The notes below the pieces were generated by a model. It had not been told where the DNA came from and did not search any database. It saw only the letters and a program-made list of their open reading frames with translations. From a virus, in the IMG/VR virus record IMGVR_UViG_3300024969_000055, positions 1 to 40,636 of that record: a stretch of DNA of 40,636 bases; one strand, given 5' to 3'. Positions within the stretch are counted from its first letter, which is position 1; each line of letters begins with the position of its first letter. Shown here one piece after another: positions 1 through 40,636 of this stretch. The position numbers and the translations under genes were made by a program.

Positions 1-219
1 TCAAACCGCCTCAATCATGATGGCCTTTGGTGACAACGTAGCCACTCCATTTACCACGCTGACTTTATCTCCAATAGATAACCTAACCGTTGATACGGCA
101 TCGATACCCCCGCTTCGGGTAGCCAGCCTGACTGACAGGCCGTTAACCGCCGTAACTACGGCCAGACCGTCTGGCCTTTGCGCTAATGCTTCTTTGATAA
201 TCTGTAGGGCCGTGCTCAT
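1..219 (-). CDS. Small phage protein at the end of the tail operon
   Basis: A 72-residue protein, last in the leftward tail operon, whose stop codon is the first three bases of the window. Its start overlaps the stop of the upstream gene by four bases, the tight packing seen through this operon. After a short helical start it is rich in V, T and S (segments such as VSVVNGVATLSP), suggesting a small beta-structured virion or tail-tip protein. I recognise no family. It is kept as a real gene because of the overlap, the shared strand and the lack of a better frame. The operon may continue beyond the window edge. Confidence 0.6.
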   Translation of the reverse strand: MSTALQIIKEALAQRPDGLAVVTAVNGLSVRLATRSGGIDAVSTVRLSIGDKVSVVNGVATLSPKAIMIEAV

Positions 220-533
220 ATTGACTGCCTTAACTTGATATGAGTATCCATTGTCAGTTTTGGTTCCGTGCCTTCCGATAGGCTGATAGCTATGGATATC
301 CCGGTTATTTTTGACCGGATGCTGCTGGTTGATGTGATATCAGGCGATTCGGCCAGTTGTCCAAGCCTCATGCCTGGCCTGAAAATAACTTCGCCAGAAT
401 GCTCGGTTACCGCATGGGCATTGGCATTCATTTCCGCCCGCCCCCGAACAATCAGCATATCATCAGACAATAACGGTGTGATAATCGGGGACCCCGTACG
501 GTCTCCTGCTCCGCGATACACCTCGATATCCAT
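216..533 (-). CDS. Hypothetical tail-operon protein, 105 aa
   Basis: A 105-residue protein that starts (MDIEVYRGAGDR) right at the end of the upstream gene and overlaps the next by four bases, so it is translationally coupled. It is mostly predicted beta strand (VIFRPGMRLGQL, ISIAISLSEG) with no signal peptide or membrane segment. By position it should be a tail-tip or fibre-attachment component, downstream of the hub-like and fibre-like genes. No family is recognised. The long plus-strand frame over the same bases is a shadow. Confidence 0.62.
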   Translation of the reverse strand: MDIEVYRGAGDRTGSPIITPLLSDDMLIVRGRAEMNANAHAVTEHSGEVIFRPGMRLGQLAESPDITSTSSIRSKITGISIAISLSEGTEPKLTMDTHIKLRQSI

Positions 534-1042
534 TACGCAACCTCACCCTGGATCAATACCAGGATGCTGAAATCCACCTCGCCGCTGACCGATGCAGGCG
601 AGGCCAACGCTCCGACAATGGCCGTAGCATTGTAAGTGATCGACAACACGCCAACACCTGACGTTGGCACCGTAACCGTTACACCGTCCATTCCGATCAC
701 CGGAGTCCCCAAATCCCGGCCTATCCATTTGTAAGATACGATACCGTCAGCCGGCACATTGAGCGAGGCTGTTGCAGCATCGGCAAATTGCAGCTCCTCC
801 GTGTGCTGAACTGAAGCTGTGCCGCCATAACTGAAGCTGCCGGCTGACGATTGTGGCGGCAGCAGCGAGACATTAGCCGATTTATAGATCAGCAGGTAAG
901 CCGTAGAACCCGGTGTGAACGTGCTTTGACCTGCATTTAATCCCAACGGCCGCGAATCGACTTCCGCCGATAAACGCGCATTGGCCGCCGCTGCGGCCTC
1001 CGGGTTAGTAAACTGAACTTTGATGGTTGTTGATGCATTCAT
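533..1042 (-). CDS. Putative beta-sandwich tail protein
   Basis: A 169-residue protein whose ATG overlaps the TAA of the upstream gene by one base. The second half (about residues 75-165) reads as an Ig-like or similar all-beta domain: alternating hydrophobic residues, a W-I-G-R turn, then VTVTVPTSG and VLSITYNATA strands. Such domains are common decorations on phage tail tips and fibres and help adsorption to carbohydrate surfaces. The family background is general knowledge; assigning this gene to it is inference from strand pattern and operon position. No catalytic motif is seen. Confidence 0.6.
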   Translation of the reverse strand: MNASTTIKVQFTNPEAAAAANARLSAEVDSRPLGLNAGQSTFTPGSTAYLLIYKSANVSLLPPQSSAGSFSYGGTASVQHTEELQFADAATASLNVPADGIVSYKWIGRDLGTPVIGMDGVTVTVPTSGVGVLSITYNATAIVGALASPASVSGEVDFSILVLIQGEVA

Positions 1043-2064
1043 TACTTGTCTACCAATATAAATTGAACTTCTTCGGCCAGTGACAGGGATACAGCCCAGT
1101 CTACAGTCCGAACTGTATAGGAGACGGCGGCCAAGCTATAACCATTTGCAACGGATGACGTAGCGACCGTGCCCGATAGGGACACCGCCCCCAGATCCAC
1201 ATGTTGCCAAGCCAAACCGGTCAGCGCCAGCGCCGGGTATTTTAATGCCGCCTTTCCCGCCACGAATTCGATTACCTCAGATTCAGTGCGCTCAACGACG
1301 CCCAGACTCGTAATAACCGTCTCTGGCGCCCCGGTATGCACTAAATCGACAGCCCGTTGCGACGAGAGGTATGCACGGATTAGCTGTTTGCTGCCGTCAG
1401 CCGCATCCGGAACCACTTCCAGCTTATCCGCATTGTCTGCCGGCACAGTCGAGTTATTACTGATCATTACCCGATTAAATCCCTTGGCGGGCGCATCGTT
1501 AGAGCCCACTGCAACCCAATCATTATCGCCAAAATAATGATCGGCCGTTAAAGTAGCGTAATCCGGTATGTTGATCGGATCGCGCAGCCGACAATTTATC
1601 TCGCCATTTGAAAAACTTTCAATCACCCCGCCGACGGCTTCAACAATCGCGCGCGCGGCTTGTAACGGCGTTACGCCGGTCATGGACAGAGCGCCTGCAG
1701 GGATAGTCCAGGTCGGGAGATGCCACTGCACCACGCTATTTAATATAGCCTCAACGGCGGCACGGGCATCGACCGCTTCGGCATAGTGGATAGTGGTTTC
1801 GGTGGCCCACGGCGAATCATGGAACCCAAGAGGCGACATGGCGCCGATAACATAGCGCTGATAGCCCAGCTCCCGGTCAATCGTGCGGCTATCGACGCGC
1901 AGCACAAATACCTCACCCAGCACGTCCAGCTCTATAATGTCGCCAATCCGGGTACGGGCGTAGCTATCGATATTGGCCAACGCGACTTCAGCCGTCCAGG
2001 CGTACTGGCCCTCGTCGCAACTTACGCGCGCCGATGTATAGCCGGTAGGAATTAGATTAGCCAT
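1042..2064 (-). CDS. Putative tail-tip / hub protein, 340 aa
   Basis: A 340-residue protein near the end of the tail operon. The N-terminal 70 residues (SARVSCDEGQYAWTAEVAL, IGDIIELDVLGEVFVLRVDS) resemble the first beta domain of tail hub proteins, which start by describing a local coordinate or segment and then form a ring at the tail tip. The middle (about 95-145) is helical and the rest is mixed beta. A hub is expected among the genes after the tape measure, and this is the best candidate. The call is by fold impression and position, not by a diagnostic motif. Its start overlaps the repeat-protein gene by eight bases. Confidence 0.5.
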   Translation of the reverse strand: MANLIPTGYTSARVSCDEGQYAWTAEVALANIDSYARTRIGDIIELDVLGEVFVLRVDSRTIDRELGYQRYVIGAMSPLGFHDSPWATETTIHYAEAVDARAAVEAILNSVVQWHLPTWTIPAGALSMTGVTPLQAARAIVEAVGGVIESFSNGEINCRLRDPINIPDYATLTADHYFGDNDWVAVGSNDAPAKGFNRVMISNNSTVPADNADKLEVVPDAADGSKQLIRAYLSSQRAVDLVHTGAPETVITSLGVVERTESEVIEFVAGKAALKYPALALTGLAWQHVDLGAVSLSGTVATSSVANGYSLAAVSYTVRTVDWAVSLSLAEEVQFILVDK

Positions 2065-2572
2065 TGGGCGTCCTCAATGTAAATGAGCCGGATAAAACCT
2101 GCGTTGGTGAATTTGATAGCAGGCTGTACGGCAGATCGAACCGCGTCTGCAGCTTAACACTCGCATCCAGATCGTAAACCACATCAAATCGAGCAGACAC
2201 CACATCATACAGGTTGTAAGGGAGATCGAACCGAGCGGTCAATTGGGCAAACTCGCCGTAACGGAGATCGAACCGAGCGGTCAATTGGGCAAACTCGCCG
2301 TAACGGAGATCGAACCGAGTGGCCAGTTGAGCGGGCGGGGCAAAATCGTAAGCCACAGCAAACCCGAGCTCAAGAGAATCGCTATAGGGCAGAGAGAACC
2401 CAGAGTCAAGCGTATCCCCGTAAACCAATGAGTATCTGGATTCCAGTGCTCCGGGCGCTGCTAGTTTATCGCCATAAGGAAGCTCAAAGCGTCTGGAGAT
2501 AAAGACAACGCCCGCCTGGGCGGCCGCCCCATTTATTGATACCCCATTAATCGCAGCGCCGTTAATCAGCAT
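2057..2572 (-). CDS. Repeat-containing tail fibre-like protein (RFDLxY repeats)
   Basis: A 171-residue protein. It opens with an iterated INGAAINGVSINGAA stretch, a style I know from siphophage tail-tip proteins. The body is about nine copies of a 10-17 residue unit with consensus (R/G)F(D/S)(L/V)xY(G/S/D): RFELPYGDKL, RYSLVYGDTL, GFSLPYSDSL, RFDLRYGEFAQL (twice, identical), RFDLPYN, RFDVVYDL, RFDLPYSL. Two units are also identical in DNA. The alternating aromatic/hydrophobic pattern fits a beta-solenoid or trimeric beta-prism fibre. It probably extends from the tail tip and contacts the host or another fibre. The function is inferred from architecture only. Confidence 0.6.
   Translation of the reverse strand: MLINGAAINGVSINGAAAQAGVVFISRRFELPYGDKLAAPGALESRYSLVYGDTLDSGFSLPYSDSLELGFAVAYDFAPPAQLATRFDLRYGEFAQLTARFDLRYGEFAQLTARFDLPYNLYDVVSARFDVVYDLDASVKLQTRFDLPYSLLSNSPTQVLSGSFTLRTPNG
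2221..2319. repeat. 42-bp in-frame tandem repeat
   Basis: Two adjacent 42-base units (2221-2262 and 2263-2304) are identical, followed by a 15-base partial third unit (2305-2319) before divergence. The period is 14 codons, so copy-number change would keep the reading frame and lengthen or shorten the fibre-like protein encoded on the minus strand. Confidence 0.9.
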
Positions 2573-3628
2573 TTATATATGGTCCGGTAACTCAACGAAA
2601 AAACCTATCACAAAAAATCGCCCTACACACCGCCCAGCTGTGGCAGATGAGTTAATCGTAAATACGATAGTGTCACCTCGGGGTGCAGCGATAGACGGCA
2701 CTCCCGTGAAATAATGAATCCCGTAGACAGAATTAATGCTGACCGATTGGTTATTAACCCACTTAGTCAAGTTACCCCAAGTCCCCACGGAAACAGTCGG
2801 GGTCCCCGTTAGTGCGCTGAACTTGTGGCACAAAAAACCGAATTGCTGCGGCACAAATACCGTCCCGACAGGCTGGTTCTCCAGATAAATACCATCGCCG
2901 CCGACGATTGGCTCCTCGTTCTGCCATTCCCCGGCGCCTTCAGGCCGGGGGTACCAAGAATAGGGTTGAAAATCAGGCTCAGTCGAACCCGATATCAAAC
3001 TTAGTTTCTTGGTAGGATTAGCCGGGTCATCGGGCATCCAGAGCCGGTACTGGAACCCGTTAGGGGTGGTCGGCACTACTATGTCACCGTGCTTGTACAC
3101 CGTAGCAGGTGCCCAGGGTGGGGGTACTCCAAGGTCGTATTGAGGTGTGCAGCGTACAACCGTAGGCGCACAAGTGTACCTATCCAAAGCCATATCCCCA
3201 TCCTCCATTTTCGCCACGGGATACCTTCCGATCATGTAGGAGTTCTGAACTCGGTTAGTAATTCCTCCTAATGCGATAGAGTTAGACGCCACTGCGTGAT
3301 CGTTGGCTAGCCCCTGAGCGAAATTGCTTAGCGTATCCTTCGTTACAAACCCCTCGATGACAGTCCCCTCCACGGGCCACAAACGAGCCTCCGTGCCCTC
3401 CTGAGCACGAACCACCGTAAGCACATTGTCGGCATTGCCTGTAATTTTGACAATCTCGAATACCGCGAATGCCTCATCGTGTAGAGTAGCCAGTGTAAAT
3501 TGCCCCAATGCACTATTTGGCGTTGGGAACGATGCCGAAGAAATCAGGGCAATTGATACGGCATTAGCCGATACCGGGCTAGCCAAAACGCCTTTGGCAT
3601 TATTGGCAAATAATTGCATAGTGGTCAT
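2573..3628 (-). CDS. Putative tail fibre / minor tail protein, 351 aa
   Basis: I choose the ATG at 3628 (MTTMQLFANNAKG) because it overlaps the upstream TAA by one base and follows a GGGGAGAG-type ribosome site. The longer frame back to 3685 would run into the preceding gene. The N-terminal 120 residues (FANNAKGVLASPVSANAVSI, FEIVKITG, VVRAQEGTEARLW) match the adaptor-like N-terminus of many phage fibre or tail-tip proteins that start with a short 'AxxxLAxxIxxxxTSI' region. The second half has W/P/Y-rich segments and a predicted beta-rich C-terminal domain that could bind a receptor. The exact role is not known; a fibre-like structural role is the likeliest. Confidence 0.55.
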   Translation of the reverse strand: MTTMQLFANNAKGVLASPVSANAVSIALISSASFPTPNSALGQFTLATLHDEAFAVFEIVKITGNADNVLTVVRAQEGTEARLWPVEGTVIEGFVTKDTLSNFAQGLANDHAVASNSIALGGITNRVQNSYMIGRYPVAKMEDGDMALDRYTCAPTVVRCTPQYDLGVPPPWAPATVYKHGDIVVPTTPNGFQYRLWMPDDPANPTKKLSLISGSTEPDFQPYSWYPRPEGAGEWQNEEPIVGGDGIYLENQPVGTVFVPQQFGFLCHKFSALTGTPTVSVGTWGNLTKWVNNQSVSINSVYGIHYFTGVPSIAAPRGDTIVFTINSSATAGRCVGRFFVIGFFVELPDHI

Positions 3629-4644
3629 TACGCGCTCTCCCCACGGATGGCAATAGCGCCCACATTCCCCGCTAGGCTGCCGCAATCAGCCGGTATGCGC
3701 TGGCGGATCAACAACGGCAAACTCGCTTGCGTCGTATTAAACGTGACCGTATCCCCCGCTGCATAGGTACCGCCCCATGCCGTCGACTGGATAGTGAAAT
3801 AGGGAGTCCCTGTGGCCTGGTTAACAGCCGAATAATTCGCGCCAATCGCACCCGTACCGGCCAGCACCCCCGTGACAGCGCCGGACACGGCAAAACTGGT
3901 CGCATTGCTGAATGTCAGCGTCCACGCGTCATCGATCGAACCCTTGCTGGGCACGGCTAAATTGCCCGTCGTACTCTGGTCCAGCGTGCCCGCAGCACTG
4001 GTTATCACCAGGGAATTAAACGCTCCGGCCACCGTCGCCACTTCCAGCACGGCACTCACGAGAGTGTTGGATGCCAAATAGGCATCAGCCAATGGATATC
4101 CCGCAAATGTAAGGGTAGCCGTCGCTCCTGTAATGGATACCGCCGACAAACGCACAAACTCCTCAGTCCCCGTGCCGCCGCCAACCGGAATGTTCGAGAT
4201 GCGCACCAGCATGCCCACCCGGAACGGCAGCAGCGTCTCATAATCAGCGTGCTCACAGGTCACGGTAATTTGCTCCAGTCCAGCGTTAACGTCGCTCGCC
4301 AACGTACCTACTCCGTACCACAGCGCATCGTTTTTATCGGTAGCCTCCGTGCCGGTCGCCGTAACAGGCTGAAACAGCAGGTAATCATCCGCTGTCGTCA
4401 GTTTATCCAGGAACACCCGCACGTTATTCATTGCGGTAGTAGTGTTTGAGTTAATGTGCACAAACGCCTTGCGGCACCGGGTGGCGCCTGACAACCGCTG
4501 GGCGGCCGATACATCCGGAAAGAGGTTGTTTTTAACACCGCTCACCGCTTCGATGTACGCCATGCGCCCACCATTTTGCGCGGGCACGTTGTCGGAATTT
4601 AAAACGGATCGATTGAGTATGATGTCGCTGTTTGCTAAAGACAT
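3628..4644 (-). CDS. Minor tail protein, 338 aa (unrecognised)
   Basis: A 338-residue protein. The N-terminal half has mixed structure (MSLANSDIILNRSVLNSD, then RCRKAFVHINSNTT and VRVFLDKLTTADDY), and the C-terminal half is a low-complexity, T/S/G/A-rich beta region. The conserved-looking middle (LPFRVGMLVRISNIPVGG, EEFVRLSAVSITGATATLTF) resembles strands of a tail-ring or fibre-anchor domain. It sits third after the tape measure, where siphophages place distal-tail and hub components. I cannot name a family. Gene overlaps on both sides support it being expressed with the tail module. Confidence 0.6.
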   Translation of the reverse strand: MSLANSDIILNRSVLNSDNVPAQNGGRMAYIEAVSGVKNNLFPDVSAAQRLSGATRCRKAFVHINSNTTTAMNNVRVFLDKLTTADDYLLFQPVTATGTEATDKNDALWYGVGTLASDVNAGLEQITVTCEHADYETLLPFRVGMLVRISNIPVGGGTGTEEFVRLSAVSITGATATLTFAGYPLADAYLASNTLVSAVLEVATVAGAFNSLVITSAAGTLDQSTTGNLAVPSKGSIDDAWTLTFSNATSFAVSGAVTGVLAGTGAIGANYSAVNQATGTPYFTIQSTAWGGTYAAGDTVTFNTTQASLPLLIRQRIPADCGSLAGNVGAIAIRGESA

Positions 4645-4654
4645 AGCCTATCCT

Positions 4655-5035
4655 TTAAACGGTGATGAGGTTGAGGGTAATGCGATAAAGATCGTCAGGA
4701 CCAGGGTTGGCAATGTCCTGAATCGGCTCAGCCGAGAATGCCGGGCCTTCATGGTGCCGGAACATGACTTGAAACGCTGTACCGCGAAGTACCAGCGGCA
4801 TGGATAATCCCGGCTGATCTGCGGCGGCTTGCAGCAGCAGCACGGTGGAGCGAGTGACGAATGCGCCTTCATCCCACGATTTTAGCGTGACAGGAATGCC
4901 TTTGCTGCGGCTGATCGCCGTAATATGCGGCGTAGCATCCAGCGTGGTTTTTAGCTGTTGCAGGACTTTTGGAGCGAACTCGTCCGGCCATTGCAGGTCG
5001 CTGGGGAGAGGGATGGTGTTTAAGGCTGTGGTCAT
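4655..5035 (-). CDS. Small tail-associated protein, 126 aa
   Basis: A 126-residue protein overlapping the end of the upstream 524-residue gene by four bases and ending 10 bases before the next start. The sequence is mixed alpha/beta (SDLQWPDEFAPKVLQQLKTTLD, then VTLKSWDEGAFVTRSTVLLLQAA) with no Cys cluster, signal peptide or membrane segment. Size and position after the tape measure fit a tail-completion or distal-tail accessory protein, but no family is recognised. Confidence 0.58.
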   Translation of the reverse strand: MTTALNTIPLPSDLQWPDEFAPKVLQQLKTTLDATPHITAISRSKGIPVTLKSWDEGAFVTRSTVLLLQAAADQPGLSMPLVLRGTAFQVMFRHHEGPAFSAEPIQDIANPGPDDLYRITLNLITV

Positions 5036-6606
5036 AGCATTCTGAAATCGGCCATAGGCATCGCATTGGGCACTGGTGTGCCTTTTTGGCCGAAACCTGA
5101 GACCCTAAGTATTAAGTTATGCCCAGTAACCTGTAGATAAAACGGGTCTGTGGTCGGACTGTTGAATACATGGGAGGTTGGTCCAGATTGCAGGATCATC
5201 CCTCCGGGTATCCCGTTTTCTGCATCGGGCGGCACATAGGAGAGGTCTACCCTCTCAACAATGGGTATATCAAGTAGAATGCTATCCGAGAGATCAATAA
5301 CCAGTGGGAACGACTGCACATCAGGGCCATAGGGGCCATCAGGAATCTCCGTATATACGTTATCGAGGTAATGGAACCTATGGTACCCCAGGTAGGCATT
5401 GATATTGAGTGCAGGGGGCTCCCCTATATGAAATAAGTACACCCCAACAACTAGTACACTATCTGATGTGATAACGACAGCCCCCAAATTGAGCTTAAGA
5501 AAATAATACGACTCCATAACACTGTTGAAACCTGTCGGCGGGTATGTGGAGCTACCGCTATACTCTTCAATCCCCACCACCACTCGCCTTGGGTGAACTA
5601 CGCCGTTCATATCGACTATTTTTTCAATCTCGTTATTAAGCTCATATACCGTAGCTACGGTGTACAGCTCGATAACATAATAGATTTCAACCCAACCGCT
5701 CTCTTGTACATCCACATTAATAGGTACCTCAAAATTAAGGTATACCGCCTTTGAGTCAATCCCACCTACCGTTACCCCGCCTGAATAGCGTACTGAGTGC
5801 ATTAAGTGTGCACCGTCAGGCAGGTAGACATGCCGAGTAACAACAAAGTCAAGACTAGAAACCAGCGCCGAAAAGTTGGCGTTAAGATTGCCTGGGTCTT
5901 GGAGGGTGTAGCCATCCGGTGCCGAGATATATTGCACGGTATCCGCTGATATTGTCGTAAACCACGGCAGCGAAATAGCTACCAATCCGCTCGATGGGGT
6001 ATGTAGCTGTATCAGATAGTTAGAGTAAAAATTCCACCACAATTCCATAGTCCATAAAGCGGGCGAGCATACCGCCCATGAAATAGGCCCCAACCTATAA
6101 AACGGCTTCCAGTCTAGCGTATCCGCTGCGTTAGCAGGATTGGAAGGAGTGAACGGCACGTTGATTTGGGCGGATAACCCGGCGCTTGACGATGCTCCCG
6201 CCGACACAGAACCCCCCTCCAACCGGGTCTGCACCGCCAGCCGGAAACCCGGTTCTGTTTCCTGCGCGGCTGGAGTTGACGCACCTCCCGCCATACAGGT
6301 GTCAAATGCCGATTGGGCTGAATCGTAAATCGCCGTGTTGCGCTTGGCGGCCAAATCGTCCGCATATTGATTGAATGCGCGGCCCGATAAAGAGGCATAG
6401 GTGATGCCATAATTAAGGAGCGAAACCGTCAGCCATTGAGGGGCGTAGATAGAAGGCTGTCGCGCCCAATAGTCTTTCTGGGCCATGGTAAAGGGCGCAA
6501 CCCAGGCGGTGGGATCGGCCGCATCATAGACTGATGCTGCTTCGGCATAATGCTCGCTAAAGTCACAGTGCTTGAATTTGATTAGTGCGGTAGCTTGCTG
6601 GGCCAT
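5032..6606 (-). CDS. Large minor tail protein, 524 aa (unrecognised)
   Basis: A 524-residue protein directly after the tape measure gene, its ATG overlapping the tape measure stop. The N-terminal 130 residues are helical and W/Y-rich (ALIKFKHCDFSEHYAEAASV, WARQPSIYAPQWLTVSL). From about residue 150 it becomes all-beta and aromatic. The second half uses visibly more A/T-rich codons than the first (about 5040-6000 against 6060-6600), suggesting a mosaic gene whose C-terminal domain was exchanged. This is typical of receptor-contacting tail proteins. In siphophages this slot is the distal tail or first tip protein. The role is inferred from order only. Confidence 0.6.
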   Translation of the reverse strand: MAQQATALIKFKHCDFSEHYAEAASVYDAADPTAWVAPFTMAQKDYWARQPSIYAPQWLTVSLLNYGITYASLSGRAFNQYADDLAAKRNTAIYDSAQSAFDTCMAGGASTPAAQETEPGFRLAVQTRLEGGSVSAGASSSAGLSAQINVPFTPSNPANAADTLDWKPFYRLGPISWAVCSPALWTMELWWNFYSNYLIQLHTPSSGLVAISLPWFTTISADTVQYISAPDGYTLQDPGNLNANFSALVSSLDFVVTRHVYLPDGAHLMHSVRYSGGVTVGGIDSKAVYLNFEVPINVDVQESGWVEIYYVIELYTVATVYELNNEIEKIVDMNGVVHPRRVVVGIEEYSGSSTYPPTGFNSVMESYYFLKLNLGAVVITSDSVLVVGVYLFHIGEPPALNINAYLGYHRFHYLDNVYTEIPDGPYGPDVQSFPLVIDLSDSILLDIPIVERVDLSYVPPDAENGIPGGMILQSGPTSHVFNSPTTDPFYLQVTGHNLILRVSGFGQKGTPVPNAMPMADFRML

Positions 6607-9600
6607 TAGCTCACACTCGCTAATCTACGCAGCTCTACCGCCAAATCGCGGGCGGCGCTACGGGAACCTTGCAACGTAACGGTTTTGGGACCGAAATTAA
6701 AGTTTAGATTAATCGTTTCGCCTTGGCCTGTGCTCGGCTGCGCTGCCGAGCCCGCCGGCGCGCCGGCATCGCCGATCGCGCCGCCGATGGCGTAGCCTGG
6801 CGCAACCGGGAGCTGCTTGTTGTTCAGGGCGTTCATGAAATTGACGCCGTAATGCTGCACCGCATCCGTTTTAACGACAAACTCGCCATTGCTGGCCATC
6901 ACCGGCACATCGTCGGACGTGCCGGTACCAGGACCTTTAATCGCCCCGACCACACGGTGGAAGGTTTGCGCCGCTACCCGGCCACCAGTAGCCAGATGCT
7001 GTATGAGGCCGCCGGTCGCATTGTTTTCAACTTTATTGACATAGACGGTATGAGTGCTAAAGGTATTCCGCTTGATCTCATTGATTGCTTTAAAAACCGT
7101 CTCAAAGTCAGGTTTAACCGTATGAGCCGCCTCAGTCGGAGCCGATAATTTTGCGTCGATATCGGCCTTCATCGACTCTAACGTGGCAACCGCATCTGAC
7201 GTATCCACGCCAACCGGTACCGCCGTTAAAAACGCCATCGACTTGCGCAATTCTTCCTGGATTTTCACCAGCTCTTCATCGCGCATATTGTCAAACGCCA
7301 CTACGGCCGGAACCGTGATTTTAGCCTCGGCTAATTTGGCCTGCAGATCGGCGATTTCCTGGTCGGCATTGATCGGGTCGGCTTTGATCTTGACGGACAG
7401 TTCTTTAGCCGCTGTCAATGCGGCCAGCTTGTCGATTTCGGCCTGAGCCGATTGAGCATCGACGCTGATTTTTAGCTGAGCCTTGTTATTGGCGTCGGCA
7501 ATAGCCTTGTCGAGTTCGCCCTTAAATTCGGCCAATCCCGATTGCGCGCCTTTCAGTGATGAGGCTATATTGGCTGCCTGCGCCGTCTGGGCTTTACCCA
7601 AGCCGGACAGTGCTTGGTCCGCCAGCGCCGCCGATTCCTTAATCTGCCCTATGGACTTGGCAACCGCCTGGTTTTCACTAATGGCCTCTTTACGTTGGGT
7701 TTTGCCTCGCGCATCTTTCGACACGTTATCCACCGCATGCGCGCTACTCTCTGCAAGCCGTATAGCTTCTTCCGCATATTTTTTAGCGTCAGTAAAATTA
7801 CCTTCCAGTATGGCTTTTTTGGCCGCAGCTTGTTTTTCGTCGATTTGCTTTTGTTGATCAGCATAAGCCTGCGCATCCGTCATGCCTTTTTGCTGCAAGG
7901 CCCGGATTTTATCTTCAACACTACGTGATAAGTTTTCGCGCTCTTCTGCCGTATGCCGGATCGCATCGAGCAGGCGCTGTTCCTCGCCGATCATATTATC
8001 GACGGACGACTGATAGGCATTAACGACACTTTGCAAGCTGCTGATCCGGTCATCCGCACCTTGCTTTTCCAAAGCGGTCACATCGGCTCCGGCTTTGCGG
8101 GCGAGTTCAATCGCTTTGCCGTAAGTTTCGTTCCAGGTTTGATCCAGCTGGATTTTGGTATTCAGTGCAGCGGTGGTTTTTTCGAACTCGGCGGCAACAA
8201 CCGCTCGTGTGGTTTCTTGTATTTTTTGCCGCTCGCTAGTCGCCAGATAGTCGATAGCATAGAGCCTATTTTTCAGGTCGGCATCGATCTGCGTTGATTG
8301 CGCATCAAAAGCGGTCGTGATGGCTTTAGCGGCTTCATCGTAAGGCTTGACCATTTCCTCGGCATGGGACTTGGCGGCATCTTTAGTTTTGGTCAGCGCC
8401 GCATCAATGCCTTCAGCCATGCTGTTGGCCGATGTTTTAAGCCGCTCAAAAATAGTCGGTACCGGCGCTGTGTCGACTTTGCCAATATTTGTGCGGACAC
8501 CGTCGAAATGTTCATCTATCCGTACCAGCTCGGCGCTAAACTCGCGCCAGGCAGCAATAGAAAACGGATGCGCCATTAACTCGCCGAACGCTACAAACTT
8601 GGCAGTCATCGTCGCGACATTAGCGCCTACATATTGCACCCATTCGAATTGTAACCCCCACTTACCGATTGCCTGGCCGATCTCCCACGCGACCAACCCA
8701 CCCAGCGCTTTATTGACCAGGTTAATTGCGCCGCCGAATAAACCAACGGCTGTCGTTGCTGCGGGCAAAGGGCCGACAAATGCCGCCGTGGCCGCGCGAG
8801 CTGCAAACATACTCTCGGCGTAGAGGATCACCCCCTTGAGCTTGCTTGCGCCGAATACGGCCAGCAACACTTCGCCGGCATGGACGGCTATAGTGATCAG
8901 TCCATCTAAATGATCGGTTACAAATTCAATGCCGGCAGCAATACTATGCGTTGCCTCGTTAGCATCTTTTGATTTGCCGATATACTGCAGCGCCTTGTTT
9001 TCAAGCTTCTGCCACATGCCGCCGACGGTGATGTCCAGTGTCGCGTACTCTTTTGCCAACGTGTCTTTTTGCGACAATAGCGCCGCAATAACCCGCTCTG
9101 ATGTCAGCTCGCCGGCTTCGGCCATGCCGCGCAGTGCGGCAACAGGAACACCCAAACCATCCGCCAATGCTTGGGCCAGACGCGGCCCGGCTTCCATGAC
9201 CGAGTTAAATTCATCGCCGCGAAATATGCCGGATTGGATTGCTTGGGTAAACTGTTCAATACCGCCTGCAGATGCAGCGGCCGTAGCCCCGGATATTTTA
9301 AATGCCTGCGCGGTAGCCTCGGTTATCTCGAGCGCTTGCTTTTGAGTGCCGCCCAGCGCTCTAATACCGTTCTGCACTTTGGTATATAAGCCGACTACTG
9401 AATCCAGCGCAGTCCGAGTGCGTTGCGCTATATCAAAATCCTCAGTCTGCGCTTTGTCGTATTCCTGGACCGAGGTGGTAGCGAGTTTTATTTTGCCCGA
9501 TAGATTTGTGTACTTGTCGGATAGCTCAACAAGGTTTGTAATGCCTGATTTAATAGCCGTGAAACTAAGCCAACCGATAGCAATCTGCTTAACTCGATTC

Positions 9601-9707
9601 ATTTCCTGGCCGACATCGCTAACGCGTTGGCGAGTTGTCGCCAAGCCGCGGCTGGCATCGTCTTGCAGTCTTAAAATGATTCGAGCGACTAGATTTTGGT
9701 TAGCCAT
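6606..9707 (-). CDS. Tail tape measure protein
   Basis: A 1033-residue protein and the longest gene of the window. It sets tail length and is threaded through the tail tube, leaving it during DNA injection. Residues about 60-240 match the tape-measure N-terminal domain (TIGR02675 type): LSDKYTNLSGKIKLATTSVQ, ALGGTQKQALEITEATAQAF, RGDEFNSVMEAGPRLAQALA. Hydrophobic stretches lie near residues 265-330. A long helical, Q/A/K-rich region (about 440-800) is predicted coiled coil. A glycine-rich C-terminus (NATGGLIQHLATGG) is typical of the family. At about 0.15 nm per residue the tail would be near 150 nm. The usual frameshifting chaperone pair that precedes a tape measure is missing here. Confidence 0.92.
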   Translation of the reverse strand: MANQNLVARIILRLQDDASRGLATTRQRVSDVGQEMNRVKQIAIGWLSFTAIKSGITNLVELSDKYTNLSGKIKLATTSVQEYDKAQTEDFDIAQRTRTALDSVVGLYTKVQNGIRALGGTQKQALEITEATAQAFKISGATAAASAGGIEQFTQAIQSGIFRGDEFNSVMEAGPRLAQALADGLGVPVAALRGMAEAGELTSERVIAALLSQKDTLAKEYATLDITVGGMWQKLENKALQYIGKSKDANEATHSIAAGIEFVTDHLDGLITIAVHAGEVLLAVFGASKLKGVILYAESMFAARAATAAFVGPLPAATTAVGLFGGAINLVNKALGGLVAWEIGQAIGKWGLQFEWVQYVGANVATMTAKFVAFGELMAHPFSIAAWREFSAELVRIDEHFDGVRTNIGKVDTAPVPTIFERLKTSANSMAEGIDAALTKTKDAAKSHAEEMVKPYDEAAKAITTAFDAQSTQIDADLKNRLYAIDYLATSERQKIQETTRAVVAAEFEKTTAALNTKIQLDQTWNETYGKAIELARKAGADVTALEKQGADDRISSLQSVVNAYQSSVDNMIGEEQRLLDAIRHTAEERENLSRSVEDKIRALQQKGMTDAQAYADQQKQIDEKQAAAKKAILEGNFTDAKKYAEEAIRLAESSAHAVDNVSKDARGKTQRKEAISENQAVAKSIGQIKESAALADQALSGLGKAQTAQAANIASSLKGAQSGLAEFKGELDKAIADANNKAQLKISVDAQSAQAEIDKLAALTAAKELSVKIKADPINADQEIADLQAKLAEAKITVPAVVAFDNMRDEELVKIQEELRKSMAFLTAVPVGVDTSDAVATLESMKADIDAKLSAPTEAAHTVKPDFETVFKAINEIKRNTFSTHTVYVNKVENNATGGLIQHLATGGRVAAQTFHRVVGAIKGPGTGTSDDVPVMASNGEFVVKTDAVQHYGVNFMNALNNKQLPVAPGYAIGGAIGDAGAPAGSAAQPSTGQGETINLNFNFGPKTVTLQGSRSAARDLAVELRRLASVS

Positions 9708-9742
9708 ACAAAAGAAACCTCTCGTTGCCTGAGAACTGATTC

Positions 9743-9759
9743 AGGCCGCGCTGCGGCCT
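9743..9759. repeat. Hairpin AGGCCGC-3-GCGGCCT
   Basis: A perfect 7-bp stem with a 3-base loop in the 143-base gap between the tail tube and tape measure genes. It lacks a T-run on either strand, so it is not a clear terminator. It may damp read-through or protect the mRNA end. Confidence 0.6.
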
Positions 9760-9805
9760 ATTTCTACACTATGCGTCGAGTCAAAGCGGCGCGGCGCGCT
9801 AAACT

Positions 9806-9832
9806 GCATTCCCACGCAGCGCGTGGGAATGC
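9806..9832. repeat. Perfect hairpin of the ATTCCCACGC/GCGTGGGAAT dispersed family
   Basis: Arms GCATTCCCACGC (9806-9817) and GCGTGGGAATGC (9821-9832) are perfect over 12 bp with a 3-base loop. Related half-sites occur at 32518-32527 and 32911-32920. Palindromes of this kind are scattered in many environmental proteobacterial genomes. Here it occupies the gap where tail chaperone genes usually lie. Confidence 0.75.
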
Positions 9833-9850
9833 GGGTGAAACGATGGACTA

Positions 9851-10618
9851 TTACGCGGACTGCCACTTCCTGATACGGTACGGGTTGTTTTTATCCGGCT
9901 GCGTGACCATGAACCCCGACAACTCCAACTCGGAAAATTTGTCGGTCATAAAATCAACCGGCGAGCTGGGCGTGAGATGCGCCTCGTCGATTTCGATCTC
10001 AACGTTTTCGCCGTCGGCATTGTTAACGCCATCGATCAGGAAATAGCCGACCACATCGGTCATAGTCGCCGCTACGGTCTCGAACCCCTCATAAGCCGCA
10101 TTGGCAAAGTCGACGTGCACTGACGCCGCGTTAACGATAGACCCCGTTGATAGCGGTTTAATCATGCCGACCGCATAGTTCACGGTATAGTCGGTGCCCT
10201 CAACATAGGTCACCAGGTCGGTCGCGGCATCGGTAACGACCACGGAACCGGCTGTGATATTGCGTTTCGACAACCTGGCAAACGTATCCAGTTTGGCCGT
10301 TACCGTTTCATTGGTCACCGTGCCCGCGCCGCTGCTTAATACCGACGATTCGCCCATCATCGCGATAGCCATCATCTTTGAATTAAACGCCGAGAATTTG
10401 ATTTTAACTTCTGCCGGTTCCGGCGTTGACGCAACACCTGTTACCTGGCCGGCGGTCGCCCGGTCTTTGGAGATTTGGGTAATGGTTTTCGATTTTGGCG
10501 TTACGCTAAATTCGACAACCCCCGGCACATCTTTCAAGCCCTGAAAAGCGCCGTTAATTTTGGCATTGATATAAACAGTGCCCTTAATCTGTAAGGCGCC
10601 AGTTGCTTCAGTAGTCAT
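9851..10618 (-). CDS. Major tail tube protein
   Basis: A 255-residue protein that by composition and position is the subunit polymerising into the non-contractile tail tube. It has the beta-rich profile of tube proteins: an N-terminal strand region (ALQIKGTVYINAKINGAFQG, VEFSVTPKSKTI), then an A/T/V/G-rich core, then a C-terminal strand pair (FSELELSGFMVTQPDKNN). It lies between the head-tail connector genes and the tape measure, the standard siphophage order. No sheath gene is present, so this tail should not contract. Its start overlaps the stop of the upstream small gene by one base. Confidence 0.75.
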   Translation of the reverse strand: MTTEATGALQIKGTVYINAKINGAFQGLKDVPGVVEFSVTPKSKTITQISKDRATAGQVTGVASTPEPAEVKIKFSAFNSKMMAIAMMGESSVLSSGAGTVTNETVTAKLDTFARLSKRNITAGSVVVTDAATDLVTYVEGTDYTVNYAVGMIKPLSTGSIVNAASVHVDFANAAYEGFETVAATMTDVVGYFLIDGVNNADGENVEIEIDEAHLTPSSPVDFMTDKFSELELSGFMVTQPDKNNPYRIRKWQSA

Positions 10619-10791
10619 TATTTAACTCCGGTTGGGTTTTGGGCGACAACACCGCGGCCGCGCAACCATTTGGCTTGCGATTCGGTGACAGTGATTTTTT
10701 CGCCTTTGTTAAACGGTTTACCACCGTCTTCGTGCGGCATTAACAGCGTCACTTCGACAGTTGGGGCTTTTTTTTCGGGCTGTTCAGCCAT
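10618..10791 (-). CDS. Small phage protein (DUF7210-like), 57 aa
   Basis: I choose the ATG at 10791 (MAEQPEKKAP) because an AAGGAG ribosome site sits just upstream; the longer frame has none. The 57-residue product has the pattern VEVTLLMPHEDGGKPFNKGEKITVTESQAKWL, which I associate with small connector-region proteins carrying a 'HxGxxxxxGxxIxLxxxxAxxL' signature. The 58-residue gene at 12065-12241 has the same signature, so the two may be paralogues. Position next to DUF1834 and the tail tube suggests a role near the head-tail joint. The function is unknown. Confidence 0.65.
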   Translation of the reverse strand: MAEQPEKKAPTVEVTLLMPHEDGGKPFNKGEKITVTESQAKWLRGRGVVAQNPTGVK

Positions 10792-10823
10792 GAGCTTGCT
10801 CCTTACGTTACAGGTTATAGTGA

Positions 10824-11282
10824 TCACCGCGGCGCAACGCTGCCGGTGGTGATAATGCGGGTTGAAAACATAAACGGAAAATGGGCAAAGCCGTTTTTAT
10901 CGGTACGCCGGAACGGGCACTTTTGCCGGTGTAGCGGCTGGTGTTGCATGGATAATGAATAACCTTGCAATGCCTGCAATACGCTGACAATCAATTCGCC
11001 GGCGTCCACTTGCGCGGCGGTACCGGCATCAGCCACATTGCGTATCGATATCAACACCAACCAATACTGAAGGCTGGCCTGAACTTTACCCTGCATACTG
11101 GTGCCGCCCGCATCGGTGACCGGTACATCGTCAAAAAAAATAATGTTGACCGATGGCGATAGCGCGTTGTTAACAGCCCATTCCAGGTTAACCGCCGCGC
11201 GGATGTTTTTTTCCGGCACCGTAGTGATTTGCTGCTGTGCATAAGCGACCAACAATGCCGAGGCCGACAAAAAGTTATCCAT
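10824..11282 (-). CDS. DUF1834 family head-tail protein (Mu gp37-like)
   Basis: A 152-residue protein in the Mu gp37 position. I start at MDNFLSASALLVAYAQQQ (11282), whose ATG overlaps the upstream TGA (ATGA), rather than five codons earlier. Family features are an N-terminal helix, VNLEWAVNNALSPSVNIIF, and repeated hydrophobic strands (YWLVLISIRNVADAG), followed by the LIVSVLQALQGY helix. In Mu-like phages this gene follows DUF1320 and its product is thought to be a head-tail completion or tail-terminator protein. Order and size match that family well. Confidence 0.75.
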   Translation of the reverse strand: MDNFLSASALLVAYAQQQITTVPEKNIRAAVNLEWAVNNALSPSVNIIFFDDVPVTDAGGTSMQGKVQASLQYWLVLISIRNVADAGTAAQVDAGELIVSVLQALQGYSLSMQHQPLHRQKCPFRRTDKNGFAHFPFMFSTRIITTGSVAPR

Positions 11283-11695
11283 CAGAACGCGTCCCAATTA
11301 AACCGGGATTGCCCCTGGCGAATCACCGATGTGCCTGTCTCTGTCACAGTTTGGTCTTGTTCGCCCAAGGTGACTTTTTTAGCCTGCACATCTTTCAGCC
11401 AATTTATGGCGTCTTTATAAGCCGCCCTGATCGGCTCGTTGTCTATATTCTTATAAAGAATTCCGCGCACGATATCGCCACAGATTTCTGCCAAGCCGCT
11501 GGAGGCAATCAAGGCATCCGACAACGGCAATGGATACGCCGTGCGCAAATAGCCGTCAATCTTCTTCCCGGCCGCATCGATCGCCTCATCCACTACCGTT
11601 TGATTAATCGTGCCGGTAAACGGCTCCCGGTCGGTGCGCTGGATTAACTCCGGCTCACCGAACCAGCTGATTAATTGTTCCGTGGTGCAGTACAT
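11282..11695 (-). CDS. DUF1320 family head-completion protein (Mu gp36-like)
   Basis: A 137-residue protein beginning MYCTTEQLISWFGEPELIQ, the usual N-terminus of DUF1320 proteins ('Y.t.edl...fG..el..LtD'). It then has AIDAAGKKIDGYLRTAYPLPL and LAEICGDIVRGILY, the conserved helical core of this adaptor-like family. Such proteins form the head-tail connector ring between portal and tail. The ATG overlaps the upstream stop by one base, and the next gene (DUF1834) starts on its TGA, the same chain as in Mu. Confidence 0.85.
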   Translation of the reverse strand: MYCTTEQLISWFGEPELIQRTDREPFTGTINQTVVDEAIDAAGKKIDGYLRTAYPLPLSDALIASSGLAEICGDIVRGILYKNIDNEPIRAAYKDAINWLKDVQAKKVTLGEQDQTVTETGTSVIRQGQSRFNWDAF

Positions 11696-12072
11696 TAGCC
11701 TTGCATCACACCGGGTTCTAGGTACATCGGTACGATATCGCCGACCACGCCGGACACCTCGGCAATGCCGATAATATGTGCATTCGCACCAGCAGCCGGG
11801 GCGGCTTCAATAACTTTACCATCCGCATCCGACGTCAGTTTTTTACCCCGCGCGATGGTGTCGCCATATTCCACATCAGCCATTCCGCTACGCACGATAT
11901 CGATACGTTCACCGGACGCCACCGCGCCTGGCTGGCACGAAACGCCGACTAACAGATCGGTCGCCGCCGCGCCTTGAACCACCACGCCATCACTGGCGCC
12001 AAACTTAACGACACGGTATTGGTTAATCGTGCCGCCCGCCGTGTAATTTTTAATTAATCCTGGATTAGCCAT
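11695..12072 (-). CDS. DUF2190 capsid-associated protein
   Basis: A 125-residue protein with the DUF2190 pattern: ANPGLIKNYTAGGTINQYRV, then VGVSCQPGAVASGERIDIVRSG, then ARGKKLTSDADGKVIEA. It is a small all-beta protein coded beside major capsid genes, thought to decorate or stabilise capsid capsomers. Its ATG lies inside the end of the 58-residue gene upstream (eight-base overlap). In the window it lies two genes after the capsid gene, in agreement with many Mu-like phages. Confidence 0.85.
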   Translation of the reverse strand: MANPGLIKNYTAGGTINQYRVVKFGASDGVVVQGAAATDLLVGVSCQPGAVASGERIDIVRSGMADVEYGDTIARGKKLTSDADGKVIEAAPAAGANAHIIGIAEVSGVVGDIVPMYLEPGVMQG

Positions 12073-12241
12073 TTTTACCCCCTTTTGAAGCCGGTTTTAA
12101 TTCAACAACGCGCACCGCGACTAATGGCTCCGCCTCGCGCTCAGTGAGTTCAATTTCGCCGCCTATGCCGACAGCCTCACCGTTGTGCATCAGTGGAGAC
12201 TGCACGCTATATAGCGCAGTTTTATCGTTTTCTTCCGCCAT
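12065..12241 (-). CDS. Small phage protein between capsid and DUF2190, 58 aa
   Basis: A short gene starting MAEENDKTALYSVQSPLMHN with ATG at 12241 and TAA at 12065-12067, overlapping the DUF2190 start by eight bases. The product carries 'MHNGEAVGIGGEIELTEREAEPL', shown here only as the signature HNGE...GG.IELTEREA.PL. The gene at 10618-10791 has the same signature and the pair probably shares a DUF7210-like fold. It has a charged, K/G-rich tail. It is only ten bases from the capsid gene. The role is unknown but it is a conserved slot in Mu-like head operons. Confidence 0.7.
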   Translation of the reverse strand: MAEENDKTALYSVQSPLMHNGEAVGIGGEIELTEREAEPLVAVRVVELKPASKGGKNG

Positions 12242-12250
12242 ACCATTCCC

Positions 12251-13177
12251 CTATGCCACTGCATTTTGAAAGAAATAACCCAAGTCGTTAGCCGGCATAA
12301 ACTCCTTAACACTCTCGCCTGACCGTACACGCACACCGCCACGCAAACCGATATCCCGATCGGGGATGCTGCCGGCAATGCGGGTTCCGAACTGGGCGGT
12401 CAACATAAAGGTCGTGCCGCGCGTGGAATCAGCGGTTGAATCGCGATGAATCAAGGCGACATGCTTACCCCAGGCTCTGGCCAGCGAGGCCGACTGGCCT
12501 TTGCGGGCGTTATTGACAAACGACTCGCCAACCAGCACGTCGTCCAATTCGAACAACTGCTTCAGGATTTCGCGGTTAGCAATGCCTTTATCATTACCGG
12601 TGCCGTAATAGGCTTTAATAATCTCCGGGTTTCTAACCAGCTTGCTGTAGGCCAAGCGGCCGATGACCATCACATTAGCCCGCATCACCATACTGTCCAG
12701 CGCATCGGTAATGGTATCGATCGGCGTTGACGAGGCATGCGAAAATTGCGACGTGCCGGACAAGGTTGACTTGTTGCCGGTTGCGTAATTGGCGGCATTG
12801 AACACCATATTCGCGACCCGCACCTCACGGTCCAATTCAATCAAATTAGTCGTGTACTCAACTGCCTTGCCCAAGGGATCGTAATTAGGCGGTGCGTTAT
12901 CAATATCGGCCTGCGGAATAGCGTCATCAAGACCATAATCAACCGTGGAGTCCGTTTCTTCGGTCGCTGAAAATTCGACTTCATTCGGCCTGGATTTACG
13001 TCCCACTTTGGTATCCGGCACGGTAAAACCCTCGGCCAGATCATGCTTCAAATACTTGAACTCTTGTTTACCGACCGGAAAGCGCGGCGCCACCAAATCG
13101 GCAATCATGCTTTTATTTTTGTACATCACCGCAATCGCGGTGAGTTCCGGCTGGATCGGAAAGGGTGCGTTACTCAT
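12251..13177 (-). CDS. Major capsid protein
   Basis: A 308-residue HK97-fold-type capsid subunit, following the protease/scaffold gene and overlapping its end by eight bases. Features that fit are the N-terminal PELTAIAVMYKNKSMIADLVAPRFPV, the charged EFKYLKHDLAEGF strand region, the central helix NLIELDREVRVANMVFNAA, and the C-terminal SGESVKEFMPANDLGYFF. I place it with the gp13-like / Mu T-like group of capsid proteins. The first residues look like mature protein, so the scaffold is separate (see the nested gene). Good confidence on role, moderate on exact subfamily. Confidence 0.85.
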   Translation of the reverse strand: MSNAPFPIQPELTAIAVMYKNKSMIADLVAPRFPVGKQEFKYLKHDLAEGFTVPDTKVGRKSRPNEVEFSATEETDSTVDYGLDDAIPQADIDNAPPNYDPLGKAVEYTTNLIELDREVRVANMVFNAANYATGNKSTLSGTSQFSHASSTPIDTITDALDSMVMRANVMVIGRLAYSKLVRNPEIIKAYYGTGNDKGIANREILKQLFELDDVLVGESFVNNARKGQSASLARAWGKHVALIHRDSTADSTRGTTFMLTAQFGTRIAGSIPDRDIGLRGGVRVRSGESVKEFMPANDLGYFFQNAVA

Positions 13178-13673
13178 GGGTAGCTCCTTTAGTTACAAAA
13201 GCGACCGCATCGGCTGCACTGACAGTGCGCCCCGCTTGGCTTTCGGAAAATTGATAGGATTGCGCGGCTTTGGTGATATCTTCAACCGTGCCGCCGGGTT
13301 TAACATCGCCGCTAAAATCGATTGGCCCCGGCTTAACCGCGGCCGGCAACGCATCAAGTAGACCTTGCACAAAATCGAGTTGTTTAACTGTCTTTTTAGC
13401 GTTATCTGCGCCGACGCTAAATTCAAATACGCCGGTTTCACCCTCATCCAGTTGCAGCATAAAATCCACGGCAGGCTCTAACAGCGCGGGTGCTACGCCT
13501 CGGGCTTTATGCTTATCGACGATTGCTTGGAATTCGACGCGTTTTCGGCCATCGCGTTCCGCATCCAGCTGTTGTTGAAGTGCCTGGTTTTGCGCGGCAA
13601 AATCCGACGCCTGTTGTTTAGCGGCATCCGCCTGCTGCTTGGCAGCATCCAGATCAGCCTGAGTTACAGTCAT
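13170..13673 (-). CDS. Nested scaffold protein (Mu Z-like), internal start
   Basis: In Mu and relatives the scaffold Z is made from an internal start inside the protease gene. Here an in-frame ATG at 13673 (MTVTQADLDAAKQQ) follows an AGGAC ribosome-site-like sequence about seven bases upstream and opens exactly at the coiled-coil region (AKQQADAAKQQASDFAAQNQ). The resulting 167-residue protein would be the assembly scaffold without the protease. The start is an inference from the motif, the spacing and the known Mu arrangement. Confidence 0.65.
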   Translation of the reverse strand: MTVTQADLDAAKQQADAAKQQASDFAAQNQALQQQLDAERDGRKRVEFQAIVDKHKARGVAPALLEPAVDFMLQLDEGETGVFEFSVGADNAKKTVKQLDFVQGLLDALPAAVKPGPIDFSGDVKPGGTVEDITKAAQSYQFSESQAGRTVSAADAVAFVTKGATHE

Positions 13674-14360
13674 GGCATTGTCCTGTGGTTGTGGTTGTGA
13701 AAATGAAGAAGGCAGACCGGCGGCATCGGCTTCAGCTTGCTGCTCGGCCCGCTCCTCCTGGTACTGTTGTTCGGACAAGCGATTTAACTCATCGATGTCG
13801 TAATTGGGTAGCACGGCGTCGGCTTTCTCCTGCCCGAATTGAGCGATCAAGAACTCGCGCATATTGCGTAGGCATCGCGCCATAATGCCGGCAGATTGCC
13901 ACTCGTCCAGACTGAAATCAAACACCTCATCAGCGTTGGCAAATTGCACAGGCTGAAGGCCATCGACAGCAGGCGGCGTCGCGCCCAACCAACCGACATG
14001 GCCCAGCTTGAAACCCTTAGCGCCCTTTAGAATGCGGATTGAACGGTTTTTAAGTTTGCCGTCTTTGATCAGTTGTTCAAATCCCGGATCAACCTGAGTA
14101 AATTTACCCAGCAATGTAGTGCCGGACCGCTTAAGCTGCTCGGTCCAACCATACGCAAACGAACTGGCATCGTCTTTGGGGTGACCAATAACAATCGGCG
14201 CGGCAGTAGCAGCGCTGTGGTTAGCAATCATTTGATCGAGATCGGCGGTGGTCCAGGTTGCGGTACGTCCCGCGCTATCGGTGCGCGCACCGGCCTCAAA
14301 CAACTCAATGAAATCGTCAAAGCCTTTAAAATCTGATTGGGAGGTGTTTTTATTTTTCAT
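13170..14360 (-). CDS. Mu I-like head maturation protease with C-terminal scaffold
   Basis: A 396-residue protein. Residues about 10-160 are the Mu gpI-type prohead protease domain (DDFIELFEAGARTDSAGRTA at the start, then AAPIVIGHPKDDASSFAYGW with the conserved GHP motif, and LKNRSIRI). Residues about 225-320 are a Q/A/D-rich coiled coil and the C-terminus is a scaffold-like tail. The protease is expected to cut the scaffold and itself during head maturation. It is the first gene of the 14.4-kb late operon; the dyad-type late promoter lies directly upstream. There is no convincing ribosome site before the ATG. Confidence 0.9.
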   Translation of the reverse strand: MKNKNTSQSDFKGFDDFIELFEAGARTDSAGRTATWTTADLDQMIANHSAATAAPIVIGHPKDDASSFAYGWTEQLKRSGTTLLGKFTQVDPGFEQLIKDGKLKNRSIRILKGAKGFKLGHVGWLGATPPAVDGLQPVQFANADEVFDFSLDEWQSAGIMARCLRNMREFLIAQFGQEKADAVLPNYDIDELNRLSEQQYQEERAEQQAEADAAGLPSSFSQPQPQDNAMTVTQADLDAAKQQADAAKQQASDFAAQNQALQQQLDAERDGRKRVEFQAIVDKHKARGVAPALLEPAVDFMLQLDEGETGVFEFSVGADNAKKTVKQLDFVQGLLDALPAAVKPGPIDFSGDVKPGGTVEDITKAAQSYQFSESQAGRTVSAADAVAFVTKGATHE

Positions 14361-14393
14361 GGGTCAATAATACCCACGACTAACGAGGAGCAT

Positions 14394-14450
14394 AAGCCGT
14401 GAAATGTTTCACGGCCTTGAAGGATGAACTGCTTTTATTAGGCTAGGGCA
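14394..14450 (-). promoter_or_regulatory. Late promoter of the protease/capsid/tail operon
   Basis: Reading on the minus strand: TGCCCTAGCC, a -10-like TAATAA (14440-14435), 16 bases, then the dyad GCCGTGAAACATTTCACGGC (14415-14396). The arms pair over 9 bp around a 2-base centre. The same arrangement with the same spacing occurs at 17.5 kb and 30.2 kb, always just before a late operon. There is no good -35 box, as expected for a promoter driven by a Mor/C-type activator. The element is seen; its use as a promoter is inferred. Confidence 0.55.
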
Positions 14451-14469
14451 AAAATACTTTAGATGCAAG

Positions 14470-14790
14470 TTAGATTACTTCGCCCAATTCGACCGTCTGG
14501 CCCACCAACTCATGCGAACAGTCGGGCAGAAATTGCGCATTTCCGTCATTTATCCAAGAATGGCAACGGAACTCATGGTTTGTCGTTAAAACACTCGGTC
14601 TGATCGTAGGGCTTTCTGTGTCGCCATTCCACGTCCAGTTTCCAGTCCCTTCCCGTTTTCCTTTGATTATCACCGGTAGTGTGAGCTTTCCGGTAGGCCC
14701 TGGAATGTTCAGGGTCACATGGGTTGCTTCTTCGATTAAGCAATCCTTATAACCTTCTCCGTAAACCAACTTCACGGGCTTTGCTTTCAT
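14470..14790 (-). CDS. DUF6527 family protein
   Basis: A 106-residue protein with the DUF6527 signature: NWTWNGDTESPTIRPSVLTT, then RCHSWINDGNAQFLPDCSHE and a closing LVGQTVELGEV. The conserved His/Cys residues of the RCHSW and DCSHEL blocks look like a metal-binding or structural site. The family is frequent in phages, often beside fibre or lysis genes; its function is unknown to me. A GGAG ribosome site precedes the ATG. The gene sits alone between two strong hairpins, separating the fibre genes from the head genes. This is a cassette-like placement for an accessory gene. Confidence 0.8.
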   Translation of the reverse strand: MKAKPVKLVYGEGYKDCLIEEATHVTLNIPGPTGKLTLPVIIKGKREGTGNWTWNGDTESPTIRPSVLTTNHEFRCHSWINDGNAQFLPDCSHELVGQTVELGEVI

Positions 14791-14806
14791 AGTATCTCCG
14801 TTAATT

Positions 14807-14861
14807 ACACAATCGCATTATCCCCGCGCTCAACAGGAGCGCGGGGATAATGCGATTGTGT
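14807..14861. repeat. Perfect 25-bp inverted repeat with 5-base loop
   Basis: Arms 14807-14831 and 14837-14861 are exact reverse complements over 25 bp with loop AACAG. The arms start ACACAATCGCATTATCCCCG. The structure lies in the 109-base gap between two small accessory genes, just upstream of the DUF6527 ribosome site on the minus strand. No T-run follows on either strand. It would form a very stable RNA hairpin or DNA cruciform. Confidence 0.9.
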
Positions 14862-14899
14862 TGTTCAGCTTTCAGGGCCGCGCCCTGTTAGCTAATGCG
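14862..14899 (-). repeat. Leader repeat copy 1
   Basis: On the minus strand this stretch reads TAACGCATTAGCTAAC, a hairpin (CAGGGC-3-GCCCTG at 14887-14873), then GCTGAACAACAC. A second copy with the same order of elements lies at 15149-15194. The pair flanks the small gene at 14900-15106. Confidence 0.55.
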
Positions 14900-15106
14900 T
14901 TATACATCAATGCCGAAATGCATACCTATCATCCCTATATCCATAATTCCTATTGTGCTCGGGTCGTTTATCATTTCCCGTAATGCCTCGATACCTCCGC
15001 TAATTCCGGTGGCATTTGCAACCTGGCCAAGTTTACCTTTTTGATCCATATTTAAAAGGGCTGCTCTAAGCATGGTTTTCTTTGTCTCAAGTGTTACTGT
15101 TGCCAT
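14900..15106 (-). CDS. Small hypothetical accessory protein, 68 aa
   Basis: A small protein, 68 residues if started at MATVTLETKKTMLRAALLNM (15106) or 75 from an ATG at 15127; neither has a strong ribosome site. It has an amphipathic helix (KKTMLRAALLNMDQKGKLG) and a glycine/isoleucine/methionine-rich end (STIGIMDIGMIGMHFGIDV) that may be mildly membrane-active. No family is recognised. It sits alone between two copies of a leader repeat, in the accessory interval between fibre and head genes. Confidence 0.5.
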   Translation of the reverse strand: MATVTLETKKTMLRAALLNMDQKGKLGQVANATGISGGIEALREMINDPSTIGIMDIGMIGMHFGIDV

Positions 15107-15128
15107 AATGTATAACCCATCATTCAAC

Positions 15129-15194
15129 GTGAGCCGGATAGCTCACTGGTTTTGTTCAGCCGCGCGGTGCGGCCACGTTAATTATTGCGTTAGT
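15129..15194 (-). repeat. Leader repeat copy 2 with two hairpins
   Basis: On the minus strand: TAACGCAATAATTAAC, hairpin GCCGC-5-GCGGC (15173-15159), GCTGAACAAAAC, then hairpin GTGAGC-6-GCTCAC (15146-15129). The order and the flanking words match copy 1 at 14862-14899, where the last hairpin is replaced by the 25-bp one. This points to a duplicated or co-mobilised unit in front of each small gene. Confidence 0.55.
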
Positions 15195-15229
15195 ACGTAG
15201 AGGGCGCATCGCGAGGGTTGGGTTACGAT

Positions 15230-15946
15230 TTATAACTTAATGATGTAGTTAAGGGCTAAATAGGGCTGCATGACCGACACGTCATTTCCTGAGCCTGTAG
15301 GGGCGTTTTCCACGGTACCCGTAACCGTTACTGTGGTGGTAACGCCGCTCAAGGTAATAGGGGCTGCTTGTGCCGTGGCGGAAGGTAAATAAATGGCTGC
15401 GCTAATTGAACTTGGCGGAGCGTTCGGGGTACTGGTTAAGGTACACCCTTCACTAGCCACAGAGGAGCCGCCGCTGGTGGCAGTGCCGACCTTAATGTCA
15501 GTGGCGGCAGATACCTCCGTTAAATCCAGCGTGGCCTCATGGCTATGCGAGGGTAGCTGCGCCTCAGTAAGCGTCACACTTTCCGAACCGCCGCTGGCCC
15601 CCAAGGCATAGCCTGCGCCTGCGCCTATAACTGTATTACCTCGCAAGTCAGGTACATTGAACGTAGTACTTCCGTCACCGGCCCCGTAAGTTGTCTCTAT
15701 CACCGCAAACAGATTGGCGTCGGTTGTGCGTGATAGAGCTGAGCCGTCACAAATATGCCAGCCCGCTGGGCTTGTGGCCCCAGCGTACATGCGTATTTCC
15801 CCAGGCAACGTGCTCACGCCGAGATTAGCACGCGCCTCGGCGGCCGTTGTGGCGCCGGTGCCGCCATTGGCTACGGGTACAGCGTCACCATCTGCAAATT
15901 GAGCGCGGTGACCCTGGCTAATCTTTAAGGGCCGGACGTCAGTCAT
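15230..15946 (-). CDS. Phage tail-collar fibre protein
   Basis: A 238-residue adsorption protein. Residues about 55-105 are a tail-collar domain (PF07484 type): STLPGEIRMYAGATSPAGWH, ICDGSAL, TTYGAGDGSTTFNVPDLRG, GAGAGYALGASGGSESVTLT, LPSHSHEA. The GW.ICDG, F.LPDLRG-like and HSHE-type motifs are all visible. The N-terminal region (VPVANGGTGATTAAEARANL) is the repeat that ends phage fibre shafts. The C-terminal half is T/S/V-rich beta. It probably forms the fibre tip. It is the last of four fibre genes in this operon. Confidence 0.88.
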   Translation of the reverse strand: MTDVRPLKISQGHRAQFADGDAVPVANGGTGATTAAEARANLGVSTLPGEIRMYAGATSPAGWHICDGSALSRTTDANLFAVIETTYGAGDGSTTFNVPDLRGNTVIGAGAGYALGASGGSESVTLTEAQLPSHSHEATLDLTEVSAATDIKVGTATSGGSSVASEGCTLTSTPNAPPSSISAAIYLPSATAQAAPITLSGVTTTVTVTGTVENAPTGSGNDVSVMQPYLALNYIIKL

Positions 15947-15949
15947 AAA

Positions 15950-16546
15950 TTACGCTAAAACATCAATGTCCGAAGCTTGAAAGTTGACGTTTGTCGCTGA
16001 AGTAGCGAACCCGACAACCTGAATAACGTTTCCTGATCCTGATGGAGGGGTGGCAGAAGTGCCACCGGCGGTGGTGCTTAGATATTGCTTTCCAGGCGTC
16101 CGTCCTGTCACCGCATCGTTTGATCCTTCAAAGTACACCACCGCACTGGTCGGATGAGTAAACGACGCTAAAACAAATCCGTGAGCCTCTTTCCCTGCGG
16201 TTGTAGCGTCCGATTTTCTTACCTCAGCAGTGCCGGCGTTATCCCAGATATTGACAAGATCCCCGGCAGCCAGCGTTTCGGAAGTTGCAATCAATGATGT
16301 ATCCGGGCCCACACCGGTCGGCATAAAACTTAGATCCAGTCGACCACCAGACCCCAACGCAGGAACCTTGCCGGAATCACCCGCACCCGCACTGGTTGTT
16401 TTACTGTTTACGATGGAGGGATCAAGCACGCCACTAGCGTTAAGTGCGATAATTTTCCCTGCGTCAGCAGCTCCAGCGGATGTATCGTTGGAAGCGGTTT
16501 CGGTTCTAACACCATTAACTAAGGCTATATATTTTTTTCCGGCCAT
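15950..16546 (-). CDS. Putative tail fibre / receptor-binding subunit, 198 aa
   Basis: A 198-residue protein. Near the start a unit is present twice: TSAGAADAGKIIALNASGVLDPSI and TSAGAGDSGKVPALGSGGRLDLSF (consensus TSAGAxDxGKxxALxxxGxLDxS). This motif occurs in phage fibre shafts. The C-terminal half (GDLVNIWDNAGTAEVRKSDA, HGFVLASFTHPTSAVVYFEG, TPGKQYLSTTAGGTS) matches a small beta domain common on phage and capsular fibres. It lies between a collagen-like shaft gene and the collar fibre, so it likely belongs to the same fibre. Confidence 0.7.
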   Translation of the reverse strand: MAGKKYIALVNGVRTETASNDTSAGAADAGKIIALNASGVLDPSIVNSKTTSAGAGDSGKVPALGSGGRLDLSFMPTGVGPDTSLIATSETLAAGDLVNIWDNAGTAEVRKSDATTAGKEAHGFVLASFTHPTSAVVYFEGSNDAVTGRTPGKQYLSTTAGGTSATPPSGSGNVIQVVGFATSATNVNFQASDIDVLA

Positions 16547-16556
16547 GATTTTCCCC

Positions 16557-17075
16557 TTATAGGACGATTGGTTCTGAAATGTTAATTAAAAGTTTCGTTG
16601 TAGATATCGCCACACCAACCCGCTGTAAATAGCCGGATGTAGGTATGATCTGAGTAACCGTTCCTGAAACGGATAGATAAACCGGCTGATCAGCCGTCAG
16701 GCCGAAGAAACCGTCAAGCTCACTTGTGGTTGCAATATCCACTAGCGATCCTTGGCTTGCCGCGCCCGCTGTTATACCTATAGCGTTGCCGGCGGTTGTT
16801 ATATCTGCACTATCGGCATAGACGGCGGCAGCCGTTACAACGCGGTTTCCGCCCAGATCAATACCGGCAATGAGTTGTATTACTGAGCCGCCCGAAGCGC
16901 CTACAAGTGACACCAGCCATTCTGCCTCGGTACCTACAAAGCCGTTAGCCACGGCCGACTGATAGGCGCTGAGCCCAGGCGGCCCCGGAACCCCGACCTC
17001 AACCACGACCGACTCAGCAGAACCAGCCTCGACAGTAATAAGCTCCGGCTGCTGAATAATGACAACATCAGTCAT
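16557..17075 (-). CDS. Collagen-like tail fibre segment, 172 aa
   Basis: A 172-residue protein. After a short N-terminal strand region (VVIIQQPELITVEAGSAES) comes GPPGLSAYQSAVANGF followed by GTEAEWLVSLVGASG. This motif is widespread in phage fibres just after collagen-like GxxG repeats. The C-terminal part (FGLTADQPVYLSVSGTVTQI, LQRVGVAISTTKLLINI) is the small beta domain that often ends such proteins. Its ATG overlaps the upstream gene by eight bases. It probably forms a trimeric fibre segment joining the baseplate protein to the collar fibre. Confidence 0.75.
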   Translation of the reverse strand: MTDVVIIQQPELITVEAGSAESVVVEVGVPGPPGLSAYQSAVANGFVGTEAEWLVSLVGASGGSVIQLIAGIDLGGNRVVTAAAVYADSADITTAGNAIGITAGAASQGSLVDIATTSELDGFFGLTADQPVYLSVSGTVTQIIPTSGYLQRVGVAISTTKLLINISEPIVL

Positions 17076-17403
17076 GCGTCTGGTCTTCCAGCACGGCCAG
17101 CGCCGAGGATTCGTAGGTTTTCACCGTGCCGTCGGCATGCGTCACCTCAAGATCAAATTTATATGTACCCGGCGCCCAGGTAGCCGTTTCCGCCGCCGCC
17201 ACCGTCAACGTTAATTTGCCTGCCGTAGCGTCGACAACAATATCTCCGTTCACGGTTGACGCGGCATAAATCAGGGCCTTTGCGTTATTGCGAACATGCA
17301 GGCGCGCCGTTGCCCCGGACAGGTCAATCGGTTGTTTAACTGGATTTTTCAGCACCCAGACTCGCGACCAGGTATCGCCGCGATACAGTTTGGCTGCGTT
17401 CAT
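17068..17403 (-). CDS. BppU-like N-terminal fibre/baseplate adaptor
   Basis: I start at the ATG at 17403 (MNAAKLYRGDTWSRVWVLKN), because the longer frame to 17487 would put the start inside the promoter dyad. The 111-residue beta protein has the pattern LYRGDTW...PIDLSGATARLHVRN...TWAPGTYKFDLEVTHADG. I recognise this as the BppU/DUF2479-like N-terminal domain that anchors fibres to the tail tip. It is the first gene of the fibre operon. The ribosome site is weak. Confidence 0.7.
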   Translation of the reverse strand: MNAAKLYRGDTWSRVWVLKNPVKQPIDLSGATARLHVRNNAKALIYAASTVNGDIVVDATAGKLTLTVAAAETATWAPGTYKFDLEVTHADGTVKTYESSALAVLEDQTHD

Positions 17404-17467
17404 GCTGCTAACGGTAAGTGATGAAGTAAGTTCATGGGTAAAGCATACCCATGCCGAACGGGGTGAG

Positions 17468-17520
17468 TAAGACGTGAAACGTTTCACGTCTTAAGTAAGG
17501 CAGGTCGTTTTTATAGACTA
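17468..17520 (-). promoter_or_regulatory. Late promoter of the fibre operon
   Basis: On the minus strand: TTTTGCCATAGTC, -10-like TATAAA (17515-17510), about 16 bases, then a perfect 26-bp palindrome at 17493-17468 whose core is GACGTGAAACGTTTCACGTC. The 11 bases TTTGCC(A/C)TAG(T/C) before the -10 are shared with the 14.4-kb site. The dyad differs from the other two copies outside GTGAAA/TTTCAC, yet pairing is kept. No -35 match is seen. Promoter function is inferred from recurrence at three late operons. Confidence 0.58.
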
Positions 17521-17562
17521 TGGCAAAAAAAAGCACCACGCAAGCAAAACAGGAAAAGCCTA

Positions 17563-17871
17563 ATGATTACCCAAAGGTACCTTGAAAAATTAACTATTAA
17601 GCAATTGCAAGAGCTCAAGAACGCGGTAATTACATTAATCGCACAAAAAGAATCAGCGCCAAAAGTATTGCTTTGGCAAGTGTGTGATGAAGATATTGCC
17701 CTAGACTATTTTTTAGAGAAAGACTACCTAAAGGCAGCCGAACACCTGCTTAAAACAGCTCAGGAATATGCAGCGAATCCAGACATGAATAATCTGGATA
17801 AAAGACTCGAGCTTACGTATATCACCATACCCGAATCAGAGATGAAACATTACCCCATCAATCCCAGTTAG
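17563..17871 (+). CDS. Small hypothetical protein, 102 aa
   Basis: A 102-residue plus-strand protein, divergent from the fibre operon. An AGGAAAAG ribosome site is eight to ten bases before the ATG. The N-terminus is helical (YLEKLTIKQLQELKNAVITL) and the middle has a helix-turn-helix-like repeat pattern (DIALDYFLEKDYLKAAEHLL), reminiscent of a single TPR-like hairpin. It is acidic and A/T-rich compared with neighbours. It has the look of a lysogeny-expressed accessory gene (moron), since it lies alone beside the repressor. The function is unknown. Confidence 0.6.
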   Translation: MITQRYLEKLTIKQLQELKNAVITLIAQKESAPKVLLWQVCDEDIALDYFLEKDYLKAAEHLLKTAQEYAANPDMNNLDKRLELTYITIPESEMKHYPINPS

Positions 17872-17880
17872 ACCGCATTC

Positions 17881-17924
17881 AAAACCCCTTCAAAAATCGA
17901 TATAAGGCGCTTCGAGGGTTTTTT
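17881..17924 (+). terminator. Possible terminator after the 102-aa gene
   Basis: AAAACCC (17881-17887) pairs with GGGTTTT (17916-17922) and the sequence ends in a T-run. The loop is long (28 bases), so this is a weak candidate. Confidence 0.35.
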
Positions 17925-17991
17925 AATGGCTCAGTACGCATAAACGCCTAACGCGCCCGTGACGGCCTATTTTTACAACATCCGGAGCAAC

Positions 17992-18147
17992 ATGAAAGCA
18001 GGGTTAATTTTTCGCTGGGGCAGCTGTTGGATAGGCGCCCATTGGTCGCCTTATAACAAACGGCTGTGTATTAACCTGGTGCCTTGTGTGACGATCTGGG
18101 TAACGATACCGGGCGGCGTTGAGCCAGCTTGTACGTTAAAACCATGA
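17992..18147 (+). CDS. Small conserved phage protein, 51 aa
   Basis: I start at the ATG at 17992 (MKAGLIFRWGSCWIGAHWS), preceded by a CGGAG-like ribosome site; a longer frame exists but has none. The 51-residue product with W-G-S-x-W-I/V-G-A-H, Y-N-K-R-L-C-I-N-L-V-P-C-V-T and WVTIPGG blocks matches a small protein found near the regulatory or early regions of various phages. Two Cys and several Trp suggest a compact fold. The function is not known. It is downstream of, and could be cotranscribed with, the 102-residue gene. Confidence 0.6.
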   Translation: MKAGLIFRWGSCWIGAHWSPYNKRLCINLVPCVTIWVTIPGGVEPACTLKP

Positions 18148-18148
18148 T

Positions 18149-18170
18149 GGTGCGCGGTGCGCACCCTACT
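18149..18170. repeat. GGTGCGC/GCGCACC dispersed palindrome
   Basis: GGTGCGC (18149-18155) and GCGCACC (18159-18165), followed by CTAC, form a hairpin. The word GTGCGCACCCTAC recurs at 29410-29422. It separates the convergent 51-residue and TPR-like genes and could stop transcription from both sides. Confidence 0.5.
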
Positions 18171-18173
18171 GAG

Positions 18174-18602
18174 CTAACTCAATTTACGAGCACGTTGTTC
18201 TATTTTTCGCTGCCTGGTATTAAGCAACACAATTTCATCATCAATGATTTTACGGTAAGTATTTCTCTGCGTTTTCGATACTTTGGCAAAGCCGCCTTTT
18301 TGCCGCCAACCCCATTCTTTATACAAAAGCTCTCGGGCATCGGCAGTTATATCGACATCATCATAAAGTCCCTGAAGCCAACTAAGCGCCTCTTCATACC
18401 GATCAGCCAGATGATGGTAACGTGCCAGCCTGAAATAAGTTTTGATAGGCCACTCGGTTGAGCAAGTCGTCATTAACGCATAAGCTTTTGACAAGCTGCC
18501 AATGGCAGCATCGTAATCTTTATCATTGGCTTGTACCGTGGCCCTTTTCAACAGGTTACGGATTTCTTCATGATCTACATCATTGCCGGTTAATCCGAGC
18601 AT
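18174..18602 (-). CDS. TPR-like protein downstream of the repressor, 142 aa
   Basis: A 142-residue helical protein in the same orientation as the repressor, 34 bases after it, so probably made in the lysogen. Helix pairs with TPR-like A/G/Y spacing are visible: ATVQANDKDYDAAIGSLSKA, YFRLARYHHLADRYEEALSW. A basic helical tail follows (QRNTYRKIIDDEIVLLNTRQ). TPR proteins mediate protein contacts. A role in superinfection exclusion or lysogenic control is possible but is a guess from expression context. The plus-strand frame over it is a shadow. Confidence 0.65.
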   Translation of the reverse strand: MLGLTGNDVDHEEIRNLLKRATVQANDKDYDAAIGSLSKAYALMTTCSTEWPIKTYFRLARYHHLADRYEEALSWLQGLYDDVDITADARELLYKEWGWRQKGGFAKVSKTQRNTYRKIIDDEIVLLNTRQRKIEQRARKLS

Positions 18603-18636
18603 ACTTTCCCCCGTTTAAAATCTATCTGTTTAAATC

Positions 18637-19329
18637 TCACCACTCATGCATCGATGCAACAACTCGTCCAATCACCGCCATATCCAAAGCCTCATTCGAT
18701 AAATCCACTTGATATGGAGCAAAGCCAGCATTAAAGCTACAGACCTGTACCATGCCTTGCGGCAGCAATTGCAGGTTTTTAACCAGCAGATGCCCGTCTA
18801 TTCTTAGTACGTAAGTCTTACCGCTTGTGACCGTTGTCTGCGAACGATCAACTAGCACCATGTCGCCATCCTTAAGGTAAGGTTCCATAGAATTACCGCT
18901 CACATCCACAATCGCCAGCATGTCGGGAGATAAATGCCGCGTCGCTAACCAATCACGCCGAAATGCTAACGGCTGCAGCTGTTCTTCAGTCCCATTAATC
19001 GCTCCGTGCCCAGCGGCTACCTGCACGTTATAACGGGGTACGGCAGAAAATTCGTCACTTTCGTAATTACTATGCTTATACGACACCGGGTGTGTAGACG
19101 GGGATATTGTTTTATACGGAGTAGTGCTTGGCGAGAGCATATGCTCAATATCCATATTATGTGAATACAAATATTCGATTAATTCATCATAAGGGATAGA
19201 GCCGCGTTGCTTTCTATTCGAATACGCAGTAGGACTAATGCCAAGGCATTCAGCAATAGCCTTATCACTTCCAAGACCTACGGCCTTAGCGAATCTGCTC
19301 ATCACTAGATCAAAAGAATTAATCCCCAT
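18637..19329 (-). CDS. Phage repressor, S24/LexA-like with autocleavage domain
   Basis: A 230-residue CI-type repressor that should keep the prophage silent. Residues about 8-65 are an XRE-like helix-turn-helix (SDKAIAECLGISPTAYSNRK). Residues about 100-215 are an S24 peptidase domain. A predicted Ala106-Gly107 cleavage site lies in NVQVAAGHGA. The catalytic serine is S147 (SGNSMEP) and the general-base lysine is K184 (HLLVKNL). All needed residues are present, so RecA-stimulated self-cleavage, hence SOS induction, is likely. This differs from Mu itself, whose repressor lacks this domain. It is divergent from Ner across a 152-base control region. Confidence 0.92.
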   Translation of the reverse strand: MGINSFDLVMSRFAKAVGLGSDKAIAECLGISPTAYSNRKQRGSIPYDELIEYLYSHNMDIEHMLSPSTTPYKTISPSTHPVSYKHSNYESDEFSAVPRYNVQVAAGHGAINGTEEQLQPLAFRRDWLATRHLSPDMLAIVDVSGNSMEPYLKDGDMVLVDRSQTTVTSGKTYVLRIDGHLLVKNLQLLPQGMVQVCSFNAGFAPYQVDLSNEALDMAVIGRVVASMHEW

Positions 19330-19344
19330 TATCCATTAAACGTG

Positions 19345-19373
19345 TTGACATCCATCATTGATGGATTTATTAT
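19345..19373 (+). promoter_or_regulatory. Early promoter with operator in the spacer
   Basis: TTGACA (19345-19350), a 17-base spacer and TATTAT (19368-19373) form a near-consensus sigma70 promoter pointing at the Ner/early operon. The spacer contains a perfect dyad, TCCATCA-T-TGATGGA (19351-19365), placed to be covered by the repressor. It lies 16 bases from the repressor start, so a repressor bound there could also affect its own gene. Confidence 0.75.
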
Positions 19374-19380
19374 TCAAACC

Positions 19381-19405
19381 GTTGGTAAAAAAATTATTTA
19401 CCAAC
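19381..19405. promoter_or_regulatory. Second dyad GTTGGTAAA/TTTACCAAC in the control region
   Basis: Arms GTTGGTAAA (19381-19389) and TTTACCAAC (19397-19405) are perfect over 9 bp with a 7-base A/T loop. They lie just downstream of the early -10 box. The dyad could be a Ner operator or a 5' leader hairpin. Confidence 0.55.
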
Positions 19406-19416
19406 CCCAAAAAAAT

Positions 19417-19453
19417 AGCGGCAGCTCACTGTCCAAAGCTAACTGCCGCTTTC
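19417..19453 (+). terminator. Leader hairpin AGCGGCAG/CTGCCGCT
   Basis: Arms 19417-19424 and 19443-19450 pair over 8 bp (18-base loop) and are followed by TT only. It lies in the leader of the early transcript, before the Ner ribosome site. It may act as an attenuator or as a weak terminator. Confidence 0.4.
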
Positions 19454-19481
19454 CCGTTACAACTTTATAGGAATTGTCATT

Positions 19482-19763
19482 ATGCCAAATAGCGCCCCCG
19501 AACAAAAGGGAATGCACCCTGAAGACATAATTGCCGAACTCAAAAAGCGCAAGCTAACCATGAAAGCAGTGTCCAAGCAATTGGATTGCTCCGCTAATTC
19601 GGTTCGGTTGGTTATTCACGACAAACAGCAAAGCAAGCGTATCGCTGATCATATTGCCAAATTGATCGGCAAAAAAACCAATGAGCTTTGGCCTGACGTT
19701 TACAACTACGAAGCCAGAAAACCGTTTCGTCAAACATTAAAAAACGCAAAGGCGGCAGCGTGA
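19482..19763 (+). CDS. ner: Ner-like DNA-binding regulator
   Basis: A 93-residue protein at the head of the early operon, with AGGAA upstream of the ATG. The middle (MHPEDIIAELKKRKLTMKAV, SKQLDCSANSVRLVIHDKQQ, ADHIAKLIGKKTNELWPDVY) is the Nlp/Ner helix-turn-helix typical of Mu Ner, including the closing LWP block. In Mu, Ner is a Cro-like repressor that turns down early transcription. Position right of the repressor, in divergent orientation, fits. The assignment is strong on family; the operator is not proven. Confidence 0.88.
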   Translation: MPNSAPEQKGMHPEDIIAELKKRKLTMKAVSKQLDCSANSVRLVIHDKQQSKRIADHIAKLIGKKTNELWPDVYNYEARKPFRQTLKNAKAAA

Positions 19764-19787
19764 TGGTCGCTTTTTTTAAAGCTGAAC

Positions 19788-20063
19788 TTATTTGCCGTCT
19801 GGACACAGAGCGTACCAGCGCTGCACGTCTTCGATTAGCCCGGCGAGCACAGCCTCATGCTCTGCCAGCGACGGATTGTCTGACACCTCAGAACCCTGAT
19901 CCATTAAAAATTGCAGCGCCTCGTCCTGCGGATGCTTTGCCAGTAGCCAGCTCACAACCAGCAACGTACCCGATTGCCGGGAGTGCAACTGATCCAGGCG
20001 AGCGCTTAGATGATGCAGATGTTCATTAATTTCAGTTAATCGAGCTTCTATTTGTTGAGACAT
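19788..20063 (-). CDS. Antisense small protein inside the early region, 91 aa
   Basis: A 91-residue minus-strand protein started at 20063 (MSQQIEARLTEINEHLHHLS), with an AAGGAT ribosome site upstream; the longer frame start is not supported. The N-terminal 40 residues form a heptad-like coiled coil, followed by LLVVSWLLAKHPQDEALQFL and an acidic helix. The protein-like composition on this strand, against a low-complexity plus-strand frame, argues it is real. It lies against the early transcript, so early transcription would oppose it. It may be expressed in the lysogen. The function is unknown. Confidence 0.58.
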   Translation of the reverse strand: MSQQIEARLTEINEHLHHLSARLDQLHSRQSGTLLVVSWLLAKHPQDEALQFLMDQGSEVSDNPSLAEHEAVLAGLIEDVQRWYALCPDGK

Positions 20064-20141
20064 AACCGTAATCCTTATTGAGAGCAAAACCCATGAATTT
20101 AAACGACAGCATTAGTTTAAGCGGCCAAGCGGGTTTAGTCA

Positions 20142-20615
20142 GTGGCTAAAAAGAAACAATCTTTTACCAGCAATCAGGTGGATATTTTCCAGCGACTGGC
20201 AGAAGAGACCGCACTGGAGGCTTCCACAGCAGTTGATCTGGATATAGGGCCGGAACTACAAGGAGCGGTTAACTTCGGCATTCGTGAAAGTAAAAAGCGT
20301 GGACTGTCCAGGGAGCGCATTGTCGAACGGATGAATCTGTGCCTACCCGACCTGGAAAAGCCGATCACCCTGCGGCAACTGAACGCATGGACTGCGAACA
20401 GCAAGGAATTCAGCGAGTTTCCGGCCCGGTATTTACCGGCATTCAGTTGGGCGTGTGGCTGCACAGTGACGATCCAAGTGCTGGCGCAAGCGGTCAATCA
20501 CGACTTGGTCGACCGTCGCGAAAAAATAGCTTTGGAACTAGGACAAACGTTAGTGGAAAGCGCCAACCTGACGCGCAAGGCTAACGTTTTAAAAAAACAA
20601 TTAACCGGAGAATAA
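20142..20615 (+). CDS. Early phage protein, 157 aa (conserved in Mu-like phages)
   Basis: A 157-residue protein with a GTG start at 20142 (MAKKKQSFTSNQVDIFQRLA). The conserved-looking core is NFGIRESKKRGLSRERIVER, MNLCLPDLEKPITLRQLNAW, then SEFPARYLPAFSWACGC and a C-terminal helix KIALELGQTLVESANLTRKA. I recall similar proteins just ahead of transposase A in Mu-like phages, but know no assigned role. The RxL..LNAW region looks like a helix-turn-helix, so DNA binding is possible. It ends two bases before the next gene. Confidence 0.68.
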   Translation: MAKKKQSFTSNQVDIFQRLAEETALEASTAVDLDIGPELQGAVNFGIRESKKRGLSRERIVERMNLCLPDLEKPITLRQLNAWTANSKEFSEFPARYLPAFSWACGCTVTIQVLAQAVNHDLVDRREKIALELGQTLVESANLTRKANVLKKQLTGE

Positions 20616-20617
20616 TC

Positions 20618-21241
20618 ATGCTTACCAATCGCACCCAAATTATAGATGCGTTGCTGTATTTCCGCACCGAGACGATTAAAGCACAAGCAACCGCCGACAT
20701 AGATGAGCTATGCAACTCTTTTGTCCGCCCATGCCCAACACAGGGCTTGGTTGATGAACTCATTTCCCAAGCATTACTGGAGATCAATAATGAAAACCTT
20801 ATTCGGCTGACCGATGCAGGTTCGGCTATGCTCCGAGCCGAAGGGAATCCCAATATAGAGATAGAAGTAGTTAGCGCGGGTGATCGGGGCAGTAAAGAAC
20901 AACAAGCCCTAAAACCAAACCCAGCCCTGCCTTTGTTTATGTACATCCGTTTCTTAGAGGTGATACAGCTCGATCTGGACGCGCTGTTGCATCACATCAA
21001 CGATAGCGCGTTTTTTCAGCATAACAGAACAATGGCACACGGTTTTGTCCTCAATCTTAGCATGTCTTATGCCGATCAAGATTGCCTAGAGTTTTTACAA
21101 ATACTGACTGATTTGCTAAACGAATTCAGACGCTTAGCAGAAAAAGACAGCGACAAAGTAGCACTGCTAACAAACATGAAAACTCGCATAAGAGATTTAT
21201 TGGAAGTGTTAACACACAGGCAGGAAGCCGATCATGACTGA
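20618..21241 (+). CDS. Early hypothetical protein, 207 aa
   Basis: A 207-residue protein two bases after its neighbour, with a GGAG ribosome site in the previous gene's end. The first 80 residues read like a winged-helix unit (IIDALLYFRTETIKAQATAD, LVDELISQALLEINNENLIR, LTDAGSAMLRAEG). The second half is helical. The layout matches an early transcription-associated protein; no family is recognised. Its codon use is more A/T-rich than the transposase. The end overlaps the next start by eight bases. Confidence 0.62.
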   Translation: MLTNRTQIIDALLYFRTETIKAQATADIDELCNSFVRPCPTQGLVDELISQALLEINNENLIRLTDAGSAMLRAEGNPNIEIEVVSAGDRGSKEQQALKPNPALPLFMYIRFLEVIQLDLDALLHHINDSAFFQHNRTMAHGFVLNLSMSYADQDCLEFLQILTDLLNEFRRLAEKDSDKVALLTNMKTRIRDLLEVLTHRQEADHD

Positions 21242-22274
21242 TTTAAAACCACGCCAAGCACAGGATCGCCGGGCCGTGGGCGAGTTGTCCAACGCTACAC
21301 CTCCAGCGCATGTTGCGGCCTTGCTGCAAGCGGAAGGTATGAATTACGACCCGGCTGCATTTGCTGCGATGACACTTGAGCAGCACACCGAGGAAGCATT
21401 TAAAGGCTTAAAGGCTTCCGTATTAACGGCTGTTTATAGTGGGATGCACTTTGTACAAGTGTTAGAACTCTCCAATCGATTGGAGAGTTCTAACAAACAC
21501 TTCATTAAGGAAGAAGCTGATCGTCGAGGAGTTGCAATCCAAACACTTTACAACATGATCGATGTCTACAAGCTCTTTTGCCGCAGTCCTGAGAAATGTG
21601 TACACGCGTTTCCTCATATTGGTATTACGAAGTTAATAGAATTTAAAAGCTTCGATGAATCCGACCTGGAACAACTCGCCGAAGGCCAGGAAGTCTACGG
21701 CATCACCCTGGAAACCGCGCAACGCTACAGCGTCCGCGAATTAAAAAGCGTCCTGCAAAGCCACCGCGCCGAAGTCAAAAACCTGAAACAGCGCATCCTG
21801 GACGCCGAAAAAAAGATGAATGTCGAAGCCGACAAAGCCGCCGAGCTGCTGGCCGAAAACCTGGACCTGAAAAAGCTAAGCCCGGAACGGCGCTCATTCG
21901 TGGCGCTACGCAAGCAACTGTTCGAAGACATGGAAACCCTACAAGGCATTGTGGTACGCGCCCGTAAGACCTACGAGCTGTCTAAAAACTTCCAACAAGA
22001 AGTGCAGTATGAGGCACAAGAGGCTGTTATCTATCCATTGATCCATTTGCTGAGCGTGATGCACGGCAATTCCGAGTTAATCATGGAAGATTGTTATATG
22101 ACTTGGGGCATCGATCCGGCCATTCCGGTTAACCCGCCGCAACCCAACAGCATGACGCATGAGGAGCGTTGGGCGGCTCAGGAGTCGGCTCGGTATCAAG
22201 CGGCATTAACCGAGCTGCACTTTCCTACGGCTAAAAAACCAAAAACTAAAAAAGATAAGGGTGACCAGTCATGA
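21234..22274 (+). CDS. DUF3102-like early protein upstream of transposase, 346 aa
   Basis: A 346-residue, mostly helical protein. Residues about 35-130 have a nucleoid/partition-associated look (AFKGLKASVLTAVYSGMHFV, FIKEEADRRGVAIQTLYNMI with a helix-turn-helix of the kind seen in DUF3102). A coiled coil covers about 175-215 (LQSHRAEVKNLKQRILDAEK). It directly precedes and overlaps transposase A by four bases, so it is translated with it. It may assist target choice or replication, but that is inference. A perfect 36-bp DNA palindrome lies within codons 76-87. Confidence 0.6.
   Translation: MTDLKPRQAQDRRAVGELSNATPPAHVAALLQAEGMNYDPAAFAAMTLEQHTEEAFKGLKASVLTAVYSGMHFVQVLELSNRLESSNKHFIKEEADRRGVAIQTLYNMIDVYKLFCRSPEKCVHAFPHIGITKLIEFKSFDESDLEQLAEGQEVYGITLETAQRYSVRELKSVLQSHRAEVKNLKQRILDAEKKMNVEADKAAELLAENLDLKKLSPERRSFVALRKQLFEDMETLQGIVVRARKTYELSKNFQQEVQYEAQEAVIYPLIHLLSVMHGNSELIMEDCYMTWGIDPAIPVNPPQPNSMTHEERWAAQESARYQAALTELHFPTAKKPKTKKDKGDQS
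21460..21495. repeat. Perfect 36-bp palindrome inside a gene
   Basis: Every base of 21460-21495 pairs with its mirror around the centre at ATC|GAT; one half-site is TGTTAGAACTCTCCAATC. It encodes part of ELSNRLESSNK in the gene before transposase A. Perfect symmetry of this length inside a coding sequence is unlikely by chance, and it has no T-run. Confidence 0.95.
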
Positions 22275-23974
22275 ACACCGCCGTGCAAGTTATCGACGCC
22301 TCATTAAAACCGTCCGCAACCACGGCTAAAGCATTGTCGACACGGGTGCTGGCCGACCCGCTAACACCGGCCAAGCGTCAGCAAGTCAGCGCTTATCAAT
22401 CGGTGTGCAGCTATGTGCTGGGCTGTACTGGTAACAGTGACTCTGCCCGTATTGTTGCCTTCCAGAAGGCGTTTCAGGACGGTCAATTGCCGCATCCTGT
22501 GTTGAACGCGTTGGCAGTGTTGCGCGGAAAAAAGCGCCATCAATGCCCTGACCGGGCGACGGTATACCGCTGGCTCAATGATTTAGCGAAATTTAAAAAC
22601 GGCAATGTCTTGGCGTTGACTAAGCAGCACACCGGCAGGATGCGCAAAACATACGGCTGGGAGCATAAAGCGATCGAGCTATTTAACCGGCCCAGTAAAC
22701 CGGGCTATGCGGATGTCGCTTACTGGCTGCGTACCGATTACGGCTTTGATTCGGCAACCAATAGTCGAGTCACCAGCTATCTGAAAACGATGCCGGCAAC
22801 ATTGGGGAAGCAATCGCCTGGGCGAATGGGCAAGACGTTTTATAAGCACAACCTGGCGCCGCACAAAATACGCGACAACGACGTGCTGCCGGTTGGTTTT
22901 GGCTATGAGGGCGATGGCCATACGGTTGACGTGTATATGTCGCATCCATCCGGAAAAAAGGTTTATCGGCCTGAGCTAACAATCTGGATCGATATACGCA
23001 GCCGCTATGTGGCAGGCTGGTTTATGTCGGATGACGAATCGTCAATCAGCACGTTATTCGCACTCTCAAACGCCATGCTCAGCGAGGATCACGTCCCCTC
23101 CATGCTGTTCCTGGACAACGGTTCTGGGTTCAAGTCTCGGATGATGGCGGATGAAACTATCGGCTTTTTAAATCGCATGGATATTACGCCTTCGTTTGCG
23201 TTGCCGGGCAATTCTAAAGGCAAGGGACTGGTTGAAGGCTTTTTCAAGATTTTCAGGAACAGGCATGACAAGAAGTTTTTAACCTACTGCGGTGATGACA
23301 TGGCTCCTGAAATCAACCGCCGGTTATCGGATGAGGTTGCTCGCGGCTTACGTACCTTACCGTCTTACGCCGATTATGTGGCATCGGTAAAGCAGTATAT
23401 CGATGATTACAACAATGAGCCTAAAGGGGTGTTAAACGGCGAGACACCGCGCCAAGTTTGGCTACGGGACTTACAGCAAGTCCCCGTACATATTGCCGCC
23501 GAGGCACTGATTATGCCGCGTGAGGTGCGTACGGTTAAGCGGTGGCGCATTACTTTGCATGGCCGCACCTATCAGGCGGCTGAATTGGCGCAATACAACA
23601 ACGTCAAGGTGCTGATCGAATACAGCCTGCATAAAGATAACGAGATACGCGTTCTGGATGAGCAGGAGCGGCTGATTTGCATCGCAACCTTGGTGGGTAA
23701 AGTGGATCGTTTGCCGGAGTCGCGCATTGTCGAGGCGACCCAAAAGAGCCTGCAAGGCTCAATCAAACGGCTGGAGCGTAAAGCCGACGAAAAGAAACTG
23801 CGGGCGCAGCCGGTGCTGACGTTGGAAGAAGGCACTGCGGCTCTGCTTGATTTAACTGATTTCTCACGTCTGGAAGAGCCGGACGCACTGAATTTTAATG
23901 CCGACGATGCGATGTATCTAGGCAATAAAAACGAAGCTGTGAGTGACGATTTGGACCTCACTGACAGCTTCTAA
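22271..23974 (+). CDS. Mu-type DDE transposase A
   Basis: A 567-residue transposase that cuts the phage ends and joins them to target DNA. The catalytic triad is visible: D215 in YEGDGHTVDV, D282 in FLDNGSGF, and E322 in GKGLVEGFF. The D-D distance of 67 is the same as in MuA (D269, D336). The N-terminal 200 residues hold helix-turn-helix-type end-binding regions (CPDRATVYRWLNDLAKF). Residues after about 400 are the beta-barrel and C-terminal part that contacts ATPase B in Mu. It overlaps the upstream gene and is separated from ATPase B by a dispersed repeat and a small gene. Confidence 0.95.
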   Translation: MNTAVQVIDASLKPSATTAKALSTRVLADPLTPAKRQQVSAYQSVCSYVLGCTGNSDSARIVAFQKAFQDGQLPHPVLNALAVLRGKKRHQCPDRATVYRWLNDLAKFKNGNVLALTKQHTGRMRKTYGWEHKAIELFNRPSKPGYADVAYWLRTDYGFDSATNSRVTSYLKTMPATLGKQSPGRMGKTFYKHNLAPHKIRDNDVLPVGFGYEGDGHTVDVYMSHPSGKKVYRPELTIWIDIRSRYVAGWFMSDDESSISTLFALSNAMLSEDHVPSMLFLDNGSGFKSRMMADETIGFLNRMDITPSFALPGNSKGKGLVEGFFKIFRNRHDKKFLTYCGDDMAPEINRRLSDEVARGLRTLPSYADYVASVKQYIDDYNNEPKGVLNGETPRQVWLRDLQQVPVHIAAEALIMPREVRTVKRWRITLHGRTYQAAELAQYNNVKVLIEYSLHKDNEIRVLDEQERLICIATLVGKVDRLPESRIVEATQKSLQGSIKRLERKADEKKLRAQPVLTLEEGTAALLDLTDFSRLEEPDALNFNADDAMYLGNKNEAVSDDLDLTDSF

Positions 23975-23980
23975 TAGCTT

Positions 23981-24034
23981 GGTGCCCTTCGACAAACTCA
24001 GGACAGGCCCGTCCTGGACGAGGGTCACCTTTTT
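23981..24034. repeat. Dispersed PEFVEG-type repeat between A and B
   Basis: The stretch from GGTGCCCTTCGACAAACTCA to CACC is an imperfect hairpin (GGTG...CACC, CCC...GGG, CAGGAC...GTCCTG) followed by TTTTT. Its reverse translation gives ACPEFVEGH, the hallmark of a chromosomal intergenic repeat family found in many bacteria. It sits between A and the next early gene. Confidence 0.75.
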
Positions 24035-24057
24035 CAACTACAAGAGAGATTATACCG

Positions 24058-24270
24058 ATGCTAAGTAAAAAAACAAAAACAACCCCGCGCTTTGTGGTCA
24101 ATCGCGCCATTCGTTTTGGCGCCAGGGAATTTACCTGCCCAGAACTGGTCAACATGGAGAAAACCACGGTTTACATAGGGTATGACGCTTTTAGTGATAC
24201 TGAAATCGATATTATGAATGAAAACATGGATGTTATCGCAACGGCTACGTGCTGCAAGGCGGTGGCGTAA
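24058..24270 (+). CDS. Small early protein, 70 aa
   Basis: A 70-residue protein, preceded by an AAGAGAGA purine-rich site. The N-terminus is basic (MLSKKTKTTPRFVVNRAIRF), followed by a Cys-bearing middle (ARE.TCPELVNM) and VYIGYDAFSDTEIDI. No family is recognised. It overlaps the ATPase start (TAATG), so it is translated with B. It may be a small modulator of transposition or replication, but only the context suggests so. Confidence 0.6.
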   Translation: MLSKKTKTTPRFVVNRAIRFGAREFTCPELVNMEKTTVYIGYDAFSDTEIDIMNENMDVIATATCCKAVA

Positions 24271-25241
24271 TGAGTACCCCAGAGATTGCTTACAAATCGA
24301 CCTATAGCGATGAAGACAAGTTGATGGTGCAACGCATTAATGCCTGGTTAGCGGAGCCCGGCAGAACGGGTGCCGATTTATCGCGGTTGACTGACATTAA
24401 AGAGGGTACCCGTAGCAGCATCTTAACCGGCGCTTATATCAGTTCGCCGACCAAATTTTTGCAGCGCATGATTGATGCGATCGAACGCGTTGACGCACGG
24501 AACCAAGCTGCGAAAAACGAGATTCCGTATACCGAAACCAGTGTCGCGGTGCAGATCGAGGCGGTATGCAAACGTACGCATGTCGACCGGGATTTCGGGT
24601 TTTTCTCCGGCAAGGTAGGCGTGGGTAAAACCACGGCATTGCGCAGTTATGCCCGTAAAACCCAATCAGCCATTCTGTTAGAGGCTTTTGAGGGTATCGA
24701 TAACTCGACATTTATCCAGGAGCTGATTACGGCGACCGGTTCGGTCGCGGTTAAAGGCACTCAGGCTCAGCAAATGGCGGGGCTGATTAAGTCGCTGAAA
24801 GGTTCTGACCGGGTGATCCTGGTTGATGAAGCCAACTGGTTGCCTAAGCGCAGCTTTGGCGCTCTGCGGCGTATATCGGACGTTGCCGAGATCGGCGTGG
24901 TGCTGGTCGGTACCGCTGAGCTGTTGCCGATGGTGCAAGACCCTGAGGGACGGTTTGGACAGATCAGTAGCCGCATTGGGTTTTGGCCGGCACTGGCCAA
25001 GCAGATCAGCGAAAAGGACTGTGCGCTATTGGTGACCAGTTATTGCGCTGAGGAACTGCCAGACGCGGTTTTGAAGGCGTTTTACGGATGTTGTGAAGGC
25101 AGCGCCAGGACGTTGAAGAATCTGCTTAAAAACACCTACCGGTACGCGAACAAGAACAACGCCGACATTACGCCGGAGTTGATCAAGCGCATTAACCAGC
25201 AGGCTATGGCCGGGCGCGGCTTTGTGACGGGAGGTGCATGA
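24270..25241 (+). CDS. MuB-like AAA ATPase
   Basis: I use the ATG at 24270 (MSTPEIAYKSTYSDEDKL), which overlaps the previous stop, instead of a GTG seven codons earlier. The 323-residue ATPase delivers target DNA to the transposase and protects phage DNA from self-insertion in Mu. A helix-turn-helix region (residues about 18-55, GADLSRLTDIKEGTRSSILTG) precedes the AAA core. Walker A is GKVGVGKTTAL with K120; Walker B is ILVDEAN with D186 and E187. A lid helix follows (QIIS...EEL..AVLKAFYGC). The family and order match Mu B. Confidence 0.93.
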   Translation: MSTPEIAYKSTYSDEDKLMVQRINAWLAEPGRTGADLSRLTDIKEGTRSSILTGAYISSPTKFLQRMIDAIERVDARNQAAKNEIPYTETSVAVQIEAVCKRTHVDRDFGFFSGKVGVGKTTALRSYARKTQSAILLEAFEGIDNSTFIQELITATGSVAVKGTQAQQMAGLIKSLKGSDRVILVDEANWLPKRSFGALRRISDVAEIGVVLVGTAELLPMVQDPEGRFGQISSRIGFWPALAKQISEKDCALLVTSYCAEELPDAVLKAFYGCCEGSARTLKNLLKNTYRYANKNNADITPELIKRINQQAMAGRGFVTGGA

Positions 25242-25513
25242 TGGAGACCGTAAATTCTTTTGAGATTAATGCAATGGCGGGCGGCAAGAAAAATTACGCC
25301 GCCAACCGGTTGAGAACCGATCCTGCTTTTCCCCAGCCGATTATAGAGCAGAACGGTTTCCCATCGGTTTGGATTAAAAAAGAAATTGAGGCCTATTTGG
25401 CTAAGCAAGCCGCCAAGCCTAAAAAGCATGCAAAGCAAAACATTGTGCCGCGAGCCAAACTGGATTTGACGCTGGCACAGCACTTTATCCGTCGTCCCAA
25501 AAGCATCATTTAG
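25238..25513 (+). CDS. Small early protein, winged-helix-like, 91 aa
   Basis: A 91-residue protein whose ATG (25238, or the next at 25241) lies on the stop of the ATPase, with GGAGG just upstream. NYAANRLRTDPAFPQPI, then QNGFPSVWIKKEIEAYLAKQ resembles the excisionase/AlpA-type winged-helix pattern (a wing of 'RlG..adAPkP...g...W...dI..yl'). The basic tail suits DNA binding. It is probably an early regulator or recombination partner. The family call is tentative. Confidence 0.6.
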   Translation: MMETVNSFEINAMAGGKKNYAANRLRTDPAFPQPIIEQNGFPSVWIKKEIEAYLAKQAAKPKKHAKQNIVPRAKLDLTLAQHFIRRPKSII

Positions 25514-25524
25514 CAGAGGTTGTT

Positions 25525-26001
25525 ATGTTGAAAACTATCATGCATTTTTTCAGTCATCCGTTAGCAGCGATCCCGCCTCTTGTAGAAATAGGGCCTGCCA
25601 TTGATTGGACGGCTGTTTACCGGCAACTCGATGTTAAGTACGGCCTCGCTCAGCACGGTGTTAATGGTTACCTGTTCATGCGCGCCCCGGAGCAAAACGA
25701 GTACTGGATAAAGTTCTTTTTTGCCAATGAGGTGTTATTTAAAAACCGGGTTGGCCTGCATTTTTTTATCAGCCACGATCCTGAGCACATTGTCAACGTG
25801 CTGCGGGAGAATAAACGGACGCCTTTTGTCTCCGAGCTGATGTGCAGCAGTCAGGTAGAGCGGATCGGCGATAGCGCATCATCGTTGATCCAGCCCAGGC
25901 GCTGCAAGCAGCTGCGTGATGTCGCCTTTAGAAATGGCCGTTATATCCAACCGGTCAACCGGCATCGCATTAACCCACGGTTTAAAAGGGCGCACGGATG
26001 A
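25525..26001 (+). CDS. Hypothetical early protein, 158 aa
   Basis: A 158-residue protein, start preceded by AGAGGTTG. Mixed alpha/beta with aromatic clusters (EIGPAIDWTAVYRQLDVKYG, EYWIKFFFANEVLFKNRVGL). The C-terminal 50 residues are basic (RRCKQLRDVAFRNGRYIQPV). No family is recognised. It ends at 26001 just before a short coding-like stretch (25998-26030) that overlaps the next gene. It is within the early transcript, so expression with A and B is likely. Confidence 0.55.
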   Translation: MLKTIMHFFSHPLAAIPPLVEIGPAIDWTAVYRQLDVKYGLAQHGVNGYLFMRAPEQNEYWIKFFFANEVLFKNRVGLHFFISHDPEHIVNVLRENKRTPFVSELMCSSQVERIGDSASSLIQPRRCKQLRDVAFRNGRYIQPVNRHRINPRFKRAHG

Positions 26002-26029
26002 CGACTGTATGGACACAGGAGGTAGAGTA

Positions 26030-26611
26030 ATGCAGGAGCGATTACCGAGAAACTGCACTATTCAGTGCCCGTATTGCAATAGCTCTGTCGATGTGATCAT
26101 GGCAATAGAAGTGCTGACGGGGAATGAGTGGACAGAGCTATTACAGGGCATCCCTTTATCGATGGTCGGCGTGTTACTGCGCTATTTGGAATTGTTTAAG
26201 CCGCTGAAGCAGGACCTGCGTTGGTCGCGGCGATTAACCCTGACCAAGGAATTAATGCCGATGATCAAGGCGGCGCAAGTCAAACGTAACGGCATTACCT
26301 ATGCCGCTCCGTTACCGGTTTGGGAGGCGGAAATGCTGAGAATGGCGGCACGTCCGCCCACGCTCACCCTGCCGTTAACGGGGCATGGCTACCTGTTGAA
26401 GGTATTAGCCAACAAAGGCGAGCAAAACGCGGCGGCACTGGAAAAGGCAGTCGATCAACAGCGGCAGCACCGGGTTGTCTCTACCGGTAGCAATACCACA
26501 TTACCGCCGGTCGATAAAAACCACGCGGAAAAATTAATGGCGGAAGCCGAACGCAAACGACAGGAGCGTAAACCACCCCCCAATGATTGGAAAGGCGCAG
26601 TAGGGAAATAA
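26030..26611 (+). CDS. Zinc-finger-bearing early protein, 193 aa
   Basis: I choose the ATG at 26030 (MQERLPRNCTIQCPYCNSSV), as AGGAGG ends eight bases before it; an in-frame ATG at 26009 lacks such a site. The N-terminus holds CTIQCPYC, a half zinc-ribbon with three Cys. Then comes a helical region (GIPLSMVGVLLRYLELFKPL, LTLTKELMPMIKAAQVKR) and a linker ending in a K/R/P-rich tail. A replication- or transcription-linked role is plausible from the zinc motif and early position; no family is recognised. Confidence 0.6.
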   Translation: MQERLPRNCTIQCPYCNSSVDVIMAIEVLTGNEWTELLQGIPLSMVGVLLRYLELFKPLKQDLRWSRRLTLTKELMPMIKAAQVKRNGITYAAPLPVWEAEMLRMAARPPTLTLPLTGHGYLLKVLANKGEQNAAALEKAVDQQRQHRVVSTGSNTTLPPVDKNHAEKLMAEAERKRQERKPPPNDWKGAVGK

Positions 26612-26643
26612 CCTTAAAACAACTTTTAAACCGAGATTAAACC

Positions 26644-27345
26644 ATGACACAAGAAACGCTAATTAACCCCACCGATTTATCCGAACAACAACTGCTGGAT
26701 TTATTAAAAGCCAGACAGCAAAAGACCGAGCAAGACCGTCAAGCCTATAAAGACCTGGTCGGCTCTACGGTGCCGCCTGCCGTGCAACGCTTGATGGATG
26801 TCTCCGCCCTGCTGATTGAAGCCAAAAAGGAAACCTTTGACTATTTCCGAGGCATTTTGGAGCTGAAGGCATCGGTCTATAGCGCCGATAAAAAAGACCG
26901 TAAGAACGAGCAGCAAAGCCATACGTTCTCAACCGATAAATACAGTATCACTATCGGCTACCGTGTTAACGATGGTTGGGACGATACGGTGTCCGAGGGG
27001 GAGCAAAAGGTTAATGTCTTTATCGAGTCGTTGGCCAAAGACGAGGACTCGGCCAAACTGGTGCAAACCATCTTTAAGCTGCTTAAAAAAGATCAAAAAG
27101 GCAACCTGCGGGCCAGCCGCGTGTTGGAGCTACAACAGTTAGCTGAAAAGTTCAATAACGCTGAGTTTACCGATGGCGTTAAAACCATCCGTGAGGCCTA
27201 TCGTCCGGTCCGGACGTGCTGGTTTATCGAGGCCTATTTTATTAACGACAATAAAGAAAAGGTCTCGATCCCGCTGTCTATCTCATCGGTGGATTTTCCT
27301 GACGGGTTTGAGTTTGACTTTTCTTCGACTGAGGAGGCGGCATGA
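26644..27345 (+). CDS. DUF3164 family early protein
   Basis: A 233-residue protein with the DUF3164 pattern: PTDLSEQQLLDLLKARQQKT at the start, then QRLMDVSALLIEAKKETFDY, SITIGYRVNDGWDDTVSEGE and a C-terminal RPVRTCWFIEAYFINDNKEK. The family is nearly confined to Mu-like and related phages and lies in the early region upstream of GemA, as here. Its function is not established. It overlaps GemA by four bases, so the two are coupled. Confidence 0.85.
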   Translation: MTQETLINPTDLSEQQLLDLLKARQQKTEQDRQAYKDLVGSTVPPAVQRLMDVSALLIEAKKETFDYFRGILELKASVYSADKKDRKNEQQSHTFSTDKYSITIGYRVNDGWDDTVSEGEQKVNVFIESLAKDEDSAKLVQTIFKLLKKDQKGNLRASRVLELQQLAEKFNNAEFTDGVKTIREAYRPVRTCWFIEAYFINDNKEKVSIPLSISSVDFPDGFEFDFSSTEEAA

Positions 27346-27824
27346 GCCAGGCTAAACATGCCCAGGTCGATAACCGCACCCGTTATTGCCAGTTGCTGGC
27401 AATCGGCAAAGCACAATTAGGTTGGGACGAAGAGTTTTACCGGGGTATTTGGTTGCCGCTGCAAGGTGCGACCAAAGATGCCAAGGGCCGCTATTCGGCT
27501 ACGACGATGACTATCGGCCAACTATGCCAAGCGGTTGAGCGTATGAAAGATTCAGGCTTTAAGCCGACCGGTAGCGGCGGAAAAAAGTTTACTCATACCG
27601 ACAAAGACTGGCGAGCGCCGCGCATTGCCAAGCTTAATGTGATGTGGCTAGCGATGGCCGAGGCCGGTGTTGTCCAGGATGAATCCCAGGACGCTTTGGA
27701 GGCGTGGTGTAAAAACCACCATAAAAAAGACCGGCTGCAATGGGCCAGCTCGCAAGAACTGAATGCCTGCATTGAGCAACTGAAAGCCTGGGCCAGGCGC
27801 TGCAATGTCAAACTTAATCACTGA
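27342..27824 (+). CDS. gemA: GemA / Mu gp16-like regulator (DUF1018)
   Basis: A 160-residue protein of the GemA family (DUF1018): RTRYCQLLAIGKAQLGWDEE, FYRGIWLPLQGATKDAKGRY, then KFTHTDKDWRAPRIAKLNVM and AWCKNHHKKDRLQWASSQEL. In Mu, gemA changes DNA supercoiling and host gene expression during growth. It directly precedes Mor and overlaps it by 20 bases, the same pairing as in Mu-like phages. Confidence is high on family, lower on exact role. Confidence 0.85.
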   Translation: MSQAKHAQVDNRTRYCQLLAIGKAQLGWDEEFYRGIWLPLQGATKDAKGRYSATTMTIGQLCQAVERMKDSGFKPTGSGGKKFTHTDKDWRAPRIAKLNVMWLAMAEAGVVQDESQDALEAWCKNHHKKDRLQWASSQELNACIEQLKAWARRCNVKLNH

Positions 27825-28221
27825 AGCCGAGCTGGACGCGGTCAATGCCGACTTGCTGCCGCCCCAGGCGCGGCAGTTGGTGCGTTTGATCGGCATGGCC
27901 CACACGCTGACGCTGCTGGAAAAGCGCGGCGGCGTGACTTTGCGGATTCCGGTTAATGCCCATCAGGCGGAGGTATTGCCGGGCATTTTGCCGATGGACG
28001 CCATTGTAAAGCTATGCGCCGCCATGCCGGGGCAACGGCTGGAACTGCCCAAGGTCGACAAGATTGTAAAGCAGCTCCGCAATGCGGTGATGCGGGCTGA
28101 GCGCCAAGAGCTGTCGGCGTCTCGCGTGGCGTTGCGGCATGATCTGAGCCGCCGCCAAGTGATTAATATTTGTCATCCTGTCGCCGATGAGCGGCAAGTG
28201 GATTTGTTTGAAGAACTTTAG
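27805..28221 (+). CDS. mor: Mor-type transcription activator of late genes
   Basis: A 138-residue protein of the Mor/C family. PPQARQLVRLIGMAHTLTLL, EKRGGVTLRIPVNA and a C-terminal helix-turn-helix (SASRVALRHDLSRRQVINIC) match family members, which dimerise and activate weak-minus-35 promoters. It is the last early gene; no separate C gene is seen in the window, so it may do the work of both Mor and C. The three late sites with weak -35 boxes are natural targets. A terminator-like hairpin lies 50 bases after it. Confidence 0.85.
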   Translation: MSNLITEAELDAVNADLLPPQARQLVRLIGMAHTLTLLEKRGGVTLRIPVNAHQAEVLPGILPMDAIVKLCAAMPGQRLELPKVDKIVKQLRNAVMRAERQELSASRVALRHDLSRRQVINICHPVADERQVDLFEEL

Positions 28222-28222
28222 G

Positions 28223-28255
28223 AGACCTTCCAGGTTTTAAAAACCTGGAAGGTCT
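28223..28255. repeat. Perfect 33-base hairpin AGACCTTCC...GGAAGGTCT
   Basis: Arms 28223-28238 and 28240-28255 are perfect over 16 bp around a single A. The inner arms are A/T (GGTTTT/AAAACC). It is directly after Mor. Palindromes of this exact kind (AGGTTTT...AAAACCT between GACCTTC/GAAGGTC) recur in many bacterial chromosomes, so it may be host-derived. Confidence 0.85.
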
Positions 28256-28272
28256 GGATGGCTAGAAATGTA

Positions 28273-28295
28273 GGGCGCAGTGTGCGCGCCTTTTT
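28273..28295 (+). terminator. Terminator-like hairpin after Mor
   Basis: GGGCGCA (28273-28279) pairs with TGCGCGCC (28283-28290) and is followed by TTTTT (28291-28295). It could end the early transcript before the DUF genes. The word TAGGGCGC is a variant of the GTAGGGTGCGC dispersed repeat. Confidence 0.55.
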
Positions 28296-28310
28296 AATAG
28301 GAGATAATCA

Positions 28311-28502
28311 ATGGCAGATGATGCAGACAAAGTGGAGGCGTTAAGCGACATGACACGTCAATCCAACATGTACAACAGCCGACGCGATGAGCCGCAAGCG
28401 GTAGCGATCGGCGAGTGTTTATTTTGCGGCGAGCCGGTAGAAAAGGATCGCCGTTGGTGTGATGCGGCTTGCCGCGATGATTGGCAAAGGGAGAATGACT
28501 AA
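28311..28502 (+). CDS. Small zinc-ribbon protein, 63 aa
   Basis: A 63-residue protein with AGGAG upstream of its ATG. The C-terminal half is CLFCGEPVEKDRRWCDAACRDDW, a four-Cys treble-clef ribbon (CxxC...CxxxC) like the DUF2116 zinc ribbons of phages. It may bind nucleic acid or a partner. Its end overlaps the next start (TAATG). Confidence 0.75.
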   Translation: MADDADKVEALSDMTRQSNMYNSRRDEPQAVAIGECLFCGEPVEKDRRWCDAACRDDWQREND

Positions 28503-29206
28503 TGACAGATGCTGAACTAAAAAAAATCGCGACGAAAATAGCTAAATGTTTGGCTCTGGCCGCATCCGATAATCCTGCTGAAGCTGAAACGGCTAAACGT
28601 CAAGCGGATGCCCTGATGAATAAATACAACTTGACCAGTGGCGACGTGGCTGCAAGTCAAGTCCATGAAAAAACCAGCAAAGCCGGCGGCAAATACAATC
28701 CTCCACAATACATGACACAGCTGTCCGCTTTGATTGCTCAAGCATTTGGCTGCGGCCCCGTATTCAGTTCAGGTGGCGGCTATAACGATAGCCTGATGTA
28801 TTTCATAGGGCCGGGGATAAAGCCGGAACTCGCGGCATATACCTTTGACGTCTTACACCGCCAGATAAACAAAGACCGCGCCACCTATACCGCTACTTTA
28901 AAGCGCTATAAACGGGAAAATAGAATCCGCATGGCTGATATCTTTTGCAATGCATGGGTAACGCGTATCGCCTATCAAGTCCGTGAGTTCGCCGGAACCG
29001 AACAGGATAAGACGGCGATTGCCGCTTACAAAGAGCAACGCTGGAGCGGCGATTTAGTTAAAGATCAGCGCAAAGCGGTAGAACCTAAAAAAGATTCAGA
29101 CTGGAAATCCGTTACTGCCGGTTATCAGGCGGCTAAAGATGTATCCCTGCATAAACCAGTGCAAAGCAAGCGCAGCACTTATTTAACAAATACCCAGAAT
29201 GATTAA
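28502..29206 (+). CDS. DUF2786 family protein
   Basis: A 234-residue protein. Residues about 3-45 are the DUF2786 motif (KIAKCLALAASDNPAEAETA, RQADALMNKYNL), found in phage and bacterial proteins near replication genes and of unknown function. The rest is a helical region (MTQLSALIAQAFGCG, ELAAYTFDVLHRQINK) and a basic tail. It lies between the early and late operons in Mu-like phages. It shares a one-base overlap with the zinc-ribbon gene. Confidence 0.85.
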   Translation: MTDAELKKIATKIAKCLALAASDNPAEAETAKRQADALMNKYNLTSGDVAASQVHEKTSKAGGKYNPPQYMTQLSALIAQAFGCGPVFSSGGGYNDSLMYFIGPGIKPELAAYTFDVLHRQINKDRATYTATLKRYKRENRIRMADIFCNAWVTRIAYQVREFAGTEQDKTAIAAYKEQRWSGDLVKDQRKAVEPKKDSDWKSVTAGYQAAKDVSLHKPVQSKRSTYLTNTQND

Positions 29207-29207
29207 C

Positions 29208-29399
29208 ATGGCAAAAGTAACTTTTACCTTAGAAGACACTCCGAACGGCACTCTGATCAAGAGCGATCCGGGCTTGGAACAACTGGTCGTCCTGGCGCAA
29301 AGTGACGGCCAGGCCACCAATGCCCACGGCTACGCACTGGTAGTATGGCAGGCGATTTGTGAGGCAGCGAGTAAAGGTTCGGCTGTTAAGATTCATTGA
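29208..29399 (+). CDS. Small hypothetical protein, 63 aa
   Basis: I prefer the ATG at 29208 (MAKVTFTLEDTPNGTLIKSD) over one three codons upstream. A 63-residue beta-alpha protein with an acidic start and helix at the end (GYALVVWQAICEAASKGSAV). This type of small protein is common next to DUF2786 in Mu-like phages. The function is unknown. A perfect 18-bp palindrome follows it. Confidence 0.65.
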   Translation: MAKVTFTLEDTPNGTLIKSDPGLEQLVVLAQSDGQATNAHGYALVVWQAICEAASKGSAVKIH

Positions 29400-29404
29400 A
29401 GTAC

Positions 29405-29422
29405 GTAGGGTGCGCACCCTAC
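29405..29422. repeat. 18-bp palindrome GTAGGGTGCGCACCCTAC
   Basis: A perfect 18-bp palindrome at the 3' end of the DUF gene block and beside the oppositely oriented moron gene. The same words recur at 18156-18169, and a variant is in the terminator at 28273. It belongs to a dispersed family and may serve as a two-way terminator. Confidence 0.8.
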
Positions 29423-29442
29423 ACGGCTAAGGTAAGTGCGGA

Positions 29443-30066
29443 TTATATGTTTATTTCTTTTACGATGCGCTCATCGCTAAGAAAGCCTCTCATGATCAAT
29501 TTATAGTTTGAGTAGTGCTTGGCATCAAATACAAAATAGGTTTTATGTGTAACTCCGGGCTCTACCTTTACGCTTTGCCCGCTTTCATAGTTCATTTGAT
29601 ATTTAGCATAAACACTATAGGAAGACGATTCATATTGTCGGCCATCAGCCGTTAATACCAAGTTTGAATGAATATATTGGGCTTTGTTGCTGATATTTGT
29701 TGCTTCGAACTCAACCACTATGAAAGTGCCATTGCTTGGGTGTTGCGGATTGTCGGAACTGCCCAACTCGCTAAACGCATGAACATTAACGATGCTCCAT
29801 TCAAAGCCATCTAACCTAAACCGTTCATACTGTTTGTTAAAGGTAGGTTTAGTGGAAGCTATTTGGCTTCGGGGTCTAACAGATGTTGTTGCGGGCGCAA
29901 TTGAATATATACCGGCTAAATGGCGGGCATTTTCAACGTGAATAATGCCGTTCTGGCGGCCTTTACCGGTTGACAGGCCTAAATCTCTGTCTGTTTGCGC
30001 CCGTGCCCCTGGGTTGCCTAAAGAAATCCCAGGGATGATAAGTAAGATCAAAAAAAGTATTTTCAT
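29443..30066 (-). CDS. Secreted DUF4352-like protein (moron)
   Basis: I start at MKILFLILLIIPGISLGNPG (30066), a clear signal peptide with hydrophobic core at residues 2-17; the longer frame lacks it. The mature part (207 residues in all) ends in an Ig-like DUF4352-type domain: FEWSIVNVHAFSELGS, TFIVVEFEATNISNKAQYIH, YESGQSVKVEPGVTHKTYFV. It is on the strand opposite to every neighbour with its own promoter, so it is likely expressed from the prophage as a periplasmic or surface protein. The G/N/Q-rich region after the signal may be a linker. This is a lysogenic-conversion candidate. Confidence 0.72.
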   Translation of the reverse strand: MKILFLILLIIPGISLGNPGARAQTDRDLGLSTGKGRQNGIIHVENARHLAGIYSIAPATTSVRPRSQIASTKPTFNKQYERFRLDGFEWSIVNVHAFSELGSSDNPQHPSNGTFIVVEFEATNISNKAQYIHSNLVLTADGRQYESSSYSVYAKYQMNYESGQSVKVEPGVTHKTYFVFDAKHYSNYKLIMRGFLSDERIVKEINI

Positions 30067-30119
30067 AGTTATAACGGCTTTTAGCTGGAGAATTAATTTA
30101 GGCGTTTGAGTGAATACAA

Positions 30120-30148
30120 AGTCTAAAATAAAGCAGTAAAAATGTAAA
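30120..30148 (-). promoter_or_regulatory. Promoter of the secreted moron
   Basis: On the minus strand TTTACA (30148-30143), 17 bases and TAGACT (30125-30120) fit a sigma70 promoter about 50 bases ahead of the moron start. The -10 is only partly consensus. Confidence 0.4.
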
Positions 30149-30194
30149 AAGTGTCGATTTAGCTGAGCGGTGTAATACCAGTTAAAGAAAGCAG

Positions 30195-30274
30195 TTGACA
30201 CCCAGCCGCTAACTCCGGCATCCTAATATCCGACCCTTCAAACCCAAGGCGTGAAACATTTCACGCCTTTTTTT
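30195..30274 (+). promoter_or_regulatory. Late promoter of the lysis/packaging operon
   Basis: A -10-like TAATAT (30224-30229) is followed after 16 bases by AAGGCGTGAAA-CA-TTTCACGCCTT (30246-30269) and a T-run to 30274. TTGACA at 30195-30200 is 23 bases from the -10, too far for unaided sigma70 use. The arrangement matches the sites at 14.4 and 17.5 kb in order, spacing and dyad core. Because of the T-run the dyad here could also be a terminator of read-through. Confidence 0.55.
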
Positions 30275-30302
30275 ATGCCTGTCGAAAAGTCACACTCTAA
30301 CT

Positions 30303-30527
30303 GTGACTGCACCTATTTTCCCTAATTATCTGGGCAAACGCCCCCGGCACTATGCGGCTGACATTATTGCGCTGCCAACTCGGGATGCGCGTTTAGCCGC
30401 TTTCCCTGAGGTTCCCGAACCCTACCGGGATTGGGTGATGGAGCTGGTGCGGGATTATTTCCTTAAACGCCATTTTTTACAGAGGTATCGCCATGCCCAA
30501 TCCCAACGCAGATTCAGCGCTCGTTAA
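30303..30527 (+). CDS. Small protein before lysozyme, 74 aa
   Basis: A 74-residue basic protein with a GTG start, overlapping the lysozyme gene by 35 bases in another frame. PNYLGKRPRHYAADIIALPT, RDARLAAFPEVPEPYRDWVM, ELVRDYFLKRHFLQRY is a pattern I have seen ahead of lysis genes in Mu-like phages. There is no signal peptide or membrane segment. Its job is unknown. It is first in the late rightward operon. Confidence 0.65.
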   Translation: MTAPIFPNYLGKRPRHYAADIIALPTRDARLAAFPEVPEPYRDWVMELVRDYFLKRHFLQRYRHAQSQRRFSAR

Positions 30528-30930
30528 TCAGTTAAAACGCCATGAGGGCTTTAGGCCGCATGTTTATCGTTGCACCGCAGGCAAGCAAACGGTCGGCTAT
30601 GGGCGAAATCTCGATGATACGGGGATTTCTGAGCGGGAGGCTACGGTACTGTTGACTCATGATATTAGTCGGGCGGCTGAGGATTTAATTGATCAAGTTC
30701 CGGTATTTCCCAATCTATCTCTAACCCGCCAAAACGTGTTGGTTAATATGGCGGTCAATATGGGCATCCCCCGGCTACTGGGCTTTAAAAAAATGCTGGC
30801 GGCGTTGCGCGCTAATGATTTTGATCGGGCGGCGGATGAAATGCTGGATAGTCAATGGGCCAAGCAGGTAGGCAACCGAGCGACCGAATTAGCGCAACAA
30901 ATGCGCACCAACGTGCTGCAAGGGGGCTAA
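30493..30930 (+). CDS. Phage lysozyme (T4-type, GH24)
   Basis: A 145-residue muramidase that cuts peptidoglycan at the end of infection. The GH24 motif is KRHEGF...YRCTAGKQTVGYG: catalytic Glu is E18; the position of T4's Asp20 is C27; the T26 equivalent is T33, with identical spacings (9 and 6). A Cys at that position is common in this subfamily, so activity is expected. The rest (QNVLVNMAVNMGIPRLLGFK, QWAKQVGNRATELAQQMR) is typical. No signal peptide is seen, so export should need the holin encoded three bases downstream. Confidence 0.93.
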   Translation: MPNPNADSALVNQLKRHEGFRPHVYRCTAGKQTVGYGRNLDDTGISEREATVLLTHDISRAAEDLIDQVPVFPNLSLTRQNVLVNMAVNMGIPRLLGFKKMLAALRANDFDRAADEMLDSQWAKQVGNRATELAQQMRTNVLQGG

Positions 30931-30933
30931 GTT

Positions 30934-31353
30934 ATGTTTGGAATAGATGATGCGGTCGCCGCAGTCGCTACATTAGCGGATTCGGCGGTTAAACGGATCT
31001 GGCCGGACGCGACGGAAGTTGAAAAAGCCAAGCTGGCCCAATTAACCCAGGAAATGCAAAACGAGTTTTTATTATTGGCCGGGCAGATGGACACCAATAA
31101 GCTGGAGGCGCAAAACGCCACTGTGTTTGTGTCGGGCTGGCGGCCGTTTGTCGGTTGGGTCTGTGGTGCGGCGCTGGCTTATGCGGCGTTGATCGAGCCG
31201 GTAGCGCAGTTTATCGCGGTGGTGGTGTGTCAGTATCAAGGTGCTTTCCCTGCGATAAATACTGACGTGACCTTGCAAATCCTGCTCGGGCTGTTGGGTC
31301 TGGCCGGGATGCGTTCTTTTGAAAAGAAAGCCGGCGTGGCGAGGAGGAAGTAA
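30934..31353 (+). CDS. Holin of the 3-TM family
   Basis: A 139-residue membrane protein. A hydrophilic, coiled N-terminal part (VEKAKLAQLTQEMQNEFLLL) is followed by SGWRPFVGWVCGAALAYAAL, a second hydrophobic run (VAQFIAVVVCQYQ) and a third near the end (LQILLGLLGLAGMRSFEKK), and a basic tail. The W-R-P motif and layout fit the GTA-type 3TM holin family. It should open the inner membrane for the lysozyme. Directly between lysozyme and the next gene, overlapping the latter. Confidence 0.82.
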   Translation: MFGIDDAVAAVATLADSAVKRIWPDATEVEKAKLAQLTQEMQNEFLLLAGQMDTNKLEAQNATVFVSGWRPFVGWVCGAALAYAALIEPVAQFIAVVVCQYQGAFPAINTDVTLQILLGLLGLAGMRSFEKKAGVARRK

Positions 31354-31559
31354 TGTCTCAAGATCTGCATTTATTACTCGGTGAGATCAACGGCAAGCTG
31401 GAGTTGGTCGTTAAAAATCAGGACAAGATGGATGGCAAGATTGACGGTTTAAGCAACCGGATCAGCCATGTCGAGTCCAGGGCGGCTAAGCACGGCATGA
31501 TTACCGGCGCGGTGGCGGCGGTGGGCGTAGCGTTGATTAAAGGCAAGTTGGGGGTTTAG
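31353..31559 (+). CDS. Small coiled-coil protein with C-terminal membrane segment
   Basis: A 68-residue protein: heptad-like first half (LLLGEINGKLELVVKNQDKM) and a short hydrophobic end (HGMITGAVAAVGVALIKGKL). The pattern is common just after holin genes in Mu-like phages and it may act in lysis timing. It is not an obvious spanin. Its stop overlaps the GTG of the small terminase. Confidence 0.65.
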   Translation: MSQDLHLLLGEINGKLELVVKNQDKMDGKIDGLSNRISHVESRAAKHGMITGAVAAVGVALIKGKLGV

Positions 31560-32056
31560 TGGCCCATTCACCGGAAAAAATCCAGGCGGTTCGGAAGCTG
31601 TTTGTCTACGAGCGCTTGCCGTTGCCGGAGGCGGCTGCCCGTTGCGAGGTGAGTTATAGCGCGGCTCAGGCGTGGAAGAAGAAAGCCAAGGCGGCCGGTG
31701 ATGATTGGGACAAGGCGCGTAATGCGTCCAGGATGGCGTCCGGTGGTTTGGGCGATATTACCAATCAGCTGCTGGAGGATTTCGCGCTGCTGTTTCAATC
31801 GACGATTGAGGATATTAAAGAGGGCGAGTACAACGCGCTGGACAAGGCTGAGGCGATTGCCCGCTTGTCGGATTCTTACACCAAGACGATGAAGGCGGCG
31901 GGCGGCGGCAATCCGAAGATTGCGAAGTTGTCGATTGCGATGGAGGTGCTGAGCGAGTTGGCCGGGTTTATTAAAAGCGAGTATCCGGAGGATTTGGAGC
32001 GCTTTGCACGGATTTTGGAGCCGTTTGGGGTAAGGGTTAGCGAGGTGTTTGGGTGA
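31559..32056 (+). CDS. Small terminase subunit (DUF1804, Mu gp27-like)
   Basis: A 165-residue protein of the DUF1804 family, which in Mu-like phages recognises DNA for packaging. A GTG start overlaps the previous stop. Residues about 5-40 form a helix-turn-helix (RKLFVYERLPLPEAAARCEV, SYSAAQAWKKKAK); the middle is oligomerising helices (DITNQLLEDFALLFQSTIED), and the end IAKLSIAMEVLSELAGFIKS. Gene order (lysis, DUF1804, large terminase, DUF935) is that of Mu. Confidence 0.86.
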   Translation: MAHSPEKIQAVRKLFVYERLPLPEAAARCEVSYSAAQAWKKKAKAAGDDWDKARNASRMASGGLGDITNQLLEDFALLFQSTIEDIKEGEYNALDKAEAIARLSDSYTKTMKAAGGGNPKIAKLSIAMEVLSELAGFIKSEYPEDLERFARILEPFGVRVSEVFG

Positions 32057-32271
32057 TGGAGAACATTGCTTGTGGCGCTAATTTTAGCATTGCTGAGCTT
32101 ATTAACCACATGGCAGCGATGGGCGCTAAGAAGGGCCATATGGAGCGCATCACGGTTTTAACCGAGACGCAGCGGATTACGTTATATGTGGGTGTGGCGG
32201 CTGTTGAAGAGGTTGCGTCTACCGATCAGGTGGTAAGCGACATAATCGCTAAGCTGCAAGTCGTTAAATAG
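32056..32271 (+). CDS. Small hypothetical protein, 71 aa
   Basis: A 71-residue protein that starts on the terminase stop (GTGATG; I use the ATG at 32056). CGANFSIAELINHMAAMGAK and ITLYVGVAAVEEVASTDQVV look like a small alpha/beta fold. No family is recognised. It is the last gene before the non-coding stretch of 32.3-32.57 kb. Confidence 0.55.
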   Translation: MENIACGANFSIAELINHMAAMGAKKGHMERITVLTETQRITLYVGVAAVEEVASTDQVVSDIIAKLQVVK

Positions 32272-32572
32272 GGCTTTAAATGCTGTTTAATTATTTTTTA
32301 AGATTTTTTCGTACAACCCAAAGAGAGCGGCTTTTAAGGAGAGTCATTGGGGTGATTCAGCCATTACCTGAACACCCATGGCGTTCAACGGACAGGGAGC
32401 GGCCACGGCAATTGGCGTCGGATTATGGCTGAATTGGGGCGGACTCGAGTAATGGCCGGTAGTCCGCCTTTTTTGATCATGTTCTCACGCCTGTCCAAAG
32501 CTTGTTGAATGGGCGTTGCGTGGGAACTCAGCAATTAAGGGTACGTACAGCGTCCCCTACGGGACTAAAGCA
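32272..32572 (+). other. Structured non-coding stretch in the late operon
   Basis: No gene is visible in these 301 bases. An A/T-rich start gives way to a foldable region: ATTCAGCCAT (32355-32364) pairs with ATGGCTGAAT (32425-32434), enclosing TGAAC-9-GTTCA (32369-32387). Then comes the terminator at 32438-32474. The last part (32475-32572) holds half of an ATTCCCACGC-type repeat. The layout fits an RNA of roughly 120-190 bases ending at the terminator, or an attenuator ahead of the large terminase. Confidence 0.5.
32438..32474 (+). terminator. Strong intrinsic terminator GGCGGACT/AGTCCGCC + T6
   Basis: GGCGGACT (32438-32445) and AGTCCGCC (32461-32468) pair perfectly over 8 bp with a 15-base loop and are followed by six T (32469-32474). 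It stands within the late operon, before the large terminase, which is unusual. Confidence 0.75.
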
Positions 32573-32920
32573 ATGACAATCGATACCAGAGACAAAGCGC
32601 GAGAACTAATTGCAGCAGCTGGGATAACGACAGCAAATGTGACCGAAGAGCAACTAGCGGCATTGCAGGAACACATTAATGCCAGAATGGTTGAAAGTGG
32701 TAATTATCGCGGCTCATACAGAATGAATGATGAAGTGTCTCCATACATGACGTGCCAAACCGACCAATGGGACGCGCGAGAAGCTGTATCGTTTAACCGG
32801 GACGGATTTATTGGACTCGCAGGATGGGCTGACAATGACAATATAAAACCTATCTTGCTCGGTATTGGCGACTGGCTGGGCAATTACAGGGCATAACCAT
32901 ATTTGATCTGGTTCCCACGC
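32518..32920. repeat. 10-bp inverted repeats flanking a small gene
   Basis: GCGTGGGAAC (32518-32527) and GTTCCCACGC (32911-32920) are exact reverse complements, about 383 bases apart, on either side of the gene at 32573-32896. The same word in hairpin form is at 9806-9832. It may mark an inserted small cassette. Confidence 0.6.
32573..32896 (+). CDS. Hypothetical protein, 107 aa, flanked by inverted repeats
   Basis: I start at the ATG at 32573 (MTIDTRDKARELIAAAGITT). A longer frame begins with TTG in the inverted repeat and is less likely. The 107-residue protein has an N-terminal helix (LRLHIN-like VTEEQLAALQEHINARMVES) and a YM-C-Q-D-W-DAREA-FN-DGFIG-GWADNDN-PIL-G block, with a polar, aromatic-rich C-terminus. 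No family is recognised. It is enclosed by GTTCCCACGC-type inverted repeats and preceded by a terminator, so it may be an insertion in the packaging operon. Confidence 0.55.
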   Translation: MTIDTRDKARELIAAAGITTANVTEEQLAALQEHINARMVESGNYRGSYRMNDEVSPYMTCQTDQWDAREAVSFNRDGFIGLAGWADNDNIKPILLGIGDWLGNYRA

Positions 32921-32959
32921 GCTGCGTTGTAATTAAGTAACTATTTTAGAGGGTATGTG

Positions 32960-33205
32960 ATGGCTGTAAATATTGGCGATCGGGTTGGTGCAATTTTAGA
33001 AGCAGACAAAGAGACTGTTCATCTACTCGGTTATGGTGTTTATGAAGGTGAGCATTTGCTACCTGATTGCCCAATTAAAAACCCTAAGATCCTGTTAGAT
33101 GACGGCAATGTTGTGTGGGGTTATCAATGCTGGTGGGCTGCAGAAGATAAAGTTCGTGAAAGGATTGGTAACCGCACTGTGGTTGCTGCCACCCTTAATG
33201 ATTAA
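32960..33205 (+). CDS. Small hypothetical protein before large terminase, 81 aa
   Basis: An 81-residue protein (ATG at 32960, preceded by GAGGGTATGTG). MAVNIGDRVGAILEADKETV, HLLGYGVYEGEHLLPDCPIK, VWGYQCWWAAEDKVRERIGN is a pattern found in small phage proteins beside terminase genes: a beta-barrel-like start and a Trp/Cys-rich middle. No role is known. It ends 11 bases before the large terminase. Confidence 0.6.
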   Translation: MAVNIGDRVGAILEADKETVHLLGYGVYEGEHLLPDCPIKNPKILLDDGNVVWGYQCWWAAEDKVRERIGNRTVVAATLND

Positions 33206-33216
33206 GCTAACTCCTC

Positions 33217-34923
33217 ATGGCCGATCTATCCGAAAAAGAATTCCAAAAAGAAGTAGCTGAGCTTACTCGGGCGCTGCGCCGCGACATTGACGCCTACAGC
33301 ATCGGCCTTGATCCGTCTCCCGCTGCCATTACCGAGCGCCGCAAACGCGTGCTGCTCGGTGATTTCCGGTTTTTCGCTTACACCTATTTTCCGCACCACA
33401 TCCGTGGCGATTCTTCATTATTTCAGGCGCATTTTTGCGAGCGTTTCCCAAAGTTGCTGCGCCAGAAAGGCGGAACCCGCGACTGGTGGGTTGCGCCGCG
33501 CGGGGAGGCTAAATCGTCGCTATTAACCAAGGTCGGCCCGGTCTGGTGCGCCGTTCAGGGCTTGCTGGAAAAGCCTGAAATTCGTAAGGAGATCGGCTGG
33601 GAGGGTCTGCCGCCGCCGTTTATCGATTATATCGTGCTGCTGGGTGCCGAAACTAAGTTGCCGACCAAGTTGTTGGAGGTAGTTAAAACCGAGTTGACGG
33701 CTAACGCTGCCCTGGCACTGGATTTTCCGGATGTGTGCGGCAAGACGGCGGTGTGGAAGGTCGGCGAGTTTGTCACTAAGACGAACGTTAAGGTCGAACC
33801 GTTCGGCGCTGAGCAGGCGATCAGGGGGACTTTTCACGGGGCTTCGCGGCCTAAGTTGCTGCTGGGTGACGATCTGATTACCGATGCGGAAGCCAAGTCA
33901 CCCACCGAGCGCGAGAACCGCTGGAACTGGTTGGAAAAGTCGATTGATTATCTGGGCCCGCCGGATGGGTCGGTCAAATACATGGGCGTGGGGACGATTT
34001 TAAATAAAGACGATCCTATCTCCCGCGCTAAAAAGACCATCGGCCATTTGGTGCATCATTTCAAGGCGATTGTACAGATGCCGACGAATGATGATCTGTG
34101 GGCTCAGTGCGAAGAGCTGATGCACAACGACGATAAGCGTACTGAACTGCGGCTGGCCGATAAAGGCGATGTGGTGGAGGTGGAATCGCTGCCGTCGTAT
34201 CAGTTTTACAGGCGTCATAAAAAGGCTATGGATAAGGGGGCGGTGATTTCGTGGCCTTCGGTGCGGTCGCTGTATACGTTGATGCGGGCCCGAGCGAAAA
34301 GCCGCAGGGCGTTTGCGACGGAAATGCAGGGCGATGCGCGGTCCGATGAGGATAAGGTGTTTACGTCGTATCAATTTTGGGTGCAGCGCTTATCGCATTG
34401 GATTTTTTATGGCGGCTGCGATCCGTCGATGGGCAAGGGACAAAAGTCGCATCCCAGTGCATTGCTGGTCGGCGGCTTTGATCCGGTATCGTTGATTTTG
34501 CATGTGATGTATGTGAGCCGAAAGCGGCGGGTGCCAAGTAAGTTGGCGGCTGATTTAATCATGCTGCAAAAGGAGTTCAATTGCCAGGCGTGGGGCTTTG
34601 AAAGCGTCAATGCTTACGATTATATGCGCACGGAGTTTATCGATGCGGCGTTGCGGCAACAGGTGTATTTGCCGCTGGTCGGGGTGACCACCAATGTGCC
34701 GAAAGAGGTGCGCATTGATGGCTTGGAGCCGGTGATTAGTTCGATGTCGCCGCGTATTTTGTTCCAGGCCGATCAGACGCAGTTGACGGATGAGATGGAT
34801 ACCTTTCCGGAGCCGCAGACTGAGCATGATTACGATGGGCTGGATGGGTTGCAGATTTTGTATGCAACGGCGGTGTCCAGGGCTGGCGGGGTGCCGCGGA
34901 TTGTTACGCGGTCGAGGGGGTAA
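33217..34923 (+). CDS. Large terminase subunit (Mu gp28-like)
   Basis: A 568-residue packaging motor. Walker A-like motif WVAPRGEAKSSLLT with K99; Walker B LLLGDDLITD with D218 and D219; nuclease-domain aspartate D402 in FYGGCDPSMGKG. The end is the RNase-H-like nuclease (QWGFESVNAYDYMRTEF-like segment, EHDYDGLDGLQILYA). It translocates DNA into the head and cuts the filled genome. Order (small terminase, large terminase, DUF935 portal) is the Mu order. Confidence 0.92.
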   Translation: MADLSEKEFQKEVAELTRALRRDIDAYSIGLDPSPAAITERRKRVLLGDFRFFAYTYFPHHIRGDSSLFQAHFCERFPKLLRQKGGTRDWWVAPRGEAKSSLLTKVGPVWCAVQGLLEKPEIRKEIGWEGLPPPFIDYIVLLGAETKLPTKLLEVVKTELTANAALALDFPDVCGKTAVWKVGEFVTKTNVKVEPFGAEQAIRGTFHGASRPKLLLGDDLITDAEAKSPTERENRWNWLEKSIDYLGPPDGSVKYMGVGTILNKDDPISRAKKTIGHLVHHFKAIVQMPTNDDLWAQCEELMHNDDKRTELRLADKGDVVEVESLPSYQFYRRHKKAMDKGAVISWPSVRSLYTLMRARAKSRRAFATEMQGDARSDEDKVFTSYQFWVQRLSHWIFYGGCDPSMGKGQKSHPSALLVGGFDPVSLILHVMYVSRKRRVPSKLAADLIMLQKEFNCQAWGFESVNAYDYMRTEFIDAALRQQVYLPLVGVTTNVPKEVRIDGLEPVISSMSPRILFQADQTQLTDEMDTFPEPQTEHDYDGLDGLQILYATAVSRAGGVPRIVTRSRG

Positions 34924-34928
34924 ATACC

Positions 34929-35165
34929 ATGATAAATGTTAATACTGAATTTGACATTGAAAGAATTGATAACGGCTTGCTGGTTACCAGCGGGATTGGC
35001 GACGAGCAAACAAGGAGGTATTACGAAAATATTAATCAGGTCATTAGCGCATTGACGACCGAATTAGAAGAGCAATTTAAACAATCCCGCCATTTTACCT
35101 GGGATGGAAATTTTAAGATTATTTTAACGGCTCATGACATAGGCAGAGAGTCCCACCATGATTAA
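34929..35165 (+). CDS. Small hypothetical protein, 78 aa
   Basis: A 78-residue protein, start five bases after the terminase stop, overlapping the portal start by eight bases. It has FDIERIDNGLLVTSGIGDEQ, then RRYYENINQVISALTTELEE, an alpha/beta pattern, with an acidic end. It is more A/T-rich than the terminase and portal, as if inserted between them. No family is recognised. Confidence 0.58.
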   Translation: MINVNTEFDIERIDNGLLVTSGIGDEQTRRYYENINQVISALTTELEEQFKQSRHFTWDGNFKIILTAHDIGRESHHD

Positions 35166-36675
35166 TGTATTAAAAAAAGCCGCCAAAAAGCTGTTAGGCA
35201 CTGAGATTGCCTCGCGCACCTCCGACCCTAATTTTTACGGCGCTCTCCAGTTTTTGCCTAATCCCGACACGATCCTGCGCAAGATGGGCAAAAGCCAGGA
35301 GGTGTTTGACGCGATTATTGCCGATGCGCATGTGATCGGCGAGCTGCGGCCGATGCGGGCCAATATCATCACGTATAACTGGCGTATTTCGCCAGGCGGC
35401 GACAAACCGGAGGATATGCGGGCGTTTGAATTGGCTCAGCAGGTGTACAGCAAGCAGCCGGCACCACGTATGGGCTGGCCGGACGTGTTTTGGAATATGC
35501 ATGAGGCGATTTTACGCGGCCAGCGTATTTATGAGGTGGTTTGGAATGTGGTGGACGGTCTGCAAACGCCGGTACGGTTGATTGACCGGCCGAATCATCG
35601 CTTTGTGTATGGGCTGGACAATGATTTACGGCTGTTGACCCGTGAGAACCGCTTTGAAGGTGTGCCGGTCGATGATTATAAGTTTTTAATATCGCGGCAC
35701 ATGCCGAGTTATGACAATCCTTACGGCGTGGCGCTGCTGTCCAGCTGCTTTTGGCCGTATACGTTTAAGCATGGCGGTTTTAAGTTTTTTGTTAAGTTTT
35801 GCGAGAAGTACGGCCTCCCGTGGGCGGTCGGCAAGTATCCGGCCGGTACCGCGCAAGCGCAGATCGATGCGTTGGCGGATGGTCTGGCCCGGATGGTTGA
35901 GGATGCGATCGCGGCAATTCCGGACAGCGGCGCGGTCGAGCTGATCGAGGCCGGTTCTTCCGGGAGTCAATTGCCGCAAGAGCGCTTAATCCAGGTGTGT
36001 AATGCGGAGATGAGCAAGTGTTTGAACTCGCAAACGCTGGCTACGGAAATTAACGGTCAAGGCAGTTATGCGGCGGCACAAACGCATCGTGGCCGGGAGC
36101 AAAACAATGGCGCTGCCGATCGGAAGATTGTCGAAGACACGAATAATGAGCTGCTGGCCTGGATGACCAAGCTTAATTTTGCCGGGGCCGCTGCGCCTAA
36201 GTTTGAGTTTTACGATGAGGCGGAAGCTCGGAAGGATTGGGTCGAGGTGTTTACTGGGGCGCGGGATTTTTTGGATGTGCCGGTTAAGTTTGCGCATGAG
36301 CGTTTGCAGATCCCGGAACCGGTGGACGGTGAGGCGGTGTTGCCTAGATCGGCGGCTCCAGCTGTTTTGCCTCAGGGTTTGGGGCGTAATTTTAGTCAGA
36401 GTGATTTTGCGGCCAGCGCTGATGTCGATCCGTCGCCGGTCACTGCATTTACTAATCAACTGGCTGGGGAAGCTGCCGATCCGTTTAAGCAGATACTGGA
36501 TGTGCTTCGCGCTAAGGTCGATAAGGCTGCTAAGTCCGGTAATTTGGAAACGCTACGCGATGATGTAATCAGTAGCTATGGCGATTTGGATAGTGACGAC
36601 TTGGAAAAGGTGATGTCGTTTGCGTTTGCGGCTGCTGAACTGGCGGGGCGGTTTGATGTGCGGGAGGAAGAGTAA
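35158..36675 (+). CDS. Portal protein (DUF935, Mu gp29-like)
   Basis: A 505-residue protein of the DUF935 family: FYGALQFLPNPDTILRKMGK, LRPMRANIITYNWRISPG, RLIDRPNHRFVYGLDNDLRL, and the family core SGSQLPQERLIQVCNAEMSK-CLNSQTLATEINGQ. It forms the dodecameric portal at one head vertex for DNA entry and tail attachment. The length is usual for the family. The C-terminal A/D-rich region is variable. It is followed by the small genes and F-like protein. Confidence 0.92.
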   Translation: MINVLKKAAKKLLGTEIASRTSDPNFYGALQFLPNPDTILRKMGKSQEVFDAIIADAHVIGELRPMRANIITYNWRISPGGDKPEDMRAFELAQQVYSKQPAPRMGWPDVFWNMHEAILRGQRIYEVVWNVVDGLQTPVRLIDRPNHRFVYGLDNDLRLLTRENRFEGVPVDDYKFLISRHMPSYDNPYGVALLSSCFWPYTFKHGGFKFFVKFCEKYGLPWAVGKYPAGTAQAQIDALADGLARMVEDAIAAIPDSGAVELIEAGSSGSQLPQERLIQVCNAEMSKCLNSQTLATEINGQGSYAAAQTHRGREQNNGAADRKIVEDTNNELLAWMTKLNFAGAAAPKFEFYDEAEARKDWVEVFTGARDFLDVPVKFAHERLQIPEPVDGEAVLPRSAAPAVLPQGLGRNFSQSDFAASADVDPSPVTAFTNQLAGEAADPFKQILDVLRAKVDKAAKSGNLETLRDDVISSYGDLDSDDLEKVMSFAFAAAELAGRFDVREEE

Positions 36676-36962
36676 TGGCTAAAAAGCGTATTTATCCAAC
36701 GTACTGGAGCCAATGGTTTGGTAAGTTTGCCATTCAGAGCGTTAAATCGGGTCAACCCTGTGTTGTCTACATAGTAGGAATGAATGAATCCGGCTTAATG
36801 ATTGCAAGAAAAGTAAACACAGGAATTATCGGTTTCGTTAAGCCATGGAACTTGATCGATTATTCACCCAGGTTATTTGATCGTCTGAATGTAGCCTGGA
36901 AACTGAAGGAAGCACATCAGGTAATTGATAGACAAACTATGCGGCTTATGAGTGGGAAATGA
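36675..36962 (+). CDS. Small hypothetical protein, 95 aa
   Basis: A 95-residue basic protein, one base overlapping the portal stop. WSQWFGKFAIQSVKSGQPCV, VYIVGMNESGLMIARKVNT, GIIGFVKPWNLIDYS suggest beta strands; the end is helical. It is A/T-rich relative to the portal. No family is recognised. Probably an accessory insertion in the head operon. Confidence 0.55.
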   Translation: MAKKRIYPTYWSQWFGKFAIQSVKSGQPCVVYIVGMNESGLMIARKVNTGIIGFVKPWNLIDYSPRLFDRLNVAWKLKEAHQVIDRQTMRLMSGK

Positions 36963-37141
36963 TGAATAAATACGATCCTGAAATGTTCACGTTTTTTATC
37001 GTGGCTATAAAAAATATCACTCTTGTTGCGTGTACAGCCATAACAGTAGTTGCTTTGTTTTATTTCAGTCGTTCATGGTGGAGTTTGCTGGCTATTCTGA
37101 TGCTCGCCTTCCTTTCATCTGGTAATTTCACTAGAGATTGA
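36959..37141 (+). CDS. Small membrane protein, 60 aa
   Basis: A 60-residue protein, starting on the previous stop (ATG at 36959 or 36962). Two hydrophobic stretches (FFIVAIKNITLVACTAITVV and SLLAILMLAFLSSG) with a Trp pair between them make it an integral membrane protein. It lies in the head operon between portal and F, where Mu has no membrane gene. It may be a superinfection-exclusion or accessory protein; unproven. Confidence 0.55.
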   Translation: MMNKYDPEMFTFFIVAIKNITLVACTAITVVALFYFSRSWWSLLAILMLAFLSSGNFTRD

Positions 37142-37145
37142 GCAG

Positions 37146-38354
37146 ATGCCTTTAAATATATCGCCAACTCAGATCGCCTTTAACACCAGAGGTGACGGCA
37201 CTTTCAACAAACCGTTTAAGGAGCAGGTCGATTTCTTACGGCAAAAGCTCAATTTGCCGACCGAGCATTACGACGACGTTATTAAGTCGGGCCATGACCG
37301 CGCTTTTGTTATGGCTGGCGTTACCAAGGCCGATTTGCTGGATGATTTTCGGCAGGCGATCGACAAGACGACGGCTGAAGGTAAATCTATCGGTTGGTTC
37401 CGCGATAATTTTGACCGCTTCGTTGAAAAGCACGGTTGGGCCTATAACGGTGAGCGCGATTGGCGCACTCGGGTGATTTATACGACTAATATCCGGGCCA
37501 GTTATGCGGCCGGCCGCTATGCGCAATTGAACGATCCGGATTTGTTAAAAGTCCGTCCCTACTGGAAATATAACCATTCCGATACTGTCGCGCATCCACG
37601 TGAACTGCATCAAAGTTGGGATGGTACGGTATTGCACTATACCCATCCGTGGTGGCTTACTCATTTTTGCCCTAATGGCTACGGTTGCCAATGTTACATC
37701 ACGGCGGTCAGGGCCAGCGAGTACAAGGGCTATGCTGCTCCGGATGACGGTACTTACACTAAAACCGATCGCTACGGGGCGACTCATGTATTGCCTAATG
37801 GTGTGGATTACGGTTTTGACTATGCGCCTGGCAGTAAAACGGATACGTCGTTACGTCAATTGGTGCAGGATAAGTTGATCCGCTACCCGGCCGCTATTAC
37901 CAGGGCTTTGAGTAAGGATGTTAACCGCTATATCAACGCAACTGCCGATATCGCCGGTTTTGCTGCCAAAGCGCTTGCTGAGCGCGGCAATACGGAAACT
38001 TTATGGCTGGGCTTTGTCGAAAATGCTGAGCAAATTAAACAGGCGGTTGATGAGGATGTGACCGGTTATCTGGTGTTATTGCCCGCCCAATCTGTCCGGC
38101 ACGTTGAAAAAAGCCGGTCATTTGATGGCGATGGACAAAGAGCTATCAAGCCGGATGATTTTGCGGGGGTAATGGATGTTTTGTCGAATTACGACTCGAT
38201 AAGCTCTGGCGATAAGAGCATTACCGGCAACAATACTGTTGTGGTATGGGGTACTTATAACGGCGAAAGGATAAGGTTGGTATTTGAGGTGTTGAACGGA
38301 AAAAAGAACAGGAGTTTGTCGCTGTCTTCGTTGGTAGTCAAAACAAATAAATAG
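37146..38354 (+). CDS. Mu F-like head morphogenesis protein fused to a PBECR-type nuclease domain
   Basis: A 402-residue protein. Residues about 1-230 are Mu gpF-like (phage head morphogenesis): PFKEQVDFLRQKLNLPTEHY, IDKTTAEGKSIGWFRDNFDR, RASYAAGRYAQLNDPDLLKV, then the Cys motif FCPNGYGCQCYITAV. Residues about 275-402 are a phage Barnase-EndoU-ColicinE5/D-RelE-like (PBECR) nuclease domain: ETLWLGFVENAEQIKQAVDE, LLPAQSVRHVEKSR with a His, DFAGVMDVLSNYDSI, VVVWGTYNGERIRLVFEVLN, KKNRSLSLSSLVVKTNK. Such fusions are known in Mu-like F proteins. A few copies enter the head, so a toxin could enter the cell with the DNA. No partner immunity gene is evident next door. Confidence 0.82.
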   Translation: MPLNISPTQIAFNTRGDGTFNKPFKEQVDFLRQKLNLPTEHYDDVIKSGHDRAFVMAGVTKADLLDDFRQAIDKTTAEGKSIGWFRDNFDRFVEKHGWAYNGERDWRTRVIYTTNIRASYAAGRYAQLNDPDLLKVRPYWKYNHSDTVAHPRELHQSWDGTVLHYTHPWWLTHFCPNGYGCQCYITAVRASEYKGYAAPDDGTYTKTDRYGATHVLPNGVDYGFDYAPGSKTDTSLRQLVQDKLIRYPAAITRALSKDVNRYINATADIAGFAAKALAERGNTETLWLGFVENAEQIKQAVDEDVTGYLVLLPAQSVRHVEKSRSFDGDGQRAIKPDDFAGVMDVLSNYDSISSGDKSITGNNTVVVWGTYNGERIRLVFEVLNGKKNRSLSLSSLVVKTNK

Positions 38355-38407
38355 GCGGTGTCCAGTGCTGCAAATGCCCTCTGAACTAAACGTCCGAAAC
38401 GAGTCCG
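38353..38407. repeat. Inverted repeat AGGCGG/CCGCCT between F and G
   Basis: AGGCGG (38353-38358) and CCGCCT (38402-38407) are reverse complements around a 43-base loop in the 111-base gap before the G-like gene. No T-run. It may moderate read-through to G; a modest signal. Confidence 0.35.
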
Positions 38408-38465
38408 CCTCTGACTACAGTATAGATCAACACCATATGAATGTTAATAGTAGGAGCATGTCGCG

Positions 38466-38900
38466 ATGGAAATAGATGATCGTGAGGTTTTAGCGGCGCT
38501 GGGCAGGGTGCAGGAGCGCATTGGTAATATGCGTCCGTTGTTGGCTGAGATCGGCGAGGATATGACGGCATCGACCAAGAAGCGGTTTGATACGACTACT
38601 GCGCCGGACGGTAGCCCTTGGTTACTCAATAGTGTGTTATCGACCTTACTCTATAAGGAGGGCGATACGCCGCTGACCGGTGAAACGGGGTTGCTGCACA
38701 GTACGATCAATTACAACGTGCTTTCTACAACTGCGGTTGAAATAGGTAGCCCGATGGAATATGCGGCTATGCAACAGTTTGGGGGTACGAAAGCTGAATT
38801 TCCGCATTTATGGGGTGATATTCCTGACCGTGAGTATTTGGGTCTATCTGAGGAGGATAAGTCGAATATCTTGGATTTAACTGTCGATTATTTGCTTTAA
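38466..38900 (+). CDS. Mu G-like virion morphogenesis protein
   Basis: A 144-residue protein of the phage virion morphogenesis family (Mu gpG, PF05069). The N-terminal helix (VLAALGRVQERIGNMRPLLA) leads to ASTKKRFDTTTAPDGSPWLL, the S-P-W motif of the family, then LTGETGLLHSTINYNVL and the MEYAAMQQFGGTK stretch. In Mu it is involved in head-tail assembly. It is the last structural gene on the plus strand; the Mu order would continue with the I protease, which here lies on the opposite arm. TAGGAG precedes the ATG. Confidence 0.85.
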   Translation: MEIDDREVLAALGRVQERIGNMRPLLAEIGEDMTASTKKRFDTTTAPDGSPWLLNSVLSTLLYKEGDTPLTGETGLLHSTINYNVLSTTAVEIGSPMEYAAMQQFGGTKAEFPHLWGDIPDREYLGLSEEDKSNILDLTVDYLL

Positions 38901-39089
38901 ATTAAGTTTTAAGAGACTTAGAACTTAGTTTAAAGATGTAAGAGAAGAGAGCGACTCGGGTATGCGTCAACATAACCCGAGACCTCAACCCACAGCCACT
39001 TTCACTGTGAGACAAGCAAGGCTCCCTGCCATGTGCACACGGCGTATGGAGCCTATCATATTTTTGTTTTATAAATAAAGAGGCTCGTT
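38901..39089 (+). ncRNA. Candidate structured RNA before the methylase
   Basis: Three stems in a row: CTCGGGTATG (38955-38964) with CAT-A-ACCCGAG (38971-38981); CACAG (38991-38995) with CTGTG (39005-39009); and AGGCTCC (39019-39025) with GGAGCCT (39048-39054), followed by an A/T stretch with TTTTT (39061-39065). This has the form of a small RNA with its own terminator, but no known family is recognised. It could also be the operon terminator after G. The methylase ribosome site AAAGAGG follows. Confidence 0.45.
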
Positions 39090-39869
39090 ATGGCAAAAAG
39101 TCCGTTATCCGGATGGATGGGTGGTAAATTCCAGTTATCCAAACAAGTTATTTCTATGATTCCACAGCACCACTGTTACTGTGAGCCCTTTGCTGGGGCT
39201 GCGTGGGTGTTCTTTAAAAAAGAGAGGTCTGAGGTTGAGGTTTTAAACGATATCAATACGGATATTATTACGCTGTATCGCGTGATTCAGCACCATATTG
39301 ATGAGTTCGGCCGGTGGTTAAAGTGGGTTCTGGTTAGCCGATCTGAGTTTGCGCGCTGGCTGTCGGCCGAACCGACATCATTAACTGATATTCAACGTGC
39401 TGCTCGGTTCTTCTACATTCAAAAGAATTCGTTTGCTGGCAGAATTGATAAGCCGACTTTCGGCTACGCACCTTCCAGGAAGCCTCGGATGAATATATTG
39501 CGCATCCAGGAGGATTTATCGGAAGCACATTTAAGGTTATCTGAGGTTTATGTAGAAAATCTTCCTTATGCTGAGTTGATAAAGCGTTATGACCGGGAAG
39601 GCACGTTTTTCTATATTGATCCGCCTTATTGGGATTGTGAGGATTATTACGGCAAAAATATCTTTTCTAAGGATGATTTTTTGGCTTTATCTGATCAACT
39701 TGGGAAGATTAAAGGCAAGTTTTTGCTTAGCTTGAATGATACGCCTGAAGTAAGGGAGATATTTGCCAGGTTTATCATTGAGCCCGTCTCAGTGCGGTAT
39801 TCGTGTGGTACTAAAAAGACTGTCGCTAAGGAGGTGTTAATCAGAAATTACGAGCTATCGGCGAATTAA
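39090..39869 (+). CDS. D12-class adenine-specific DNA methyltransferase
   Basis: A 259-residue N6-adenine methylase of the Dam/D12 class. The SAM site motif is GWMGGKFQLSKQVISMIPQH near the N-terminus, EPFAGAAWVFF follows, and the catalytic motif is DPPY (D177-Y180 in FFYIDPPYWDC). The C-terminal block (CGTKKTVAKEVLIRNY) is typical. Such phage enzymes modify GATC or similar sites to evade host restriction. It is at the edge of the phage, after the late operon, with A/T-rich flanks, as moron genes are. The target site is not predictable from this sequence. Confidence 0.92.
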   Translation: MAKSPLSGWMGGKFQLSKQVISMIPQHHCYCEPFAGAAWVFFKKERSEVEVLNDINTDIITLYRVIQHHIDEFGRWLKWVLVSRSEFARWLSAEPTSLTDIQRAARFFYIQKNSFAGRIDKPTFGYAPSRKPRMNILRIQEDLSEAHLRLSEVYVENLPYAELIKRYDREGTFFYIDPPYWDCEDYYGKNIFSKDDFLALSDQLGKIKGKFLLSLNDTPEVREIFARFIIEPVSVRYSCGTKKTVAKEVLIRNYELSAN

Positions 39870-39875
39870 TGGATA

Positions 39876-39942
39876 AAATGGTGGTAGAGATTTTTTATTT
39901 TTTACCACCATTTCACTGTTTTTTTACCGGTAAAAAGTGAAA
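39876..39942. terminator. Overlapping hairpins after the methylase
   Basis: AAATGGTGGTA (39876-39886) pairs with TACCACCATTT (39903-39913) around a T-rich loop. TTTCACT (39911-39917) pairs with AGTGAAA (39936-39942), with TTTTTACCGGTAAAAA inside. The two structures share 39911-39913, so they exclude each other in part. A T-rich stretch supports termination. Bases 39943-40056 are A/T-rich with no gene. Confidence 0.5.
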
Positions 39943-40056
39943 TATCATTGAATCTGTCGCAAATTAACTTTTTTATATTTTCTTTATTGTTTGTGTAAAT
40001 GATTGATTTATTGGGACGATTTTTTATTTATGCTTGCTTATTTCTTCGCATATTAA

Positions 40057-40636
40057 ATGTCTCCCCACAATAATCAGGAATGGTTTAACGATATCCGTTT
40101 CGAACTGAATAAGATTTTAGCTTTTGCTGGCTATTCCCTTGGCGAAAATGGAAAAATATCCATTACCTCAAAGTCTTCCACAATCAGTGAATCGGCTGCA
40201 AAAGCCAGTAAGCTTAAAGAGCACCGTTCATCCAGATATACTGAAGTATTGCCAGGAAGAATTACTTGTAGATAACTATTTTCATGTGGTATTTGAAGCA
40301 ACAAAGAGTGTTGCTGATAAAATTCGTATTAGAACTGACTTAACTTCTGACGGCGCATCTCTTATTGATGAAGCTTTTTCCTTCAAGGAAAAAATACCTC
40401 ATCTTGCTTTAAATGCTTTGGAAACGGAAAGTGAACAAAGTGAGCAAAAGGGTTTTATGAATTTAGTAAAAGGTTTATTTGGTACTTTTAGAAACACAAC
40501 TGCACATGCACCAAAAATTAAATGGTCAATCGAAGAACAAGACGCCCTAGATATTCTTTCAATGGTATCGCTTATTCATAGACGATTAGATACTGCAATT
40601 GAAGCCCGAAAAATGTATGAAGGAAAAGTCAAGTAG
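40057..40636 (+). pseudogene. Frameshifted TIGR02391-family gene
   Basis: Two overlapping frames together make one protein. The first (40057 onward) gives the N-terminus (FNDIRFELNKILAFAGYSLG, then TISESAAKASKLKE). The second, shifted +1, gives the rest from about 40205: STVHPDILKYCQEELL, NYFHVVFEATKSVADKIR, SEQKGFMNLVKGLFGTFRNT, and IHRRLDTAIE. This is the TIGR02391 (Ymh-like) pattern found next to restriction/methylation genes and in phages. The join lies near 40190-40215. The gene is either broken, has a sequencing error, or uses a programmed shift. It may already be host DNA. Confidence 0.7.

Follow-up and report, generated by a model that had tools for sequence, protein, structure and literature searches.

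In phage Mu, the Pm promoter has a clear -10, lacks a -35, and contains two 5-bp inverted repeats, centered at -43.5, that are bound by a Mor dimer, and dyads in Pm, Plys, PI, PP, and Pmom serve as binding sites for Mor and C (available text of PMC4390567 and PMC4287176). A preliminary description of the viral DNA reported here held that no element of the form seen ahead of its late operons had been described in Mu-like phages, which the Mu dyads show to be too strong. We found no account of this particular element in the open-licence literature, including the accessible portions of PMC4390567, PMC4287176, PMC4461284, PMC2628397, and PMC4378225; the accessible text of the Burkholderia phage KS10 paper (PMC2628397) does not mention it.

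The window, as we refer to the whole stretch analyzed (40,636 nucleotides of IMG/VR record IMGVR_UViG_3300024969_000055), contains three dyads of the form GTGAAAC(A/G)TTTCAC (Table 1). These are real and unlikely to have arisen by chance, as a whole-window search allowing up to two mismatches finds matches at these three places only (6 strand-hits), compared with a mean of 0.45 and a maximum of 3 in 100 shuffled windows. Rfam at its gathering score yields no matches within the window. Outside the core the arms differ among the sites but still pair (AAGGC/GCCTT, AAGAC/GTCTT, and AGGCC/GGCTT, the last including one G.U), and TTTTGCC(A/C)TAG is common to the two minus-strand sites, which confirms the arm pairing and the shared word of the preliminary description. 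Dyads of the window subgroup pair beyond the 5-bp half-sites, which is more than an activator box requires.

The Mu Pm element spans 16 bp, six of them a G/C-rich spacer, whereas each window element is 14 bp, with two 5-bp inverted repeats (half-site GTGAA) and a four-base middle, so it is not a copy of the Pm element but would work like it. Unlike Pm, the window boxes directly head late operons, namely lysis/terminase/portal, tail-fibre-like, and protease/head/tail, in line with the original statement that each site heads a late operon. They are similar in this to Mu Plys, PI, PP, and Pmom with C, where one dyad type, located upstream of the -35 and bound by this Mor relative, serves several late operons (available text of PMC4287176 and PMC4461284). 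Lysis and protease I operons are the heads in both Mu and the window, but by our dyad criterion there is no GTGAA dyad upstream of the Mu protease gene.

Table 1. Features of the three late-operon sites and the proposed activator gene (window coordinates)
Feature	Coordinates	Strand	Remarks
Candidate Mor-type activator box, protease/head/tail operon	14399..14412	-	core GTGAAACATTTCAC; center 14405.5; from sequence search
Candidate Mor-type activator box, tail-fibre-like operon	17474..17487	-	core GTGAAACGTTTCAC; center 17480.5
Candidate Mor-type activator box, lysis/terminase/portal operon	30251..30264	+	core GTGAAACATTTCAC; center 30257.5
Predicted -10 TATTAT, protease site	14367..14372	-	bases 34-39 past dyad center
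Predicted -10 TATGCT, tail-fibre-like site	17442..17447	-	from spacing to dyad
Predicted -10 CACACT, lysis site	30291..30296	+	from spacing to dyad
ATG of head maturation protease	14358..14360	-	base 46 past dyad center = predicted +1
ATG of 11-codon leader peptide MNLLHHLPLAA	17400..17435	-	ATG at predicted +1; stop overlaps following ATG
GTG start of first lysis-operon gene	30303..30305	+	predicted +1, from spacing
Inverted repeat TCGTGGGT/ACCCATGA around -10	14357..14379	-	3' arm contains ATG; -10.9 kcal/mol in read-through RNA
Inverted repeat CATGGGTA/TACCCATG	17433..17453	-	contains ATG; -12.2 kcal/mol in read-through RNA
Inverted repeat AGTCACA/TGTGACT	30288..30308	+	contains GTG; -7.9 kcal/mol in read-through RNA
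Intrinsic terminator overlapping lysis box	30246..30269	+	10 bp stem, T-run
Upstream motif TTGCAT-17-TAGCCT	14440..14468	-	by eye; below strict criteria
Upstream motif TTGCGT-17-TAGTCT	17515..17543	-	by eye; below strict criteria
Upstream motif TTGACA-18-CATCCT	30195..30224	+	meets strict criteria
Gene for Mor/C-type activator (138 aa) proposed to bind the boxes	27805..28221	+	phrog_836, weak structure match

Downstream of each window dyad there is a -10-like hexamer and a start codon, with equal spacing at all three sites, and a good -35 word is absent from the matching place; the preliminary description overlooked both hexamer and start codon. The dyad recurs upstream of protease genes in related phages, being present in 30 of 79 such regions compared with 2 of 465 control regions, and in all 30 a NANNNT hexamer (A2, T6) begins 32–34 bases past the dyad center. 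Offsets of 32, 33, and 34 are represented by 12, 10, and 9 sites respectively, where ~1.5 would be expected at each, and the remaining offsets by 0–3. A later, separate genome set analyzed with the same thresholds (with the searched region extended by 5 bases on either side; 79 of 80 loci, L194 having no gene start) has the hexamer at 32–34 in 11 of 11 sites. The spacing is also maintained where the start codon is 61–90 bases away, including at the KS10 and Curvibacter phage TJ1 lysis genes, indicating that the hexamer is tied to the dyad and not to the ATG. The 23 non-protease sites used for spacing were chosen after the protease hexamer table was seen; perfect-core non-protease sites taken without picking contain the hexamer in at least one orientation in 19 of 21 cases, with about a quarter expected by chance. 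Reckoned from the -10 hexamer, the dyad center is predicted to lie at -43.5 to -45.5 (-43.5 for a hexamer at offset 32), similar to the -43.5 of Mu Pm (available text of PMC4390567).

Lysis, protease, and tail genes of KS10 and TJ1 are preceded by the same dyad and hexamer spacing, but these phages differ from the window in having the -10 at 32 rather than 34, a shorter dyad stem, and no upstream motif by the strict rule given below. The dyad criterion identifies no protease-upstream site in B3, PM105, D3112, Mu, RcapMu, phiSHP3, or YPCBV-1. In YPCBV-1 a variant repeat can be seen by eye ahead of both late operons. Seventy of 86 loci were carried into the analysis; the 16 left out (L010, L011, L018, L021, L024, L031, L037, L046, L050, L052, L053, L054, L055, L056, L058, L066) are mostly identical or almost identical sequences, a comparison that covered all but L031 and L053, and L089 has too little upstream sequence. 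Three of the 30 dyad hits (L072, L075, and L077), with dyads 56–70 bases from the start, were omitted from the inverted-repeat and helix/half-site analyses; the Shine-Dalgarno count omits these and L012, and the upstream-motif count omits L072 and L077 only.

We consider it likely that the dyad is a Mor-type activator box with a sigma-70 promoter downstream of it. Each dyad would be bound by a Mor-type activator that the phage itself encodes and that acts as a dimer. The -35 position of the sigma-70 promoter would follow directly after the dyad; this promoter has a poor -35 and a NAnnnT -10, and the activator would recruit or activate the RNA polymerase of the host in the manner of Mor and C in Mu. 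Such a driver was anticipated in the preliminary description and is supported by the presence of a Mor/C-type gene, whose product matches phrog_836 (late transcriptional activator; E 1e-25). Foldseek lists first a Mu C chain from a complex with RNA polymerase (9l0x, E 0.31) and also includes Mu Mor (1rr7, E 3.4; 9l0y, E 6.1), and the structural match is weak (Z 5.4–5.6 over 48 residues, under DeoR at 6.0). Pfam gives no match at E 1e-3, a PDB sequence search up to E 10 gives 7 matches, none of them Mor or C, and scanning viral_contigs with either the window Mor or the phrog_1084 protein alone identifies no relatives.

All nine named phages encode a Mor/C-like protein, Mu having two as opposed to the one of the window, as do 17 of 21 other fetched records; none was found in G001, G010, G012, and G013, of which G010 and G012 gave dyad sites and all of which may be fragments. 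Comparison of the recognition helix with the third base of the half-site gives 19 entries with G and Arg, five with A and Gln, and two with A and Arg (L088, with Gly and G, was left out of this 2x2 table). This suggests that activator helix residues are linked to box letters, on the basis of few events (four base changes and three residue changes), although L007 and L016 break the link and, of two supported independent pairs, one agrees and one does not differ.

The predicted start site in the window coincides with the start codon. A Shine-Dalgarno word is absent from all 26 protease and all nine other starts near the predicted +1 (for KS10 and TJ1 the protease start was placed 1–2 bases off, with no such word either way), compared with its presence at 106 of 264 crude control ORFs, which are first-ATG frames of at least 200 codons on both strands, spurious ones included; at starts 61–90 bases from the dyad it is present in 5 of 12. 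With the start codon on the predicted +1 and no Shine-Dalgarno word, we think it reasonably likely that the window late mRNAs are leaderless. The palindrome is most likely where the phage's late-gene activator docks, in a layout common to many Mu-like phages and predicted to start late messages at or beside the start codon.

Each window start codon is also within an inverted repeat (Table 1) whose hairpin can form only in read-through RNA, as folding from the start codon onward gives 0, -0.6, and -0.8 kcal/mol for the protease, tail-fibre-like, and lysis sites, against the read-through values in the table. Among 27 protease sites, 13 have an inverted repeat around the -10 at p <=0.05 against 200 base shuffles, as do 9 of the 23 others, so it is common but not universal, with many sites lacking one. 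Tentatively, the repeat may hide the start codon in read-through RNA such that only the Mor-started transcript is translated. Insertion-sequence start codons are masked by a hairpin formed only in RNA from outside; the window hairpins differ in flanking a phage late promoter, whose proper mRNA would be leaderless.

The preliminary description placed the promoter on the other side of the dyad, with TAATAT, TATAAA, or TAATAA as the -10 and 16–17 bases to the dyad. That spacing applies to the outer arm, and to GTGAAAC itself it is 21–22. The AT-rich hexamers lie 22–23 bases from the upstream TTGAC or TTGC, where A2/T6 hexamers (CATCCT computed; TAGTCT and TAGCCT by eye) are found at 17–18; TATAAA as a -10, with TTGAC 22 bases off, was dropped in favor of NANNNT at 17–18. 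A shared late-promoter element thus survives, but not in the orientation drawn, as the conserved -10 is downstream of the dyad in relatives. A strict sigma-70-like upstream motif, TTGACN-17/18-NANNNT, is present at 12 of 51 sites, the window lysis site among them (shuffles: mean 0.34, largest 3). The upstream motif, which contains the hexamer previously taken as the -10, falls outside the activator-box explanation.

As this motif is present in the window subgroup, transcripts carrying the dyad as a hairpin may arise as well, and at the lysis site such RNA would meet a terminator because the dyad itself contains one. Both promoters may therefore work, an extension of the activator-box reading that we regard as somewhat unlikely: the upstream RNA would be non-productive, terminated at the dyad or with its start codon locked, and dyad-bound Mor would block it while turning on the downstream leaderless promoter. 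The upstream motif, the lysis-dyad terminator, and the start-codon hairpins at all three window sites are consistent with this, but 39 of the 51 sites have no upstream motif by the strict rule.

That the upstream promoter is the operative one, with the dyad forming a 5' mRNA hairpin near +10, is improbable. A hairpin-only RNA reading was favored at first because in L006 and L008 the arms covary and include G.U pairs; the window arms likewise covary inside one genome, G.U included. The stem is also longer at sites with the hexamer at 34, where positions 10–12 are paired in 15, 9, and 13 of 18, versus 8, 4, and 4 of 32 at sites with the hexamer at 32, and the upstream motif exceeds its shuffled frequency. 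However, the KS10, TJ1, G011, G018, G019, and G021 sites have no motif by the strict rule, and the downstream hexamer accompanies every protease site. Moreover, terminators end just before the dyad at two TJ1 sites (by eye), one G011 site, and one G021 site, and overlap it at the window lysis site, two G004 sites, and L193, and a terminator-like element lies near by at 8 of 61 sites; such a terminator would stop the upstream transcript and disfavors a 5' UTR hairpin there. No terminator-like element of the window coincides with the protease or tail-fibre-like dyad. The hairpin was dropped as the main reading on account of the terminators just before dyads and of hexamers tied to the dyad at distant starts, and of the two roles suggested for the dyad earlier, operator or 5' hairpin, the former holds in a sense close to an activator box and the latter does not hold generally. 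Still less probable is an operator at which a host or phage repressor silences late genes in the lysogen, for although GTGAAACGTTTCAC resembles LacI-family operators, the fixed spacing to a weak -10 is the arrangement of an activator site and most fetched dyad-bearing records contain a Mor-type gene.

With the dyad read as a Mor-type activator box, phages available only as sequence would have a readable late-promoter code, consisting of the box, 32–34 bases, the -10, and the start codon, that predicts late operons and transcription starts in many of them. It is conceivable, though we hold this below even chances, that across a broad Mu-like group capsid, tail, and sometimes lysis mRNAs are leaderless from one box, and that a hairpin or terminator formed only in transcripts from elsewhere often encloses the start codon or promoter, such that late genes test the origin of their own transcript and Mor-started mRNA alone is translated. 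If the leaderless and start-codon lock readings are true, prophages would have a simple means to silence capsid and lysis genes under read-through.

The dyad that heads three late operons in the window (see table) is a real and widely conserved late-promoter element. Relatives of the protease were taken from six loci of a single-protein scan, an alignment scan comprising the best 80 of at least 508 relatives, and nine named phages, with 70 of the 86 scan loci taken into analysis. A dyad resembling GTGAA-N4-TTCAC (7 or more of the 10 core letters matched, 4 or more bases paired) is present in 30 of 79 protease-upstream regions versus 2 of 465 control regions, and a second, separate set from bacterial genomes gave, at the same thresholds, 11 dyads at 79 loci and 1 in 471 controls. 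At 26 of the 30 dyad-bearing protease sites the start codon begins at base 44–48 past the dyad centre. The three window dyads are positioned exactly as in the preliminary description, and their outer arms, as proposed there, vary in sequence with pairing kept; no other dyad occurs in the window at two or fewer mismatches (100 shuffles: mean 0.45, largest 3).

A -10-like hexamer lies downstream of the dyad. When hexamers of the form NANNNT (A at position 2, T at position 6) were counted by offset from the dyad centre at the 30 protease-upstream sites, offsets 32, 33 and 34 held 12, 10 and 9 sites, respectively, with ~1.5 expected, and the remaining offsets from 14 to 59 held 0–3. All 30 sites have a hexamer at the expected spacing (e.g. 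TATTAT in the window, CACAGT in Curvibacter phage TJ1 and CAAAAT at protease locus L008), as do all 11 dyad sites of the bacterial-genome set. The spacing might instead follow the start codon, itself at a fixed distance, but codon and dyad can be told apart where the start is distant, and at such sites the hexamer is at 32 or 34 with the ATG at 73–90. These include sites before annotated lysis genes in Burkholderia phage KS10 (TAACCT) and TJ1 (GAGACT), and similar sites in four other records (GACATT in G018 and G019, GACACT in G021, CATCCT in G004). The hexamer is also present at 23 of 23 listed non-protease sites, which were chosen with the tabulated hexamers already in view, and, in at least one orientation, at 19 of 21 unpicked non-protease sites with a perfect core, where chance would give about a quarter; the two lacking it are both within reading frames.

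With the -10 assumed at -12 to -7, the dyad centre falls at -43.5 for offset 32 and at -45.5 for offset 34, and in sites of the TJ1/G018 type bases -35 to -30 are ATGACC or close to it, 17 bases from the -10. In Mu Pm, Mor binds two 5-bp inverted repeats within a 16-bp element centred at -43.5 that replaces the -35 (PMC4390567), the same centre as that implied for the offset-32 dyads; at Mu's four late promoters a related dyad is bound by C (PMC4287176). The most likely explanation of the element is a Mor-type activator box that has its own half-site and geometry.

The preliminary description had placed the -10 upstream of the dyad. That hexamer is contained in or touched by an upstream motif, TTGACN-17/18-NANNNT, a possible second promoter, which is found under a strict rule at 12 of 51 sites (shuffles: mean 0.34, largest 3) and is often followed by ATAA; the two window sites on the minus strand carry it in weaker form. 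The spacing of 16–17 bases proposed there holds as counted to the outer arm, and does not hold to GTGAAAC. The accompanying proposal that the dyad is a leader hairpin of a transcript started upstream is strongly argued against, because an intrinsic terminator ends immediately before the dyad at two TJ1 sites (by eye) and at one site each in G011 and G021 (also scored). Terminator-like elements occur near the dyad at 8 of 61 sites, and the dyad of the window lysis site is itself an intrinsic terminator, as at two G004 sites and at locus L193. The dyad stem is longer where the hexamer sits at 34.

Mor/C-like proteins are encoded by all nine named phages (two in Mu), by the window, and by 17 of 21 other records fetched; none was found in G001, G010, G012 and G013, which may be fragments. 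Among further records, the Pfam Mor model matches 19 of 29 in one group and 13 of 29 in another; many of these are short contigs, and a few overlap the first set. The window Mor falls with the late transcriptional activators of phrog_836 (E 1e-25), and Pfam gives no hit to it at E 1e-3. For its predicted structure (mean pLDDT 84), Foldseek ranks Mu C in complex with RNA polymerase (9l0x) first, with a weak E value (0.31), and lists Mu Mor lower down; VIA-align gives Z 5.4–5.6 over 48 residues, below DeoR and equal to other HTH domains. We compared the third base of the half-site with the second R or Q of the recognition helix (S/T-x-R/Q), leaving out L088 (Gly with G): 19 entries pair G with Arg, 5 pair A with Gln and 2 (L007 and L016) pair A with Arg. 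The association has a Fisher p of 0.0003 with related phages counted as separate entries. A Mor tree built with those columns removed has 4 letter changes and 3 residue changes. It yields only two independent pairs that have support; one agrees and the other shows no difference. The correspondence between helix residue and box letter is suggestive and falls short of proof.

The window, a single IMG/VR virus record of 40,636 bases, has the gene content of a Mu-like transposable siphophage. Transposase, DNA transposition protein, Mor-like activator, lysis, terminase, portal and DNA methyltransferase genes are on the plus side, the CI-like repressor is on the minus strand, and the protease, major head, tail tape measure and fibre-like genes are on the minus side. 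Head and tail genes lie to the left of the repressor, and lysis, terminase and portal genes to the right of Mor; in KS10 and TJ1 the late genes are likewise divided between two strands, but in the opposite arrangement. Within the genome collection the protease has its nearest relatives in assemblies of Methylococcaceae (63% and 61% identity), and a methanotroph host is therefore possible.

Coordinates of features in the window and in related phages
Feature	Record	Position	Strand	Description
Dyad	window	30251-30264	+	heads lysis operon
Dyad	window	17474-17487	-	heads tail-fibre-like operon (operon 2)
Dyad	window	14399-14412	-	heads protease/head/tail operon
Mor/C-type activator gene	window	27805-28221	+	138 aa
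Predicted leader peptide	window	17400-17435	-	11 codons, MNLLHHLPLAA; stop overlaps next ATG
Perfect 36-base palindrome	window	21460-21495		TGTTAGAACTCTCCAATCGATTGGAGAGTTCTAACA, within early region
Perfect 18-base palindrome	window	29405-29422		GTAGGGTGCGCACCCTAC, between early operon end and minus-strand frame 29443-30201
20-bp stem, five-base loop	window	14812-14856		in gap separating frames 14470-14790 and 14900-15127
TTG protease start as annotated	KS10 (L091)	18120		
TTG protease start as annotated	TJ1 (L092)	18593		
Lysis-type promoter	KS10 (L091)	7601	-	11-bp stem
Lysis-type promoter	G018 (L146)	29281		terminator-like stem
Lysis-type promoter	G019 (L147)	9869		terminator-like stem

The window start codons (ATG, ATG and GTG) all begin at base 46 past the dyad centre, which is the predicted +1. 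A Shine-Dalgarno four-letter word at -18 to -4 was found at none of the 26 protease and 9 other starts at the predicted +1; it is present in 106 of 264 crude control ORFs of the same phages and at 5 of 12 distant starts. The predicted start of operon 2 opens a leader peptide ahead of the tail-fibre-like genes. In KS10 and TJ1 the protease is annotated as starting at a TTG, which is upstream of the ATG predicted by the conserved spacing; these starts may be misannotated.

At all three window sites a 7–8 bp inverted repeat surrounds the -10, with the start codon in its right arm (shuffle p ≤0.01 each). RNA begun upstream would form it, at -10.9, -12.2 and -7.9 kcal/mol, and RNA begun at the start codon cannot form it (0, -0.6 and -0.8). 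Such repeats reach p ≤0.05 at 22 of the 50 sites tested, and are thus common but not universal. Lysis-type promoters in KS10, G018 and G019 have a hairpin or terminator spanning the -10 and predicted start. The reading that the late mRNAs would be leaderless, with start codons locked in this way, is the more surprising part; we infer that the start-codon repeats, together with the dyad terminators, would guard the late genes from read-through transcription.

Follow-up and report, generated by a model that had tools for sequence, protein, structure and literature searches.

Fusions of a MuF head protein with a PBECR domain have been known since 2017, when they were predicted to be packaged and injected and to have RNase activity (Iyer 2017; PMC5512222). 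These fusions, among them Mu gp30/F with its MuF-C end, combine MuF with a BECR-fold C-terminal domain and are encoded in the head module after the portal gene. According to the same study, the active PBECR configuration is a His in the N-terminal helix together with a C-terminal Ser/Thr, one PBECR family has an Arg where the His is expected, and the domain of Mu itself is described as inactive, with RNA binding suggested (PMC5512222). A related group consists of MuF carriers with variable toxic ends, which were described as polymorphic toxins (Jamet 2017; PMC5576092). Like the protein studied here, these have a MuF carrier with variable C-terminal modules in temperate phages; they occur mostly in Firmicutes, and a small ORF (<150 aa) encoding a putative immunity protein lies downstream in 89% of cases (PMC5576092). 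Among cultured Mu-like phages, RS1 (Rhodovulum) and RC1 (Rhodobacter) encode F proteins which end in PBECR3 and are annotated as 'minor head protein and DNA pilot', and JBD25 and RcapMu encode F proteins with a PBECR2 end.

We identified an F gene of this design (37146-38354, plus strand) in a virus record of 40,636 bases, which is referred to as the window. Because ends of the same type (PBECR2, PBECR3 or MuF_C) are present on the F proteins of JBD25, RcapMu, RS1/RC1 and many prophages, and were described in 2017 (PMC5512222), the fusion is not unusual, and the window adds one more example to a known kind. As judged from the aligned sequences, the new element is a PBECR3 subclade that has diverged and in which one position of the active site is changed.

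The window encodes a CI-like repressor, a Mu-type transposase, transposition protein B, an endolysin and a holin, as well as terminase, head and tail genes. This gene content marks the phage as transposable and temperate, and we take it to be a Mu-like siphophage. The F gene lies in the packaging module, downstream of the gene for a Mu-type portal protein (35158-36675, plus strand; PF06074, 290 bits), from which it is separated by two small ORFs. It is followed by a gap of 111 bp (38355-38465) and by a gene for a neck or virion morphogenesis protein (38466-38900, plus strand; Phage_tail_S, 80 bits). The layout of the window is unusual: its left part (1-19329) has the protease, major head and tail genes on the minus strand, and its right part (33217-38900) has the terminase-portal-F-neck genes on the plus strand. 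In JBD30, the protease, head, tail and terminase-portal-F-neck genes form one run. In a relative of the window (L004) the F gene is likewise found close to the right end of the contig. The region past the neck gene (39090-40636) encodes a D12-class adenine methyltransferase and a Hypoth_Ymh protein; since JBD30 carries the anti-CRISPR gene acrF1 in the equivalent slot, this region looks like a position for accessory genes.

The ORF encodes a protein of 402 amino acids and contains the motifs quoted in an earlier sequence-only reading, which had described an F-like head protein with a C-terminal nuclease domain of the PBECR type. The F-like part and the PBECR-type part of this description were both borne out. 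The N-terminal part matched phrog_220 'minor head protein and DNA pilot' (E 6e-79), and the Phage_Mu_F core (PF04233; residues 106-185, 37461-37700) scored 29.5 bits, 0.1 bit below the Pfam cut-off of 29.6 and thus essentially at it. By these matches, about residues 1-245 are assigned to the Mu F-type minor head proteins.

The C-terminal part (residues 293-396, 38022-38333) matched PBECR3 (PF18812), a family of phage Barnase/EndoU/ColicinE5-D/RelE-like nucleases. The whole protein scored 17.4 bits and the domain by itself 20.8 bits (E 3.7e-4), so that the profile search found the expected family at a score short of the curated cut-off of 30 bits. The assignment to PBECR3 therefore rests on linked MuF+PBECR3 homologs that pass the cut-off. 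The domain directly matched the ends of two full MuF proteins from other genomes, L008 (E 2.5e-9) and L011 (E 1e-6), which score 34 and 52 bits with PBECR3; a third member above the cut-off (L025) was homologous to the domain in alignment A2. The same MuF+PBECR3 architecture is found in L014, L025, L030 and the cultured phage RS1, whose F scored 30.9 bits with PBECR3 and whose C-terminal domain shows weak direct similarity to that of the window; the tblastn match in RC1 was identical to that in RS1. One further match (L009) was left aside as an apparent chance match in a non-phage frame. Residues ~293-396 are thus classified, by sequence homology, as a diverged member of PBECR3.

Apart from a copy in Nitrosomonas nitrosa with 55% identity, the domain has no close relative. 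Comparison of the two copies indicated purifying selection (pN 0.29 and pS 0.76, with synonymous sites saturated), so the domain is doing something. No relative of the domain alone was found in viral contigs, no match was obtained in phage and plasmid records by tblastn with the domain alone, and no PHROG matched it. Searches of PDB sequences with the domain and with a profile gave nothing meaningful. In hhalign comparisons, similarity between PBECR3 and a PBECR2 set was not detectable, and that between PBECR3 and a MuF_C set was weak (E 0.0015, probability 17).

Structure prediction for a nuclease fold, which the sequence-only reading had put forward as a check, gave a result in line with it. 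The AlphaFold2 model of the window domain (pLDDT 75.8, pTM 0.72) and that of the L030 domain (pLDDT 91.5) both place a helix ahead of a sheet of four strands, in agreement with the BECR core of an N-terminal helix and 4-5 strands (PMC5512222). In Foldseek searches the window model matched predicted phage 'Nuclease' and polyvalent proteins (best E 5e-7, TM 0.70). Among PDB entries there was no match at E <= 0.001; a toxin-antitoxin complex from Salmonella (chain 7vd7_A) was found with a probability of 0.99 and E 0.026, and the L030 model gave a weak match to RelE. As modelled, the domain has the BECR fold.

Candidate catalytic residues were examined in alignment A2, which consists of 13 rows including the window, N. 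nitrosa, L014, L020 and RS1. The family pattern is R-H-x-x-x-x-H-G in the first core helix, followed by a conserved acidic residue and a C-terminal Ser/Thr. The His singled out in the sequence-only reading, that of 'SVRHVEK', is His319 (38100-38102); this column contains His in 11 of the 13 rows and Lys in L014 and L020, and it is less conserved than the second, 'K-H-G' His, which is present in all 11 other members. At the latter position only the window (Arg324, 38115-38117) and N. nitrosa have Arg, and in both of them four residues beside it are deleted. Glu381 of 'VFE' (38286-38288) is invariant in alignment A1 and conserved at 90% or more in A4, and Ser395 (38328-38330) is aligned in A2 with the C-terminal Ser/Thr of the family. 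RS1, unlike the window, retains both helix His (VRHVFASHG), and in a three-sequence alignment the PBECR2 ends of JBD25 and RcapMu have no His at the aligned place in the helix. The window protein thus differs from the fusions of Iyer et al. in being of the PBECR3 type, in scoring below the Pfam cut-off and in having Arg for the 'K-H-G' His. The expectation that the catalytic residues would be kept held for His319 and Ser395 and failed for the 'K-H-G' His. Since this His is replaced by Arg324, catalysis by the window domain appears doubtful. With His319, Glu381 and Ser395 kept, the second His lost and Arg also present in one PBECR family, activity may be possible and is not assured.

Close relatives of the window F differ in their C-terminal ends. 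The MuF part of L002 is 67% identical to that of the window and is followed by a MuF_C-like end; that of N. nitrosa (L006; 65%) is followed by PBECR3, that of L039 (G324, 1477-3012; 61%) by a HELGH metallopeptidase-like end which has no Pfam match, and that of L004 (57%) by a MuF_C-like end similar to the one in L002. HE..H motifs were also observed in L059-L061. PBECR2 ends are frequent among F proteins with 42-53% MuF identity (L005, L042, L043, L044, L049, JBD25 and RcapMu, the last two having MuF parts 45% identical to that of the window). Short F proteins without a C-terminal domain are encoded by Chromohalobacter phage YPCBV-1 and by vB_ThpS-P1. Because MuF parts that are 57-67% identical to that of the window carry MuF_C, PBECR3 or metallopeptidase-like ends, these comparisons indicate that the C-terminus of F is an exchangeable module on a conserved MuF carrier. 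Recent acquisition of the module could not be read from base composition, as the difference in GC3 (0.49 in the C-terminal domain and 0.55 in the MuF part) is not decisive.

That the neighbouring genes offer no clear immunity protein had also been suggested, and the search for one agreed with this. The 111-bp gap downstream of F contains no convincing small ORF; the only frame is one of 36 codons which starts with GTG and enters the neck gene. Upstream, the 95-aa ORF (36675-36962, plus strand) is at best a weak immunity candidate, with no match in Pfam, PHROG or NCBIfam and no relative in viral contigs, and the 60-aa ORF (36959-37141, plus strand), hydrophobic and membrane-like by inspection, has no relative in viral contigs either. 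Both are low in GC (39% against 50.7% for the window), and for neither is a counterpart listed in N. nitrosa. As these orphan ORFs lack relatives and such a counterpart, they were rejected as immunity genes. In N. nitrosa an 83-aa frame is present downstream of F; it gave no significant match to the window (best E 7).

Evidence on the fate of F in the virion comes from relatives. F was found in purified virions of vB_ThpS-P1 with 53 peptides, of which 15 were unique (PMC5488378); this F is 42% identical to the window in the MuF part and lacks the C-terminal domain. JBD30 gp33, an F homolog annotated as an F-type minor head protein, was treated as a scaffold which is cleaved by the protease and leaves the procapsid (PMC11445458). 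For the F protein of the window, packaging and injection are inferred.

The explanation we favour, and consider fairly probable, is that F carries a virion-borne, swappable effector domain which would be packaged, enter the cell with the DNA and cut or bind RNA. The MuF part would bind the portal or head, and the last ~130 residues, the diverged PBECR3 domain, would be exchangeable cargo. The head would contain a small number of F molecules, which would enter the cell together with the DNA, and the BECR-fold domain could then cut or bind RNA early in infection, the putative targets being host mRNA, tRNA or defence RNA. We give RNase activity as such slightly less than an even chance; the foremost alternative is that the domain binds RNA and does not cleave it. 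Against the effector explanation stand the Pfam score below the cut-off, Arg324, the lack of a PDB match at E <= 0.001, the lack of an immunity gene, the treatment of JBD30 gp33 as a cleaved scaffold and the detection in virions of an F without the domain. In a rival reading the fold is kept and the enzyme is lost, and the domain would serve to bind nucleic acid (RNA or DNA) or would act as a structural element or scaffold of the head, as proposed for the F of Mu. The exchange of the 'K-H-G' His for Arg324 with its adjacent deletion, common to the window and N. nitrosa, fits such a loss, as do the PBECR2 ends of the cultured phages JBD25 and RcapMu without the helix His, the Mu domain called inactive, with RNA binding suggested (PMC5512222), and the scaffold described in JBD30 (PMC11445458). 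However, His319, Glu381 and Ser395 are kept, and the pair of His and Ser/Thr is the active PBECR configuration (PMC5512222). For a structural part it would moreover be unexpected that some F proteins do without the C-terminus and that others have it replaced by unrelated modules which appear to be enzymatic. We regard loss of the enzyme as a serious possibility, but as less probable than not.

A classical MuF polymorphic toxin, directed against competing bacteria while a dedicated immunity protein protects the lysogen, is unlikely. The architecture and the diversity of C-termini fit such a toxin (PMC5576092), and the two low-GC orphan ORFs immediately upstream of F could be seen in the same light; however, the gap downstream of F, where 89% of MuF toxins have an ORF (PMC5576092), is empty, and the upstream ORFs have neither relatives nor a listed counterpart beside the domain copy of N. 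nitrosa. The window phage also differs from the majority of these toxin carriers in being Mu-like, with relatives in Proteobacteria. Chance similarity, with the C-terminus being an unrelated structural extension of F, would account for the sub-threshold Pfam score and for the missing PHROG and PDB sequence matches, and was rejected as very improbable in view of the transitive homology through L008 and L011, the aligned His, Glu and Ser/Thr, and the match in fold.

Two phage segments related to the window were observed inside CRISPR arrays of two unrelated genomes. In N. nitrosa Nm90 (L006:14-5928, L034; NZ_QAOO01000004.1), a Mu-like segment of 2736 bp with a partial portal gene, F with PBECR3, the 83-aa ORF and a partial neck gene lies between the last two repeats of an array of 127 repeats and 126 intervals with a 60-bp period. 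The F gene in this segment (L006:4167-5381) has an in-frame TAG just ahead of the PBECR3 domain, and this copy is therefore broken. In G238 (L016, L033; contig C60), a segment of 950 bp, which begins in the middle of an F gene with PBECR3 and ends at the start of the neck gene, lies between the last two repeats of an array with 13 intervals, a 61-bp period and a repeat that differs from that of N. nitrosa; its first ~22 bp after the repeat could not be aligned to phage relatives. From their sequences the repeats look I-F-like in N. nitrosa and I-E-like in G238. Both segments are located at the array end away from the leader, with repeats on both sides. As the only Mu portal found in the N. nitrosa genome (G001) is the partial copy of the segment, none was found in G238, and no terminase was found in either, a misjoin with a resident prophage is not the obvious explanation; an assembly error may nevertheless account for the arrangement. 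A shallow literature search found no prior description of phage segments between the last CRISPR repeats. CRISPR RNA was suggested as a possible PBECR target by Iyer et al. (PMC5512222). That the F-borne PBECR3 domain would be a virion-delivered anti-CRISPR RNase, with the embedded portal-F-neck segments as a trace of the conflict, is a very improbable idea, with which the segments are no more than compatible.

The window enlarges a known and biochemically little-explored group of virion-associated effector domains by a diverged PBECR3 subclade. It shows that closely related F proteins of Mu-like phages differ by exchange of the C-terminus, and points to His319, Arg324 and Ser395 as residues of interest. 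If some PBECR domains are live RNases and others are dead, Mu-like phages would be convenient for studying the role of an injected RNase.
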